Below, piece by piece: positions 1-64,000 of a DNA stretch of 64,000 nt; the first letter of the stretch is position 1, and each line of letters begins with the position of its first letter. The notes under the pieces were generated by a model. That model did no database searches and was not told the DNA's origin. It saw only the letters and a program-made list of their open reading frames with translations. The position numbers and the translations under genes are program-made. Location of the stretch: contig WFMF01000430.1 of the NCBI GenBank assembly GCA_011033025.1, forward strand, positions 1 through 64,000, read 5' to 3'. The DNA comes from Beroe forskalii (Eukaryota > Ctenophora > Nuda > Beroida > Beroidae).

Positions 1-1548
1 ATTCACTGTTTTTAATAAGCTCTGCCTCACTGCTCAATTATGGAATATCCAAAATGGAGGAAAGAGATTAAGCGTATCTCATAGACCAAAAGAAGTCGTA
101 GGGGATGTCGTAAGTACGCGGGATTATGTGTTTGATTATCATTATTTAGAGACACCGAACAATAAGGGTAAATAAGAAATGACTGTTATCTCCCATATGG
201 TAAGAGGTGTCCTGGGTCGGTTCTAACCGGTTCTGGTAAGTGGTAATTACTTGTGTAACGTGTTATCCCAAACGGTATGCTTTTTTACCGCGCATTGGTG
301 CGCACACGTAAAAAACTATACTGAAACTATATTTTTCCTTGTAGAAATGTAGATCCTTGCTGTACGGCATGTTAAACAAGGAATCGAAACTGAGGGGCTC
401 CGTACAGGACATTACTATTGCGGTGTATGTGAATATACAGAAAAGATTTAGATTGATTCCGTAGTCCGGTGAGCTGCACTTGATGGTCGGTTCTCCGCCT
501 CGTCTCTCACATAAAGACTAGCTTGTTAAACATCAAATTGGAAATTAATTAGTACTGTGTGAGCATTAATTGTCAAACACAAGGAAACACTTCCATTAGA
601 CAAGAGATATAAAACCAACTTATGTCGTAGTAATAATGGGTGTCTATGTACCCTAACCATGGTGAACTCAGTGTAGATCCTTGCTGTACAGAGGAATCGA
701 AACTGAGGGGCTCCATTGGGACATTACTAATACCACTGCGGTGTATGTGATTATACAGAAAAAGATTTAGATTCCGTATGTCGGAGGTACTTTTGGATGG
801 CGCAAAATGCGTGATGTTTGGCTATCGTGGCAGGTCGCTAATTGACCTCGAGCAGTTAGCATAATAGCTATTCGCTCTTGATTTGAGACAGTCCCGGATG
901 TTGTCCAGGATGTTCACTAGCGAGATTCTGTAGCACTACTAAATCTTAGCATGTGCAAGGGTAGAATCTCCAAGACCCTGAAGGAGACAACGGACTAACT
1001 TAGCCACCCTTGGGCGAAGTCCAAGGGTGCACGGTGGGGACCCTGGTAGGTTGAAGGAGGACTGAAACAGTACACCTCCAAGTCCGCCGACTTCCGGGCA
1101 TGCCCTTCCGTCTATTATCCCGGCTAAAAAATAGCCCTGAGACGCCTCCAAAATCTCAGCACCGGATTAGGACATTAATGGTAAGTATTCGAGTACTTGT
1201 GGTAAAATATTTGTTTCATCATAGGGCGGGACTAGGGGTGTCTACGTTTAAACGGATTAAACGGTTATATTGTTGATTTAATTTCACGCCCTAGACTTGT
1301 ACTTGTAGATCGCTCTGCTATACATGAGACAGCTAATGATTTGAAATTTATATCAATAGAAATGATAACGAATATTTTTAGAATTTAGATTCTCGTATCT
1401 TATATCTATCTTCAAAACCACCTAGATCTACAGATTGGCCGGGTGATTTCATACAAACTGCAAGAATTTTCATTCGTATCAAATTAAATCAGTGACGATT
1501 TTTCTAACATTAGAAGGCATGGCACACAAATTATGACACTGTTTTCAG
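1..1548. other. Upstream region with no recognised gene
   Basis: Apart from the direct repeats at 340-785 I see no exon. The signal-peptide exon of the MMP gene would be expected here or beyond the window start. Confidence 0.5.
340..785 (+). repeat. Pair of direct repeats of about 110 bp
   Basis: The segment with gtagatccttgctgtac, ggaatcgaaactgaggggct and gcggtgtatgtga occurs at about 341-460 and again at about 674-780, with small indels. Confidence 0.8.
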
Positions 1549-1642
1549 ACGTACCTGTGCAAGTTTGGGTACCTGAGAGCTGGAGGTGATTTGACAGAGG
1601 CCCTCAAGGAATTCCAGAGATTTGTAAAACTCACGCCAACAG
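1549..1642 (+). CDS. MMP exon: propeptide helix region
   Basis: The exon follows gttttcag and ends at a gt donor. It encodes [20 protein letters not shown] and then [11 protein letters not shown], matching the YL.K.GYL....ALK.FQRF..L..TG pattern of matrixin propeptides. It ends in phase 1. Confidence 0.88.
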
Positions 1643-4600
1643 GTTAGCTGCTAATTGGTTGGTGCGACCATGGCCATGGCAATATGACATATTGCATTAT
1701 TATTACGTCCATTAGACAAAATCCTGCAAACGTAAAATAGTATCGTTTTGTGAATATTGGTGAGATAAAAGCTAGGAGTCTTAAGATGCTCCTAATTCAA
1801 AGATGCGTTCACTATAGTACTGCAATATAACTGATAACTAAATTTCAGGCGTTGTGGATACCAAGACATTGGAACTCATGAAGTTACCCCGCTGTGGAGA
1901 CTCGGATATCAGATCAAATATCAAGAATAAGTGCTTTAAGGGGATGGTCAAATATCTAGGGCAATGTATTTTGAAACAATCGCGAGAAGGTCAATCTATT
2001 TGCTTTCTAAAGAGAGAGATTTCTTGATAAAACTTTGGTATTGATTTTTGACTTATTAATACGAAAGCATGAAAGCAAAATGTCCCTTCAACTTTCGTTT
2101 CGACTGCGTATTTTTTGTCATCTACTAAAGGAAATCTCAAGGAGCTAACCTATTGACTGTATGTTGCTAGTTACCATCAATATGGGTTCATATTATCATG
2201 TTTAAAGAGTCCGTTAAGTGAATTGATCGTACTTTCCACTCTGAATTCACAGAATACTTGCCTTAATTGCGGCCACCTATGCTCTCATCTTCTCATCTTG
2301 CCTTGGAATCGTAGTGTTTGGCTTGTTAAACCAATGTTTTAAAACCGTAAAAATCATATGCCGCAGAGGTGCCTGAAATCTTATTAAATCATTCATCGGC
2401 TTATCAGAAAATTATCCTACTGATTTCAGCTTTCTGTATAAATTCAAATTAGAACAACATACCAACATAAATATTTTATTTAATTATGTTTTTTGTGAAC
2501 TAACTGGCTTCAAATCCTAGATTTCATGACATCAAAGTAATCGATAAAGTAATTGTGGTACCATGGGTAGTGGTGTATTCTAAGAACATGGAAATTCTAC
2601 CATTGATATAAGTTAGTAAAAGCATGAAATTGGAATAAAATTATTGCCTTTTTTCAAATGGAAATGAGAAAGAACCCACTTTTGTCGGGGCGCAATATAC
2701 CATTTAATATTTTCCAGACATGTTGGAATAAAAGTGAAAAGTTCAATTACTGTTTAAGTTGATTCAAAATTCAGATTAAAAATAATCCTTGTTGTTGGGT
2801 CAAATACTCAAGTTTTACAATATGTATTCAGCCATGAAGTTGGTCGGAATATTTTCATTTCCGCAATTTAGGGCACGTAACGTAAACCAATAATTTGTAA
2901 CATTCCTTAATTAAATTCTACAGCTGCTGCCATTGTCTTGGGCTTTGTGTGAAGATGAGTTGAAGTTTAAATCATGCTTAAGATAAAAACCAGTTAACCC
3001 GCCGCAGACTGGTAAAATCAAGGGGTCACATTATATAAAGAAGTGGTTCTGCCAATATATATATGTAATTCATCAAATTATGCATGTAATTACTGATAAA
3101 CCCGTACAATAAATTTTAACGTTTGGGTCACGCTCGTGACTTACCGTTACGACTTACTGTTTTATAATTGCTGTATGTCAGGAATTCTTGCGGAGAAATC
3201 ACTGACTTGTCACTATAAATACCCGACTGACTGACTGACATTAGTAGACGGACTTATAGATCGCTGATTTTGAAATATAACAGGATTTATATGATTAGAT
3301 TTGTAGGTTTAACAATACGCCTAATAATCAGTGTTATTAAAATACTTCTGCAGATTACAGTGGTCAATTTCACATATAATAAACTTAAACCTCCCACTTT
3401 AATTATTTAAACAAGTGCTTTAAATAAGATATATATACATGACACTTTCCACGAAAGTTTAAATACATTATAATTGCATTTAAAAGAAGCCTTTGAAATG
3501 CACTAAGCTTTCGGTAACAAAAGTAATGCCTTTAGTAAAGCTTGATATATCGCAGACTGTGTTGAAAGAATAGAGTTATTCATGTAATATTTTCTGCGAA
3601 TAGAATGCTGAATTGTTTGTTATATATGCAATTCACTTGTAATTCTGTAGCACATTCGTTGAAATAAGCCTTATCTAATTGGTTTAAATAACTAAAATTT
3701 TGAAAAGGTTTACCATTGATATATATTTTCTATCAGCCCTTAATAGGCGACTGGTAAGATAAGTCATTAAGTCGTGTACTGTGAAGGTACTGTGTAGATA
3801 AGTCATTAAGTCGTGTACTGTGAAGATAAGTCGTGGAGATAAGTCATTAAGTCCTGTACTGTGAAGGTACTGTGAAGATAAGTCGTGGAGTTAAGATACA
3901 TATTACATTGTCATTATTCTTGGCACGAACAAAAAGCTTGAAATTATTTCTTTTGGATTCAAGATGACATTTAAGTCTTATTAACAGCTTCAAGACTTCA
4001 AGCCAATAAAATTCGATGTGTTCTCGGCTGGCAGCTGCGAGATGATGTCAGACAAAAGTGCACATATAAAATCCTGTACAAGCTCTGTTAGGCCTTTTTA
4101 AAGGGCTTCATCAACATTTTCATCATTCACGAGAATTATACATGGCTTTCTCGAATAAAATAGGCGATAACCCTTCATCAGTTAACCATTGTAAGACATG
4201 ATGATGAGGTCACTCTCAGTAGCCTATTGATTGTACGCGACATTTAATCATTACACGTGCGTGTTATTGACGGGAAATACACGGTCATTCTTACGAATTC
4301 AGAATATTTGAGGAACTAAGGAACTATACAGCATCTTGTTAAGTTGTAATGCTTCGATTGCAGCTGCTGAAGGACCCAATTAAGTAGATTTGTATTAATT
4401 CTAAGCATGAATATTCAGTAATAGTAATTAATGAATATCACACCAGCAAGGCAATACCAGTACCTACATGCTGCCATTTCTGTTTTGCTTCATATCAAAA
4501 AATAAATATTAAATTGTTGGTTTTCTGTACCTTTTAAATTGCCGATATAAACATGTAACTATACATATCATTAAATTCTTAAGTTATATTATGAAAAATT

Positions 4601-7600
4601 TTGTTAATAACACATTTTTTGGGAAAGAATGATATCATAAAAGCATGAAGCTTAGGATATCCAAATATTTTGGGATTAATATTATCAACGGGCTTGCTGG
4701 GTGTGGCCTAAGCCGTTTAATCTTCAACATGACAGGAGATTGTCATCAACTCTAAAATATCCGAATTATTGATCGATAAATTTTCACAAATCAAAGAAAT
4801 GTTTTATATGGGTGCATCTATGTCTAACATATTGATTAGAAAATTATTCGCCACACCTAAACCTCAAATTTGAAATTGAAAAGTTCCAGCCCTATGTCAA
4901 TCGAACATTTTCAATTTTTCACCTTCTGTAAATCTAAAATTATCAAATTCATTCATTTTTGTGTTGCTTCAAATTAAAGTTTCCGTAACATAATTATACG
5001 CATAAAATTATATACACATACACTGATACATAATATATTCAACATTGACACCTCCTCAATATACACTGTCACCATGGCAACAGAATACACTGTCACCTAT
5101 GGTGTAACCATGGTGACAGTTGACGAGGTGTTGACGGTTGTTAGGCGCAGCTCTTCAAATATAATCGCGTGTATTTATGACGTAATCATCAGTATATGAA
5201 GCTGCTGGTGGTGGTGGTGGGTGGAGCAAGATTTTCAAGAGAGGGAGAGAAAAATCACGGTTCTGGAGGAACCTTCTGGAATCTAAGTCAGGATATTTGC
5301 TTATTTGGCCTGAACAGATCAGGATATGATATTTGAATTAGATATCATTTCCTGATCTGTTTATACCAAATATTGACTTAGATTCTAATTATAGGGCAGT
5401 GTACAGATGCCTTATATTGTAAGAGGGGCAGCCGAGGATCTTTAAGAACTCGTCTGGAAGCTATAAGACTTAAGACAAAATATTTTGACAAGGATATCAT
5501 TATCATAACAGAAAGACCGAGAATGGGTCCCTTATCAGCCATTTTAACTGGGTTCTGTTCAATGTTCATTCCTCATTTTATAGTCGAACAATTATTTACG
5601 AATTTTGTTGATTTTTATTTTGAAGAAATATGTTTCGGGTATATCGCATATTGTTGCAGCTGAGAAATCGCAAAAAACGTAATATTAGGATTTCCGTTTA
5701 ATAGGTTTTAGCCCGGTTTAGACAGCGTCAAAGCAATTTGGATTTTATCAAGGCTTATCGTGTTGATTTATAAGCAATATTAAGCGGTATGTACAATTCA
5801 TTAAATGACGGTCACATGTCACCCAAAATATTCGTGATTTTGACTTTTGAGAAGGATTTCATGAAATTTCTTCTCCTTTCTTGGTTATTGAGAACTAGGT
5901 CATGAGATTCAAAATTATTATTGTCGCATGCAAATTGAAATTGAAGCCCTTTCCACTTCACACTTGGCCCAATATTATGAGCCATGAAAGTTTTGAAACT
6001 GAGATATATGAGCTGTGCCGGGTGCCCTGTGTCTATCGACTGCTTCTCAATCAGACAGCAATCATTACTGTAAATAAATAGAGTATTTTGTCTAACGACC
6101 CTGAATAAGTCTGCGATTATAAATTCATGGTGTATTTTTAGTGATTATGCCCCGTGTAACTGGAAAAAGGGCAGGGTTTCGTCATTAATACACCATTTTA
6201 AGCCATAATAATGACGTCACTCTCAACAATCGATTATTCTTGCTCGACCTATTTCATATACCACTGATGGTTGTATACATACGTTAGCGCAATATGCATT
6301 CATAATTTGTGATACAATTTTACGGCGGATACAATTCCTAAATTTTGCAGATAGCAGTGAAAATTCACAAATTCTGTGAGATTTAGTGAAGTTGAGAGAC
6401 AGAAGTCTTTGCTTCAATCGTGACAATTGCTAGGGCTGTCAAATTATCTGTAGCAGACTTAGAGTAGTTAGATCTTGATCATAATGTATGGAATCAAATA
6501 ATGTGATGTTTGAAATATATAACAAAAGTTTACACTTTTACAGGATTCTTGATCTTCACTTGTCTACTATACTTACATGATGAAATCCGGGGCCGTTTGA
6601 ACTTTTTCCTGCTTCTTGGAAAAGAAAGAACTTGTTGCAGACTCATAAGGAATATATTAAATGATGGTACATTTTAAAATCTCAGTTGTAAGTGTCAACA
6701 TTAAAATGAAGAATTGTTGTAATAATGTCATTCACAAAGCTGCCTATGATTTACACGGATTTGTTTCCGTTTTGAACCTGTCATAATTATATTACATGAC
6801 CTAATGCTCTAATTAAGGAATAAACTTTTAATTTTACAAGACAACACGTAGCAAATTAACTTACTGAGCCCGGGAACAGAGAAACTCTTACCGTTAATCT
6901 GAGCTAGAATTTCCAATAAGGACTCAAATCCTGCTTGGATAACGCAATTACCATGTTTCATGATAATCCTTCCCGGGCCCGTGGCATTTTCCAGCTCTTT
7001 TTTCCTCACTACAGTATTTAGCGACACCAGTGAGTGTCAAGGAGTAACTGACCAACTTTCACAGACTTCATATTCATGAAAGGAGAAGTAAGCCTTGTTT
7101 CGTCACCAATTCACCATAATAAACCATTACAATGACGTCACCTCAACCACATATTATTATGGCATGAGGTATTTAGTATATCAAGTGGTGTTAATAATGT
7201 GTTATAAGTACCTACTTCAGTACTTCACCCCTGTCTTCTTATCTCATATCGATTATTTTAAATTCTATCAATTTCTGGCGTCAAGAGACAAAATAAGACA
7301 TTATTGATACTTGTAGCTGCAGGGTGGTATCAAATTTGATATTATCGCAAACACGCGTGATTTTTGATACGTTAGTAATGTGTTATGTGGTGATTGTTCG
7401 TAACTGAAACGAAAAACACTGTAAATTTTGATAATTTACTTATTTTTTCTCTCCCTGATTTGTAAAATTATTTCATTTCAGCTTATCTGTCGGAATGGTG
7501 ACATTTTTGATATTATTTGATTTGCAATTTAAAGGAGCGTCAATTTGGAGGAATTCATGCTAAATTCATCATGAAATTTTATAATTTGATTTAGATGGAG

Positions 7601-10600
7601 GGGTTGTTACTCGATTAAATCTAAAACGTCAAATTAGTTTTTGATCGGAAGTCTCTGTGGCTGATTTTTAGAACGAATCTAATACTTTCTGGAGATGCCA
7701 GCGATTTTGAATATGATTAGTCACTTAAGAAAACGACCGCTGATATTTAATTGAAAGCCAACTGACAAATTACGAGTTTACGACTTATTCATGCTCTGGA
7801 AAGGTAACTTGATGACGTCATTATCATGAATAACAAAGGTGAAGTGATGACGTCATTATCGTAAACTAGAATGGTGAATTGATGACGTCATTATCTTGAT
7901 TAATCACGGTCACACTGCCGCAAGATAAGTCAGTCAGACCGACCTACACTCTCGACTCACATCAACACATATTGTATCCGTGCTACAAACTGTCAAACTA
8001 GCGCGACACGTGCCCATTGTGCCGAGCCGCGCAATCGTACCGAACCTAGAAACGTACCGAACCTAGAAACGTACCGAACCTAGAAACGTACCGAATCTGC
8101 CCTAAGTTCAGCACTGAGCCCACATCATCACGTATTGTTGCGCGAAACGTGCCGGCGATAAAGGAACTAAAGAAGGACTTTTTATCGAGAGTTATGTGCT
8201 CTTAGTTGCAGTTTTTGTAAAGATTCTATCGAAGTGTGAATTGGTTGGTAGTAGCAGTGGGATAAAATGTTTTAAATTTGTCCATCACAGACGAATTCAT
8301 GTTAAAAACGGTAGCCTTTCTATGAAACTGAGGGAAATTGTAAGCTTGGGAGGGAGGATAATTCATTAATTAAACTGATAGACTGAGATTAGAAAAAAAA
8401 TCATTATATCTTATAAAAAATAAGTCAAAATACCTTTCTTGCGTTTTCGATCATCAAACCTTAAACGACCACATTCTGTTTAACTGCTTTTAGAAACGTT
8501 CTTGGAAGCGAATGATACTTATAAGGCTTCTGCAACTACATGGCCAGTTTCATGATCATTTCTCCAGCAAATACCGTGTATATCGTAGATATTGTATATT
8601 AGAAAGTACATAAAAGCTTGGTGTTTACATGTCTAACCTAAACTCCATACCCATTATGTTATTTCTTTGAAAGTTCGCTTCTATTACGTCACCATCACCC
8701 TGGTGACATGCGATTATCACTCAATTAAAAGGGAATCACTTGGCTGTGTCTAAACACCACCCTTATGGTCAAGATGATTACTAAGTGGGAGGTGTCAATT
8801 GCTGATTGGAAAGTTGGAAACAAGAGACAGTTGAAGCGTTATATTGGTGACTTTTTGGCAAACTTCTTATATCTTGACATAAGTTGGTTGGATTATTGAT
8901 GAAAAATGATCAATTTACTGGTTGATCGAGATTATATCCCGTTTTTACTCCCTGATTGAATTTTGAAATGTCTCTCCTGTACCTACTCCAAAAGTTTTGG
9001 AGCGCCGGACTGGTGTTCCAAAGTTCAAAGTGCAGTGTTTGGACTAAAACCCGCTCAGATATATCCCAATTCCTGTCGCTGTGCTGCTGCTGCTCACTTG
9101 CATTCCCCGTGCAGCAGTAGATATATCTCCTACTGGTAAAGCCATACACCCACCCCCCCTTACACATTCTGGAAATATGTTTGCAGAGCGTCGGATACCT
9201 AGAATATATATATATATGAAATGAAGGGCTTCACACTCATATGTGTGGGTATGTGTAGAGACGCCCCAAGCTTAAAAAACACGTCCTTTAATAGTGTTGA
9301 TATTGAACTTAGAACACTCGGCTACCCCTCGTCCATGATATTAAATGATATGGATGATCTCAATTCAGTTCAAAACGTATTCTTACCTACATTCTTTTCA
9401 TCAGTATGATGGACACCGAACAGAAGCTTCACAAAATATTAACATTTTACTTCACTCATAATAACATGCGCATGTTTTTCATGTATCCAAACTATGAGTG
9501 AACAATAATCAAGAATTAGAATTATGCAGCTGCATTGGGGCTTCTTCTGCAGTTATTGTAACCTTCATGTCGCAGTAAATATAGTAAACACAAGGTTTTA
9601 TCATGAAAGAAAGCACATGTTATATTGATGATATGTTAGGCAGCTTACAAGATACTGGGCGCTTTTCTAAGAAAGTAAGAAACACCCCTATTTCCGGAAT
9701 TCTTTCACGATCGAGTTCAACTTTTTTCGTCAAATTTGCTATTTAGTCCTTGTCGTGGGTCTAGAGATTTCCAACAATTTTAGCATGTTTTGGTTTTGAC
9801 TTAAAAGAGCTGAACGGGACTGAATAGAGGTGTGAATTTCTGACTGTTTCCTGTGTTTAACTCAAGGCGTCGGCTTGAACTCACTCGACGCCCTGAAAAC
9901 ATTCAGAAAATTCTTCAAGGATGCCCGAGAAATATTCCTCCGACCAGAATTCAACACACACATACTTTTGTAGTTGCTACTAAGTAGGCACTTTCATACT
10001 ATGATATGAGATGTTATTTTAGACTGCAGAATGCTTGACATAGCCTTGTAAAGCTATAGAAGTTCAGATTGGAATTGCAAAACATTAAATCACGCCGAAT
10101 CAAAAGCGGCAATTAAAATCGTACGTGTTATCAAATTATTTTGACACAACAGGTACCTAAGAATTGATCTGTTTTAAAACTCAGGATTTGTTCAGGATTG
10201 AAATAGTGGTATGTTGAAGCGGTATAAAAATCAGTTGTGATTAGAAGTATGAATGGAGAAAGATGTTCGTTGTTAGCTATCATCACCAGATTTTAAAAGT
10301 GGCATAACTTCAAATTTCACATGATGATTGATCAGCAGTAGGGACTGAAACATCCCGTTCAAATGAAGTGATAACGGTGTCCCGGCAACTGGAGTATTTT
10401 CATCATATCCAGTGATTATTTCTTAAAAGAATGGCCATGGTGAAACTGGTTCGAAAGTAATCATAATTCAACTCGATTTGATTTGAATTTATTTATTTTC
10501 AGATCAAGTGACGGTAAGAGGACTAAGCGGTGGGCTAACTCTAAGCTGAAATGGGAATCTAATCAGTTAAAGTAAGAGTTAAATCAGGATTGATAGATCT

Positions 10601-13600
10601 CCTTAATATTTGGATTTTGGTATTCTTGATTTGCAAAAATAAGAATATCAACTCTATTCTTGTATTTGTTATGGCCGTGGGCCTTAATAAAATAAGCATC
10701 AAAATCTTAATGTCTGCCTTTTTGTGTTTACTTCATTCCATCCTTCCAAAATTCATTCTCTAAAAGTACCAAATATCACATATCAACTTCTTTACTTCAT
10801 TCCATCCTTCCAAAATTTGCGAAAATATAGACCGTTCCTTACTTCCTTATCTGCCATTTCCGCAGGTATCACATAGCTAAATACTCCACTGACCTGTCCC
10901 GTAAGACACAACGTGAGGAGATCGAAAAGGCTACGAAGCTTTGGTCAGAAGTAGCTCCAATTGATTTCAAACTGGTACGAGGTATCTTTTGTACTTATCT
11001 ACCGCTACTTTCATGGGTATTTCATGATTTTAGTGCACATTTTGCACTTCTTTTATATTTTTACTTATCTACTCTGTTGCAAAAATTATGATTTTAGTGC
11101 ACATTTTTTAGATCCCACGCCCTTATTTGATTGAACTTATATCGCCCTTTATATGGCGATATCCTACTTTCCTAGCAGGCTATATTTTTACAATTTCACA
11201 CAAAATTATCAGGAATTTGAAACGTCAGTATACGCGTCGGTTTAATAACATATGCTACCTATATGTCAAATACCTCCGTGATTTAATGAAATTATCATTC
11301 CGAAAATATTTATCTAAAATAGGTTTATATAACATACTTTCATCTAATTTCAAATTTGTGAAACTTGAATTGGAAGTAAAATTATACGTACTACTCAAAG
11401 TGAAATTTGGAGATTGCATCATTGAAATTATTTGAAAAAGGAAAATCAATAGTGTATAAATTACAAGATATGATATTTTATATTCGTCAAAATTAGCGTG
11501 TCAAATTAACACCCGCCCTATTCAGTGTAGTTACGTCAATTGGGATATGATCATGATAAGTGATACGTTCTGAAATATGTAATGCAAATATTCAGCACGT
11601 GAGACAAGGATTCAAGAATTTAGTAAAATTTAGAAAATTCCTGTTTTCTTGTTAAAGAATAATGCTTACTGACCTACGTCAGCTTCAAGCAATTTGAATT
11701 TTGATGCTTACAACTTTCAATTTACAACTTTCAAAACTTACTGTTGAGTTTTCAAGAACTTTAACAGTGGTATGTGTCACATTTAACAGTGGTATGTGTC
11801 ACATTTCAATGATTTTATACCCCAGCTGCAGCACCCTGCCAAATAACTGAAATATCAGCAGTATTCTGTGGGCCGTGACTTTGATAAATCGGGGAAAATC
11901 AGCTTAGAATATTCGCGTTGTAGTATGCTATATCCTCGTAGGGATCTCTCAAAATGTCAACAACATTCCTGTAAATACAAGTTTCCCAAATAATTTTGAG
12001 TATTTGTTGAGTTCGACTGCCTTCCACAGGGATCTAGTGATATTTGAGGAAATCAAAGCACATACTTATGCTGTCGTCATCAGGAATCTCGAAAGTTCGT
12101 CTACCTACTTTTGATATATCCTTATCCCCGGTGTATGCATGGCTTGGTACAAAAACCGTGGGACTACAGACTACAGGCCTCTGTGGGTCTGGCTCCCTAG
12201 TTCTCAAAAAGCCCCTTTTGTTAGTTCAAAATCTGTTTATGGCATGATAAGAACTTAGAACTTTCTCACATATCAAGGTATCAAACTGTGGAAGTATTCA
12301 AGTATGCCTGAAACTTATTGACACCTTGAATTTCTCGGCTTTGGAAAATTTCATTTCCAATTAACGCCCTAAGTTTCAACTTTGAGACTGGGTAGGTAGG
12401 TCACGGATTCTAAGAAAATTTCATGCTCTCGTGGATCAATTGTGGAACAAACCTGGCCAAGTTACAATCTGCTATATGCCCATGTGACTCAGCCAAACAC
12501 TCATAGAGGCGACCTTTGGGGTATTTGTTGAAAAGTAGCGAGCCTTGTTACGTGACACAATCATCACATCTTAAAATGGTGAATTGATGATGTGAAGCAG
12601 CGCATTGTTCACGCGCGCAGCGTTTTGCAATTTATTTCCCTAGCATTCCAGTGATTTAATGGTGTCCATCTGAATGTGTTTCATTTAATAATGTAAGTTA
12701 GGGTATATTTACCAAGAATATATTTTCGAATTAATTGAACTCACTTCCGGTTGGGTCATCCAAAAAGTATAATTTTCAGTGGTGGAAGTTAGTTAGAAGT
12801 GGAATCCCACGAAATAATCTGAGCCCTTTTCTTTTAACACCCTACGCAAATCGTTACCGTACTTTTAAAATTTAAAACTTTTAAAACTGAACAAATTCTT
12901 TTCCTCTTGAGTTGTTGAGATCAAACAAAATGGGAGAAGTTCACCTTTGGTTCGCTAACAGGCTAACTGAACATGATAATATTTAGTGAACGGCGTGTAG
13001 CTATAATAAGACCGAAACCGCTCAAGGACCGGTTAAAGCTGCCGGACAACAGCGCACAGCACCCTCCGTCATACAGATACAATAGGCGCGTTCCTAACCC
13101 TACCCCTAACCAGTAACCATCGCCAATTTTTCCTGTGCGACCTGAAAACCGTAGTGTTTGGTTTGTATACAGAAACAATAGGCGCGTTCCTAACCATAAC
13201 CCTAACCAGTTACCATCGCCTATTTTTCCTGTGCGACCTGAGAACCGCAGTGTTTGGTTTGTATATATCCTTCAGTAGTTTCTTCCTCCAGACGGTACTT
13301 GGTGTAATTGAGAAATTGTTGGGATATTCTGGGAAAAGCATTTACATATATAACCTACCCCACATCCTTAATATAACCTACTCCACATCCTTACTTTGAG
13401 AAGGAGGTATTTCATTGGAAAATGTAAGCAGGGTAGTTCAGTATGTATGGTATATCAGCATGCATACTCATTCCTCACTCTTGTCTGTAAACTGTATAGA
13501 CTCCACGAAATAAAACCACTTTCCTAGTCCGATTATCCTTCATTACATAAAAAGATAAAAGAAAGAAAGAAAGGATGTGGGCTCTTGTTCCTCAATTCTC

Positions 13601-16600
13601 AAATTGTGTGCGTTCTCAATCAGCTCTGTCTTTGTGGTCAAACAATGTCAGAATGTCTATATATTCCCTACGTTGAACTGCATGAGGAATAGTATGGGAA
13701 TTTATTTAGAAAGTTTAGTATAGAATATATTTCGGACTAAACACAATAGCATATGTTAATAATAATTTGTCGCCCACACACACATATGATTTACAGTGTT
13801 GAAATTCTGACAATCATCATACAAATATATGGGTAAAATATAACATTTTTTGCTCATTTCGTTGGCTACTTTTATACATTTATATATTAGGTATCCTTGA
13901 TTTATCAAGAAATATTTGTGGAATAATCGGCAAAAAATTGAGCTAGTAGAAAGACAGAACATTTGTCTATTGCCGCGCGAAATAGGTCTGGAATTTCCAA
14001 TCGTTCAATTTTTTGGGACAATTCCCTTGGGAGTATAATACATGGCCACATTCTTAAATTCCGTTCTAAATGGTAGGTTCAATAATGAAGTCCAATATAT
14101 GCAATGAATAGAGATCAGAAAATCGTGATATTCTCAGCCAATTTCCTGCTTATTTCGGAATAAAAATCCCATCCATCTCAAATCTCAATTCCGAATATCT
14201 CAAGTCAGCACCTCAAATTGAATCAATGGCTGAATACGGCAGAAAATCACTTTAATCGGTGCACTAATCACATCACCAATTATCTTGATTTATGATCTGT
14301 AGTTAAGCGTGGGAAGATAACCATTGCCCCAACATTCACCAAGGTCCAAGTTCCAACCTTCTAAACCACGTTAGAAATCTCTGATAACCTTATTAAAGAT
14401 TGTGTTAATCATATAAGCGAATTGTTTTATCTAGCACATTCCCAGCATGATCCAATCATTCAGTTTAGAAATTCTTAGCCAATGATTAGTCAGTAGATTG
14501 GATGATAGAAAGCGGTTGAGTCTGAGCGGGGATTCGTTTTCAGTCGATAGGAGCTAGGAAGAAGGAGAGAATAGAAATGATAAGTACCTCGGAACATTAG
14601 AACATTTCTGAAAGTCCATTCAGCTAAAATTAGATGATTAGCCGTCTTGGCCACACCCTCTTGCCGATGCAATAGTTTATCATAAAATGTAGCTAATTTG
14701 CTATTGTATTCAAATTGCTACATTGGACGCATCTACATTATATTGAAATTGGCGAAAAAATAACGTTACTGACACGCGCACGGGTTGAACAAACGTTCTA
14801 TTGTTATATTGTCTATCAATTACATGTGATGATGATAATAGTCAATACATTCGTGACTCCTTATTGTACAGTATTTGAATCACAGACTTGTGTTGACACT
14901 TGAGAGCTTCAGGAAGACATACAATCAGTCCTCTTCAACCATAGATTTATTAGTTCTGGAACAGATCTGACATTTTCTGTGGCATTTAGATTATAGAACC
15001 CTCCCACGTTTTCAACGGTGTCTATTATACATAGATCCTTGGGCCTTGCCTGACTGCCTTATATGGTCCATATTGGTTCAGAACCTCGCATTTTGGGCTG
15101 CAAGATGCATCCCTCGGGCTACGCCCACGGGAAGTATCCCAAAATGGTCTAAATTGTGCTGAACTGCTGAGTCTAGCACGTATACTTATCTTAATAACTT
15201 CTTGAGTTTTCATGCAAAGAGATCCAAACCAAAGTATGCATAAAAATTCAATTGTTGGGTGTTTGAGACACGGCCTGAATGCATACAATGAACCAGGGCT
15301 CTCTAATCATCTCCATTCCGGGGACCGGTCTAATATACAAGAACGCCTTTGAACATATACTAGGGATGATTTCACAGATTCGGGACTTTTTAAACGTTCA
15401 GCATCGAAGCATGTTAATCTTTTGGTGTAATGGTGGGCAGTTTAGGAGAAATTTATGAACATATCCGCGGCGACAATACTTATGAGGCAGTGGGGCAGTT
15501 TCCTTTGTCAGTTTGTTCTTTATATTTATGATTCGGCAAGGTGATTCATGTTACACAGTATAGGCATACAGTATGAATGTAGCAAGACATGAATAAGTTC
15601 ATAAAGTGGGCAATATATTGAAATCAGCGACTGGGGAACGGCTCTCAAATAAGGGTGTTTTTCTTACTGGAATAAATCTCCATCTATGGAACTGAATTAT
15701 TTCTATGATTTAAGATAACAGATTTTCTAAATTCCCAGCGATTTAGTCGGGGGAATCCGTAACTTTTAAAGTTTAAACGGGGATTTGTGATTTGACAAAT
15801 AGATAGAATTTAGAAAGCATTCATAAAACAGCAACTTATTTTCAGTGATATTACAAAAATGTGAATAATTTCTATGATTTAAAATGATAAACTTTCTAAA
15901 TTCCCCTCCCCTAGAGTAAGAAGTATAACAGAGAAGTTGATATCGTGCTGTCGTTTCAATATTACTACCACAGAGATGAGTTCTCCTTCGACGGTACAGG
16001 AGGTGAGACAAAATAGTTTTATTGCACATCTGACCCAATACATTTGAAACTATACTTTTTGGCATTGTTCATTTGTAAAACATGTTTTGTAAATCTTACA
16101 TTTTATAAGTTAAGGTGGTAGACTCATCTTCTGAGACTGATTCTTATTACAGATTCTTTGAAAGTTTCAGGAAAATAATTCAGCGATTCTCTCATTATTC
16201 ATCTGCCCCTCCCACATAATTGACTGAAATGAGAATGAAAATTTCTCGCTACAACATATCCATCATATTTCTAAATTTATATGACTTTAACTTCCCATTT
16301 TATTCCCCATCTAAGAGTGTCCAAATGTCTCCTTACTAAGTTACTAAATACCTTCGCGAATTGATCTAGTAATACAGTAAATTCTTGAAAGCTTTCAGAA
16401 TTTAAGAGTCGATATCTTTGCTTGTAAGGCTACTGGATCAACCTCTAACTCATATCTCAATGATTCAATGTGTACACATGACCTGGATCGATTGAAATTT
16501 GGTAGATCGACAAAACGTGCAATTCAAGAATTAACATAGTAAGCTAGTACTACTCCATGATGGAGCTAGCAGTAAATTGCGCGTTTCATCGATCCCTCAT

Positions 16601-19600
16601 TCAATCGATCCTTGAGCTCTTATAAAATGCTTCATAATATGTCGATCATGGTTGTCTTATGTGGTGGTTCTATGGCACAAAACCTAATATTATTATTACA
16701 ACAAAACTATAAAATTTTGACAAAAGAACTGCCGTTTAGCATGACAAAGTCCGCACACACTCATTGCCCCTCCTCAGGTGAGCTAGCCCACGCTTTCCTC
16801 CCGGAGGCAGGACTGGTACATTTCGATGATTCTGAGAAGTGGACTGCAGGGAACGATAACAGCGGGACGAACCTTTTTTGTGGTGAGTTGGAGTACTAAT
16901 CGACCACACGTCATAAGAGCAGTTGTCCAGATGTCATGAATTATACAAAACCGCGTTTTCTGACAATCAAGTCTAAGATTCTGTGGACTTTGTGTATCTG
17001 TCCAATCTTTTATAGATCCTGGCATCCTGTTTTCTTATCCTTCTTTGTTCTGATCCTGTATTTATCTTGTCCTATCCCGTCTGTTCTGTCTGTCTCGTCT
17101 GTATCCTGTCTGTATTTGTCTGTCTGTCTGCATCCTATCTGCATCCTATCTGCATCCTGGCTACCTGCACTTTTTGTGGTTGCAGCCCACGAGCTAGGAC
17201 ACTCCCTGGGATTGGAACACTCCAGTAAACGGGGTGCCCTCATGTCACCCTTCTACGACAACTTCTCACCCGACAAAACCATCAACCCTGACGACATTGT
17301 CAGCATTCAGAACCTCTACGGTGAGTTGCGTGGGGGCAAGGACTTTCCTGTCGAAAAAAAACCGGCATAACGTCCTAAAAACCGGCATAACCTATTAACC
17401 TACCTGCTCTTTTTCGGTTATTTCTGTCATTGAAGGTAGGTAGGTAGGTATAAGGTACCTATTATCTGTGTAGCGTTGGGTGTATCTTTCATTTATTGAT
17501 TTCTTGATTCATTCGGATACCAGCAAACCCGATTGATTTTGTCAGTTTGTCGCTTTTGTTACATTTACCGTTAATAAACAAAGAATTTCGGGGTTGCACC
17601 CTTTGATATAAATAGTGGAATGTGTGTGGATCAAATTAAAGACGGGGCTATGAGTTGAATTATGCTAAATTCGGTGTTGTTTTTCTGACAATGCCAAGAG
17701 AGCAAGAGCGGGTCGATTCTTCGATTAGAAATACTGAAATAAATTTGTAGGTACCTACGAGATCTTTGATGTAGATATGAAATGAATTTACACAGGCTTA
17801 ATAATAAAAAGGATAACTTGTTGGGCACTATTTGAGGTAACGGGTCCTAGAATATGCTGACGAGCAACACTCTTCTTTCTTGTTCTTCTTGCAATTTGCC
17901 AATGATCACGAGGGCTTCGTTGCCTTCAGACTGAACTATTGCTCTATTGCAACCTAACATTTGAAAATAGCCAATATTTTTCCCAAGATTTATTCCTAAC
18001 TCTTCACCATCTCACCAGGTTCCCGGGGAGAGAAGCTCAAGTACCACTGTCCTTCCGTTATCAGATGGGAAACAGCCTTCACCGACACGGTCTCCGGGTT
18101 CAGCTACGCTTTCTACAATGTAAGTCACGTGATGTCCTTATTTGGGCAAAATATGCGGTGTCTTGGGGTTAGCTTGGGGTACCTACATCGGCCTATATAG
18201 CTGCTGTATAGCTGCTGCTGTCAACTTACTAACTTATCACTTATTGAATGCGGGGTATAGGAGATATAGAGATAAATGAGAATTTAATTTAGATCATAAA
18301 AAGTGGTATTGCTTAATAAATTTACTATCGAAAGAAACAGTGCTGACAAATGAACGAACAGATAAAAAGCTACAAAACCGAATTCCTCTTCCCCTCAGGA
18401 GCAAGTGTGGAAGTTTGATGAGAACGGTCTGTTGCCGGGATTCCCTCAACTTGCCATCAGTGTCTTCTCCGGTCTTCCTAGTGTCAAGATAGAGGCTACC
18501 CTCGCCTTCAAGAACGGATACTCCTTCCTATTTGCAGGTTGGTTGATTGATTGAAAAAACCCCGTGGGGGCTTGCCCCACGGTCGAATCTTATCTTACTA
18601 TATATAATGCGTGTTGTTAATATATATATATTTATTTATTTATTTATTTATTTATGGCTGGCGATTCGTTTTCAAGTAGGCAACGAAATTCTTTTTTTCA
18701 TCGTGTTGCAAAAACTTTATAATGAATCAGAAAATTATGAGAGATTTTTCGGCCACCCTGAGGGGCGTGGGGGCCACGCCCTTTTGTCGCAAAATTAAAC
18801 TTTCGAATTTTTCAAAATTCCTTCGCCATTGAGTTGCTTATGATGAATAAAAATTTTGAGAATTTTTCCGAATTATTGGGTCACTCTGAGGAGCGTGGAG
18901 GCCACGCCCTTTTTTTCGCAAAATTCAACTTTCGAATTTTTTCAAAATTCCTTCGCCATCGAGTTGCTTATGATGAATCAAAGTTTTGAGAATATTGTCC
19001 AAATTTTTGGGTCACCCTAAGGGGCGTGGGAGGCCACGCCCTTTTTTGCAAAAAAAAAAGATTTTCGAATTTCTTCAAAATTCCTTCGCTATGGAGTTGC
19101 TTATGGCCGTTAGCTCATGCGGCTGCCCTCACTCGCCGTCCGTAGGACGGGAACCGACTAGTATACACTAAAGGGCGTTAACAACACTCAGAGCCTTGTC
19201 AATTTCCCTGGATATGTCATGATCTCAGGGAAATTGGTAAAATGTCAATGCATAGTTAGTCAGGGCATAGCAATGGCAAATCGCTGGTTATAGTAGGGAA
19301 TAGATGGGGTTTGAATAAATCTGGAGTTGAGAAGCAATGCCCAAAAGCTTCCACCTCGCTAATAGATTAATTCAGTAAGGGGTGGCCTCCAGAAGTGTTA
19401 TTTTCTAATTTCTTGCAGAGCACTCGGTAGGAGTTTCAGCCAGCAATCTCTTTGATTGATAATATCGTTACCAAGGCCCTTGTTCCGGAGTGTTTCCTTG
19501 CTTTACTTCTCCGTAGATACCAATACAATATCTTTGGAATAATGAGCGTTCCAATTATTTTATTGTTACGTTGCTTCAATACCATAATAACTGTTGGATT

Positions 19601-22600
19601 AGTCGCAAGATAACACTCAATGTCGCACAATTTCATAATAACTGTTGGATTAGTCGCACAATAACACCCAATGTCGCACAATTTCATAATAACTGTTGGA
19701 TTAGTCGCACAACAACCCAATGTCGCACAATTTCATGTGTGTAGACAAGTGGTGAGTTCTTGATCGTTCCATCTCTCCAAAGTGGTGGAATGTAGGAGTG
19801 TGACAGACTAAGATTGTGTCAAAGTAACTGGTACAGTCCGCACAAGAGGCGGTAGAAATTGCCCGCTGGATGGAAAATATCTTGCTGAAGAATTGATATG
19901 ATGTCACGTGAATGCCTTTTGAGTCATTGCCTTTCATCGTGCAAAGGATGGTTTGGATTAGATCTGAGTTGAAAAACCGAAAAGAGCAAAAGCAATGAGC
20001 TCAAGATATTACGTCACTGATATTTTGAGCAATACTTCATCCTGGTTCTGTGTAATGTAGTATGTACCGACTTTTCTTCAGTTTGACGTAAGGTAGTGGC
20101 TGGTAAGGGAATGGGTGGAAAATTAAAACCACGTTTTGAGTAGATGCTAGTCTCTATATAGAAAGATAAGTCTCAAAACCAAATTTAAACCAAAAGTGGA
20201 GTCTGAGTTCTTATGGATGGCAGTTGTCATCAGCTGCTATTGAAATCAGAATTTCCACAGTTCCAAAGCTGATCAATGATAAATGACCTTGTCACAAATG
20301 TGAATTTTGCCATAACTGACCCTATCATATCTCAACAATTATTACTGAATATCAGCACAAATAACTATCTAATGCATAGCATATTGCGGTGAAATCTTGA
20401 TATAACATTATAGCACCACCTTTTAGGCCAGCTGCACACACAAAAAGAAGGCAGTTTGATGCTAACAATTCTCCCATAAAAGCAATGCTTATGATGTCAA
20501 ACTTCACCACATAATGTTCCTGCATGCCTATAACTCAGTGTAATATCTCAGTATCCGATGATAATTACGGTAAATGTCTCGATAACAAGACTAATCGAAC
20601 TGATACAGACATCATGCTGATGCCTAGAGAGAGTTAACAGGGCCCATTTTGTGATTTGTCATCAAAGTAGAGATGTTGCAGAGGAAACTAGGGAAAAATA
20701 GTGTAAGGATTTATGATTATTTCACCATTTGAAGGCGTTTGGGCCTTACGCGATGGAAGTAAGTTAGCTAAGCGACGGAAGTTGTTAGGTAGCGATCAGA
20801 AGCTCCGCCGAAGTTTCAACCTACCTTATTGGCCTTTATTTAACCGGCCCTTAAGGACAAAAATGATTTTGAGATTTTTGTCCAAAGGGCCGGTTAAAAG
20901 AAAGGCCGGTTAAAGTGGGGCCGGTCAAATTAAAGGCCAGTTAACTTTAGGTCAAATGAAACTTTTATGACTTGCCTTATGCAGCGTTAATTTCTTTTGA
21001 ACGTCATTATATAACACGATAATGACCTAAATCATCATATCAGATCGGGATTTGGGTCTTTTGGTGCAAGTATAAATGGGTTTCAATGGCCATTTTAGAG
21101 CTCATAATATCCTTGATCTGGTGACCACTAGAAAAATTTTTGTCCCAAGGGGCCGGCTAAAACCGTTCAAAAATGATTCGATTTTTGTCCATAGGGCCGG
21201 TTAAAAAAAGGGCCGGTTAAAAAAGAGGCCGGCTAAATAAAGGCCAATAAGGTATTTGAATATAAAATATTCGAATTTTAGGGATTAATAAAACTAATGT
21301 CGCATTTCAAAATTTCCCTGAATGAAAATACATAACTTGGCATAACCCCAAATTCCTCTTCAGATGACAGGTATTGGAAGTATAACGCTACGAATGGGAA
21401 GATGGCTGACGGTTACCCCAAGAGTAAAGCTCTCTGGGGCCTCAAGAAGGGTGTCAAGATTAACGATGCCATAAGGTTAGACATCAATTAGCAAAATAGG
21501 GAGGAAAAGGGTTGAGAGGGATGGTATTTTCATCGCGTGAAGTTATTGGCTGGCAATTTAATCGTTTGAGTTGAACTTTGGGAGGTTATACTAACTTCTC
21601 ATGATTTTTGGTAGGTTTTGTATGGACAAAAATCATTCTATCATTATCATGCAATCATGATTCAAACTCATCGTTTGATAATTCATGATGAATGTAAAAG
21701 CCTCCACCATCGCCCAATAATAAAAAGCCGATGTAGCGTTGTATTCTGAGTATAGCTTTTAAAACTAAAAATATAGTTTTTTTAAAACTAAATCTTTTTA
21801 ACAGTTTCACCTACTTATTGATCCATTCTGAGTTTATCAAAACATCACAAGTATAAGTCAGTGTACGCAATAAATAGTTACAGCCATTTCAATATTACTA
21901 ATGTGGCGGTAGACGTTTGATAAACTCAAAAAACTCTAAATTCTAAATTCTGATGCTTATCATAAGTCATGTCGCTGAGTATCTAAAGAGCGAAGGGCTC
22001 TTTTAAATGGTAATATTCTAATATTATCCATTAATGAATTGGATTTTTACTGAAAATTTCTGCCCTTTGAAATAAGCAATAAGTTGTGTGAAGCATAGGC
22101 CATAGCTTTGTAAGATTCTTGCAGTGGTTTTTAAGACAATTAATCAAAGAATCAATGATCGTGAAGTTTACTGGGAAGGTAGAATCTTGGTTGGCCAGAT
22201 GAATTGCTTATTGCTTCACAATATAATCGCTAGTAGGTATATATTTCCTGGAAATTGACGCTCTGATTGAGTCTTGAATAGGCTCGGTTGCAGGTGTGGT
22301 ATTAATTGTATAGAAGAAAGTGCAGATTTACTGATTTTGTTACAATGCCCCACGTGTAAAACATACTAATTTATTAGCCTGCATTGCACGTGGTACACTT
22401 TCAGCTTATCAGAATATGTCCGTGTGTCCGTGTGTGTGTGTGAGAAACAGGCAGATATGAGATGACGTCATTATCATAGTTTTAAGTTTCCAATTGATGG
22501 CGTCGAGCTACCTTAAGTTTGCGCGCGCGGTGACTAATGTATTTGTGAGAGTCTGTGGATTTCGGGATGTTCCATGTTCCTTCCAAGCATGTTTCATGTT

Positions 22601-25600
22601 CCTTCCAAGCATGTTTCATGCGTGTACCAAGCATGTTTCATGCCTGTATGTTTGATTAATTTCCTGAGTATACTATATTCTCTCGCCTTGATAATCCTGA
22701 CGAATGTGATTAATATACCTATCTCACTATATCTACCAATAGCTCAATAGACACGTTTGTCATCGCACTGATTAATTTGCACAACTCCCTGTACACCTGT
22801 ACGCTGATATAGCTCTTCCCCATGCTGAGATCTTGAGATGATGATGGACTTGTCGAGAGTTTCATGGAATTGTGGTGATTTATATGCAAGTATGAAGCTC
22901 TGTAAGCAGATGGACTCAGCTTTATATGACTATCAAAATTGGTCATACTTCCTAACTTTTTAGTATATTTCGGTGATTTTTATCCATAAATGGAGGCAGA
23001 AGCATGCTCTAGAATGCAAGGCGTGATGTATGGAATGATTGGAATGCTAACGTCATGATTGGAATGCTTATGTCATATATCATGGCAGAACTTCCTTCTT
23101 CCTGAGATGATCATTTCTTCACGAAATCAAATAATTATATTGGTCGGTTAAAGGGACAAAAGTTAAGAGAGGCTCCAGCCTATCTTCATCTTATGACTTA
23201 TCGACTGCATCTGCTCAGATTAAGATTCCAGCCCTGTAACGTCAACATATCACGATATAAGGATTATATAGCGTACAGTTACTCAGTCAAGACGCTCAAT
23301 AGGCTCACAACAAGTTGACCCGCATGCGTGATTCCACAACAATAGTATTATGTAATGTAATATAATTATATACACTGTATATTTTGTATGGTAAAAACAT
23401 ATACTGCATCATGTACATTACATAATCATATAAATCATGATTCATATACCAGCTCACATGTTAAAACTTTAAAACATAATATCTCTGTCAACTCCAGGGC
23501 GTAGAAGTTAAGCGATTATTATTATTAAGGAGTCATAAAGTTCAGCTGCACTAGAATTAAAGACTGTGTGATGTCACCAATTCTCTATTCTGAGGTCTGA
23601 TGATGACGTCACCCTCAGCCGAGTATTTCCTGCCCACAGCACCTTTATATCGTAACAATGGCCGAGTTAGTGACGGCCAGTGACCCGTCAGTAAGTTTAA
23701 ACATTTGCTGCATCGACACCGCCTTTGGATAGTACCTACATCATCTGTAGCAACGAAGTTGTGCCTATAATTATTATATCTCTATATCTCCTTTGGATAG
23801 TACCTACATCATCATAATATCTGTAGCAACGAAGTTGTGCCTATAATTATTATATCTCTATATCTCTCCTGATAATAAACTGGGGATGTATGGGACTCGT
23901 TTCCATCCACAGTAGCCCTGGTGACTGGGACCACCTGTAGCGGGAGGTCCTGCGCTGGGGAGTCTGTCTTGCAGATATGTCCCCCTTTAGTAATAGATAA
24001 TACAATGGAGCCATCAACCAACGCCTGAACAGCCTCACAGGGCTCAGCCGTTACGTACTCAACTGTTACAGTGATTCAGTGAGAACTTGAGAAGGTATTA
24101 CTAATAATTACAGAGTTACTGATTCGTAGAATCCTGCGTACAGATTTTATGTTTCTTGAGATTCGAAGGATCTTTTTGGGCATCTTTACGGAGTCACGTT
24201 AAAGCCAAATCTGTCAGATTACATCACGAAATGATGTGTCAATCAAGCATTATCATCTGATAATAATGCTTGATTGACACATCATTTGGGGAAGACAATA
24301 ATATTTGCTCATACATTTACTCGGAGGACGCTACTTTTTAGAACAAACACCTCTGATATGACCCTCTGATATGACCCTCTGATATGACCTCTGAAATAAC
24401 CCCCCTGGATCCTACAGCGACTCTCGATTGACCAAAGATATTCTGTATAATTCACTGTTAAGAAAATGGTTTAGATTTACTGATTTCGGTTACTGTCAGT
24501 ATACAAATTTTTCTCAGCTATGCTTTATATTATGCTGATTGCGTGTAAAGGTCCTGTTTTTCAGAATATTACCTATTTTATTATAATAAAGGCGGGTTAT
24601 GACTCACATTTAGGACAATACATATCGACATACTATTCGTCAGAATGATATAGTTTGAATGGCGTCATCAATTCATCACTTCTAAATCATGATAATTCCG
24701 TCATAAAATCATGGTATTGCGCCCGAATCCTCTACTCGATTGCTTATTTACCGACTTATTCTAATGATAGAAGTAGGGAAGAAGGGATAAAAACACGCTG
24801 GCCATGTTAAGTTGTTAAACATACTTCGCTTGTATTTTACATAATCGCCTCTTCTTGCAGTGAAGTGAATTGTTCTAAAAATAGCAGTAAAAATCAACGC
24901 TATTTTTCAGAAATATAGATTCCAGTGGGTATGTGATACTTCAAAAAAAGAGAATATGTTGAAAATTGGGACTTTATGGTTGGAATAGAAAATATCGTTT
25001 CTAAAAAAACATGTTTGCTATGGATATTATTCTAGTTTCCCAAAATAGCAGAATAAATCTTACTCTACCTTGATCGGACAAATTTATTGTAAGTTTGATA
25101 AATTCCAGCAGAAAATATTTTGATAAAATGCACGTTTATCTGTGCAAGTGATGATAAAACGCAACTCTTCAGGTGGCCAAGAAACAACTACGTTTACTTC
25201 TTCAGTGTCGGCCAGTACTACAGGTTCGTGAATGGAAAATTTCGGAAATATGTTAAAATATTGTGATTTGATAACAGTTCAGTAGAGGCAGTAGATATTC
25301 AAAGAAATGGAGTAACCCAGCCTATCATTATCAGTTTGGGTTTGTGAGCGGGCCTTCCGGTTTAAGATCTGCATACCGAAGGGCGAAGGTGTAAACGGTC
25401 CAGATTATTGCTTAATCATTCAATTTGATGAATTTTAATGCTGTACTGTCTCTCTGCAGGTACAATTCAGCAACAGGACGAATGGACGAGGGGTATCCAC
25501 AGCCCCTGTACTTGTGGCAGGTAAAAGAACTTTATTCTTTTTCTAAAAGAACTTCTTCTTTTACTATTCTCTGTTTTCTTGTTTACATTTAGCCATTTTG

Positions 25601-28600
25601 TTTATTTGCTTTTACAGCCCAGATAAGCAGATTCTCAGATAATGGTTAATTGCCTACCAAATGAATGTTTAATCGTTTTGTCAACAATTAACCAAATTTG
25701 CTCTGATTCACGATTCATACTTTGTTTCCATTGGCATATCACATCAATACTGGCACGTGCTTTTTATGCCTGTTTTTGTAAGTAATTATCAGCGCGGAGT
25801 CCGTTATCATCTCATCCAACAAATCTTTACATTTATTTTGCCATTTTCGGGGTGCATATTTTTATCGTGGCTTCCAACGTGATACGGAGTATCTAGCGCC
25901 GTGCGTGTCTCTGTAATTTAATTATCGAATAATATACCGACATGTGTTCTGACTGTATCATGGAACAGTTGTTACGTGATATGATTGTTATATTTTTATT
26001 GACTTCATATATAATTATCTCATTCTCAAGAGTCAAATATGGAATAAGGTTATCAATTCTTCTGAGGACACATTCCATAGGAAAGGTATAGGTGGTCCAT
26101 TCCGAAATGGAAAGTAAGTCAAAAAATCGACCTGAGTAAAAATTTAAATCAAAATTCAAACTACATTTCAAAAAAAAGTCCACTTAAGTCTGTCACGGAA
26201 AGGACCCCCAATCCTGAGCTGTTGGTCTAATAAATGATTTCATCAAATGTGATGTCATCACTTATTAAAGCAGTCTTATTTCAGGGAATAAGGTTGTTAA
26301 TTCTTTAATTCTTCTGATGAAACAATCCATAGGAAAGGTACAGGGGTTCATTCCGAAACGTAACGTAGGTCAAAAACCGACCAAAAAAGTAAAAAGCTGA
26401 TTGCAAATTTACACGGAAATGTTCACATCCTGAGCTCTTGTCGTAACACTTAATGATGTTTTGAAATGTTATGTCATCACTTATTAAAGCGGTCTTGTGG
26501 CAGGGAGCACCGTTTAACTTTGACGGAGCAATGACCTCAATGGATGGCTCCTACACGTTCTTCTTCCTACACCATGTGAGTAACCACTTCTTGTGAGGAT
26601 GATAAACTTACGAGGCAAATACCTTAACAACCACGTAGCCAGGATTTCAGGTTATAGCAGGCATTGCATCGGCGCATCGCCTCAATTTAATTCAAGCAAT
26701 TATGCCAGATGACAGTTGTTAACAAAGTACCATATAAACAACGGTACCTCGTTAACAACGGTACCTTGTTAATTACGGTATCTTATTGACAACGGCATCA
26801 TATTAACAACGGTACGTTATTAACAACGGTACCTTATTAACAACGGTACCTTATTAGCAACGGTACCTTATTAACAACGGTACCTTATTAACAGCGGTAC
26901 CTTATTAACAACAGTACCTTATTAACAACGGTACCTCATTAACAACAGTACCTTATTAACAATTGTACCTTATTAACAACAGTACCTTATTAACGACGGT
27001 AACTCGGTAATCTGCCGATGCACACCTGGGGCACAACCTGGGCACACCTGGGGCACACCTTGGGCACATCTCGGGCACATTTCATTCAACACACCTGGGG
27101 CACATTTGAGCACAACCACCTGGGGCACACCTCGGGCACCCTGGGGCACATCTCGGGCACACCTGGGGCACATTTCGGGAAATGAAGCAACTGGCTCAAA
27201 TTCCACGTGCCTTATTTCAATGTTATCAAGGCGAAAATCCTGTGTAATATTTCTACAACGTTCACAAGCTCCACAATTCCCATCCCCCTTTATTTCATTA
27301 TCGAATAAGTTAAAAAGATGATTGAATCCAAATCTTCCGTTTTTAGCCGGCGTTTGGGTTGCGCTAAATCTTGAGCGCTGTCACTGAATATGACTATAAT
27401 TCTCGAAATGTGCCCCAGGTGTGCCCGAGATGTGCCCCAGGTGTGCCCGATATGTGCCCCAGGTGTGCCCCAGGTGTGCCCGAAATGTGCCCTCAGGTGG
27501 TTGTGCCCCTTATATGGTTTGTGCATTAATTGTGTCCGAGATGTGCCCCAGGTGTGCCCCAGGGTGCCCAAGGTGTGCCCCAGGTGGTTGTGCTCAAATG
27601 TGCCCCAGGTGTGTCTTGTGCCCGAAGTGTGCCCGAAATGTGCCCGAGATGTGCCCCAGGTGTGCCCCAGGTGTGCCCAGGTTGTGCCCCAGGTATGCAT
27701 CGGCAGATTACCGAGTTACCTTAACGACACATTATTAACGACACAAAGAATTATTAGAGGAGCAATGAAGATTAAGAAACTGAATCGAACTAATGATCAG
27801 AGCTGCTGTACATGCCTTTATATATGCCATTGACACCACTCAGTACCCAATCAAGCATGACGAATAGCGTTACGTGCACATACCAACTCTATGACGTTGA
27901 CACCACTTTGCATGACGAATAGCGTTACGTGCACATACCAACTCTATGACGTTGACACCACTCTGCATGACGAATAGCGTTACGTGCACATACCAACTTT
28001 CATGACGTTGACACCACTCAGCATCTAATTCAGCATGAATAATCACCGCATATGCATTATGCACATTCCACATACCAACTATTTGACGTTGGCGTCACTC
28101 AAGATAGTGAGCCTAGTTGACACAACTCTTTAAGATAAGGCTGTACTGCGATCTACCCTCATGTTTCGCTGATCATAACAAATGTTACTATGTAAATACC
28201 AAAAGCAAGGAGTCCTCCAGGTGAAATCTGAGCCTGCTCTACCTCCCCCCTGGCTTCATGGAGAAAGAAAAATCGTTGATAAATTTCTCTTCATAAGCCT
28301 ATACAAGTTTAAACTGTAAGCGTATAGCACCAAATATTCTATCTTTGTGACCTTGCTCAGTATAAATTTATATCGTTTACTGTTACTCTGTTACATAAAA
28401 CGATGTCTTAATGGCCTTTTCTTAAATTTGCAGCGTTATTGAGCATTCAAAACTATTTAAGTAATATGTATATCAGTTTACATGTACTGATGCAAGTTCG
28501 AAGGCTAAATGTAGCCCAATGGCTGTAGGCTGCGCTATTTTTCGCATAGTATAAATATTTCTTATTACTGTGCATTCAAATTATTACTGTGTATATCCAA

Positions 28601-29163
28601 ATATTTTCAATGAAAATTGAAATTGACGCCCACATTCCTCATCCTCATAATAAAACAAGACTACATCTTCATGACTTCATGTCTTATCAAAAGTTAAAGT
28701 GAGAAGGTACAATGAGCGATCCCAATGTGATGTGGCATATTTCAATTTTCGCGGTTAAAATTTGGCCCTCCAAAAACGAAATCGGATGCTCTGATTAACT
28801 GCATGAAGTATTGAATATCTATAAAAAGTTAATTTGGTATCAGCACATTCATTAAATTGTAATTTAGCGTCAGCAGACGCGTTAATTTGTTAATTCTTCG
28901 AATCTCCAACCTGAAGCATTATGGGGCGGTCTCAAAAGAAATATCATATTTTGATATTAAACGTAGCGCGCACAAACATTTTACAGATTCAATACCCCTA
29001 AAAGATATCAAGTGTGGTCGGATTTCGCCTACGCGCGCCACTGCGCGGTGGGACCGTGGGAAAATTTTCGCTGCCCCGGCACAGGAGGATAAATAATTCC
29101 TTTCCATGTTCCCAGGGCAACGAAAATTTTGAATATTGGATCATTTTGAGGCTGAATTTGTAA
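1549..29163 (+). CDS. Matrix metalloproteinase (propeptide, catalytic and hemopexin domains), 13 visible exons, 5' exon missing
   Basis: This is a secreted zinc endopeptidase of the matrixin family, which cleaves extracellular matrix proteins. The exons are 1549-1642, 1849-1930, 10866-10981, 15934-16002, 16778-16882, 17186-17320, 18019-18119, 18399-18537, 21364-21475, 25173-25223, 25460-25520, 26504-26575 and 29116-29163. All join in phase and give about 394 residues. In order they encode a propeptide with cysteine switch PRCGDSD, the catalytic domain with [11 protein letters not shown] and the Met-turn GALM, and four hemopexin blades. No signal-peptide or start-methionine exon was found upstream. 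Oddities are a short linker after the cysteine switch with no furin RXKR site, two residues fewer than usual before HELGH, and no C-terminal hemopexin cysteine. The family call is secure. The exact boundaries are inferred from sequence. Confidence 0.9.
1849..1930 (+). CDS. MMP exon: cysteine switch
   Basis: It encodes [19 protein letters not shown] followed by [12 protein letters not shown] is the cysteine that ligates the active-site zinc and keeps the zymogen latent. The usual PD pair after PRCGV is GDSD here. The donor aataa|gtgctt is only moderate. Confidence 0.85.
3730..3895 (+). repeat. Tandem repeat, 30-50-bp units
   Basis: The units contain aagataagtcattaagtcgt and gtactgtgaaggtactgtg, repeated three to four times with length differences. 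It is in the long second MMP intron. Confidence 0.8.
5279..5385 (+). mobile_element. Inverted-repeat element of about 107 bp
   Basis: The left arm gaatctaagtcaggatattt faces a right arm ending aatattgacttagattc. Inner parts also pair (cagatcagga against tcctgatctg). It can fold into one long hairpin. Confidence 0.55.
7801..7912 (+). repeat. TGACGTCA dispersed element, three copies in tandem
   Basis: Three copies of gatgacgtcattatc are spaced about 40 bp apart, with aatggtgaattgatgacgtc between. Other copies lie near 6178, 7101, 12563, 22461, 23571, 24660, 31008, 39563, 40364, 41117, 43071, 45341, 46187, 50208, 50473, 50649 and 60170. Confidence 0.8.
8036..8098 (+). repeat. 17-18-bp tandem repeat, four copies
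   Basis: The unit is cgtaccgaacctagaaa, in an MMP intron. Confidence 0.9.
10866..10981 (+). CDS. MMP exon: start of catalytic domain
   Basis: It follows ttccgcag and encodes [20 protein letters not shown], then [18 protein letters not shown]. This matches the matrixin pattern of a beta strand followed by a helix and A...W..V.P..F. It joins the preceding exon in phase across an 8.9-kb intron. Confidence 0.85.
10982..15933. other. MMP intron without recognised genes
   Basis: It contains a small duplication (tgattttagtgcacatttt at about 11025 and 11090), the 13073 repeat and AT-rich sequence. Short open frames here look random. Confidence 0.5.
13073..13268 (+). repeat. Tandem duplication of about 96 bp
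   Basis: Two copies contain aataggcgcgttcctaacc, ccatcgcc, tttttcctgtgcgacctga and gtgtttggtttgtata. It is in an MMP intron. Confidence 0.88.
15934..16002 (+). CDS. MMP exon: structural zinc and calcium region
   Basis: It encodes [20 protein letters not shown], then TG, matching the family pattern DI...F....H.D..FDG, which supplies structural zinc and calcium ligands. The acceptor acagag|aa is chosen because it keeps the frame with the preceding phase-1 donor. Confidence 0.8.
16484..16611 (+). mobile_element. Short inverted-repeat element (MITE-like)
   Basis: GGATCGATTGAA at the left end faces TTCAATCGATCC at the right end. The arms continue imperfectly (gatcgacaaaacgtgcaatt against aaattgcgcgtttcatcgat). 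It is in an MMP intron. Confidence 0.5.
16778..16882 (+). CDS. MMP exon: ELAHAF region
   Basis: It encodes [20 protein letters not shown], then [15 protein letters not shown], matching LAHAF.P......HFD..E.WT of matrixins. The donor is tgtg|gtgagt. The ends of the following intron share the motif ctttttgtgg. Confidence 0.9.
17186..17320 (+). CDS. MMP exon: catalytic zinc helix and Met-turn
   Basis: It encodes [20 protein letters not shown], then [20 protein letters not shown] and IQNLYG. The three zinc-binding histidines, the catalytic glutamate and the Met-turn methionine are all present. The acceptor follows a polypyrimidine tract of more than 100 nt at about 17040-17185. Confidence 0.95.
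18019..18119 (+). CDS. MMP exon: hinge and hemopexin blade 1, first half
   Basis: The catalytic domain runs into the hemopexin domain with almost no hinge. The exon encodes [20 protein letters not shown], then [13 protein letters not shown]. The single cysteine is at the usual position of the first hemopexin cysteine. Confidence 0.82.
18399..18537 (+). CDS. MMP exon: hemopexin blades 1-2
   Basis: It follows cttcccctcag and encodes [20 protein letters not shown], then [20 protein letters not shown] and YSFLFAG. This shows the W.FD....GFP..I...F.GLP..I.A pattern of hemopexin blades. Confidence 0.88.
18538..19170 (+). repeat. Intronic GC-hairpin repeat block, three units of about 128 bp
   Basis: Three similar units begin near 18748, 18880 and 19008. 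Each contains the small palindrome GGCGTGG..CCACGCC followed by a T-rich stretch and a shared tail with attccttcgcc and gttgcttatg. A related GC palindrome, ccccgtggggg...ccccacgg, opens the block near 18558. A tttatttattt microsatellite lies at about 18625-18655. Confidence 0.75.
19590..19735 (+). repeat. Tandem repeat, about 51 bp x 3
   Basis: The unit contains cataataactgttggattag followed by tcgcacaataacacccaatg, repeated three times in an MMP intron. Confidence 0.8.
20824..21252 (+). mobile_element. MITE-like foldback element, TA flanks, CCTTATTG ends
   Basis: The inverted ends CCTTATTGGCCTTTATTTAA and TTTAGCCGGCC...CAATAAGG face each other and are bounded by TA on both sides (20822-20823 and 21253-21254). 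The interior has several ggccggttaa copies in both orientations. No transposase is present. TA flanks suggest a Tc1/mariner-type non-autonomous element, by inference. It shares its terminal bases with the element at 43399-43875. Confidence 0.6.
21364..21475 (+). CDS. MMP exon: hemopexin blade 2
   Basis: It encodes [20 protein letters not shown], then [21 protein letters not shown]......GYPK...WGL is the typical core of a hemopexin blade. Confidence 0.9.
23700..23870 (+). repeat. Tandem duplication of about 80 bp
   Basis: Two copies of the segment ggatagtacctacatcatc, gtagcaacgaagttgtgcct and attattatatctctatatct lie in an MMP intron. The second copy has a small ataat insertion. Confidence 0.85.
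24229..24287 (+). repeat. Perfect hairpin, 25-bp arms, 9-nt loop
   Basis: aaatgatgtgtcaatcaagc... pairs without mismatch with its reverse complement ending ...gacacatcattt. It is in an MMP intron. Confidence 0.9.
25173..25223 (+). CDS. MMP exon: hemopexin blade 3, first part
   Basis: This 51-nt exon encodes [17 protein letters not shown], the YFF.G..YYR segment of a hemopexin blade. Both borders are in phase 2. Confidence 0.85.
25460..25520 (+). CDS. MMP exon: hemopexin blade 3, second part
   Basis: This 61-nt exon encodes [20 protein letters not shown], with the GYPQ...W motif, after a strong ctctctgcag acceptor. Confidence 0.87.
26030..26503 (+). repeat. Intron tandem duplication carrying a splice acceptor
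   Basis: Two copies of about 220-250 bp run from ggaataaggtt through ccataggaaaggta to gtcatcacttattaaagc. The first ends tatttcag at 26284 and the second ends ttgtggcag at 26503, the acceptor of MMP exon 26504-26575. Confidence 0.8.
26504..26575 (+). CDS. MMP exon: hemopexin blade 4
   Basis: It encodes [20 protein letters not shown], then FLHH, with D.A......YFF resembling the start of a fourth blade. Its acceptor lies at the end of the second copy of a duplicated intron segment of about 220-250 bp. Confidence 0.82.
26740..26997 (+). repeat. 17-bp tandem repeat (ttattaacaacggtacc)
   Basis: About 15 copies lie in an MMP intron, immediately left of the foldback element. A few degenerate units continue on its right (27721-27750), so the element appears inserted within this array. 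Confidence 0.9.
26998..27720 (+). mobile_element. Foldback element with long inverted termini and 8-bp target duplication
   Basis: Both ends read GGTAACTCGGTAATCTGCCG inwards and continue into GC-rich subterminal tandem repeats (cacctggggca units on the left, the reverse complement on the right). TTAACGAC flanks the element at 26990-26997 and 27721-27728. The core, about 27190-27400, is single copy with no transposase. An 8-bp duplication is typical of hAT-type insertion. The assignment is an inference. Confidence 0.65.
27840..28100 (+). repeat. 60-bp tandem repeat, about four copies
   Basis: The unit contains gacgttgacaccact, gcatgacgaatagcgttacg and tgcacataccaact. The core tgacgttgacaccac is the reverse complement of the core of the 56590-56860 repeat. 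Confidence 0.88.
29116..29163 (+). CDS. MMP terminal exon (probable)
   Basis: It follows atgttcccag in phase 0 and encodes [15 protein letters not shown] and a stop. EYW fits the end of a hemopexin blade strand. The cysteine that normally closes the domain is missing, so either the C-terminus is shortened or this is an alternative last exon. Confidence 0.6.
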   Translation, partial: GNENFEYWIILRLNL

Positions 29164-29174
29164 CAGTCTCCATC

Positions 29175-32100
29175 ATGATTTCAGTACTATTTCCGTTCAA
29201 CAACAGAAAAGCTGCTGTCGACCCATCTCAAGTCCAGGAAATAAAGTATTCATTCTTCCTTTGCGAAGAAGAAAATTCCGAAGAAGCCGATCAAAGTAGA
29301 GCACGGTTAGTTCTATAAGTTGGTCAGTTTCAACGGAGGTTCATGGTGACATGATTTGACAATTAACTAAGCCTGTTTAACAGTTTTCCTAACGTTTTAT
29401 ATACATGGATTTAAGCATCAGCTTCAATCTATAAATCACTATTTTCTTTTTACAGGTTTATCAAGGAAACGAGTAGTGCCATGGCCAACACTATTAACAC
29501 AGAGAACTGGGAAAGATTCAAGAGATTAGAAATTGACATGCTAGGTAAGTTCGTCCGTTTTCTATCGAAATAAATATAATTCCCAAATTTAAGAGATTTG
29601 ATTTCAATAATTTCATCTTTTAGTTGTTTGACCATTTTGATTTTAGTATTATTGTAATCAGGGTTCGTTCACACATTCGGTAATCATCAAGGGGGAAGGA
29701 GAGGGGTTTTAGTCGATTTTTTAGCGGAAACTTCCAAGCTGCTGTAAATACTGGGTTCCGGGATACGGGGTTTGAAATCAGCGCAATAGTTGATTACGCA
29801 ATATGTGAACAATCCCTGACGCCTACAATTTCTGATTAACACGCCCCTCTTTCAGCTCCTCATCCCTCCCACTCTCTCAGACATTTTGTAACAGTGTGGC
29901 TCCTCCCTGTCTGTCTCGTTTTTAGACTCCTCTCTTAGAATCCCGGCTAAACTCCGCACGCATTGCCTAGCCCACCGCACATATGCCATCCGACGAAAAC
30001 GTATCGTGAAACGAAACGCGGCAATTCCACCTTGCGGTAAAATGTCATATAAAAGTGGCACTTTCACTGGCAAGACATATGAGCCACTTGGCACCAGCTA
30101 AGCCATGCGTGCAGTGAGTATAAGATAAGTATACCAATATGCGTTCAAGTTGAAACCCAGATCGCATTCGCACAAATCGGCCGTCTTTAGACTGTAATAC
30201 TAATAGAGAGGCTATTTATAACGGTAATTGGAATGACGGTGGGCGATTTTATATGAACCGAGAAGAGAATATGTTCGATCAACGTTCTCTGTGATAGTTG
30301 AAGAACTCTATCATCCTTGGACTAATGGACTATCGCAATGAAAATTAATTGGAATGTGCGCTATCGAACTTTAGCGATCTGCCTTTCCTTCATTAGCCTT
30401 GGATCGATTAATTTTGAAAGTTGCTTAAGAAGCGATAGGTCTTTTAACTCTAAGATTTCCTTTGTTTTAATTAATTGCCAATTATGTGCCTTAAGTAATT
30501 TGTTCTATTAACTTGACAATTTAAGTTCGATTTCTCTCGATTCTTGATACCCTCAATAGATTTCTCATCAATTAAATCTTACGATTTAAACGGTTGACAA
30601 CTCTTAAATAAAATGTTGACCCCATGATAATTTCTCTGTGTGCCACTGTTAAGTCATCAAATTTAACCGGCGTGTTTTTCATTTATTATAATTCAAAACT
30701 TCCATTCCTGCATCGGTGTTGCAAAATATTTTGGGAATGATTCAGAAACTTCCATCAATGTGACGTACGCGATTACGATCAGCAGCATAATCACGTACGT
30801 ATAAATTGCGCACCGGTGGAAATTTCAGAATCATTGTCAGATTTTGCGATACCCGAACAATGTAAAGTTTTGTATATACACACGACTCAGTTAACTCAAC
30901 TGAATGGAGAGGAATACATTATTATTGACTTGAATCAATGATTTTTCACGTTTAATTATTGATGTAAAATGTTATGCAAAGGCTTTGCACGAAACGGGAC
31001 AATTGGCGTCATCAACTGATCATAGTAAATTATGATAATGACGTAGAAGCATGGACAATGCTTGTTTCTCGTGCGTAGGGTAGTGTGATAGTGTACAGAA
31101 TGAATTATGATCTAATGTATTGCTGTAAATAAAATAATTTATTTGAATTATTGAACTTCTATGGAGGTTATTTTGCTTTGTTAATGTTCGCCATGAAATT
31201 CTGCATGAAGGGGGAGGGTCGATCAGGTGGGAGCCCGAAATTTTCAAACGTTTTTGGGAGTTTTGAACATCATCACACTCTGATTACCTCGAAATATGCA
31301 AATTTGAAAATGTCGCAATATTTTAAATTTAATGGCCAATTAGTCATCATTTTCATTTAGAATCAAGATAGTACTGTCTGAAAACCAGATGTAATAATTC
31401 AATCCTTGATCACGTACAAGTCACGCATCATACACAAAGAAATAGTACATTACACGATAAGCTGCGATGGATTTTTTGATTGTAGACTTTCTTTTTACGT
31501 AAAAAAGGAATAACCGTTCTCGTATATGATATTGGATACTTAAGATTAACTGTTAACTGCCAAAATCCATGCTTTTGCTTGAATATTTTCGATTTAAATC
31601 ATTCGAATTGTTATCACGATTATATTCTTATCAGCAAAAACAGTCATTCATACTATAAAATTCAAGTAACTTTAGATTTAAAGTGATAACGCTTGTATCA
31701 TAATTCACATTCATGATATGCTTTTGCGTGGTCTCACTTCCGTTTGTAAAGTATTCATTTCATATTCTACTCGATAAAATTAATCATAAATAAAAGGGTA
31801 TCAATTATGAATAAGTATTATTGGTTCATTGTGTTTAAGAGTAAATAGTCGTAACATTTCATCCAAAGGGCTATAAAGGTTCAGGGGCCAGGGTCACATA
31901 GATGAGAGTTTATGGTTGAAATTGTAAGGGTTGGGGTCAGGCCGATAAAGAAGCAAAGACTTTCAGAAGTTATTAAAAAGCTTCGTTCACCCCTAATTTC
32001 CAATTTCGTTTTATCGTAGGTGGTATCATGTCCGAAGCTACTAGGAATCGAAGGAGTCTCTGTAGTCACACCTGTATTGACGAGGAAACAAACAAATGGG

Positions 32101-35100
32101 TGTGTCGGAAAGATACCAACATGCCTCAGGTTTTGAATGACACCGTATAACCTTATCTTACGATATTTTTTTCATTTTGAGGCCGTAATATTTCGTTTAT
32201 ATCATATGATATTTTCATCTGAATGTTTGTGTAAAATATTTACAATATTCCCGCATGATCAGGCTAGTGGTTGTAACACGTTGGATGGGGAAAAAGTTGA
32301 AGTTGTTCTGGAGGGGGAGATGTGGCCTAAACTCAATGTTCTACCCAACGAGATGATAGCCACCCCACAAGGACAGTACGTATGGGTTTTCTTTTTGGAG
32401 ATGCTGGCATCCTTGCCTACAATTTAATATATATTTTTTCACGATTCTCAAATTAGCCTGAGAAGGAAAAAAACTGAAGACTTTTCAATATTTGATCGAG
32501 AAAGAAATTTCCAGTTAGTAAGTTGAGTCTGTACCATCTTCAAAATAAAAACCTGAACGATACGTTACATATTGTGTGGGAAATTAAGAACTCAAACATT
32601 TTTCATAGCGAGACAATCTATAAATGTGTGCTTAATTCTACGTTAAATGAATTTGTACAAAAGTAGAAATTTTCTGGGCCTGATCAGTGCCTACAATTTG
32701 CTGCTTAGTTAGTGCTTACTTATAGTAGCTATTTTCCAGTCCATATGTTTACAGTTTCTGCCACTTATCAGATCAAAGTTTTGGTTTTTGATTTTATAAT
32801 AACACTTCAGACGGATGTTTCCCGAATTTCAATGTTCGAGTGAGTGGTCTCAAACCGATGCTGAACTATTTCATCTTTCTGATAGCCCTCCCTTTTTCTG
32901 ACAGGAAATACTGCTTCAGCGACCACTCCCAGAAGTGAGATTCGGATTTCACATCGATGCATGTCCTAATTATACCGTGATTCTTGAAAACCCTTGGCTT
33001 TTGACTCATTTTGTATTCTGAATTCTCCGATCTTCAAAAACCAAATGTTCATGTAGTTTTACCCAAATTGATTCCCATTCCTCGAAATCGCTACAGAATA
33101 ACTTATTCTATTTCTATAAACTGATCAGTATAATTATCTGTGTAGGTGGGTGGACGCAGGGCCGGCAGATGAGGAAAGTGAGTGTAACCTCTACTATCAT
33201 CCCGATACTCCCTGTCAAGGTTATCTAAAAACAGCAAATATGCTGTAATTTGCAAACCAGTTGATATTGAATAGTCTGATCTTTTGTGTAGATTTTTTGC
33301 CAATATGAATCATATCAGATCAAATGGATAATTCATCATGCTTAGCTAAGTCACATGATCACAATTTATTATATGGACAAATTGCAGGATTGGCATGGAT
33401 GAAGAAGCCAATTTCATTCAAAATCCCGAAGTTCACGACATGCTACCGAGAAGGGAACATGGTGAGTTTTAGATGATCTCCTACGATTTCTGGGCTTTCT
33501 CTACCACAGACAAGGAATCATAGGTAAAGGTTCTAATGATACTACAACTTCATTGTTCGAGCCATGAAGTGCTATGGGTAAAATGAACAGATACTGCACG
33601 CCTATTGGTCAAGCCATAAGATGCTATGGGTATTATATAACGACTAAAAATCCCCAGATCGAAGTGCGACTGGGACAGATGTACGTGCTAATATAAAACG
33701 ACTATTAAACAACTCCCAAGCCTGTTTTAGTGAACGTGTAAGTTGCGGTATACGGTCACCACTTCGACATGTAACCGCTTATTAATCCGCAGATCGAAGT
33801 GCGACTGGGACAGATGTACGTGCTAGCCCTGCACATTGTGGAGCTTAGTGACGACCCTACAGTCCCTAACAAGTGTGTCGAGGTGGTGTTCGAGGAAACG
33901 AAGTTCGTGGCTGTCGATTCCTTCAAGAACGAGGTAGGTTTGCTTCTTGATTTCAAGAATGGGGTAGGTTTGCTTCTTGATTTCAAGAACGAGGTAGGTT
34001 TGCTTCTTGATTTCAGAATGGGGTAGTGCAGTTTGCTTCTTGATTTCAAGAACGAGGTAGGTTTGCTTCTTGATTTCAAGAACGAGGTTTGCTTCTTGAT
34101 TTCAAGAACGAGGTAGGTTGCTTCTTGATTTCAAGAATGGGGTAGATTTGCTTGATTTCAAGAACGAGGTAGGTTTGCTTCTTGATTTCAAGAACGAGGT
34201 AGGTTTGCTTCTTGATTTCAAGAATGGGGTAGGTTTGCTTGATTTCAAGAACGAGGTAGGTTTGCTTCTTGATTTCAAGAACGAGGTAGGTTTGCTTCTT
34301 GATTTCAAGAACGAGGTAGGTTTGCTTGATTTCAAGAACTAGGTTTGCTTCTTGATTTCAAGAACGAGGTAGGTTTGCTTCTTGATTTCAAGAACGAGGT
34401 AGGTTTGCTTTGATTTCAAGAACGAGGTAGGTTTGATTTCAGAACGAGGTAGGTTCACTTCTTGATTTCAAGAACGAGTTTGCTTCTTGATTTCAAGAAC
34501 GAGGTAGGTTTGCTTCTTGATTTCAAGAACGAGGTAGGTTTGCTTCTTGATTTCAAGAACGAGGTAGGTTTGCTTCTTGATTTCAAGAACGAGGTTTCTT
34601 GATTTCAAGAACGAGGTAGGTTTGCTTCTTGATTTCAAGAATGGTGGTTTGCTTCTTGATTTCAAGAACGAGGTAGGTTTGCTTCTTGATTTCAAGAACG
34701 AGGTAGGTTGCTTCTTGATTTCAAGAATGGGGTAGCGAGGAGGTTTTCTTCTTGATTTCAAGAACGAGGTAGGTTTGCTTCTTGAATTCAAGAATGGGGT
34801 AGGTTTGCTTGATTTGCAGAACGAGGCAGGTTTTCTTCTTGATTTCAAGAATGGGGTAGGTTTGCTTCTTGATTTCAAGAACGAGGTAGGTTTGCTTCTT
34901 GATTTCAAGAACAGGGTAGGTTTGCTTGATTTCAAGAACGAGGTAGGTTTGCTTCTTGATTTCAAGAACGAGGTAGGTTTGCTTCTTGATTTCAAGAACG
35001 AGGTAGGTTTGCTTCTTGATTTCAAGAACGAGGTAGGTTTGCTTCTTGATTTCAAGAACGAGGTAGGTTTGCTTCTTGATTTCAAGAATGGGGTAGGTTT

Positions 35101-35893
35101 GCTTGATTTCAAGAACGAGGTAGGTTTGCTTCTTGATTTCAAGAATGGGGTAGGTTTGCTTGATTTCAAGAACGAGGCAGGTTTTCTTCTTGATTTCAAG
35201 AACGAGGTAGGTTTGCTTCTTGATTTCAAGAACGAGGTAGGTTTGCTTCTTGATTTCAAGAACGAGGTAGGTTTTCTTCTTGATTTCAAGAATGAGGTAT
35301 GTTTTCTTATTTATTCTAAGAACGAGGGTCGAGGTATGTTTTCTTGTTTTCGAGAATGAGTTAGGTTTGCACTTTGATTTCAAGAACGAGGCAGGTTTTC
35401 TTCTTGATTTCGAGAATGAGGTATGTTTTCTTCTTAATTTTAAGAGCGAGCGGGTCGAGGTATGTTATCTTCTTGTTTTCGAGAATGAGTAAGGTTCGCT
35501 TCTTGATTTCAAGAACGAGGTATGTTTTCTTGTTTTCAAGAACGAGGTAGGATTTCTTTTCGTTGATAAAACTAAATTTAAAACGCGGTGTGAGTTTGAT
35601 TCATTGAATCATTGATTCAGATTGCAACACCCAAGGGGCACTAGCTAGGGCACTAGCTGGGCACCACTTAAACTTAATTCCACAAATTTTGTAGACAAAT
35701 TTGGTCGATAATTTATTATTTTAGAACTTTATCACAATACTACACCCTATATTTCGTGACTATGACATATCTTGAGTATTCTAAATTATTTGTTGAATAG
35801 GACCTCGAAGTCAATAACCTCTGCTGTTCTTTTCAGGCTGTCGCTACGTTGAAGTATGACCGAAGGGGGAGGACCCCCATGCATGAACACTAA
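29175..35893 (+). CDS. Unrecognised multi-exon gene, possibly extracellular
   Basis: I do not recognise this protein. Proposed exons are 29175-29305, 29456-29544, 32020-32129, 32263-32375, 32905-32934, 33388-33461, 33793-33933 and 35837-35893. All junctions agree in phase except 33461 to 33793, where a short exon or another donor is probably missed. Visible segments include ENWERFKRLEIDMLGGIMSE, SLCSHTCIDEETNKWVCRKD, EVVLEGEMWPKLNVLPNEMI, KYCFSDHSQK, GQMYVLALHIVELSDD and a stop after TPMHEH. Several cysteines suggest an oxidising location, but no signal peptide was found. The start is uncertain: an ATG lies at 29175 and an in-frame acceptor (tttcag) at 29184, so the first exon could be internal. 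A candidate AATAAA lies at 36042. The last intron is largely the 33934-35560 minisatellite. Confidence 0.6.
29545..32019. other. Intron of the unrecognised gene
   Basis: AT-rich, with one TGACGT-type element near 31008. Nothing else recognised. Confidence 0.5.
33793..33933 (+). CDS. Unknown gene, exon whose donor seeds a minisatellite
   Basis: This 47-codon exon runs from phase 0 to phase 0. It encodes IEVRLGQMYVLALHIVELSD, then DPTVPNKCVEVVFEETKFVA and VDSFKNE. Its last 12 bases (ttcaagaacgag) and the donor gtaggt recur in every unit of the adjacent array. A truncated copy of its 5' end lies at about 33655-33693. Confidence 0.75.
33934..35560 (+). repeat. 30-bp minisatellite spanning a splice donor, about 50 copies
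   Basis: The unit is ttcaagaacgag + gtaggtttgcttcttgat: the last 12 bases of exon 33793-33933 plus its donor. Variants with caagaatgggg and shortened units occur, and 35290-35560 is more diverged. Many stretches are open in several frames because the unit is a multiple of three. The repeated peptide in the exon frame is LLDFKNEVG. Confidence 0.95.
35837..35893 (+). CDS. Unknown gene, terminal exon
   Basis: It follows tgttcttttcag and encodes AVATLKYDRRGRTPMHEH and a TAA stop, in phase with the exon at 33793-33933. Confidence 0.65.
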   Translation, partial: AVATLKYDRRGRTPMHEH

Positions 35894-37365
35894 ACTACTA
35901 AACTACTCTCTCAAGATAATCCTCTCTATCAAGATACTCCTTAGAGTTTCAAAAGCAGCAGAGAATTTGCATCTCTTAACAAATACCATACTACTTAAGA
36001 CTATTACAAACTTTTCAAAAGAATTCCTGGATTCTCGGGAGAATAAAATCGAGGCGAGAAATATTATTTTATATGAGTTTGAAGTAGATTTAAAATTAAC
36101 TGGTACAATTTTGGAGATTTTTAAAGTTAATCCATAAATCAAAGCCATAAGCCCAAAGACTTTTTATATTGACGTAATTGAACTGCAATAGATTATTTTT
36201 TAGCATTTTATTTTTCATTAAATACACACAATATTTTGACCTAATAACAAAGTTTGAGAACTGTGACTTGATGTGATTTTGAGTTTATTTTTTTTAATTT
36301 CAACTTATTTTTAGATAATTTCAATATTTTATGCTTTAATATGACTTAATTCCTAATATATTCCGCACAGTTTTAGTTTGATGTTATTGTATTTGATATT
36401 TCCGCCATTAATCTTTATATGGCAATTGAAGGCTTCTCGTGGATGTTTGGAAAATTTTGTAGTTTTCAAAAAAAATCAATTTGTATTATATTCATTGATG
36501 GGTTGTAATTTCAAACTTGGAAATTGTGCTTTCTTAGATCCTTGTATTGTCTTTTCATCAATGAAACGAATTAAAAAATCCGGCATGTCAATTTCTTGAA
36601 ATTCCCTGTCCCCCTGACTTCTATACAGCACCGACGTGCTGTATAATCACGTGGAAATCATTAAACTGGAGTTATAAGTTGCTTCATTGCATGAAATCCT
36701 ATGGCTCTAAAGTAGAAATAAGCCACCTTATCGTACATTATTTTGGGTGGGAATAATTCTGGGCGCTTGGAGGACAAGGAAACTTAATTTTTTGACAAAT
36801 GTCTGAAAATAATGGATATCGGACAGTTTTCTCATGAAAATGAAATATTTTTCCGTCAAATGGCGGGACATGATAAATGGTCGGACACACTATTATTAAG
36901 TCCTCTAGCGCCCATGTTATGACCGATCAATACTTCAATAATGTCTGATACGGAATAACGATTGAGCATGGTATTTTTTCAATATTTTCACAGCAAAGAA
37001 AAAGTGAAAAAGTGAACTTTGAGTTTAATATTGGAATTAAATCCAAACGAACATTACATTACCAATTGACATAGCAAAGAATTTAATTTACATTTAAGTT
37101 CTCAAATGGTTATCAAAAAGCACTGAATTTCAGTTGAAATATCAAAATAAATTAAAGTATCAAACATAGCCTGAGAGTTTTCTATGCTAAAAGCTGGCTT
37201 TGAGAAATTCTAAAAGATAAGAGTTCTATGAAATAAATTTTATTTTAAAAAGAATATCAATATCGAAAAGTCAAAACAAAAATGAAAAAACAGGCATAAA
37301 GTGGCTGAACTATAAATATATCATACTTTTAGTCGCATAAATCAATTTACAATTTCTCAAGTTTT
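35894..37365. other. Convergent intergenic region
   Basis: It lies between the 3' ends of the + strand unknown gene and the - strand calpain-7 and is very AT-rich. Candidate poly(A) signals are at 36042 (+) and 37238-37243 (-). Confidence 0.6.
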
Positions 37366-37550
37366 TCAAGTCTTCTTCAAGGCGATCCTAAAACGGTTTT
37401 GTGACCCTACGGTAAGGAAGAATTTACCGCACTGACCTGGCTCGAAAGTCGATGGTAAAATGTGGTAAACACCGGCTGGCATCTTCTTGAAGATCATGAC
37501 AGACATGCCCGTCCGAAACTTGCCCGAGTTGGTCTTTGTAAACTTCTGAT
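37366..37550 (-). CDS. CAPN7: CAPN7 exon 23: C-terminus
   Basis: It encodes [20 protein letters not shown], then [40 protein letters not shown] and a TGA stop. P.G.Y.I.PSTF.P.Q.G.F matches the calpain-7 end. A minus-strand AATAAA at 37238-37243 is a likely poly(A) signal. Confidence 0.94.
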
Positions 37551-40500
37551 CTGTAGATCAATTTTCATGTAGAATCGGGAAATTCACTTAACCCATTACA
37601 AGCCATGTCCTCAATAATATAGTACCGTTATAATACAACAGGATAACGAAAAAAAGTACACAAGTACCAAATCGCGGCGTAAAACGCCGGGCCTAAAAGA
37701 TGGAGACACCAGTGTTAAATTCATTCAATTATCAATGTACCTGATTTGGGGTAGACAGTACCTGATTTGGGGTAGACAGTACCTGATTTGGGGTAGACAG
37801 TACCTGATTTGGGGTAGACAGTACCTGATTTGGGGCAGACAGTACCTGATTTGGGGTAGACAGTACCTGATTTGGGGCAGACAGTACCTGATTTGGGGTA
37901 GACAGTACCTGATTTGGGATAGACAGTACCTGATTTGGGGAAGACAGTACCTGATTTGGGGTAGACAGTACCTGATTTGGGGTAGACAGTACCTGATTTG
38001 GGGCAGACAGTACCTGATTTGGGGTAGACAGTACCTGATTTGGGGTAGACAGTACCTGATTTGGGGTAGACAGTACCTGATTTGGGGTAGACAGTACCTG
38101 ATTTGGGGTAGACAGTACCTGATTTGGGGTAGACAGTACCTAATTTGGGGTAGACAGTACCTGATTTGGGGTAGACAGTGAAGCCAGAGTGGAAGGCAGC
38201 TGGGGCCTCCAGCTTCACCAAACACTCCGTCTCCAAACACTCGTGAGTATCAATGGTCAGGATATAGTTAGGGTTCTTCATGTGGGTGCTGAGGAAATGC
38301 CATGTTATCAGCTTTATATTCTTTACGAAAATTCAAAATTTCCGCAAACGATGAAAATTCAATATGACGTTATGATCATACGTTAATAACATAAAATTTC
38401 GATCACCATAATTATTTTCCAACAAAATATATGTCTCGTGAGGTCTACAACGTTCAGTGTTCACTTAAAGTTAATCTACGCTGAGAATAAAAAGGCCGTC
38501 GCACTGATGTCATCAACATTGTTCGAGCTGCCAAATTTTTGAAAATATAACCGCCTGATTTTGGCGACCTGAGGGTACCTGTAGTTGGGACATCCCCCGG
38601 CCGTTTGACTGGTCCACTCCCCCGTCACTTTGTGTTTGAACGGGTAGTGCTCCGGAATACCGGATATCTTAAATGTCTCCGTACTGAACACTCGGATACT
38701 GAAACAGTGGGATACTGAAATAGTGGGATACTGAAATGATGGGATACTGAAATAATGGGATACTGAAATGATGGGATACTGAAATGATGGGATACTGAAA
38801 TGATGGGATACTGAAATGATGGGATACTGAAATAATGGGATACTGAAATGATGGGATACTGAAATGATGGGATACTGAAATGATGGGATACTGAAATGAT
38901 GGGATACTGAAATGATGGGATACTGAAATGATGGGATACTGAAATAGTGGGATACTGAAATAGTGGGATACTGAAACAGTGGGATACTGAAATAATGGGA
39001 TACTGAAATAATGGGATACTGAAATGATGGGATACTGAAATGATGGGATACTGAAATGATGGGATACTGAAATGATGGGATACTGAAACAGTGGGATGAA
39101 GACGCACATTTCACAGTTAGAGCGTTGACTTTCAATTAAGTCTAGATCTAAAGTTGGATATATTTTGCATCTTTATAGATTCCCAATTCAATCGACCTAC
39201 CCCTTCGGCTGATGACGTAATATTTGATAGCTCCCTAAGTGCAGCAGTACCTGTAGGTGATGTTGTTGGTCTTCTCGTACTGGGACACAACTAAAGTGTA
39301 GGTGCTGGAACCGCTTGCAGCATTAAGTCGGGCTAGGTAGTGCGGCGAGTTGATCTTAGTTCCTGTTTTGAACGGGGTTCCAATTTTAGTGAATTAAATG
39401 GATATATACAGAATATTGATTAAAATATGAACTTTTGGGTTTGGACTATTACTCAGTTGTTCGCAACTCAGGAATAGTACTCTCCCAAAAAGAGAACTTG
39501 ACGTTGGAAGTTGCAATCAGACAGAGAAAATCATCAAATCCCCACGTTTAACACTGAAGTCCTATGATAAATGATAATGACGTCATCAATTCACCACATT
39601 TTCCTATGATAATGACGTCATATACGAACCGCTGAGCAGAGCGTTTTCCGGGTAGTAGATCCTGTCTCCCAGGGAGGAGTAGACGTGGAGTGAGATGAAC
39701 TCCTTGTTGTTCGCGAAGTCCTCCTTCTCTGTGATGTGCCTGAGTAAAGTATTGCTTTACTATGCCCCAGATATGCCCTTGCTATGCCACAACCATATCC
39801 TAATTATGCCCCAACAGTGCCCCAACTAAGTCCTCAGTGCCCCAACTATGCACCGGTATCATTGGACCCTTTAGAAGTTGATAAGAGGCTTGTTATCAAT
39901 AATAATAATAAATTTTGTCGGTTTGATGAGGGCTGGGGCTTGATTGTTAAATTTGGCGTGGTTCATTAGTCCACAGGATTCACCTTCCTTATTTAAGGGA
40001 TCAGGATTATTACGGGTAAGCTTATGTTTATGCCGCCGATATGTTTTAATCAGAATTGCTCAGATTTGAGTGGAGCGAATCAGAATTGCTCTTAATTTGA
40101 GTGGACCGACAATGGATGGGGAAGTGCTTTTGTCAGAAGAGCTGGTTATGCGCAATATGATCAGGGGTATGCGGGTCACCGGATACCCGTAGAGGGGTAA
40201 TTGAAAGTTTTTTATTATTCGGGTTCTATCCTAACTTCTTGACTCACCAAAATGGAGCAGTAATAGGTGTATCTCAGTTTTTTTCAGTAGTATGTGGCAT
40301 TTGCTTTGCCACGCAAGTATCATGAACACAGTTTACGCTATCAAGTTGCCACTTTGACCTTTGATTATGACGTCACTTCTTACTTAAACGGGAAATGGGA
40401 CTCCTTCTCAAATTTCGATGAAGAATGATTCTCATTTCTCGATCGCAACTTTATGCATATGTGTGCAGACCGCTCGAATGACAGAGGCCTCGATAAAGAC

Positions 40501-43500
40501 GCGCGGATTTCCACTGCGCGCTTCAACTTTCTATATAAATTCCGTCAAAAGCACACAATTTCGCGCGTCTTTATCGAGGCCTCCTTCAACCGAGCGGTCT
40601 GCACACATATGCGTATTGCAAACCCTGCTGTGACTTACCGAGACAGGAGAATCCACATGGTGCAGGGTCGCTTAGCTTTGACAATTTCCAGCTTATACTG
40701 AGGGTTGTACTCCAGGTTGTACAGGTCCTTCTTGGGGCCCTGGTCTGCTGACCACTCCGCGTGCAGGCTATACCTGGGGAAAAAATTATTAGAGGAAACT
40801 ATAGAGGAGACATCTCTCTACTAGGCTATAACTTGGGAGAGAAAACTAGAGAAAAAACAGGGCATAATCTCGCTAAAAATGCACTTTTTAAGCCATGGCG
40901 GTACCAAATGACAACACTCATTATATTTGCAAACGATTAGAGTGTGGCCATTACCTGTAGAGGAAAAGCTTAGGGTTCCAGTTGAGGTAGACAACGTCAA
41001 AGAAATGCAGACAAATCTCCCAGCTGATCCAAAAGACGCCGTTATCGTAGTCAACGGCAGACATAACGTCGAAATTCAGGGCTTTCTGAAATCATCCATG
41101 TTCAATATAACGTCATCATTTTATTCTATGATAATGACGCCATGTATTTTGATCATCACTCCGTATACATATACAATAAACTTGAAGTTCTGGACTTCTA
41201 GTAAGATTATTAACCCTGCCAATGTCATTCAATATTCTGGAATGTATGATTTGTCTGGCTGTCTGCCTTCCATTCCGCATACCTTATTTCATAAAATCAA
41301 GAGATCATGAAACTACGGTTACACTTTTTAAGTTGCACAAAATAAAATCCCGTCGCTCAATTATTGAAAAAGGAGGGCGATCACCTGAAATTACCTGGAG
41401 TTCTGTAATAAGGAATACCTGGAGTTCTGTAATAAGGAGTACCTGGAGTTCTGGTGTCCAGCTCTCCTTGTCCTGCGGAGAGTACTTCCCTTTCCACCGC
41501 AGGTGACACCACGGGTTCTTCAGCTGGATCATCCGCAGACCGTTCACTTCCCTCAGGTCCAACACCTGAGGGTTAGAGAGGGGGTGAAAAAAATACGGGC
41601 CTGAATTAAGAAACTTGTCAATTTCAAGAGGTTGAGAATGAGACTGTGTTTTAGTAGTATCAAGTTGCCGAACTTTTCCACTGCGTATGTCCCCTAACTC
41701 AAAGCACGCCCTGACAAATACCCCTTGACAAAGACCTTAGCAAGTAGGTCCGTGCTAACTATTTATGGGGATACGCTCTTTTAGGCCCCACCTTCTTGGG
41801 CCAATTTGGGATTTTCTATAAAACCAGGGCCTAAAAGAGCGTTGCCCCCCATGGTATGTGTGTCCTGTTACTCACCGCGTACGCGTGACACTCGACCAGT
41901 CCGGCCCTGTCACACTCCTGCTTTGAAAGGGCTCCGGTAGCTACCGTCATCAACACGTCACCCGTCCTGTGCCCGTCCAACATCCCTGCGAGTGGTCGAA
42001 TGGTGTCACGTGATATCAATCTTGCTCGTCATTGGTCAGTGTTTCTGTGAGCTTGTGATTCAGTAACTGCTAAGTGCACTCATCAGTAAAAAACAAAATG
42101 GTAGTAAAAAGTTAAAATAATAATCTAAACCTTTTTAGTAGTCCCCGCCAATCGAGATAGATAGGGTTTAGAATAAAGGTATACTTTTTCTACTACACTT
42201 ATGGAATTTAAATAATTAAAATTAATTAAATTAAGGAGCTCAGACTTACTCCGGTATAGACTGTCCGTGTGCTTGGAGTCAGTTCGTTTGACGTTAACTC
42301 GCTCCGGGACCCACCCTGTGAGGGCCACCAAGTCTACTGTACTGGAGGAACCGGGGAAGTCATAGCCTCCCATCACCTAGGGTGACAACCAATCAGAAAC
42401 AAGGACTGAAATGGGGGAGCCAATCAGAAACAAGGAATGGAATGGAGAGCCAATCAGAAAGAAGATCTAAAATGGGGGAGCCAATCAGAAAGGAAAACTG
42501 AATTAGGGGAGCGAGTAACATACTAGAACTGAAATAGGCGAGTCATTCAAAAACAAAGTATTAAAATATTGGGGATCCAATCACAATCGCGTGGATAGTC
42601 AATTGGACCAATCAGAAGTTGCAGATGAGTCGAAGTGTAATTGAATCAATCAGCTGCGTTTGTTGTAACATGTTGACCAATCACAACACCGCACCTTCAT
42701 GTAAGCCTTCTCGAGGAGTGACACCCAGAACTCATTCCTGTTGGAGCTGTAGGAGCACAGTAAGTCTCCGTGCTTATCAGTTGGCAGGTAGTCGTCAATA
42801 GTCACCTGCAAAATATGGAATGAACTTCGAGCGTTAAATGCGCAATGAGCATCAGTTCTCAAGACTCAAGTTAACATGATTTTGACAAATTATCTTCAAT
42901 TTTTGTGTAGTAATTATTGAATATTATACAGTTGCCAAAATCTTGTCAGATTTCCCCTGGTTACCTTGCGGTGAACTCCATTCAACCAAAGCTTCACAAC
43001 ATACTTCCCACTCGGGTTGTAAACCGGGAGACCTGCCCTGCGGAGAAAGACATGGATTTAGGTGGTTGAGTGACGTCATTATCATAGCTCAAAGTAGAAA
43101 ATTGTTGGCGTAGAAATATAAGCATATATCACATGCAGCTTTGACATGATGGTCATGGATATATATGTATATTTTGTCATAAATTTCTCTAACATGATCC
43201 TTTGTTCTTATTTTTCTTTCTCAATTTTGAAATAAAAGTGAAACCTGTTCTGCGGGTAGATAATGTTTGTGATGATCTGGGTTTTAAACCTCCGCTCGTA
43301 GTGTGCACTGGAAAAGTTTAAAAATAATCCAAAAAAAAGCTTTCATCGAGGATCTTACACAAGACTCACCATTTAAAAATGCTTCTTATTCTCAAATACC
43401 TTATTGTAGGAAATAAAGCACTCAGAAAATTAAGCACCAATGCCTCTAAAAGGGCTTAATTTCATGGTGCTTAATGACGTGCTGGCTTAATTTTTGTATA

Positions 43501-46500
43501 CCTCAATTTTCAAATAATTTTGGGATTTTAAAAAGCATAAAATGTTGGGTATTTTACAACATTTTCAATGGTGAAAAACTGCAGTTATAGGTGTTCCCTA
43601 TGTATTCATAGTGCATACATAGGGAATACCTGCGTTTCATTTCATTATGGCAAAACAATTGCCAATTCCTTGATTTATGCTACAGACGCACATAAAAAAT
43701 TGCGTGCAATTTCGATACATTATGAAATCATTGCATTAAGTCTACATGAAATTAAGCCTCCATTGAATTAAGACAACATGTAATTAAGCACCAGACCTCT
43801 CAAAAGGGCCTAATTTCAAGGTGCTTAATGACATGTAGGCTTAATTTTTTGAGGGCTTAATTTCCTACAATAAGGTAAATCTTACGGATAAGAGTAAGGA
43901 ATGGCCATACATAAGGAAAGACGATGAATTCTGAGGTAAACTTCATGTGCGTAAGTCAGTGATTTTGACGAAATACTCCTCCTCCTGCCCCACCTGACAG
44001 CGAGGGAAGCAACGAAGGAACAGTCCGAAACCACTGTCTGTCTAAGGGAGAATGCAGACAGCACCTGCACAATGGCGGGCTCCTCAGCCATGTCAGATAT
44101 CCTCTTCCATCCTAGTGGGAGGGAGTAGGAGGGAAGGAAGGGGACTGAGCAGTGAGGGTGGGGGGAAAGAGGGAGAGTGGGGGAAAGAGGGGGGGTGGGG
44201 GAAGGAAGGAAGGGGAGTTGGGGAAGGAAGGGGAGTTGGGGAAGGAATGGGAGTGGGGAAGGAAGGATAGCGGTGGAGTGAGGGAATGGAGGACAGTGAG
44301 AGGAATGACAAAAGGGGGATTGGAAGGGGCTGAGCGACAGTCTGATGGAAAGGGGTTAGTAAGCAGAGAAAGGAGAAGTGAGACACTGACAAAGTGCAAA
44401 ACATTTACCTCCGAAGTGTTTCTTCTGTTTGTCAGCAAGTTGCAACTGACCCTGCTTGTCCGTATACTTGTCGATGTAGTAAAACTTGTCAAACCTACAA
44501 ATCATCCATGGTGATATTTTGGTGAATCAGTGGTACAGGTACACTGGCACAGCATTCGGAAATCGATAAACTTTTCTTTTAAAAGTTTGAATCATGGAAT
44601 GTTATTCTATCGCCTCGCGCGTGCAACGTTCCAAATTTGGACACCTACATTCGCGCTTTCCCTGTCCTCATGTTAGAAAAATTAAACGTCAAAGTCCATG
44701 ATTTGAATGAATATTTGCTAATCATTTGAAATTCTCCCTATTCACCTGTCTGCTTCCACCCATGGTAAGAAAAGGTTGTGGTTGATGTAGGATGATTTCT
44801 TCAGCAGGTCTACCTGTGAAACAATGGGTTTTGAGGGATGAGAAACCATCCCAAGATATGAAAAAAAGTCAAAATAGTGAATCAAATTCATCCCACGTTA
44901 GTTTTCACACTCCTCACAACAACGCATTGTCAGTAACACAATTGTAATTTGAAAATTGTGCTCTTGAAAGACCGAAATTTTGAATAATAAAGTTTTTGGG
45001 AAGTTAAATTTTAATTCAGTTTTTGCAAGCACACCATACTCTGTGCTTGAAAGCCAAGCCAAACGTCATCAATAAGTAAGTTCTTTGTTCAGGCCATCAG
45101 CCATGACAATGTCTGATGATCATAATAATATGATCGATTATTTTGGATCCTGATGATCATATATTATGATCGATTGTTTTATCGTTTTCATAATGAATTG
45201 TCGTCCCGATTAATGACAGACAGGTTTCGTTGTCCCACTTCAGTTCCGCTGTAAGTATCACCTGTAACCGCAACACACCATTTGTTCATTTGACACATTA
45301 CTGAGACCTTTATGTCACGGTCAGTCAATAAGTGGTTGAGATTGACGTCTTCATCATAGGTTTAAATGGTGAATAATAGATAACACCGAGCATAGTATTT
45401 ATTTTCGAGCGATGGACGTTAATGTACAACTACGTACCAAAGTGCTATCATATACGAGTAAGAACACTGTTGCCCTTATAAAAACACCTGGAGAAATGGT
45501 GTATTAGCCAATCAAAATCAGGACACCGGGTCACGTGGCGGATTGATCCAATCAGAATTAAGAATTCTATAGTCACGTGAAGTCAGCAGTTTTCCTATTT
45601 CCAGAAACACGCTTTTTTCATTTGGAACATATGAGATTGACACGTTTCAAGTGGTTAAAAGGATTCATTATGTAGTTATGTTGGGCGCTTTATGTTTAAC
45701 TTCTGGCAAAAAATACAATAATTCTTTTAGAAGTATACTTTTTGTCTTAGAGTGAAAGTCTAGTTTCAAGAGGAATATTATTATTAGTACGCATAAAAAT
45801 ACGCTGGAAGTATCCGTACAGTGGCTTCTCGATCGCTTCATGCGCGGCGTATTACGCCGCGCATCCAGGTTAGCTTTTTTACTCTCTATGTAAATTGTAA
45901 ATGCAACTGTAAAGTGCATTTAATCAGTTTGCTATCATGTTCCGCAAAAAGTGCCCGTGGGCGGCGTGATACGCCGCACTTAAAAAGGTCGAGACACCAC
46001 GGCCACACTTCATTAAACTACAATAAAACCCTAGAATTTCCCGTTTTGACCAGCCGTCTAACAATAGACGACTGTTCAAAACGGGAAATTTTGACTGTTC
46101 AGTGTTCATCAATTATTGTAAATGCTACAAGCACACATCAAGAGATCAAAGGGCGTGTTTTGAGGGCGTGAGTTATGATGTGTGATTTAACGTCACTAAT
46201 TATACACTTCAAACCATGATAATGACGTCACTCTCAACCCATCCCATAATATTATATCCTGACAAGCAACGGGCGACTACCAACCTTAGACCACATGTCA
46301 TTGAAACACAAGCACATCTCTCAGTTAACAACTTAACGTGTAAAAACTTAAAAACTTATTTGCCTTAGTCTTATATCATTGTTGTTTTCAATTTATAAAA
46401 GGCAAACTCATAAAGTCATAAGCATTGTATATGTTTGAATTGTTGAATTGTAGTCAGGGTTAAACTTTAAACTTAGAAATGGTCAAAATATTGAATTGAG

Positions 46501-49500
46501 GAAAGTACTGTCACAAGTTCTCCATTATTAAAACGTGGCCCTTTCTACCATTATCTGTCGTTGACATTCTTTCTTGATTTAAAAGTTGCAATACCATATT
46601 TTAACTCTTGGCCGGAGAGTTTTCTTTGTCAATGATTGTTTTCTTTTTAGGATGAAATGATTGTTTTCTTTTTCCTGCTATTACCATATCATGGCATGTT
46701 CAGTGGAGTGTCTGGGGACCAGTCGACCGGCTTAGGTAATTTGTAGCTTTCACCAGTACAACCTTGATTGGAGCAAAACGTGTGACATAACTAACAATAA
46801 ATCTACAAAATCCCACACAAAGATTTAAGTTGAATTGTATTTTCTTAATTTGCAACAAACATCAACTATCCCAGAAACCTGGATTCCCGTCACAACCTTC
46901 GACCAACAAATCTCCTTCGACTTGGAGACCACCAAACTCCAGATCAAAACCAGCGCCTCCATCGGCAGCAACCTCTACCTCTGGGTGAAATTCTACACGG
47001 AAACCGGTGACGAAGTGGGGACTCTGGCGATTTGTTTCTGTGCAAGTGAGATCCAGTACCGGCTAAATGGGTGCTATGACGAGCCCTACGGCAGGTTTCT
47101 CCGAGCCACGCCCCCCGCAGAGGAGGATAAGGTGTGGACAATGTGGAAAGAGGAGAGTTTCTTCTCTGTTTCGTGTAACGGGGTCCTGTTGCTTCGAGTG
47201 GATGTGTATAATAGGTGTAATGGCGTGAAGAAGGCTAACTGGAAGAATGAGATTAAGAAGATTGCGTTTTATAAGCTTAAACCGGCAGCCGAGGAGTATA
47301 GAGCTAAGCCAGGTGAATATCAAGGAAAATTCAGGGAACATATTGGAATTTGTGAAAGTCTAGAAATTTTCACGAGGTGATGTATTAAGTTAACTGAGTC
47401 TTACGGTAACCAGAATGCCAATTCCAGTTTATTTTAGAATATGATGCTTATTAATAAATACCATTACCCAGATTTTATCCGAGTATCTACAATATCTCAT
47501 TAAGTCATTGGTATACTTTCATATGACCAAAATATCTCTCAGTTTGTGGAGCTGGAGAGTACCAATCCGGAGAGGATTGTGCGGAGTGCCCTGAAAACAC
47601 GTACAATGACCACGAGGAGGAGGTGACGGAGTGTGCGAAGTGCCCGGAGGGGCTGGAGTCCGCGGCAGGGGCCACCTCAGTGGCGGCCTGTTATGGTCAG
47701 TAGTGAGGTTTTATGGTCAGTAGTGAGGTGTTATGGTCAGTAGTGAGGTTTTATGGTCAGTAGTGAGGTTTTATGGTCAGTAGTGAGGTGTTATGGTCAG
47801 TAGTGAGGTTTTATGGTCAGTAGTGAGGTGTTATGGTCAGTAGCCAGGTGTTATGGTCAGTAGTGAGGTGCTATGGTCAGTAGTGAGGTGTTATGGTCAG
47901 TAATGAGGTGCTATGGTCAGTAGTGAGGTGTTATGGTCAGTAGTGAGGTGTTATGGTCAGTAGTGAGGTGTTATGGTCAGTAGTGAGGTTTTATGGTCAG
48001 TAGTGAGGTTTTATGGTCAGTAGTGAGGTGTTATGGTCAGTAGTGAGGTTTTATGGTCAGTAGTGAGGTGTTATGGTCAGTAGTGAGGTGTTATGGTCAG
48101 TAGTGAGGTGCTATGGTCAGTAGTGAGGTGTTATGGTCAGTAGTGAGGTGCTATGGTCAGTAGTGAGGTGCTATGGTCAGTAGTGAGGTGTTATGGTCAG
48201 TAGTTAGGTGTTATGGTCAGTAGTGAGGTGTTATGGTCAGTAGTGAGGTGTTATGGTCAGTAGTGAGGTGTTATGGTCAGTAGTGAGGTGTTATGGTCAG
48301 TAGTGAGGTGTTATGGTCAGTAGTGAGGTGTTATGGTCAGTAGTGAGGTGTTATGGTCAGTAGTGAGGTGTTATGGTCAGTAGTGAGGTGTTATGGTCAG
48401 TAGTGAGGTGTTATGGTCAGTAGTTAGGTGAGTAGGAGTAGGTGTTATGGTCACTGGTCAGTAACAACTAGCTAGGTGTCATGGTCACTGGCCAGTAGCT
48501 AGGTGTTATGACCAGTAGCTACTGGTGATATGGTTAGTTGGATATTATGTTCATTTGGTTATGTTCAGTTGGTGCTATGATCAATAAGTGTAGTGGTCAG
48601 TAGGTGTAATGGTCAATAGGTGTTAATAGAACAAGGTATGCAGCTATGAAAGGGAAATTTTCACTTTTCAGGGTATGCAATTCATAATCAAATGCTCTAT
48701 CTGCTACGTCATTGGCATTGTTAAATGGTGGGATATTTATCAAATATCCCAGTTAACCAAATCACATTAATATTCTACTATAATGTATCATTTGGTTAAT
48801 CATCATTTAATCAACCAACTTAATAATTACATAATTAATTGATTGTTCTCAATTGAACGATTCGTAACCATATCTTGAATAATTCACCAAATGCATGAAC
48901 AAATGCATGAAAAATGCACATGTAAGCATGTACAACTGCATGTACAAAACACAAGTTTTATGTACAGCTTTTCTCCTTCTCTCCGCTGATGATAATGCAT
49001 GTAGCATAACTGTCACTAGGCCTGATTTTACTTCTCAGATAATTGCTTCTATTTTATTTGTCACTATTTCAACGTAGATATGGCATTTCAGAGTTCTTCA
49101 AAATAGGAGATGGATGAAATGTTTGGACACCAGGTGTCGAGATATAAGTCTTCTTAGAAAAGTTCGTCCAGTTTCCACAAAAGCGACTGAGCTAAATTTC
49201 ATACCCAAGTATTAATTTTTCATAATTTTCCGTTAGTATTGTCGATGCGTTCTCTTACAAATATCTTATTCGAAATACTTTGGCCAGACATTAATAATGC
49301 CAGGCCAAGTATAATGTCAAATTATACTTGCGGGCCATGTTATGTCCAAATAATTCCTGGCATAGAGGAGCGTATAGACCAGTAGACACGAACAACAAAA
49401 CAGAAAAAGAGGAACTTGTCGCGCTTTCAGTAGACTGTGACTTCACATCAGGTGTCTATGTGGGCATTGTAATCAGTAGACAGTAAACACTTGGAAATTA

Positions 49501-52500
49501 TGTTACAACTATTGGCTTTACATCATGTTCAATTGAAAATGACACTCAGCAGCTACATTTGGTGCTTGTTATATTATGAAGATTGAAGAAAATATGATTG
49601 AATTTGACACGAAGATGGTAATTTCAGTCAAATAACCACGAACGCATAACGGGAGCGTTCAAAAAGAAACTGTGGCGCACCTGTTTCACTGTAAACGCAT
49701 TGGCAGTCAAACAACCAATCAGAGAGGAGGAGATGAACAAATAACCAATCAGAAAGACCTGAGACGGACCAATCACATGTCACGATTCCCAACAGCTGAC
49801 CAATTGCAGTGCTTTGAAATGTATTCAGTGTCTTACTTCTTAACGCCTCTACAATTCAGACAGTAATTGTTACGATCGGATATACGCAAAAAATTATTCT
49901 TTGATTTATAAAGTGTCTTTTGTTTTAAATTTGAGATTTGATGAAATTTGAACGTTTAATTTTCAATCAATAGAATAGTTAGTTGACTTCGAGTAATACG
50001 ATTTATTTTTTATTTGAATATTTATCATTAACAAATTTGAATATTTGTCACCAAAGTTCAGAAAACTTTGGTAGTTGAAAATTTTCAACTACCAAAGTTT
50101 TAATCTATTTTAATCTATTTCTTTTAACCTATTTCAATCTATACTCCAATTACCATAATCTAATTTCCTGATACTTCACTTTATGTTGCCGTACAACAGG
50201 CTGTGATGCGTCACCAATTTATTTCTCTAAACAATGATAATGCTGTCACTCTCAACTAGCTACCTCATCAGGGCAGCCTTGAGCCTGTAGCAGGGAATAT
50301 ATGAACATGGGGTTCTCAATATAATGCCACATATTGCCATATAATGCAATAAATGTAGCGGCTGTTTGAAGATTTCAAGGTACGAATTATTGGGTAGTCT
50401 GCTAAGAACATAAGGTGGCAGCCCTACACCATGTACCGTAGACCGCGCGCGCCGATAGTAGACTTTTTAGAATGATGTCATTATCATGGCTTATAATGGT
50501 GCGTTGATGACTCCAACCGAGGACTTGTCTTTTAAATGTGTATATGCTCTGAGCCGAGGGCAGCCATGCATCACCATTCACCAACAGAGGCACTGAACAA
50601 CGTACGTTACCTCATCTATACGCCACGCATGAGAAATAGGCGGGTAGGATGACGTCATTATCATATCGTGATGTAGTGAGTTGATGACGTTGAACCGCAT
50701 ATTTCTCTTGCGCGGCGTTTAATCCCCCACGTTATTTCACTGAGTCTCCATACTCACTCCTCTGGTACGCTTTGTAGATTTTGTAATACTAACAGATGAA
50801 TTTGTTTCTCACTGCTTAGACTGCCATTTTTATTCAGGAAATAAATAAGAATCATCCAGAAATATAGAGAAGCTAAAGAAAGGCTCAAATAACGATTGAC
50901 AAGTCACATGTCCTGCATTCCTGAATACCCGCTCCTTTCCTATCAGCTTCTTCCTTGCTCAATTTTAACGATACCGATGAAATTTGAATTTGATAATATG
51001 CAATTCCTGTTTAAAGCAAGACGCAAGTGAGCCTAGCTTCAAATTGACAAACTTCAAAACTTTTCCAATTTGAAAAAAAATCAAAACAGAAAATTTGAAA
51101 CTTGACAGCTATAATTAGTTAGCCGAATAAGTGCATTGACAGTGATATCGTCATCCCAAAAGAGGTTTCGCCTTTTCTTTTTTTATAATCTGGATATTAA
51201 AACATTTGCCATTGACCATTGTTTGTGCGATACATGCCAAGTTCAGCATGTCAAATCCAGCATGCAGATTCACTTTATAATAAATGCAGTCAGTACACAC
51301 TACACGCACAAGTCTTCAGATTGTATCTAACGTTTTTATAGCAATTATTAGCACAAACACATTTTGCTTTCGGTTTGTGATTGTTTATTTGCTTTCATTT
51401 TTAGACACAGTAACGTGTTTATCTGCTTTTTTCATTGAAAAGTTGGGAATAACGTATCAGTAGGGGTTTGGGCGGAACCCAAGAAGCCCGACCACTCCAC
51501 CGTGGAAATCCGCAGTGGAATTCCACCGTGGAATTCCACCGTGGAATTCCGCCGTGGAATTCCACCGTGGAATTCTGCGGTGGAATGTTCAGGCTTCTTG
51601 GATACTGCCGGGCTGGAACCCTTATCCTCCGCTACCAACCTTGCTCTATATACTATTTTCACGTTGAGTATAAACCTTCATTTCTTTCTAGAAATTTATT
51701 GTAAAACAGCGCAAAGCAGAGAAAAACAGAAGGTATGGTCAAGTAGCAGTTCTTTCCGCGGGAAACACTCCAGAAGGAAAGAGGGAAATGAAATTTATGT
51801 GGGTTGCTGCCCTTGTCTTCTTCTTTGTTAACAGAACAACTTATGGTCAAGATGATGGTCACGATGATGGTCAAGATTCCAATGGAGGTAAGAACTAAGA
51901 GCTAAAGAACTAAGTTTTAAACTTAAAGTTTATAACTCAGAGCTAACAACCATTCTGAAACAGGTTTTTGTCACAACTTCATAACTGGTCAGATGTGCAC
52001 AGTGCAAGCGCACGGATGAGAAAACTGAAGCTTTTTGCTCGATTTTGACACTCATTAAGCAGTTATTCATGTACCAAAATTGAAACCTAAGACTTTGAGA
52101 TTTCACAGGAAATTGGGGAAATTGGACTGAAGCACCATACAACATGACATTCGGTAGGAACAAGCAATCGTTTTGAAGGGTCTCCAATTTATCCGGGCTT
52201 TTATTAATAAGTGATCCCATATCGTCAACTAAAATTCCGAACATAATTATCAATTTCACACAACTTAGCCACCAACAGCTAAATAAGACCTAAAACTTTG
52301 AAACTTCACAGGAAATTGGGGAAATTGGACTGATATACCAAACAACGAGACATTCGGTAGGAACATGCACAAATAAAAAGATTGATCAATTGTATTTGAG
52401 GGTCTCCACTCTCATCTAAATCCTAAATCTGAAAGTCAAATTCCTAGTATAAATGATATCAATTTTTACACAACTTAGCCTCTTACTTAGACCTAAAACC

Positions 52501-55500
52501 TAGAAATTTCACATGAAATTGGACTGATAGTGATATACCATACAACGAGACATTCGGTATGAATAAGCACAAATAAAAAGATTGATCAATTGTTTTGTAG
52601 GATTTCCAATCGTACCCAACTATTAATATACATTGATTAATTCTACAACCAACACAAATATGAAAAATAATTGTCACATGACTTAGCCACTGACAAATAA
52701 ATAAAAGTTAAACTTTGAGACTTCACAGGAAATTTGACAGAGGCCCAAGCCAACACAACATTCGGTAAGAAAACACCATCTGCATGGTAAACCAAAGGTT
52801 ATAATCTTGGTTTTGTTAAACCTACCACCATAGACCATAGTACACCGGGCTAAAAGCAACCCATAGATTAAACAAGATCTCCTAACTTTATGCTATAGAT
52901 CTACTCATCTCAGTCACCCATGTTGCAATTAAATCTGAAATTATGAGATTTCACAGGAAACTGGACATACGCACCGTTGAACTTTACATTCGGTAAGTAA
53001 AAGCAATCTTTACCAAATCCTAAGTAAGGTTGTTGTATGTGCAATGGTCATGTCTCCGTTTGGTAGCGTCTTCTACAAAATTTAAAAGAAAAATCTCATT
53101 TTCCCACGATTTTAGAAAAATAAGCCCAATTAAAAACTCGGTTTTAAAGCAAATTCAATTATCAAAAAGTTAAAAACTCTGCATCTCAGCAAATTGGACA
53201 AATTCCTCCTTCGACACAGTTTACGGCTTCAACCTCGAAGAAGACTCCCTGCAAGTCACAACAAAATCTACAATCGGCAGCGGAGCACAGATGCGAATCA
53301 ATTTCATCTCGAACACGGGTAAAAGTGCCGGGAGCATGACCGTGGTTTTTGGAGATGATGCCATTAAGTACCGACTGAACGATTGTACGGACGAGCCATA
53401 CGCCAAGTTCACTCGAGGTAAGGTTGGTTTTTCTCGTCAATGACGAGTAATGGTTGTTAAAATCACATCCCCTCGGGCATTATGTCCCTCTTCCAACACC
53501 TCATCCCACTGTCAAAAAACCTTATGTTACGTGCTTTTCTCTCCAATCAAACGTGCGATTTCCTCGGAAATCTGCAGTTTATCTCCAATATAATGAAGCC
53601 CAATATGTCATTTAAACCAGGCACACCCCCGGAAGACCCCAACAAAATATGGACGATGTGGAAGGCCCAGGAGTATTTCTACGTCTCGTGTAACGGGGTG
53701 CTGGTTAGTAGAGAGGCATAGGACGAAGTTGTGAAAACTGAACTGGTGCCCATAAAATAGGGACTATGAAATGAGCTTTTGATAGATTTTTTGACATCAA
53801 AATGCACGATATTATCAAGTTTCATGAAAATCTGACCATGGGAATTGCACATAACTGTCGTTTAAAAATCGTTTTAAACCCCCTGTCTCTCTACTTTTAT
53901 TTATTATAATAATTATTTATCATTATTACTAGGTGGAAGCTAAGAACGTGGAGCGATGGTGTACGGGAGTTAACCAGGAGAACTGGTTGCGGGATATCGC
54001 TGGCTTTGGCTTTTTAGCAACTCCTGCGAGGGAGCCGAGAGAGTTCAGGAAAAAGCCCGGTATTATTTTACACAAAACTGTTGTCTTCTGCGTTATATTT
54101 GTAATTGATCAGATCAAGTGCAGATACTGATACCCTCAAACTCCGCATGTGTCACTAAAAGGGTATATTTTAGCCTTTTCCAGTGAATCAAAGCATCTGT
54201 GTTTTTCAGTGTGTGGAGTGGGGTACTACGCAGCTTATGAAGGATGTGTGAAGTGTCCTGCGGGTACTTACACTAACAAAACAGACACAGACACGGCCTG
54301 CACAGCCTGTCCGGACGGGAAACAGTCAGCTGCGGGGGCAACTGCCGTAGATCAGTGCTATGGTGAGTTGACAAGTTGAGATGCTACAATCAGCCAATAA
54401 GGTGATTAGCCAATTTCAAGTTGAGATGCTATAATAAACTAATAAGTTGATTAGCCAACCATTCAGTCAGTCCATCAATCAATCACTTGATCTATTGATG
54501 AAGTGATCCATCAATCAATCAATCAGGCATGAAGCTATCCACCAATCAATCAACTTATAAATACGATTTATCCGTTTTCCCGCAGCTGTAGAAACAAATA
54601 TTTTCCTTACGAACCCAGATATAATAGACGTTTCAGAAATCTTTGGGTGTAATTTACATAAAGGCAGAATGGCTGAAATTTGAATTGATACAGACAAGGA
54701 TTAAGGAAAGTTGACAAGCCTCGACTGCTATTGTTTTGTTTAGCTCACATTTTTCGTGGAAATGAGAATGGAACAACAATATCTTATCACTGAGGTTTGG
54801 ATAACCATTGATATTTGACCGCTCTTTTCTCAAATTCAATCCCAATATTATTCAACCCCTTCCTGATATATCCAACCCCCATTTTCCATATATATCCAAC
54901 CCCCATTCCCAATGTACATCCAACCCCGATCCCCAATGTACATCCAACCCCTCAGCGTCACACAAACCTCGGCAGGCTTCAGTTTCCTGGACACACCCCC
55001 GGCTGAGTGCGAGTCCCCCTCATCTTCCGGGAGGATAGCCACACTCGAGTGGGAAGCTTCCTGAATCGAGTGGGAAGCTTCCTGACTCGAGTGAGAAGAT
55101 TCCGGACTGCTGTGAGATTCCTCCCTGTTTACTGACTCGTGTTTGTCGCTTTCGTCTTGGGCGGGTGCCAATGATGCTGGGAGAGGTGTTTATGTTACAT
55201 ACTTGAAATGGAAACTTGAAAAAAAGCAAAAATCTTCATGTGACATGAAAGAAAAAGCAAAACAACGAAAACCGGAAAAAATATGGCACCCAATAACTGT
55301 AAGAAGATACGTCACCATTCGACATTTTAAAGTGGGTGGAAAGGACTCCGTTGCCTGCAGGTCACTTGTATGCGGTGAATAGTAACGGTGAATGAAAGAG
55401 AATCTGATGTCAGATGAAAAATACTCGTTATCAATTCGGATTTCGACCATCTTGAAAATAAAATCAATTCCAACTGATGTCTCGAAATCTACTCTTGTTT

Positions 55501-58500
55501 CAATTTCGGAATTCAACAAAATGCTCTGAATTAGAGGAATAATAATATCCAAAAAAGCTAAAACAAATTCAGTTGTTGACGAGAAGTTCCGAGATGAAGG
55601 AGAAATTACCGGATTCTTCCTGGCCTACTTTTCCGGCAGTTTTTCCTTTCTCAATTTCGTCTGCTAGTTCTTCAGCCCTGGGCGATGATAGTGAATTAAA
55701 ATGCGATTTAACTTTTCGTATGATTTGTCAAATACCGCGTGTAGTCAAGATGATACAATTACGAGAAATGTTGAGATTGATATCGCAATTTGAAGTAAAT
55801 CTATGTTTTTTACTATGAAGCTTGTTATAAAATGCATTCAAGTCAAGCTACCTTCGTAAGCTTTGATCAGCACGTAGATTTAGCTTCTGTAGCGTAGCTG
55901 GAAAGTTTACATTGGAACGCTGAAAGTGAACAATTGATAAAAAAAAAAGTGCGGAGAATTATAAACTGTAATTTCAACGCCCCAGGGAAATGAAACACAA
56001 GTTATCTGCTCAGTTACCTTCAGCCCAACAGAGCTCTTGGAACAATGAATAACCAACAACTCATAGCAGTCTAAAGTCGTTGATGGATCGCACATAAAAA
56101 AAGCTTACAAAACATACACACATCATTTTATTTGGGTGGGCGAGTACTTTTTAATAAATTTGTAGGCGGCTAACTTGGTTAGGATTTGTGTTTGGGATTT
56201 GTCTTGGTTTAAGAATACATCAATGGGTTGACCGGTTGGATAGAGAAACTAGGAAGCAGTCTGCAAATAATATTCATCGCGCGCTGCTCGCTTCAATAAT
56301 GGGACGTGACATAATATACGTACATGCGCGCGCGTTAAATGCGTCAAGAGGATCACAAAAATATTTTCGCGCAATACAATTTGGGGAAAAATGTTTTTGC
56401 TCAAAATTGCCATTCAAGAATGTCTGTACCAAAAAGTGTACTTACTTGAAATACACGTGTGGCAGGTGTGTCACCACTTCATAATGAAAATTAGGCCATG
56501 ATTACGTGTCTAATCCTGAAGGAATACTTATGGTCACCCAAAAATTGCGGGAATTTGTCAAAATTTCAAGCATGAGGAAGTTTTATGGCCATTAGGCACG
56601 CAACCTTAGGAAAGTGGTGTCAACGTCACAACACGTGACATAATGGAATGTTTCACACGCAGTCTAATGAAAGTGGTGTCAACGTCACATTACGTAAAGG
56701 AATGGAATGTTTCACACGCAGTCTAATGAAAGTGGTGTCAACGTCACAATACGTGACGTTATGGAATGTCAGACACGCAGTCTAATGAAAGTGGTGTCAA
56801 CGTCACATTACGTAAAGGAATGTGGGACACGACGTAGTGTGACGTAAAGTGGTGTCAGTAGCTACCTTATAAAGGGCTGCTCACGTTGAACACATCAGTT
56901 CCGCCCAACAGTTCGAAAAGACTCCACCCCTCCAGATGACACGAACCAGAAGACTCCACCCTTCCTCCAGATGACACGAACCAGAAGACCCCACCCTTCC
57001 TCCAGATGACACGAACCAGAAGACCCCACGCTTCCTCTAGATGACACGAACCAGAAGACCCCACCCTTCCTCCAGATGACACGAACCAGAAGGCCACACC
57101 CTTCCTCCAAATGACACGAACCAGAAGACCTCACCCTTCCTCCAGATGACACGGACCAGAAGACCCCACCCTTAGTCCAGAAGACCCCACGCTTCCTCTA
57201 GATGACACGAACCAGAAGACCCCGCCCTTCCTCAAGATGTCACGAACCAGAAGGCTACACCCTTTCTCTAGATGACAGGAACCAGAAGACCCCACCCTTT
57301 CTCCGGATGGCACGAACCAGAAGACCCCATCATTCCTCCAGATGACACGAACCAGAAGACCCCACCCTTCCTCCAGATGACACGAACCAGAAGACCCCAC
57401 GCTTCCTCTAGATGACACGAACCAGAAGACCTCACCCTTCCTCTAGATGACACGAACCAGAAGACCCCACGCTTCCTCTAGATGACACGAACCAGAAGAC
57501 CCAACCCTTCCTCTAGATGACACGAACCAGGAGACCCCACGCTTCCTCTAGATGACACGAACCAGAAGACCCAACCCTTCCTCTAGATGACACGAACCAG
57601 AAGACCCAACCCTTCCTCCAGATGACACGGACCAGAAGACCCCACCCTTCCTCCAGATGACACGAACCAGAAGACTCCACCCTTCCTCCAGATGATACGA
57701 ACCAGAAGACCCCACTCTTCCTCCAGATGACACGAAGCAGAAGACTCCAACCTTCCTCCAGATGACACGAACCAGAAGACCCAACCCTTCCTTCAGATGA
57801 CAGCTGATGTTTGTGCTAAAGTTTTACCTTCTGTACTTGAAGATACGAACCGTGAATGCCTTAAACACGGAAGAACCGACACTCGAATCTGGTCGGGATC
57901 TTCAGACTATCAAGTTGAATCATTTTTTAATGCTGTATATCTAGCAGTGACGGGTCTGTCAGAAGGATCTAGCCAAATCCTCCGTCCCATGAGTTAGATA
58001 CACGGTAACAGCGTTGATTCACATTGATAGCCTGATTGACGCGGTGTGTTTTCTCTGTCCCTGTTCCGCTATGACTAACAACTCGTTTCGCTAACCGTTA
58101 GGCCAGACACTCTCCTACCTAATGCATGTAATTAGCACTTCCATAACAATTAGTAATAAACTCACCGATCCTAAGCAAAGTTGAGCAGTGTCCTTATACC
58201 GTTCTAGAGCAGTGTGGGCGTGGCCGGCTTCATCCTCTGAGATTAATTCACATCAGATAAATCGACGCCTCCTTTCAAAAAATGTGGATACGTCCCTAGA
58301 ATCAACCAATGGAAAATCAAGCAACTCAGACGTTGAGAGATAGAGAGAGTAAACCATACCTACTCACCTAGTATAGCCTGCTCCATAAGAAACTCAATGT
58401 TTTTCAGTAGAGCAGAGTCATCCGTTTGGGCGGAAGGAACATTGACCGGTGGAGCACATGAGAAAAAGAATATGTTATTATGTTAGCAGGTTCAAACTAC

Positions 58501-59347
58501 AAAAGTATCCAAACACCGAATCAAAATTTAAGTACTATAAAACTTAAAATACTATAAAACATTGTCGTTGAAACCTATTATAGTGATTGCTCTTGAAACG
58601 AGCCATCACCGTAATATCGTGATATAATTCTAGACTTACTGGCAACTTGTTTGAGTTGTTCTGCTCTGTCAATGTAGCTCTGTATCGTTGGGTGAAGGTG
58701 GGAAAAACTGAAATAAAGAAATATACCGTACTCACATTTAGTTAGAAACTGCCAATAATTGCAGTGTTTGAAAGGGGAAATAATCTCTTTCTTGACTAGA
58801 ATAAATTATGGGGGGGGGGGGTCGGCGATTTATGCCCAACCCTGTATAATATATCAATATTCATACCCAGCTCAGTTTCATGGCTAGTCAGTCGTTTATC
58901 AAGAAACGCACCAATAACCATGGTGGAATATGGAATTTCACGATCTTCTGGATACTATCAAAGTATCAATCTAAGCCTTGATGGAAACCTACCTAAGATC
59001 GACATTGGTCGCAACAAGGAGCAAATTCTTACCTAGGATCGATATTGGTCGCATTAAGGAGCAAATTCTTACCTTGGATCGATATTGGTCGCATTAAGGA
59101 GCAAATTCTTACCTTGGATCGATATTGGACGCATTAAAGAACAACTTCTTACCTTGGATCGATATTGGACGCATTAAAGAGCAACTTCTTACCTTGGATC
59201 GATATTGGTCGCATTGAGAAGAACATTGACAGCTTCAGTGTAGTAGAAGATGGCGGATGCAGCGTTTCCTTGTTGGTCGAAAGCGAGCGCTTGTTCGACA
59301 TACGTCTTTCCTTCCTCGTATAGCTGTGCTGATGAGCATTCTGTCAT
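37366..59347 (-). CDS. CAPN7: Calpain-7 (MIT-domain calpain), 23 exons
   Basis: This is an intracellular papain-like cysteine protease. In known calpain-7 the MIT domains bind ESCRT-III proteins. The exons, in transcription order, run from 59193-59347 to 37366-37550 and are listed singly. They join in phase, apart from one unclear acceptor near 58447, and give about 828 residues, close to the vertebrate length. N-terminal MIT-like helices are followed by a Ser/His-rich linker and the protease core: Cys in [14 protein letters not shown], His in LVECHAYA and Asn in QLKNPW. Two C2-like domains follow, with [18 protein letters not shown] and GGCPNYR. The EF-hand region of classical calpains is absent, as expected. 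Two genes on the other strand lie in the 44814-54967 intron, and four of its exon borders carry repeat arrays that include the splice site. The identification is firm, since the order and spacing of motifs match the family throughout. Confidence 0.95.
37738..38181 (-). repeat. 21-bp minisatellite spanning a CAPN7 splice donor, about 21 copies
   Basis: On the minus strand the unit is gtctaccccaaatcag|gtact. Every unit carries the CAG|GTACTG donor, and the frame continues as TVYPKSG heptapeptides. It is very homogeneous, with single-base variants. Confidence 0.96.
38161..38288 (-). CDS. CAPN7: CAPN7 exon 22
   Basis: It encodes [20 protein letters not shown], then [20 protein letters not shown] and KS. 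The donor aaatcag|gtactg at 38161 is repeated about 20 more times downstream with the frame kept. Confidence 0.9.
38579..38698 (-). CDS. CAPN7: CAPN7 exon 21: second C2-like domain
   Basis: It encodes [20 protein letters not shown], then [34 protein letters not shown] matches the family's NGKW.GQSAGGC.N. Its acceptor (tttcag|tatcc) is the last unit of a 16-bp acceptor array at 38699-39095. Confidence 0.93.
38699..39095 (-). repeat. 16-bp minisatellite spanning a CAPN7 splice acceptor, about 25 copies
   Basis: On the minus strand the unit is tatcccatcatttcag, which combines the first five exon bases (tatcc) and the acceptor tttcag. Variants have catcat, ctatt, cacta or cattatt cores. The last unit runs straight into exon 38579-38698. 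Confidence 0.95.
39251..39362 (-). CDS. CAPN7: CAPN7 exon 20
   Basis: It encodes [20 protein letters not shown], then [16 protein letters not shown], matching INSPHYL........[13 protein letters not shown]. Confidence 0.94.
39563..39632 (+). repeat. TGACGTCA dispersed element
   Basis: gataatgacgtcatcaattc and accac separate two full TGACGTCA palindromes, with gataatgacgtcat at both ends. It overlaps the donor side of CAPN7 exon 19. Confidence 0.75.
39630..39739 (-). CDS. CAPN7: CAPN7 exon 19
   Basis: It encodes [20 protein letters not shown], then [16 protein letters not shown], matching HIT.K.DFANN.EFI.........YYP of the family. Confidence 0.93.
40455..40612 (+). mobile_element. Long inverted repeat with arms of about 50 bp
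   Basis: The left arm gcatatgtgtgcagaccgct and gaggcctcgataaagacgcg pairs with the right arm cgcgtctttatcgaggcctc and agcggtctgcacacatatgc. It is a MITE-like hairpin inside a CAPN7 intron. Confidence 0.6.
40639..40773 (-). CDS. CAPN7: CAPN7 exon 18: first C2-like domain
   Basis: It encodes [20 protein letters not shown], then [20 protein letters not shown] and ILLS, matching NPQYKLE.......W.LLSR in calpain-7. Confidence 0.93.
40955..41085 (-). CDS. CAPN7: CAPN7 exon 17
   Basis: It encodes [20 protein letters not shown], then [20 protein letters not shown] and [12 protein letters not shown]....FF..VYL.WNP is conserved in the family. Confidence 0.94.
41393..41448 (-). repeat. 24-bp donor duplication at CAPN7 exon 16, three donors
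   Basis: On the minus strand aactccag|gta occurs three times, separated by ctccttattacag-type spacers. The two extra units remain in frame and would add VLLITELQ and VFLITELQ. Confidence 0.9.
41443..41565 (-). CDS. CAPN7: CAPN7 exon 16: catalytic asparagine
   Basis: It encodes [20 protein letters not shown], then [20 protein letters not shown] and Q. The asparagine in KNPW is the triad residue. The donor at 41443 has two further tandem copies, at 41419 and 41395, in 24-bp units. Confidence 0.95.
41876..41985 (-). CDS. CAPN7: CAPN7 exon 15: catalytic histidine
   Basis: It encodes [20 protein letters not shown], then [16 protein letters not shown]. The histidine in CHAYA is the triad histidine. 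Confidence 0.95.
42250..42376 (-). CDS. CAPN7: CAPN7 exon 14
   Basis: It encodes [20 protein letters not shown], then [20 protein letters not shown] and Y. GGYDFPGS....L.ALTGW.PER is diagnostic of calpain-7. Confidence 0.96.
42385..42605 (+). repeat. Repeated gagccaatcagaaa motif
   Basis: There are about six copies spaced 35-40 bp apart in a CAPN7 intron. Further ccaatcaga copies lie at 45505-45560 and 49710-49800. The motif looks like a CCAAT box but sits in introns. Confidence 0.7.
42695..42805 (-). CDS. CAPN7: CAPN7 exon 13
   Basis: It encodes [20 protein letters not shown], then [17 protein letters not shown], the calpain IDD.LP...G.LL.S.S....WVSL.EKAY.K block. Confidence 0.95.
42965..43037 (-). 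CDS. CAPN7: CAPN7 exon 12
   Basis: It encodes [20 protein letters not shown], then VHRK, the NP.GKY.VKL..NGV.RK block of the protease core. Confidence 0.93.
43245..43307 (-). CDS. CAPN7: CAPN7 exon 11
   Basis: It encodes [20 protein letters not shown], matching the conserved YERRF....IT.IIYPQN of calpain-7. Confidence 0.93.
43399..43875 (+). mobile_element. MITE-like foldback element, TA flanks, CCTTATTG ends
   Basis: The ends CCTTATTGTAGGAAATAAAG and CTTAATTTCCTACAATAAGG are inverted copies flanked by TA (43397-43398 and 43876-43877). Subterminal aattaagcacc...cctctaaaagggc motifs appear on both arms, and a central palindrome (ttccctatgtat...atacatagggaa) lies at about 43592-43626. It is in a CAPN7 intron. 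Confidence 0.65.
43994..44111 (-). CDS. CAPN7: CAPN7 exon 10: catalytic cysteine
   Basis: It encodes [20 protein letters not shown], then [18 protein letters not shown]. The cysteine in SDCSF is the calpain-7 nucleophile. Confidence 0.95.
44116..44300 (+). repeat. Purine-only tract, 10-20-bp ggaaggggag repeats
   Basis: This strongly strand-asymmetric G/A tract (gttggggaaggaaggggag units) is next to the acceptor of CAPN7 exon 10. On the coding strand it is the pyrimidine tract of that intron. Confidence 0.8.
44409..44494 (-). CDS. CAPN7: CAPN7 exon 9
   Basis: It encodes [20 protein letters not shown], then DKQKKHFG, followed across the splice by GWKRISDM. Confidence 0.88.
44746..44813 (-). 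CDS. CAPN7: CAPN7 exon 8: pre-protease segment
   Basis: It encodes [20 protein letters not shown], then AD. This matches the conserved stretch before the calpain catalytic domain. Confidence 0.88.
46035..46090 (+). repeat. Hairpin with 15-bp outer stem
   Basis: aatttcccgttttga pairs with tcaaaacgggaaatt, with an inner cgtctaacaatagacg stem. A GC palindrome tgcgcggcgta.t.tacgccgcgca lies nearby at 45841-45863. Confidence 0.8.
46187..46243 (+). repeat. TGACGTCA dispersed element
   Basis: It reads aacgtcactaattatacact, then tcaaaccatgataatgacgtcactctcaac in pieces, in the same order as copies at 6178, 7101 and 50208. Confidence 0.75.
46657..47695 (+). CDS. Secreted protein A: novel domain plus ephrin-receptor-like Cys module (nested in CAPN7 intron)
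   Basis: The exons are 46657-46735, 46875-47312 and 47543-47695, and all borders are phase 1. The first exon begins [20 protein letters not shown], a signal peptide. An earlier out-of-frame ATG at 46652 stops after one codon, so 46657 is chosen. The second exon encodes a domain of about 145 residues that I cannot name, with [44 protein letters not shown] and [17 protein letters not shown]. Paralog B has the same domain. The third exon has six cysteines spaced as C.....C..C..C......C.C..C (ephrin-receptor-like, GCC2/GCC3 type) ending SVAACY. Past the tatg|gtcagt donor the array begins, and read-through would stop at once (CYGQ, TAG). No convincing later exon was found. Function is unknown; it is probably extracellular. 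Confidence 0.82.
46875..47312 (+). CDS. Secreted protein A, exon 2: main domain
   Basis: The 438-nt exon covers the whole domain that paralog B splits over three exons (53190, 53621 and 53933). The lost or gained introns lie after GRFLRA and after CNGVLL by alignment to B. Confidence 0.85.
47543..47695 (+). CDS. Secreted protein A, exon 3: ephrin-receptor-like module
   Basis: It encodes [20 protein letters not shown], then [20 protein letters not shown] and [11 protein letters not shown]. It is exactly the same length (153 nt) as the matching exon of paralog B at 54210-54362. Confidence 0.88.
47696..48440 (+). repeat. 20-bp minisatellite spanning the donor of secreted protein A, about 37 copies
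   Basis: The unit is ttatg|gtcagtagtgaggtg. The exon's last bases (tgttatg) and donor gtcagt recur in each unit, and most units are identical. It is followed at 48440-48640 by degenerate ggtcactggtcagtagctagg copies. Confidence 0.96.
48441..51494. other. Spacer between secreted proteins A and B
   Basis: No exon was recognised. It includes the 50062 palindrome, three TGACGTCA-type elements and ccaatcaga copies. Confidence 0.5.
50062..50101. repeat. Perfect 40-bp palindrome with no spacer
   Basis: Each half reads aaaactttggtagttgaaaa. The symmetry centre lies between 50081 and 50082. Confidence 0.95.
51495..51590 (+). repeat. 16-bp palindromic tandem repeat
   Basis: Units of ccaccgtggaattc(t/c) are themselves nearly palindromic. 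The array lies just upstream of the first exon of secreted protein B. Confidence 0.85.
51788..51887 (+). CDS. Secreted protein B, exon 1: signal peptide
   Basis: The ATG at 51788 is followed by a hydrophobic core ([10 protein letters not shown]) and an acidic DDGHDDGQD segment. The donor is gag|gtaaga in phase 1. Confidence 0.8.
51788..54683 (+). CDS. Secreted protein B: signal peptide, mini-exon sequon cassette, novel domain, ephrin-receptor-like module
   Basis: Exons are 51788-51887 ([20 protein letters not shown] signal peptide, then a DDGHDDGQD acidic run); mini-exons 52109-52153, 52312-52356, 52515-52556 (acceptor lost), 52729-52764 and 52957-52992; main domain 53190-53417, 53621-53703 and 53933-54059; Cys module 54210-54362; and possibly a last exon 54586-54683. 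Phases agree throughout. The domain shares [21 protein letters not shown] and VSCNGVL with paralog A. The Cys module encodes [20 protein letters not shown] and more. The last exon would encode [20 protein letters not shown] and stop. Alternatively, read-through of the 54362 donor stops at CYGELTS, with AATAAA at 54433. It is secreted by inference and its function is unknown. Confidence 0.8.
52109..52992 (+). CDS. Cluster of five duplicated 36-45-nt mini-exons
   Basis: Each copy has the form ttcacag|gaaa...ttcg|gta and both borders are phase 1, so any subset can be included. They encode [52 protein letters not shown] and [11 protein letters not shown], each with two N-X-T sequons. The third copy has cacatg instead of cacag at its acceptor and is probably skipped. 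The copies are about 200 bp apart. They resemble the start of the main exon ([13 protein letters not shown]), so they may be partial duplications of its 5' end. Confidence 0.8.
53190..53417 (+). CDS. Secreted protein B, main-domain exon
   Basis: It encodes [20 protein letters not shown], then [40 protein letters not shown] and [15 protein letters not shown], paralogous to the first half of the domain in protein A. Confidence 0.85.
54210..54362 (+). CDS. Secreted protein B, ephrin-receptor-like module
   Basis: It encodes [20 protein letters not shown], then [20 protein letters not shown] and [11 protein letters not shown]. It has C..C and G.Y..C..CP.G.Y spacing typical of ephrin-receptor-like repeats. 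Confidence 0.88.
54586..54683 (+). CDS. Secreted protein B, possible last exon
   Basis: After gttttcccgcag, in phase 1, it encodes [20 protein letters not shown], then [12 protein letters not shown] and a stop. The support is only the phase and the good acceptor. Confidence 0.4.
54845..54958 (+). repeat. 20-bp tandem repeat next to CAPN7 exon 7
   Basis: The units resemble atatccaacccccattttcc and catccaaccccgatccccaa. The array ends about 10 bp from the minus-strand donor at 54967 but does not include it. Confidence 0.8.
54968..55176 (-). CDS. CAPN7: CAPN7 exon 7: Ser/His/Glu-rich linker
   Basis: It encodes a low-complexity linker with internal [19 protein letters not shown] repeats between the MIT and protease regions, ending SRKLKPAE. 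It joins in phase 0 to the exon at 44746-44813, giving [17 protein letters not shown], which aligns with the family's EEIEVLR..S.ING segment. Confidence 0.85.
55610..55677 (-). CDS. CAPN7: CAPN7 exon 6
   Basis: It encodes [20 protein letters not shown], then ES. RAEEL completes the MIT helix. Confidence 0.82.
55852..55886 (-). CDS. CAPN7: CAPN7 exon 5: second MIT, third helix
   Basis: It encodes [11 protein letters not shown]. The acceptor ctacag|aag keeps the frame with the preceding phase-0 donor. An alternative acceptor ten bases upstream (at 55896) would not join in frame. Confidence 0.65.
56590..56865 (+). repeat. 60-bp tandem repeat, about four copies
   Basis: The unit contains aaagtggtgtcaacgtcaca, ttacgt and ggaatgtttcacacgcagtc. 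It is in a CAPN7 intron, and its core is shared, inverted, with the 27840-28100 array. Confidence 0.88.
56920..57795 (+). repeat. 35-bp minisatellite, about 25 copies
   Basis: The unit is made of agatgacacgaaccagaaga and ccccacccttcctcc, with variants. It lies inside the CAPN7 intron between exons 4 and 5 and does not touch a recognised splice border. Confidence 0.93.
58166..58236 (-). CDS. CAPN7: CAPN7 exon 4: second MIT
   Basis: It encodes [20 protein letters not shown], then CLGS, the second MIT repeat (DE.G....AL..Y..A..L). The borders are ctcag and gtgagt. Confidence 0.88.
58368..58447 (-). CDS. CAPN7: CAPN7 exon 3: start of second MIT (acceptor unclear)
   Basis: It encodes [20 protein letters not shown], then EQAIL, ending at a good gtgagt donor. 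No AG is available immediately upstream of the coding part before an in-frame stop, so the 5' border here is approximate. Confidence 0.65.
58640..58707 (-). CDS. CAPN7: CAPN7 exon 2: end of first MIT
   Basis: It encodes [20 protein letters not shown], then [11 protein letters not shown] is the third MIT helix. It starts after tatttcag and ends at a|gtaagt. Confidence 0.85.
58990..59195 (-). repeat. 40-bp tandem repeat spanning the CAPN7 exon 1 donor
   Basis: On the minus strand each unit contains gcgaccaatatcgatccaag followed by gtaagaa. Donors fall every 40 bp, near 59192, 59152, 59112, 59072, 59032 and 58992. Confidence 0.93.
59193..59347 (-). CDS. CAPN7: CAPN7 exon 1: start and first MIT domain
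   Basis: The ATG at 59347 starts [20 protein letters not shown], then [20 protein letters not shown] and [19 protein letters not shown] is the MIT signature. The donor ccaag|gtaaga is repeated downstream in five further 40-bp units. It ends in phase 2. Confidence 0.88.
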
Positions 59348-60477
59348 TTCACCTATATGTCATTGTGAGAATAGTTGGAAAAAAGACGAAATCGTATATT
59401 TTTACATTTTTAAACACGATTGGCTGATTGGATTTTAAATACAATTTTAAAGCAGTGAATGGCTTTTGATCTAGTGATAAGTACCGTTCCCAATTTTAGG
59501 GCCGTGACGCTTGATAAAGAAAAACTCGTCAACTACCATAACAAACATAATAAACTCGTATCATAATTAAAATAGCTTACTAGCTTGTTTAATAGTGGCT
59601 TTTTAGCCAACGAGATACAACTGATCAAAAGCTACAACTGGTCACTGGTCAGTGTACCTTAATATTTTTCAATTTTCAAAAAGCTCATGTAAGACTTCTA
59701 ACTTTATAAACTATCTAACTTTTTAAATCAATCAACTTCTTAAACTAACTAACTAATAATTTGAATTAAAGCTGGAAATGATCACTACAGAAAAACTACA
59801 GAAATGCTTATCTATTACGATTACATGAAAATATGTAGATACAAATCCCGTTCTCGTTTTATTTATATTGCACCACTTCTGTGATATTACTGCCATGTAA
59901 TCAAAGTTGACGGGAATCGAAGTAGAGTCACATTACAACTGGTACAAGTAGTCGTATAGTAAAATACACTCATATAAAGATATTACGAATAAAAGTCATG
60001 CTGTTGCACTGATAATCGCACTCGGCTTTGCTTCATGCCAATTTGAAGTTAACTAAACAACACTTGGGTTCACCTTTTAAATAATTAGTAAAATTTTGGT
60101 GTTTGCAAATTTGGTATATTGTAATTTGGGGAACTTTCTCAAGTTATTACTCTAGTTAACATAATATGATAATGATGTCATTTTGAACTGTTATGGTGGG
60201 TAAAAATACGGGGATTTTTCCGAAAAATCCCCAAATTACTGTAACCTTTATAAATACACCTCCTAAGGTATTTAGAAGACTAATTAACACTCGGCTTTTC
60301 CTCCTGCAATCATTTCAATAGTACCTACAATAGGCAATAGTATTGCAAATGACAAAACACTGTTAGATCAACAACTCTCAAATCAGCATTACATAATATG
60401 AAAACAGTAATCTACCCAGTGATATTAGTTGCTGAATACCTGCCACTAATTTAGAGTTATGCACTTGATACACTGCT
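59348..60477. other. Spacer between calpain-7 start and BTB gene end
   Basis: AT-rich, with one gataatgatgtca motif at 60170. It should hold the calpain-7 promoter, but I cannot point to elements. Confidence 0.5.
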
Positions 60478-62037
60478 TTATCGTGTGCTGTGTCTAACAT
60501 CGTAGTAATTAACAAGCCTCACTTGTTTTGTGTCACACCCCCAACCACCCCACAGTACACCACCATCCACTGTGCCGTACTCCGGTCTACCTCTCCAGGA
60601 GATACCCCAGTTAAACCATTTACCATTGTAGTTCCACTCCATAACAAGGTGCATGTTAGCACTGCTGATAGCATCCCTGTGACAGTGCAAGTCAGCAGCG
60701 TAGTCCTTATCATCCACTGATAACTCAATGTTAAACTTACCAGTTTCTTCCCGTGACATTGGAGTGACTTTAAGGATAAATCCACATTCTGTGTTCTGAA
60801 TGTTACATTGAGGATGAGGCAATAAGAACTTATAACACTGTTCAGTGGTTACTAATTGTCGTAATGTTGTTGTCTCAGTACCAACAATTACTGAAGTGTC
60901 AGTGTCGGATAGCACTGATTGAGGTAACTTCTGTATGCGCTCAGGATTATAGAATCTCTCAGTAAACTGTCGGGGTACTCCACACAGAGACAGTGCCGCA
61001 CGAACACCAGGGATACTTTCAAGTATTAGTCTACGACGAGAAACATTATCATGACAGAACAAATACGCATACTCTACGAACATGAACGTATTGATTGCAG
61101 GTACCTCTGAGAGGACACGTACGATATCCTCGTCAGGAACATTGCGTAACAGCTTCTCATCATGAAACAAGTTTGGTATTACTTGTTTCGTGTTTTCTGA
61201 ATCCTTCACCGAGGACTTAGCAGTACTAGTAGATGTACCATCCTGCTTTCTTACTGCTTTGAATAAACCCATAATTAATTTCAAATCTCCGGGGTTCATT
61301 CTATCGTATTGCTGTAAAAGCAATTCAAACACATTATCACAGAGCTGAGTTTCATCTTTCATACATTGAATCATCTCGACATCAGATAAAATACATCGGA
61401 CAGAGTCTGTTATTCCTCCTTCCAATTCAAGATGTTCTTTCATAGTTCGAAGGACTGGAACGAACTGTCCTCCACATATTTTCAAAAGGTGGTTCAGTGC
61501 CACAGGATTAATTTCTGCGAACTTTGTCTTGAGGTACTGCTCCACAAACAGTTCAGAAACATTTCCAATTTTGGAGAATGCAGTAACCACAATCTCAATC
61601 AACTCTCCAGATTTTAGTGAAGTTTCAGAGTACAAGGCCTCGCTAAAAAGAAACGTCATCTCATCGGCATCACGTGGGCAGGACTCACAGAATTGAGTGA
61701 AGGCAGCGGTGCATTTCTCAACCATCCACTTCACTTTGAAAGCATGGGATATCTTGTAAAATTCTCTGAAATGGGATTTTTCCACTACCACATCGCCACG
61801 GTAAAGACTCTCAAGGAACATGACAGCAACGTCCTTGGAGAAGTCTTTCAACTCTACTGTCCCCTGCCTGAGTTCAGAGAACAAGTAGGTGAACACCTCA
61901 CTGTTCCATGATAATATGAGACTACACGCTCTCATGGACGTTGAATCTTGAAATTCCATGGTGACGTTTCCATGGAATTCGTCGTGTAGATTTGCCACGC
62001 CAAAATTACAGGGAACTGATACCTCTGGCACAGACAT
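60478..62037 (-). CDS. BTB/POZ domain protein, intronless, 519 aa
   Basis: This is a single open frame with ATG at 62037 and TAA at 60478. Residues about 19-118 form a BTB domain (EFHGNVTMEFQDSTSMRACS, LILSWNSEVFTYLFSE and VMFLESLYRGDVVV are visible). About 120-270 is a helical BACK-like region. About 300-519 is a C-terminal region I do not recognise, rich in aromatic residues and shared with the neighbouring paralog, including SLCGVPRQFTERF, TTEQCYKFL, CNIQN.ECGFILK and ISWRGRPEY. BTB proteins commonly dimerise or act as cullin-3 adaptors, but no adaptor function is shown here. Lack of introns beside intron-rich neighbours suggests a retrocopied or expanded family. Confidence 0.9.
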   Translation of the reverse strand: MSVPEVSVPCNFGVANLHDEFHGNVTMEFQDSTSMRACSLILSWNSEVFTYLFSELRQGTVELKDFSKDVAVMFLESLYRGDVVVEKSHFREFYKISHAFKVKWMVEKCTAAFTQFCESCPRDADEMTFLFSEALYSETSLKSGELIEIVVTAFSKIGNVSELFVEQYLKTKFAEINPVALNHLLKICGGQFVPVLRTMKEHLELEGGITDSVRCILSDVEMIQCMKDETQLCDNVFELLLQQYDRMNPGDLKLIMGLFKAVRKQDGTSTSTAKSSVKDSENTKQVIPNLFHDEKLLRNVPDEDIVRVLSEVPAINTFMFVEYAYLFCHDNVSRRRLILESIPGVRAALSLCGVPRQFTERFYNPERIQKLPQSVLSDTDTSVIVGTETTTLRQLVTTEQCYKFLLPHPQCNIQNTECGFILKVTPMSREETGKFNIELSVDDKDYAADLHCHRDAISSANMHLVMEWNYNGKWFNWGISWRGRPEYGTVDGGVLWGGWGCDTKQVRLVNYYDVRHSTR

Positions 62038-63237
62038 TTTGTAGTTGAATAACTAGACCTCAGATAGTATCATTTGTTAAGCCTAAAAATGATAATAAAG
62101 CAACAAATGATAATAAATAAACATTCAACAATGAAAGTTGCTTTATTAAATCAATTGAATATGGAATAGTGCTTTAACTAACAGTGGTGAATGAGGAATT
62201 ACTGTGAATTATCAAAATTGAACATTAGTTGATGGGAAGCAAGGCAGAGTCGCAGTGAAGGATGATCTGTATTTGGTTTAGTGCGTTCAGACACTTTATG
62301 CAAGCCACTTAATTCATGTTGCCTAATGAAAATAGAAGAAAACGTACACTTTTGCTTTGCTTTAATTCAAATATTTCCGATCTGAGAAACTCGTTTTTGA
62401 CATGAATATTTGAATTGAATTTTATTATAATTAATCATGCCACTCATAGACATGGGTAAACTGATAATCACTAACAAATTAACAATACTATAGTTACATG
62501 TAAACAGAAAGGTAGTTTTCTAAGAAGTTATCAAAGTCTTAATTCTAAGTAAATTTCAATGCACCGACAGTCTTTCAAGTTTTACACAATGGTGAGCACC
62601 TTTGTTCTAAAACTGTGCATTGTGAATGACTGGACCCTAATGACCACACACACACGGAACAGGCGGATTGAGATTATCAATGCAACGTGCTAAGACGTGA
62701 TAATAACGTCCTTATCACTCGCCTATTACTCGTGTGTAACTGTTATTAATCTCAGTGGAACGTAACACGATCCTAGGTAAATGGAACAAAGCTAGTCTAG
62801 ACGTTAATTGTACATACTTATATTACACTTTTAATTGCAGTGTTTGGAGGTCGCACTAAGCACGTCATGATAGTAGTACACTAGTTATAAGAAAAAGGAG
62901 CTATTGTGGTTGTAGGTTTGCAGTTTTTGTAGTTTGTTAACGCGTACGTTCTGCTTTCTCTGTTAATAAGGCTTTATGAGGTAACAACCACATCTGATTT
63001 GTCACTAATTAAGTTATTGATTTATTGTCAATAAAAAACTCTTATCATTATCATTAATAGGTTACTTTTTATTTAGGAGTAAAATTTTAAGCCTAAGCGA
63101 TACAACTGAATAAGTGATCAAAATCATCAACTCATCATATCTATGAATAAAGAAACAAGTAGGTAGTAAAATAATTTTAGAAATCATTGGAAAAGCTATA
63201 AAACTTTAAACTGCTGCTAAGTCCCTGATACACTGCA
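62038..63237. other. Spacer between the two BTB paralogs
   Basis: No gene is seen. It separates two intronless genes in the same orientation. Confidence 0.5.
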
Positions 63238-64000
63238 TCATCGTGCGCTGTGTCTAACATCGTAGTAAATAAGAAGCCTCACTAGTCTTGAGTCACACTC
63301 CAAACCAGCCCACCTTACACCACCGCTCACTGTGTGGTACTCCGGTCTACCTCTCCAGGAGATACCCAGGTTTCGCCATACACCATTGCAGTAATCCTCA
63401 ATAACAAGGTGCATTTTAGAACCGCTGATATCAAACCTGTGACAGTGCAAATTAGCAGGGTAGTCCTTATCATCCGTTGTTAACTCAATGTTAAACTTAC
63501 TAGTTTCTACCCATGACACAGGAGTTATTTTCAGGATAAATCCACATTCTGAGTTCTGAATGTTACACTGAGGATGACGGAATAAAAACTTATAACACTG
63601 TTCAGTGGTGACTAATTGTTCGAATGTCGTTTCTGTTCCAAAAATTACTGTAGAGTCACTGTCTGATACCACTGATTGAGGTAAGTCCTGTAAGAGTTCA
63701 GGATCAAAGAATCTCTCAGTAAACTGTCGCGGTACTCCACACAGAGACCGTGCAGCACTAACACCAGGGATACCTTTAAGTATTTGTCTACGACATGAGC
63801 TTCCACAAAACCAAAAGGTATACTCTAAAAACATGAAGGAATTGATTCCAGGTACCTCGGAGAGGACACGTATGATATCCTCATCAGGAACCTCAAGAAA
63901 CAGTTTTACATTATGAAACAAGTTTGGTATTATTTGTTTAGAGTTTCGTGACTCTTTCACCGAGGATATAGATGCACTAGTTGATGCACCACCCTGATTT
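63238..64000 (-). CDS. Second BTB-family paralog, C-terminal part, cut by window edge
   Basis: The frame is open from the window end to a stop at 63238 and lacks introns. It aligns with the C-terminal half of the 60478-62037 protein across VPDEDIIRVLSEVPGINSFM, SLCGVPRQFTERFFDPE, CNIQNSECGFILKITP and ISWRGRPEY. The stretch before residue VKES also matches (STSASISS against STSTAKSS), so the gene continues beyond the window and its BTB domain should lie there. Confidence 0.85.
   Translation of the reverse strand, partial: NQGGASTSASISSVKESRNSKQIIPNLFHNVKLFLEVPDEDIIRVLSEVPGINSFMFLEYTFWFCGSSCRRQILKGIPGVSAARSLCGVPRQFTERFFDPELLQDLPQSVVSDSDSTVIFGTETTFEQLVTTEQCYKFLFRHPQCNIQNSECGFILKITPVSWVETSKFNIELTTDDKDYPANLHCHRFDISGSKMHLVIEDYCNGVWRNLGISWRGRPEYHTVSGGVRWAGLECDSRLVRLLIYYDVRHSAR

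Follow-up and report, generated by a model that had tools for sequence, protein, structure and literature searches.

Minisatellites across splice junctions in a ctenophore genome are of the mirage type and are probably retained because splicing removes their surplus copies

Introduction

Do splice junctions attract tandem duplication, or do they tolerate it better than other places in a gene? This question is raised by a 64,000-nucleotide stretch of the genome of the ctenophore Beroe forskalii (GenBank assembly GCA_011033025.1, contig WFMF01000430.1, positions 1 to 64,000 of the forward strand; hereafter called the window), in which several minisatellites carry within their repeat unit the splice site of the adjacent exon. 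An earlier note on this DNA, which was made from the letters alone, had offered both explanations. The answer bears on the origin of new introns, which is an old question that is still open and for which clear intermediates are rare.

Six minisatellites in the window span splice junctions

Analysis with TRF locates all six arrays where the earlier note had placed them, each lying across a splice junction, and its division into five arrays over a 5′ splice site and one over a 3′ splice site is borne out as well. The arrays had been assigned to three or four genes, a number that our gene models settle at three (T-box, calpain-7 and TNFR/ephrin-receptor-like), with calpain-7 alone hosting four of the six. 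The tandem unit holds both exon and intron sequence across the junction, an arrangement that is met at 5′ and 3′ boundaries alike. In all six window cases the array extends on the intron side, and the exon part inside it is only 5 to 23 nucleotides. The arrays were also said to be independent events, a view that is upheld by the differences among their units and by the presence of the same structure in loci that were fetched without regard to arrays.

Most surplus copies retain intact splice dinucleotides. The GT or AG at the junction is preserved in 139 of the 146 array copies that could be recognised by having at most four mismatches to a short seed, and therefore a single intron may offer, at most, dozens of intact competing splice sites. 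These introns are natural tests of how the spliceosome makes its choice when as many as 56 nearly identical splice sites lie side by side.

Exon ends of the calpain-7 gene

The calpain-7 gene occupies positions 37366-59346 of the minus strand. Its 23 homology-called exons, when joined, form one open frame of ~842 amino acids in a homology-built model for which the start of exon 3 is assumed. Among the best 120 of 1022 matches to this model, the closest relative is a full-length protein of Mnemiopsis leidyi (P0115; 73% identity over 100%), and the second by score is 49% identical. Domains present in the relatives are MIT, Peptidase_C2 and Calpain_III.

Four TRF arrays cross exon ends of this gene. 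The donor of exon 1 (59193-59346) lies within a 40-bp array of 5.7 copies (58990-59215) that includes 23 exon nucleotides, and the donor of exon 16 (41443-41565) within a 24-bp array of 2.6 copies (41392-41453) that includes 11. The acceptor of exon 21 (38579-38698) is crossed by a 16-bp array of 24.7 copies (38694-39088; 5 exon nucleotides inside), and the donor of exon 22 (38161-38288) by a 21-bp array of 21.1 copies (37737-38179; 19 exon nucleotides inside). Every copy of the 21-bp array is in frame and free of stop codons, and the reading frame is open throughout. Two further arrays approach junctions of this gene and do not span them: a 31-bp array (42389-42556, minus strand) stops 12 bp short of the exon 14 acceptor, and a 24-bp array (54866-54951, minus strand) begins ~16 bp past the exon 7 donor.

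The reality of these four exon ends is supported at the protein level by relatives whose own sequences are partly predicted. P0115 aligns straight through all four array-bearing junctions (NVDPSMSHL, WTPELQKALNF, ISYSIRVF and PTSDQKFSK), joining its exons where the exon-proximal junction copies of the window would join, and the alignment reveals no array peptide in P0115 at any of the four. Further relatives agree at three of these places, with P0025 aligning at the exon 16/17 junction and P0007 at the 20/21 and 22/23 junctions; P0007, like P0115, joins at the exon-proximal copy of the 21-bp array. P0025, which judging by the style of its identifier is presumably from Pleurobrachia bachei, is silent on the first junction because it lacks most of exon 2. 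From these alignments we infer that splicing in vivo takes place at the exon-proximal copy. In the protein of another relative, P0114, the intron that follows exon 16 appears by eye to be read through, and because an array of the 24-bp unit was not seen in it, the exon 16 array looks recent.

It could be argued that multiple in-frame junction copies are kept as a functional rheostat for producing exon length variants. Three of the six window units (30, 21 and 24 bp) are multiples of three, and the 21-bp array is open in frame. The lengths of the other three window units (16, 20 and 40 bp) are not divisible by three, however, and among the tandem cases of the window and other loci, where units measure 16-86 bp, lengths of 16, 20, 26, 34, 40, 64, 74 and 86 bp would all shift the frame, and therefore surplus copies should generally be untranslatable. 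The Mnemiopsis orthologue is also without array-derived peptide, and we judge such a function to be very unlikely.

Functional protein repeats encoded by the open 21-bp array were considered separately, and are unsupported given that the orthologues join past the array. Exon 3 (58440-58470) lacks an AG at its expected acceptor (..TTTTTCTCATGTGCTCC..), for which an unusual splice site, an error of assembly or a polymorphic position could be responsible. Exon 7 contains a 21-bp repeat (55043-55108) that is coding and in frame (SHSSQEA), near the intronic 24-bp array past the donor of this exon. Between positions 46875 and 54362, plus-strand genes are nested within a 10-kb intron of the minus-strand calpain-7 gene. 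These nested genes comprise TNFR/ephrin-receptor-like exons and one unnamed domain, which may be FAMeT-like.

Exon ends of the T-box and TNFR/ephrin-receptor-like genes

The longest series of copies lies on the plus strand at positions 33922-35558, where a 30-bp array of 55.8 copies, with the unit TTCAAGAACGAG/GTAGGTTTGCTTCTTGAT (the slash marks the junction), covers the 3′ end of a T-box exon (33793-33933; acceptor CAG/ATCGAAGTG) and includes 12 exon nucleotides. GT is kept in 47 of the 54 recognised copies of this array. The next T-box exon, placed by homology, is at 35837-35890 (plus strand; acceptor CTTTTCAG/GCTGTCGC; end approximate). On its own, the first exon yields a Pfam T-box match that falls under the cut-off, and support for this junction comes from the homology of the joined exons to the Brachyury T-box (phmmer E 6e-7). 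The opposite end of the first exon is also copied, as evident by a 42-bp, 97.6% copy of its acceptor and exon start (33784-33825) located 135 bp upstream at 33649-33690 on the plus strand, which was recovered by the 24-mer copy test described below.

The sixth array, with a 20-bp unit in 37.1 copies (47689-48430, plus strand), crosses the donor of a TNFR/ephrin-receptor-like exon (47543-47695, ending ..ACYG/GTCAGT) and by its coordinates includes 7 exon nucleotides. No Pfam match was obtained for this exon on its own. Its end is supported by a paralogous plus-strand exon at 54210-54362 (Pfam Ephrin_rec_like above the cut-off; ending ..QCYG/GTGAGT), which is 48% identical over 50 amino acids, has the same end residue, and carries no array over its junction. 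An array does begin 9 bp past the junction of this related exon.

Might the junction-spanning arrays be products of misassembly or of wrongly called exon ends? The genome is rich in repeats, and runs of N occur in 2 of the 20 stretches that were sampled from it. However, copies differ among themselves within the six arrays (TRF matches of 82-97%), the complete and open calpain-7 model is matched by orthologues, and the same structure is present in unrelated loci. We consequently regard an artefact as extremely improbable.

Junction copies elsewhere in the genome

The assembly comprises 216 Mb in 1134 contigs. A junction was scored as copied if the 24-mer centred on it recurred within 1.5 kb with at least 20 of 24 positions identical. 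Among 61 junctions mapped in the window, six lie inside a TRF array and seven have a local copy by this measure, the extra one being the T-box 3′ splice site at 33793. Loci outside the window were obtained by Pfam searches of the same genome in which arrays were ignored, and consist of 20 calpain matches and two dynein stretches (L047 and L048) that were picked for exon density from a list of 86 matches. Kinases proved to be a poor exon set, with many of their 135 matches covering the whole domain in one frame. Local copies are present at 6 of 50 mapped junctions in the loci fetched by protein family, bringing the pooled count to 13 of 111 (donors 6/55, acceptors 7/56). That the rate is alike in these array-blind loci and in the window counts in favour of indiscriminate duplication.

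Outside the window, acceptors are copied at L029 (with the copies starting 74 bp upstream), L031 (64 bp spacing), L032 (42 bp spacing) and L048 (34 bp spacing), and L047 contains both a donor repeated 11 times with 26 bp spacing and an acceptor with copies 308 and 356 bp upstream. Another case involving a donor, L046 (86 bp x 3), stands outside the counts because it was fetched on account of its visible tandem hits. At this locus, near 53450-53708 of contig C441, a dynein exon end (~78 nucleotides, by eye) together with 8 intron nucleotides occurs in three tandem copies, and at a second place on the same contig matches recur with a similar spacing of 86-89 bp.

The junction counts also omit the calpain-7 exon 3 acceptor (no AG), the donors of L030 and L034 (end of the profile), the acceptors of L037 and L041, the locus L039 (a near copy of L041), the unclear donor of exon 1 in L048, and L036 (the same place as the window). 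They include the first 'acceptor' of calpain-7 (59352), which may be a transcript start. Outside the window, the positions of splice sites were judged visually with the help of profile matches and the consensus, and a few of them may therefore be wrong. A second dynein list and loci L001-L005 entered no test.

Placement of arrays relative to splice junctions

If the 24-mer is shifted from the junction into the exon, to positions -12, -24, -36, -48 and -60, copies fade to 8, 3, 1, 0 and 0 of 111. Shifted into the intron, to positions +12, 24, 36, 48, 60, 80, 100 and 120, it has copies in 12, 17, 15, 14, 14, 13, 12 and 17 of 111, and at +150 in 14 of 110. The rate of 13/111 at the junction is thus that of the near intron, and the junction behaves like intron sequence nearby. 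Within the window, copies were found for 3 of 108 exon-interior 24-mers and for 156 of 470 intron 24-mers, the latter number being inflated by the arrays' own length. The higher rate for intron 24-mers than for junctions (7/61) could reflect some purging at junctions, or the lengthening of introns by long arrays.

The explanation that we favour, and that we consider reasonably probable, is that tandem duplication is frequent and roughly indiscriminate, and that copies of junctions are retained because splicing removes the extras. Short stretches of this ctenophore genome are duplicated in tandem very often, and a duplication inside an exon would normally be purged by selection. A duplication that straddles a junction would leave an intact exon-proximal junction copy for the spliceosome to use, and all further copies would fall in the intron and be spliced away. 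With its surplus copies removed along with the intron, such an array would therefore be free to expand and homogenise. The duplication process would be indifferent to splice sites, save for a bias toward them that may amount to two- to threefold.

Some overlap between arrays and junctions is to be expected because 15.7% of a position-chosen sample is tandem repeat (12.9% once a single stretch, two-thirds of which consists of repeats, is removed). This sample consists of 20 stretches totalling 196,761 bases and is not fully random, with 10 of the 20 located on one contig and 2 on the contig of the window. Pure indifference nevertheless under-predicts what is observed, since arrays that cannot extend far into an exon would be expected to be scarcer at junctions than in the interior of introns, yet the near-junction rates are equal. 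Use of inner copies, which would also count against this explanation, is conceivable, and in the 21-bp calpain-7 array every copy is in frame and lacks a stop codon.

An alternative is that splice junctions are preferred for the first tandem duplication, for example if co-transcriptional splicing complexes or R-loops provoke slippage or breaks. The 43 introns contain 19 arrays, of which 6 span a junction, vs 2.2 expected under a null in which array births are uniform over the intron and its junctions (P 0.012). This pooled result divides into 5 of 12 vs 1.3 expected in the window (P 0.006), which was picked for the pattern, and 1 of 7 vs 0.9 expected outside it (P 0.67). Several junction-spanning cases could not enter this test: the acceptors of L029, L031, L032 and L048, together with the 47.7 kb array of the window, are left out because the other intron end is unmapped or the array is not TRF-listed. 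A preference would also fit the fall in copies at intron +24 to +120 to only 4-7 of 98 once duplicated junctions are set aside, as compared with 13/111 at junctions, from which about half of the nearby arrays appear to include the junction. However, near-junction intron positions, taken together, are duplicated as often as junctions.

The content of repeat units in the position-chosen sample is likewise divided on this issue. In comparison with unique windows of the same length, 60 distinct units are enriched in 5′ splice motifs (10 vs 4.2 at 7 bits or more, P 0.007; 3 vs 0.5 at 10 bits or more, P 0.013; P 0.007-0.020 over thresholds) and in strong 3′ motifs (3 vs 0.3 at 10 bits or more, P 0.003; P 0.003-0.03), with no significant excess of weaker 3′ motifs over unique windows (8 vs 6.1 at 7 bits or more, P 0.28; 6 vs 2.9 at 8 bits or more, P 0.07). 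Against shuffled units, which preserve single-base but not dinucleotide composition, 3′ motifs remain in excess from 8 bits up (P 0.01 or less), whereas the counts for 5′ motifs give P 0.09-0.16 at four of five thresholds and P 0.02 at 10 bits. Column-permuted decoy matrices applied to the same sample, with duplicate units kept, return a mean of 4.5 (sd 2.0) vs 7. Arrays located at a splice motif with an open flank number 11 of 119, which is about twice the expectation of 5.1 (P 0.015; P 0.025, 0.050 and 0.080 at other thresholds).

Most of these tests of placement yield an excess of about two- to threefold, in some cases with P 0.01-0.03, whereas the array test outside the window yields none. 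Because strong motifs in units and open-flank placement both exceed expectation, a moderate bias at the birth of arrays is possible. The data allow a bias of about two- to threefold toward junctions, which is short of a proven hotspot, and we consider preferential initiation at junctions a doubtful alternative. Of the two halves of the mechanism offered in the earlier note, tolerance is therefore the better one, as evident by copies that fade into the exon and persist at 13/111 of junctions. The notion of preferred sites is not established, given that the near intron has copies at a similar rate (12-17/111) and that placement outside the window yields P 0.67.

Several arrays of the sample that carry splice motifs adjoin coding-like open frames, namely L009 3976-4199, L011 7966-8126 and 8418-8591, L014 7808-8250, and L023 8011-8517. 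Those of L011 flank a single putative intron, one at each end. None of these five coding flanks gave a Pfam match above the cut-off, and for this reason they are not counted as proven junctions.

Candidate introns from tandem duplication

A third possibility is that the arrays are remnants of introns made by tandem duplication of an exon segment containing AG/GT (Rogers model). An in-register match of at least 9 nucleotides across both splice sites is present in 3 of 43 introns (16, 11 and 9 nucleotides), vs 0.34 expected from re-paired sites (P 0.003), with none of the three in the window. These introns, which bear a candidate signature of intron gain by tandem duplication, are a calpain intron on contig C873 (16 nucleotides) and two dynein introns on C790 (11 and 9 nucleotides, matches that are partly splice consensus). 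For the C790 intron with the 9-nucleotide match, a portion of the exon end is found again at the adjacent edge of the intron, as judged by eye, and authors of work on amphioxus globins propose the same route. However, the five array-bearing window introns tested, a set that excludes the 47.7 kb intron, share at most 6 nucleotides between donor and acceptor flanks, and we consider it unlikely that the arrays arose in this manner.

In the C873 case (L033), the intron separates the calpain exon of L040 from that of L027 and carries the 16 nucleotides AGGTAGTTGTAGACGA in register at donor and acceptor, and such in-register identity at both intron ends is what a tandem-duplication origin predicts. 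A less strict criterion (15 or more identical positions in an alignment of 24), under which the similarity is again partly splice consensus, is satisfied by 3 of 43 introns vs 0.13 expected, with calpain-7 intron 17-18 replacing the 9-nucleotide dynein case.

Junction arrays may occasionally seed new introns. Junctions with copies of themselves make up roughly a tenth of those sampled, and a small number of introns carry the same sequence in register at both ends; together these resemble graded intermediates in the origin of introns. It is also possible, albeit on a tentative basis, that tandem duplication biased to junctions keeps reshaping the structure of genes, with some copies becoming new introns and every stage catchable in one genome.

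Relation to known repeats at splice sites

The window arrays are mirage-type minisatellites, and thus belong to a kind that is already known. The earlier note knew of no named system, but 'mirages' were named in the amphioxus Adh3 gene, and genes for globins, for troponin C and for PGBD5 are described as having them too (PMC3087553, PMC3902484). As in amphioxus (Adh3, Gb6, Gb9, TnC, PGBD5), the unit lies across a 5′ or 3′ exon/intron boundary, unrelated genes are affected, and many copies keep AG or GT. The unit lengths of 16-86 bp observed here fall inside the amphioxus range of about 10-160 bp (PMC3087553). The arrays differ from amphioxus mirages by belonging to another phylum, by reaching up to 56 copies as compared with 3 and 6 in two Gb6 haplotypes, and by a frequency of about 1 in 8 or 9 among 111 sampled junctions, as known from the DNA of one assembly.

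No report of mirages in ctenophores was found in the literature searched, and one could exist outside that search. The genome paper for the ctenophore Hormiphora gives a tandem-repeat content of 13% and describes many nested genes, like those found here in the calpain-7 intron; repeats at splice junctions go unmentioned in the parts of that paper examined. That a ctenophore has mirages in addition to lancelets suggests that they are not peculiar to lancelets and originate where minisatellites turn over rapidly.

Other repeats associated with splice sites share some of these features. In human segmentally duplicated genes, minisatellites of ~30 bp at exon-intron boundaries are linked to alternative splicing and new introns (PMC2812944); that study concerns recent primate paralogues, whereas the arrays described here occur in unrelated genes. 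Intron gain by tandem duplication, for which the in-register flank signature has been described (ATP2A1; 24-bp repeats in fission yeast), involves the same duplication process, with splicing hiding the extra copy (PMC4974935). Such introns have both of their splice sites copied, whereas the window arrays copy a single one. UBC and other repeat genes with dual-specific AGGT splice sites also combine tandem repeats with splice signals, but these repeats are coding and their sites serve in both roles (PMC10809524).

Elsewhere in the window, two arrays at 27020-27172 and 27409-27698, ~240 bp apart, have units (GCACACCTGGG / TGTGCCCCAGG) that seem to be related to each other, one being inverted with respect to the other.
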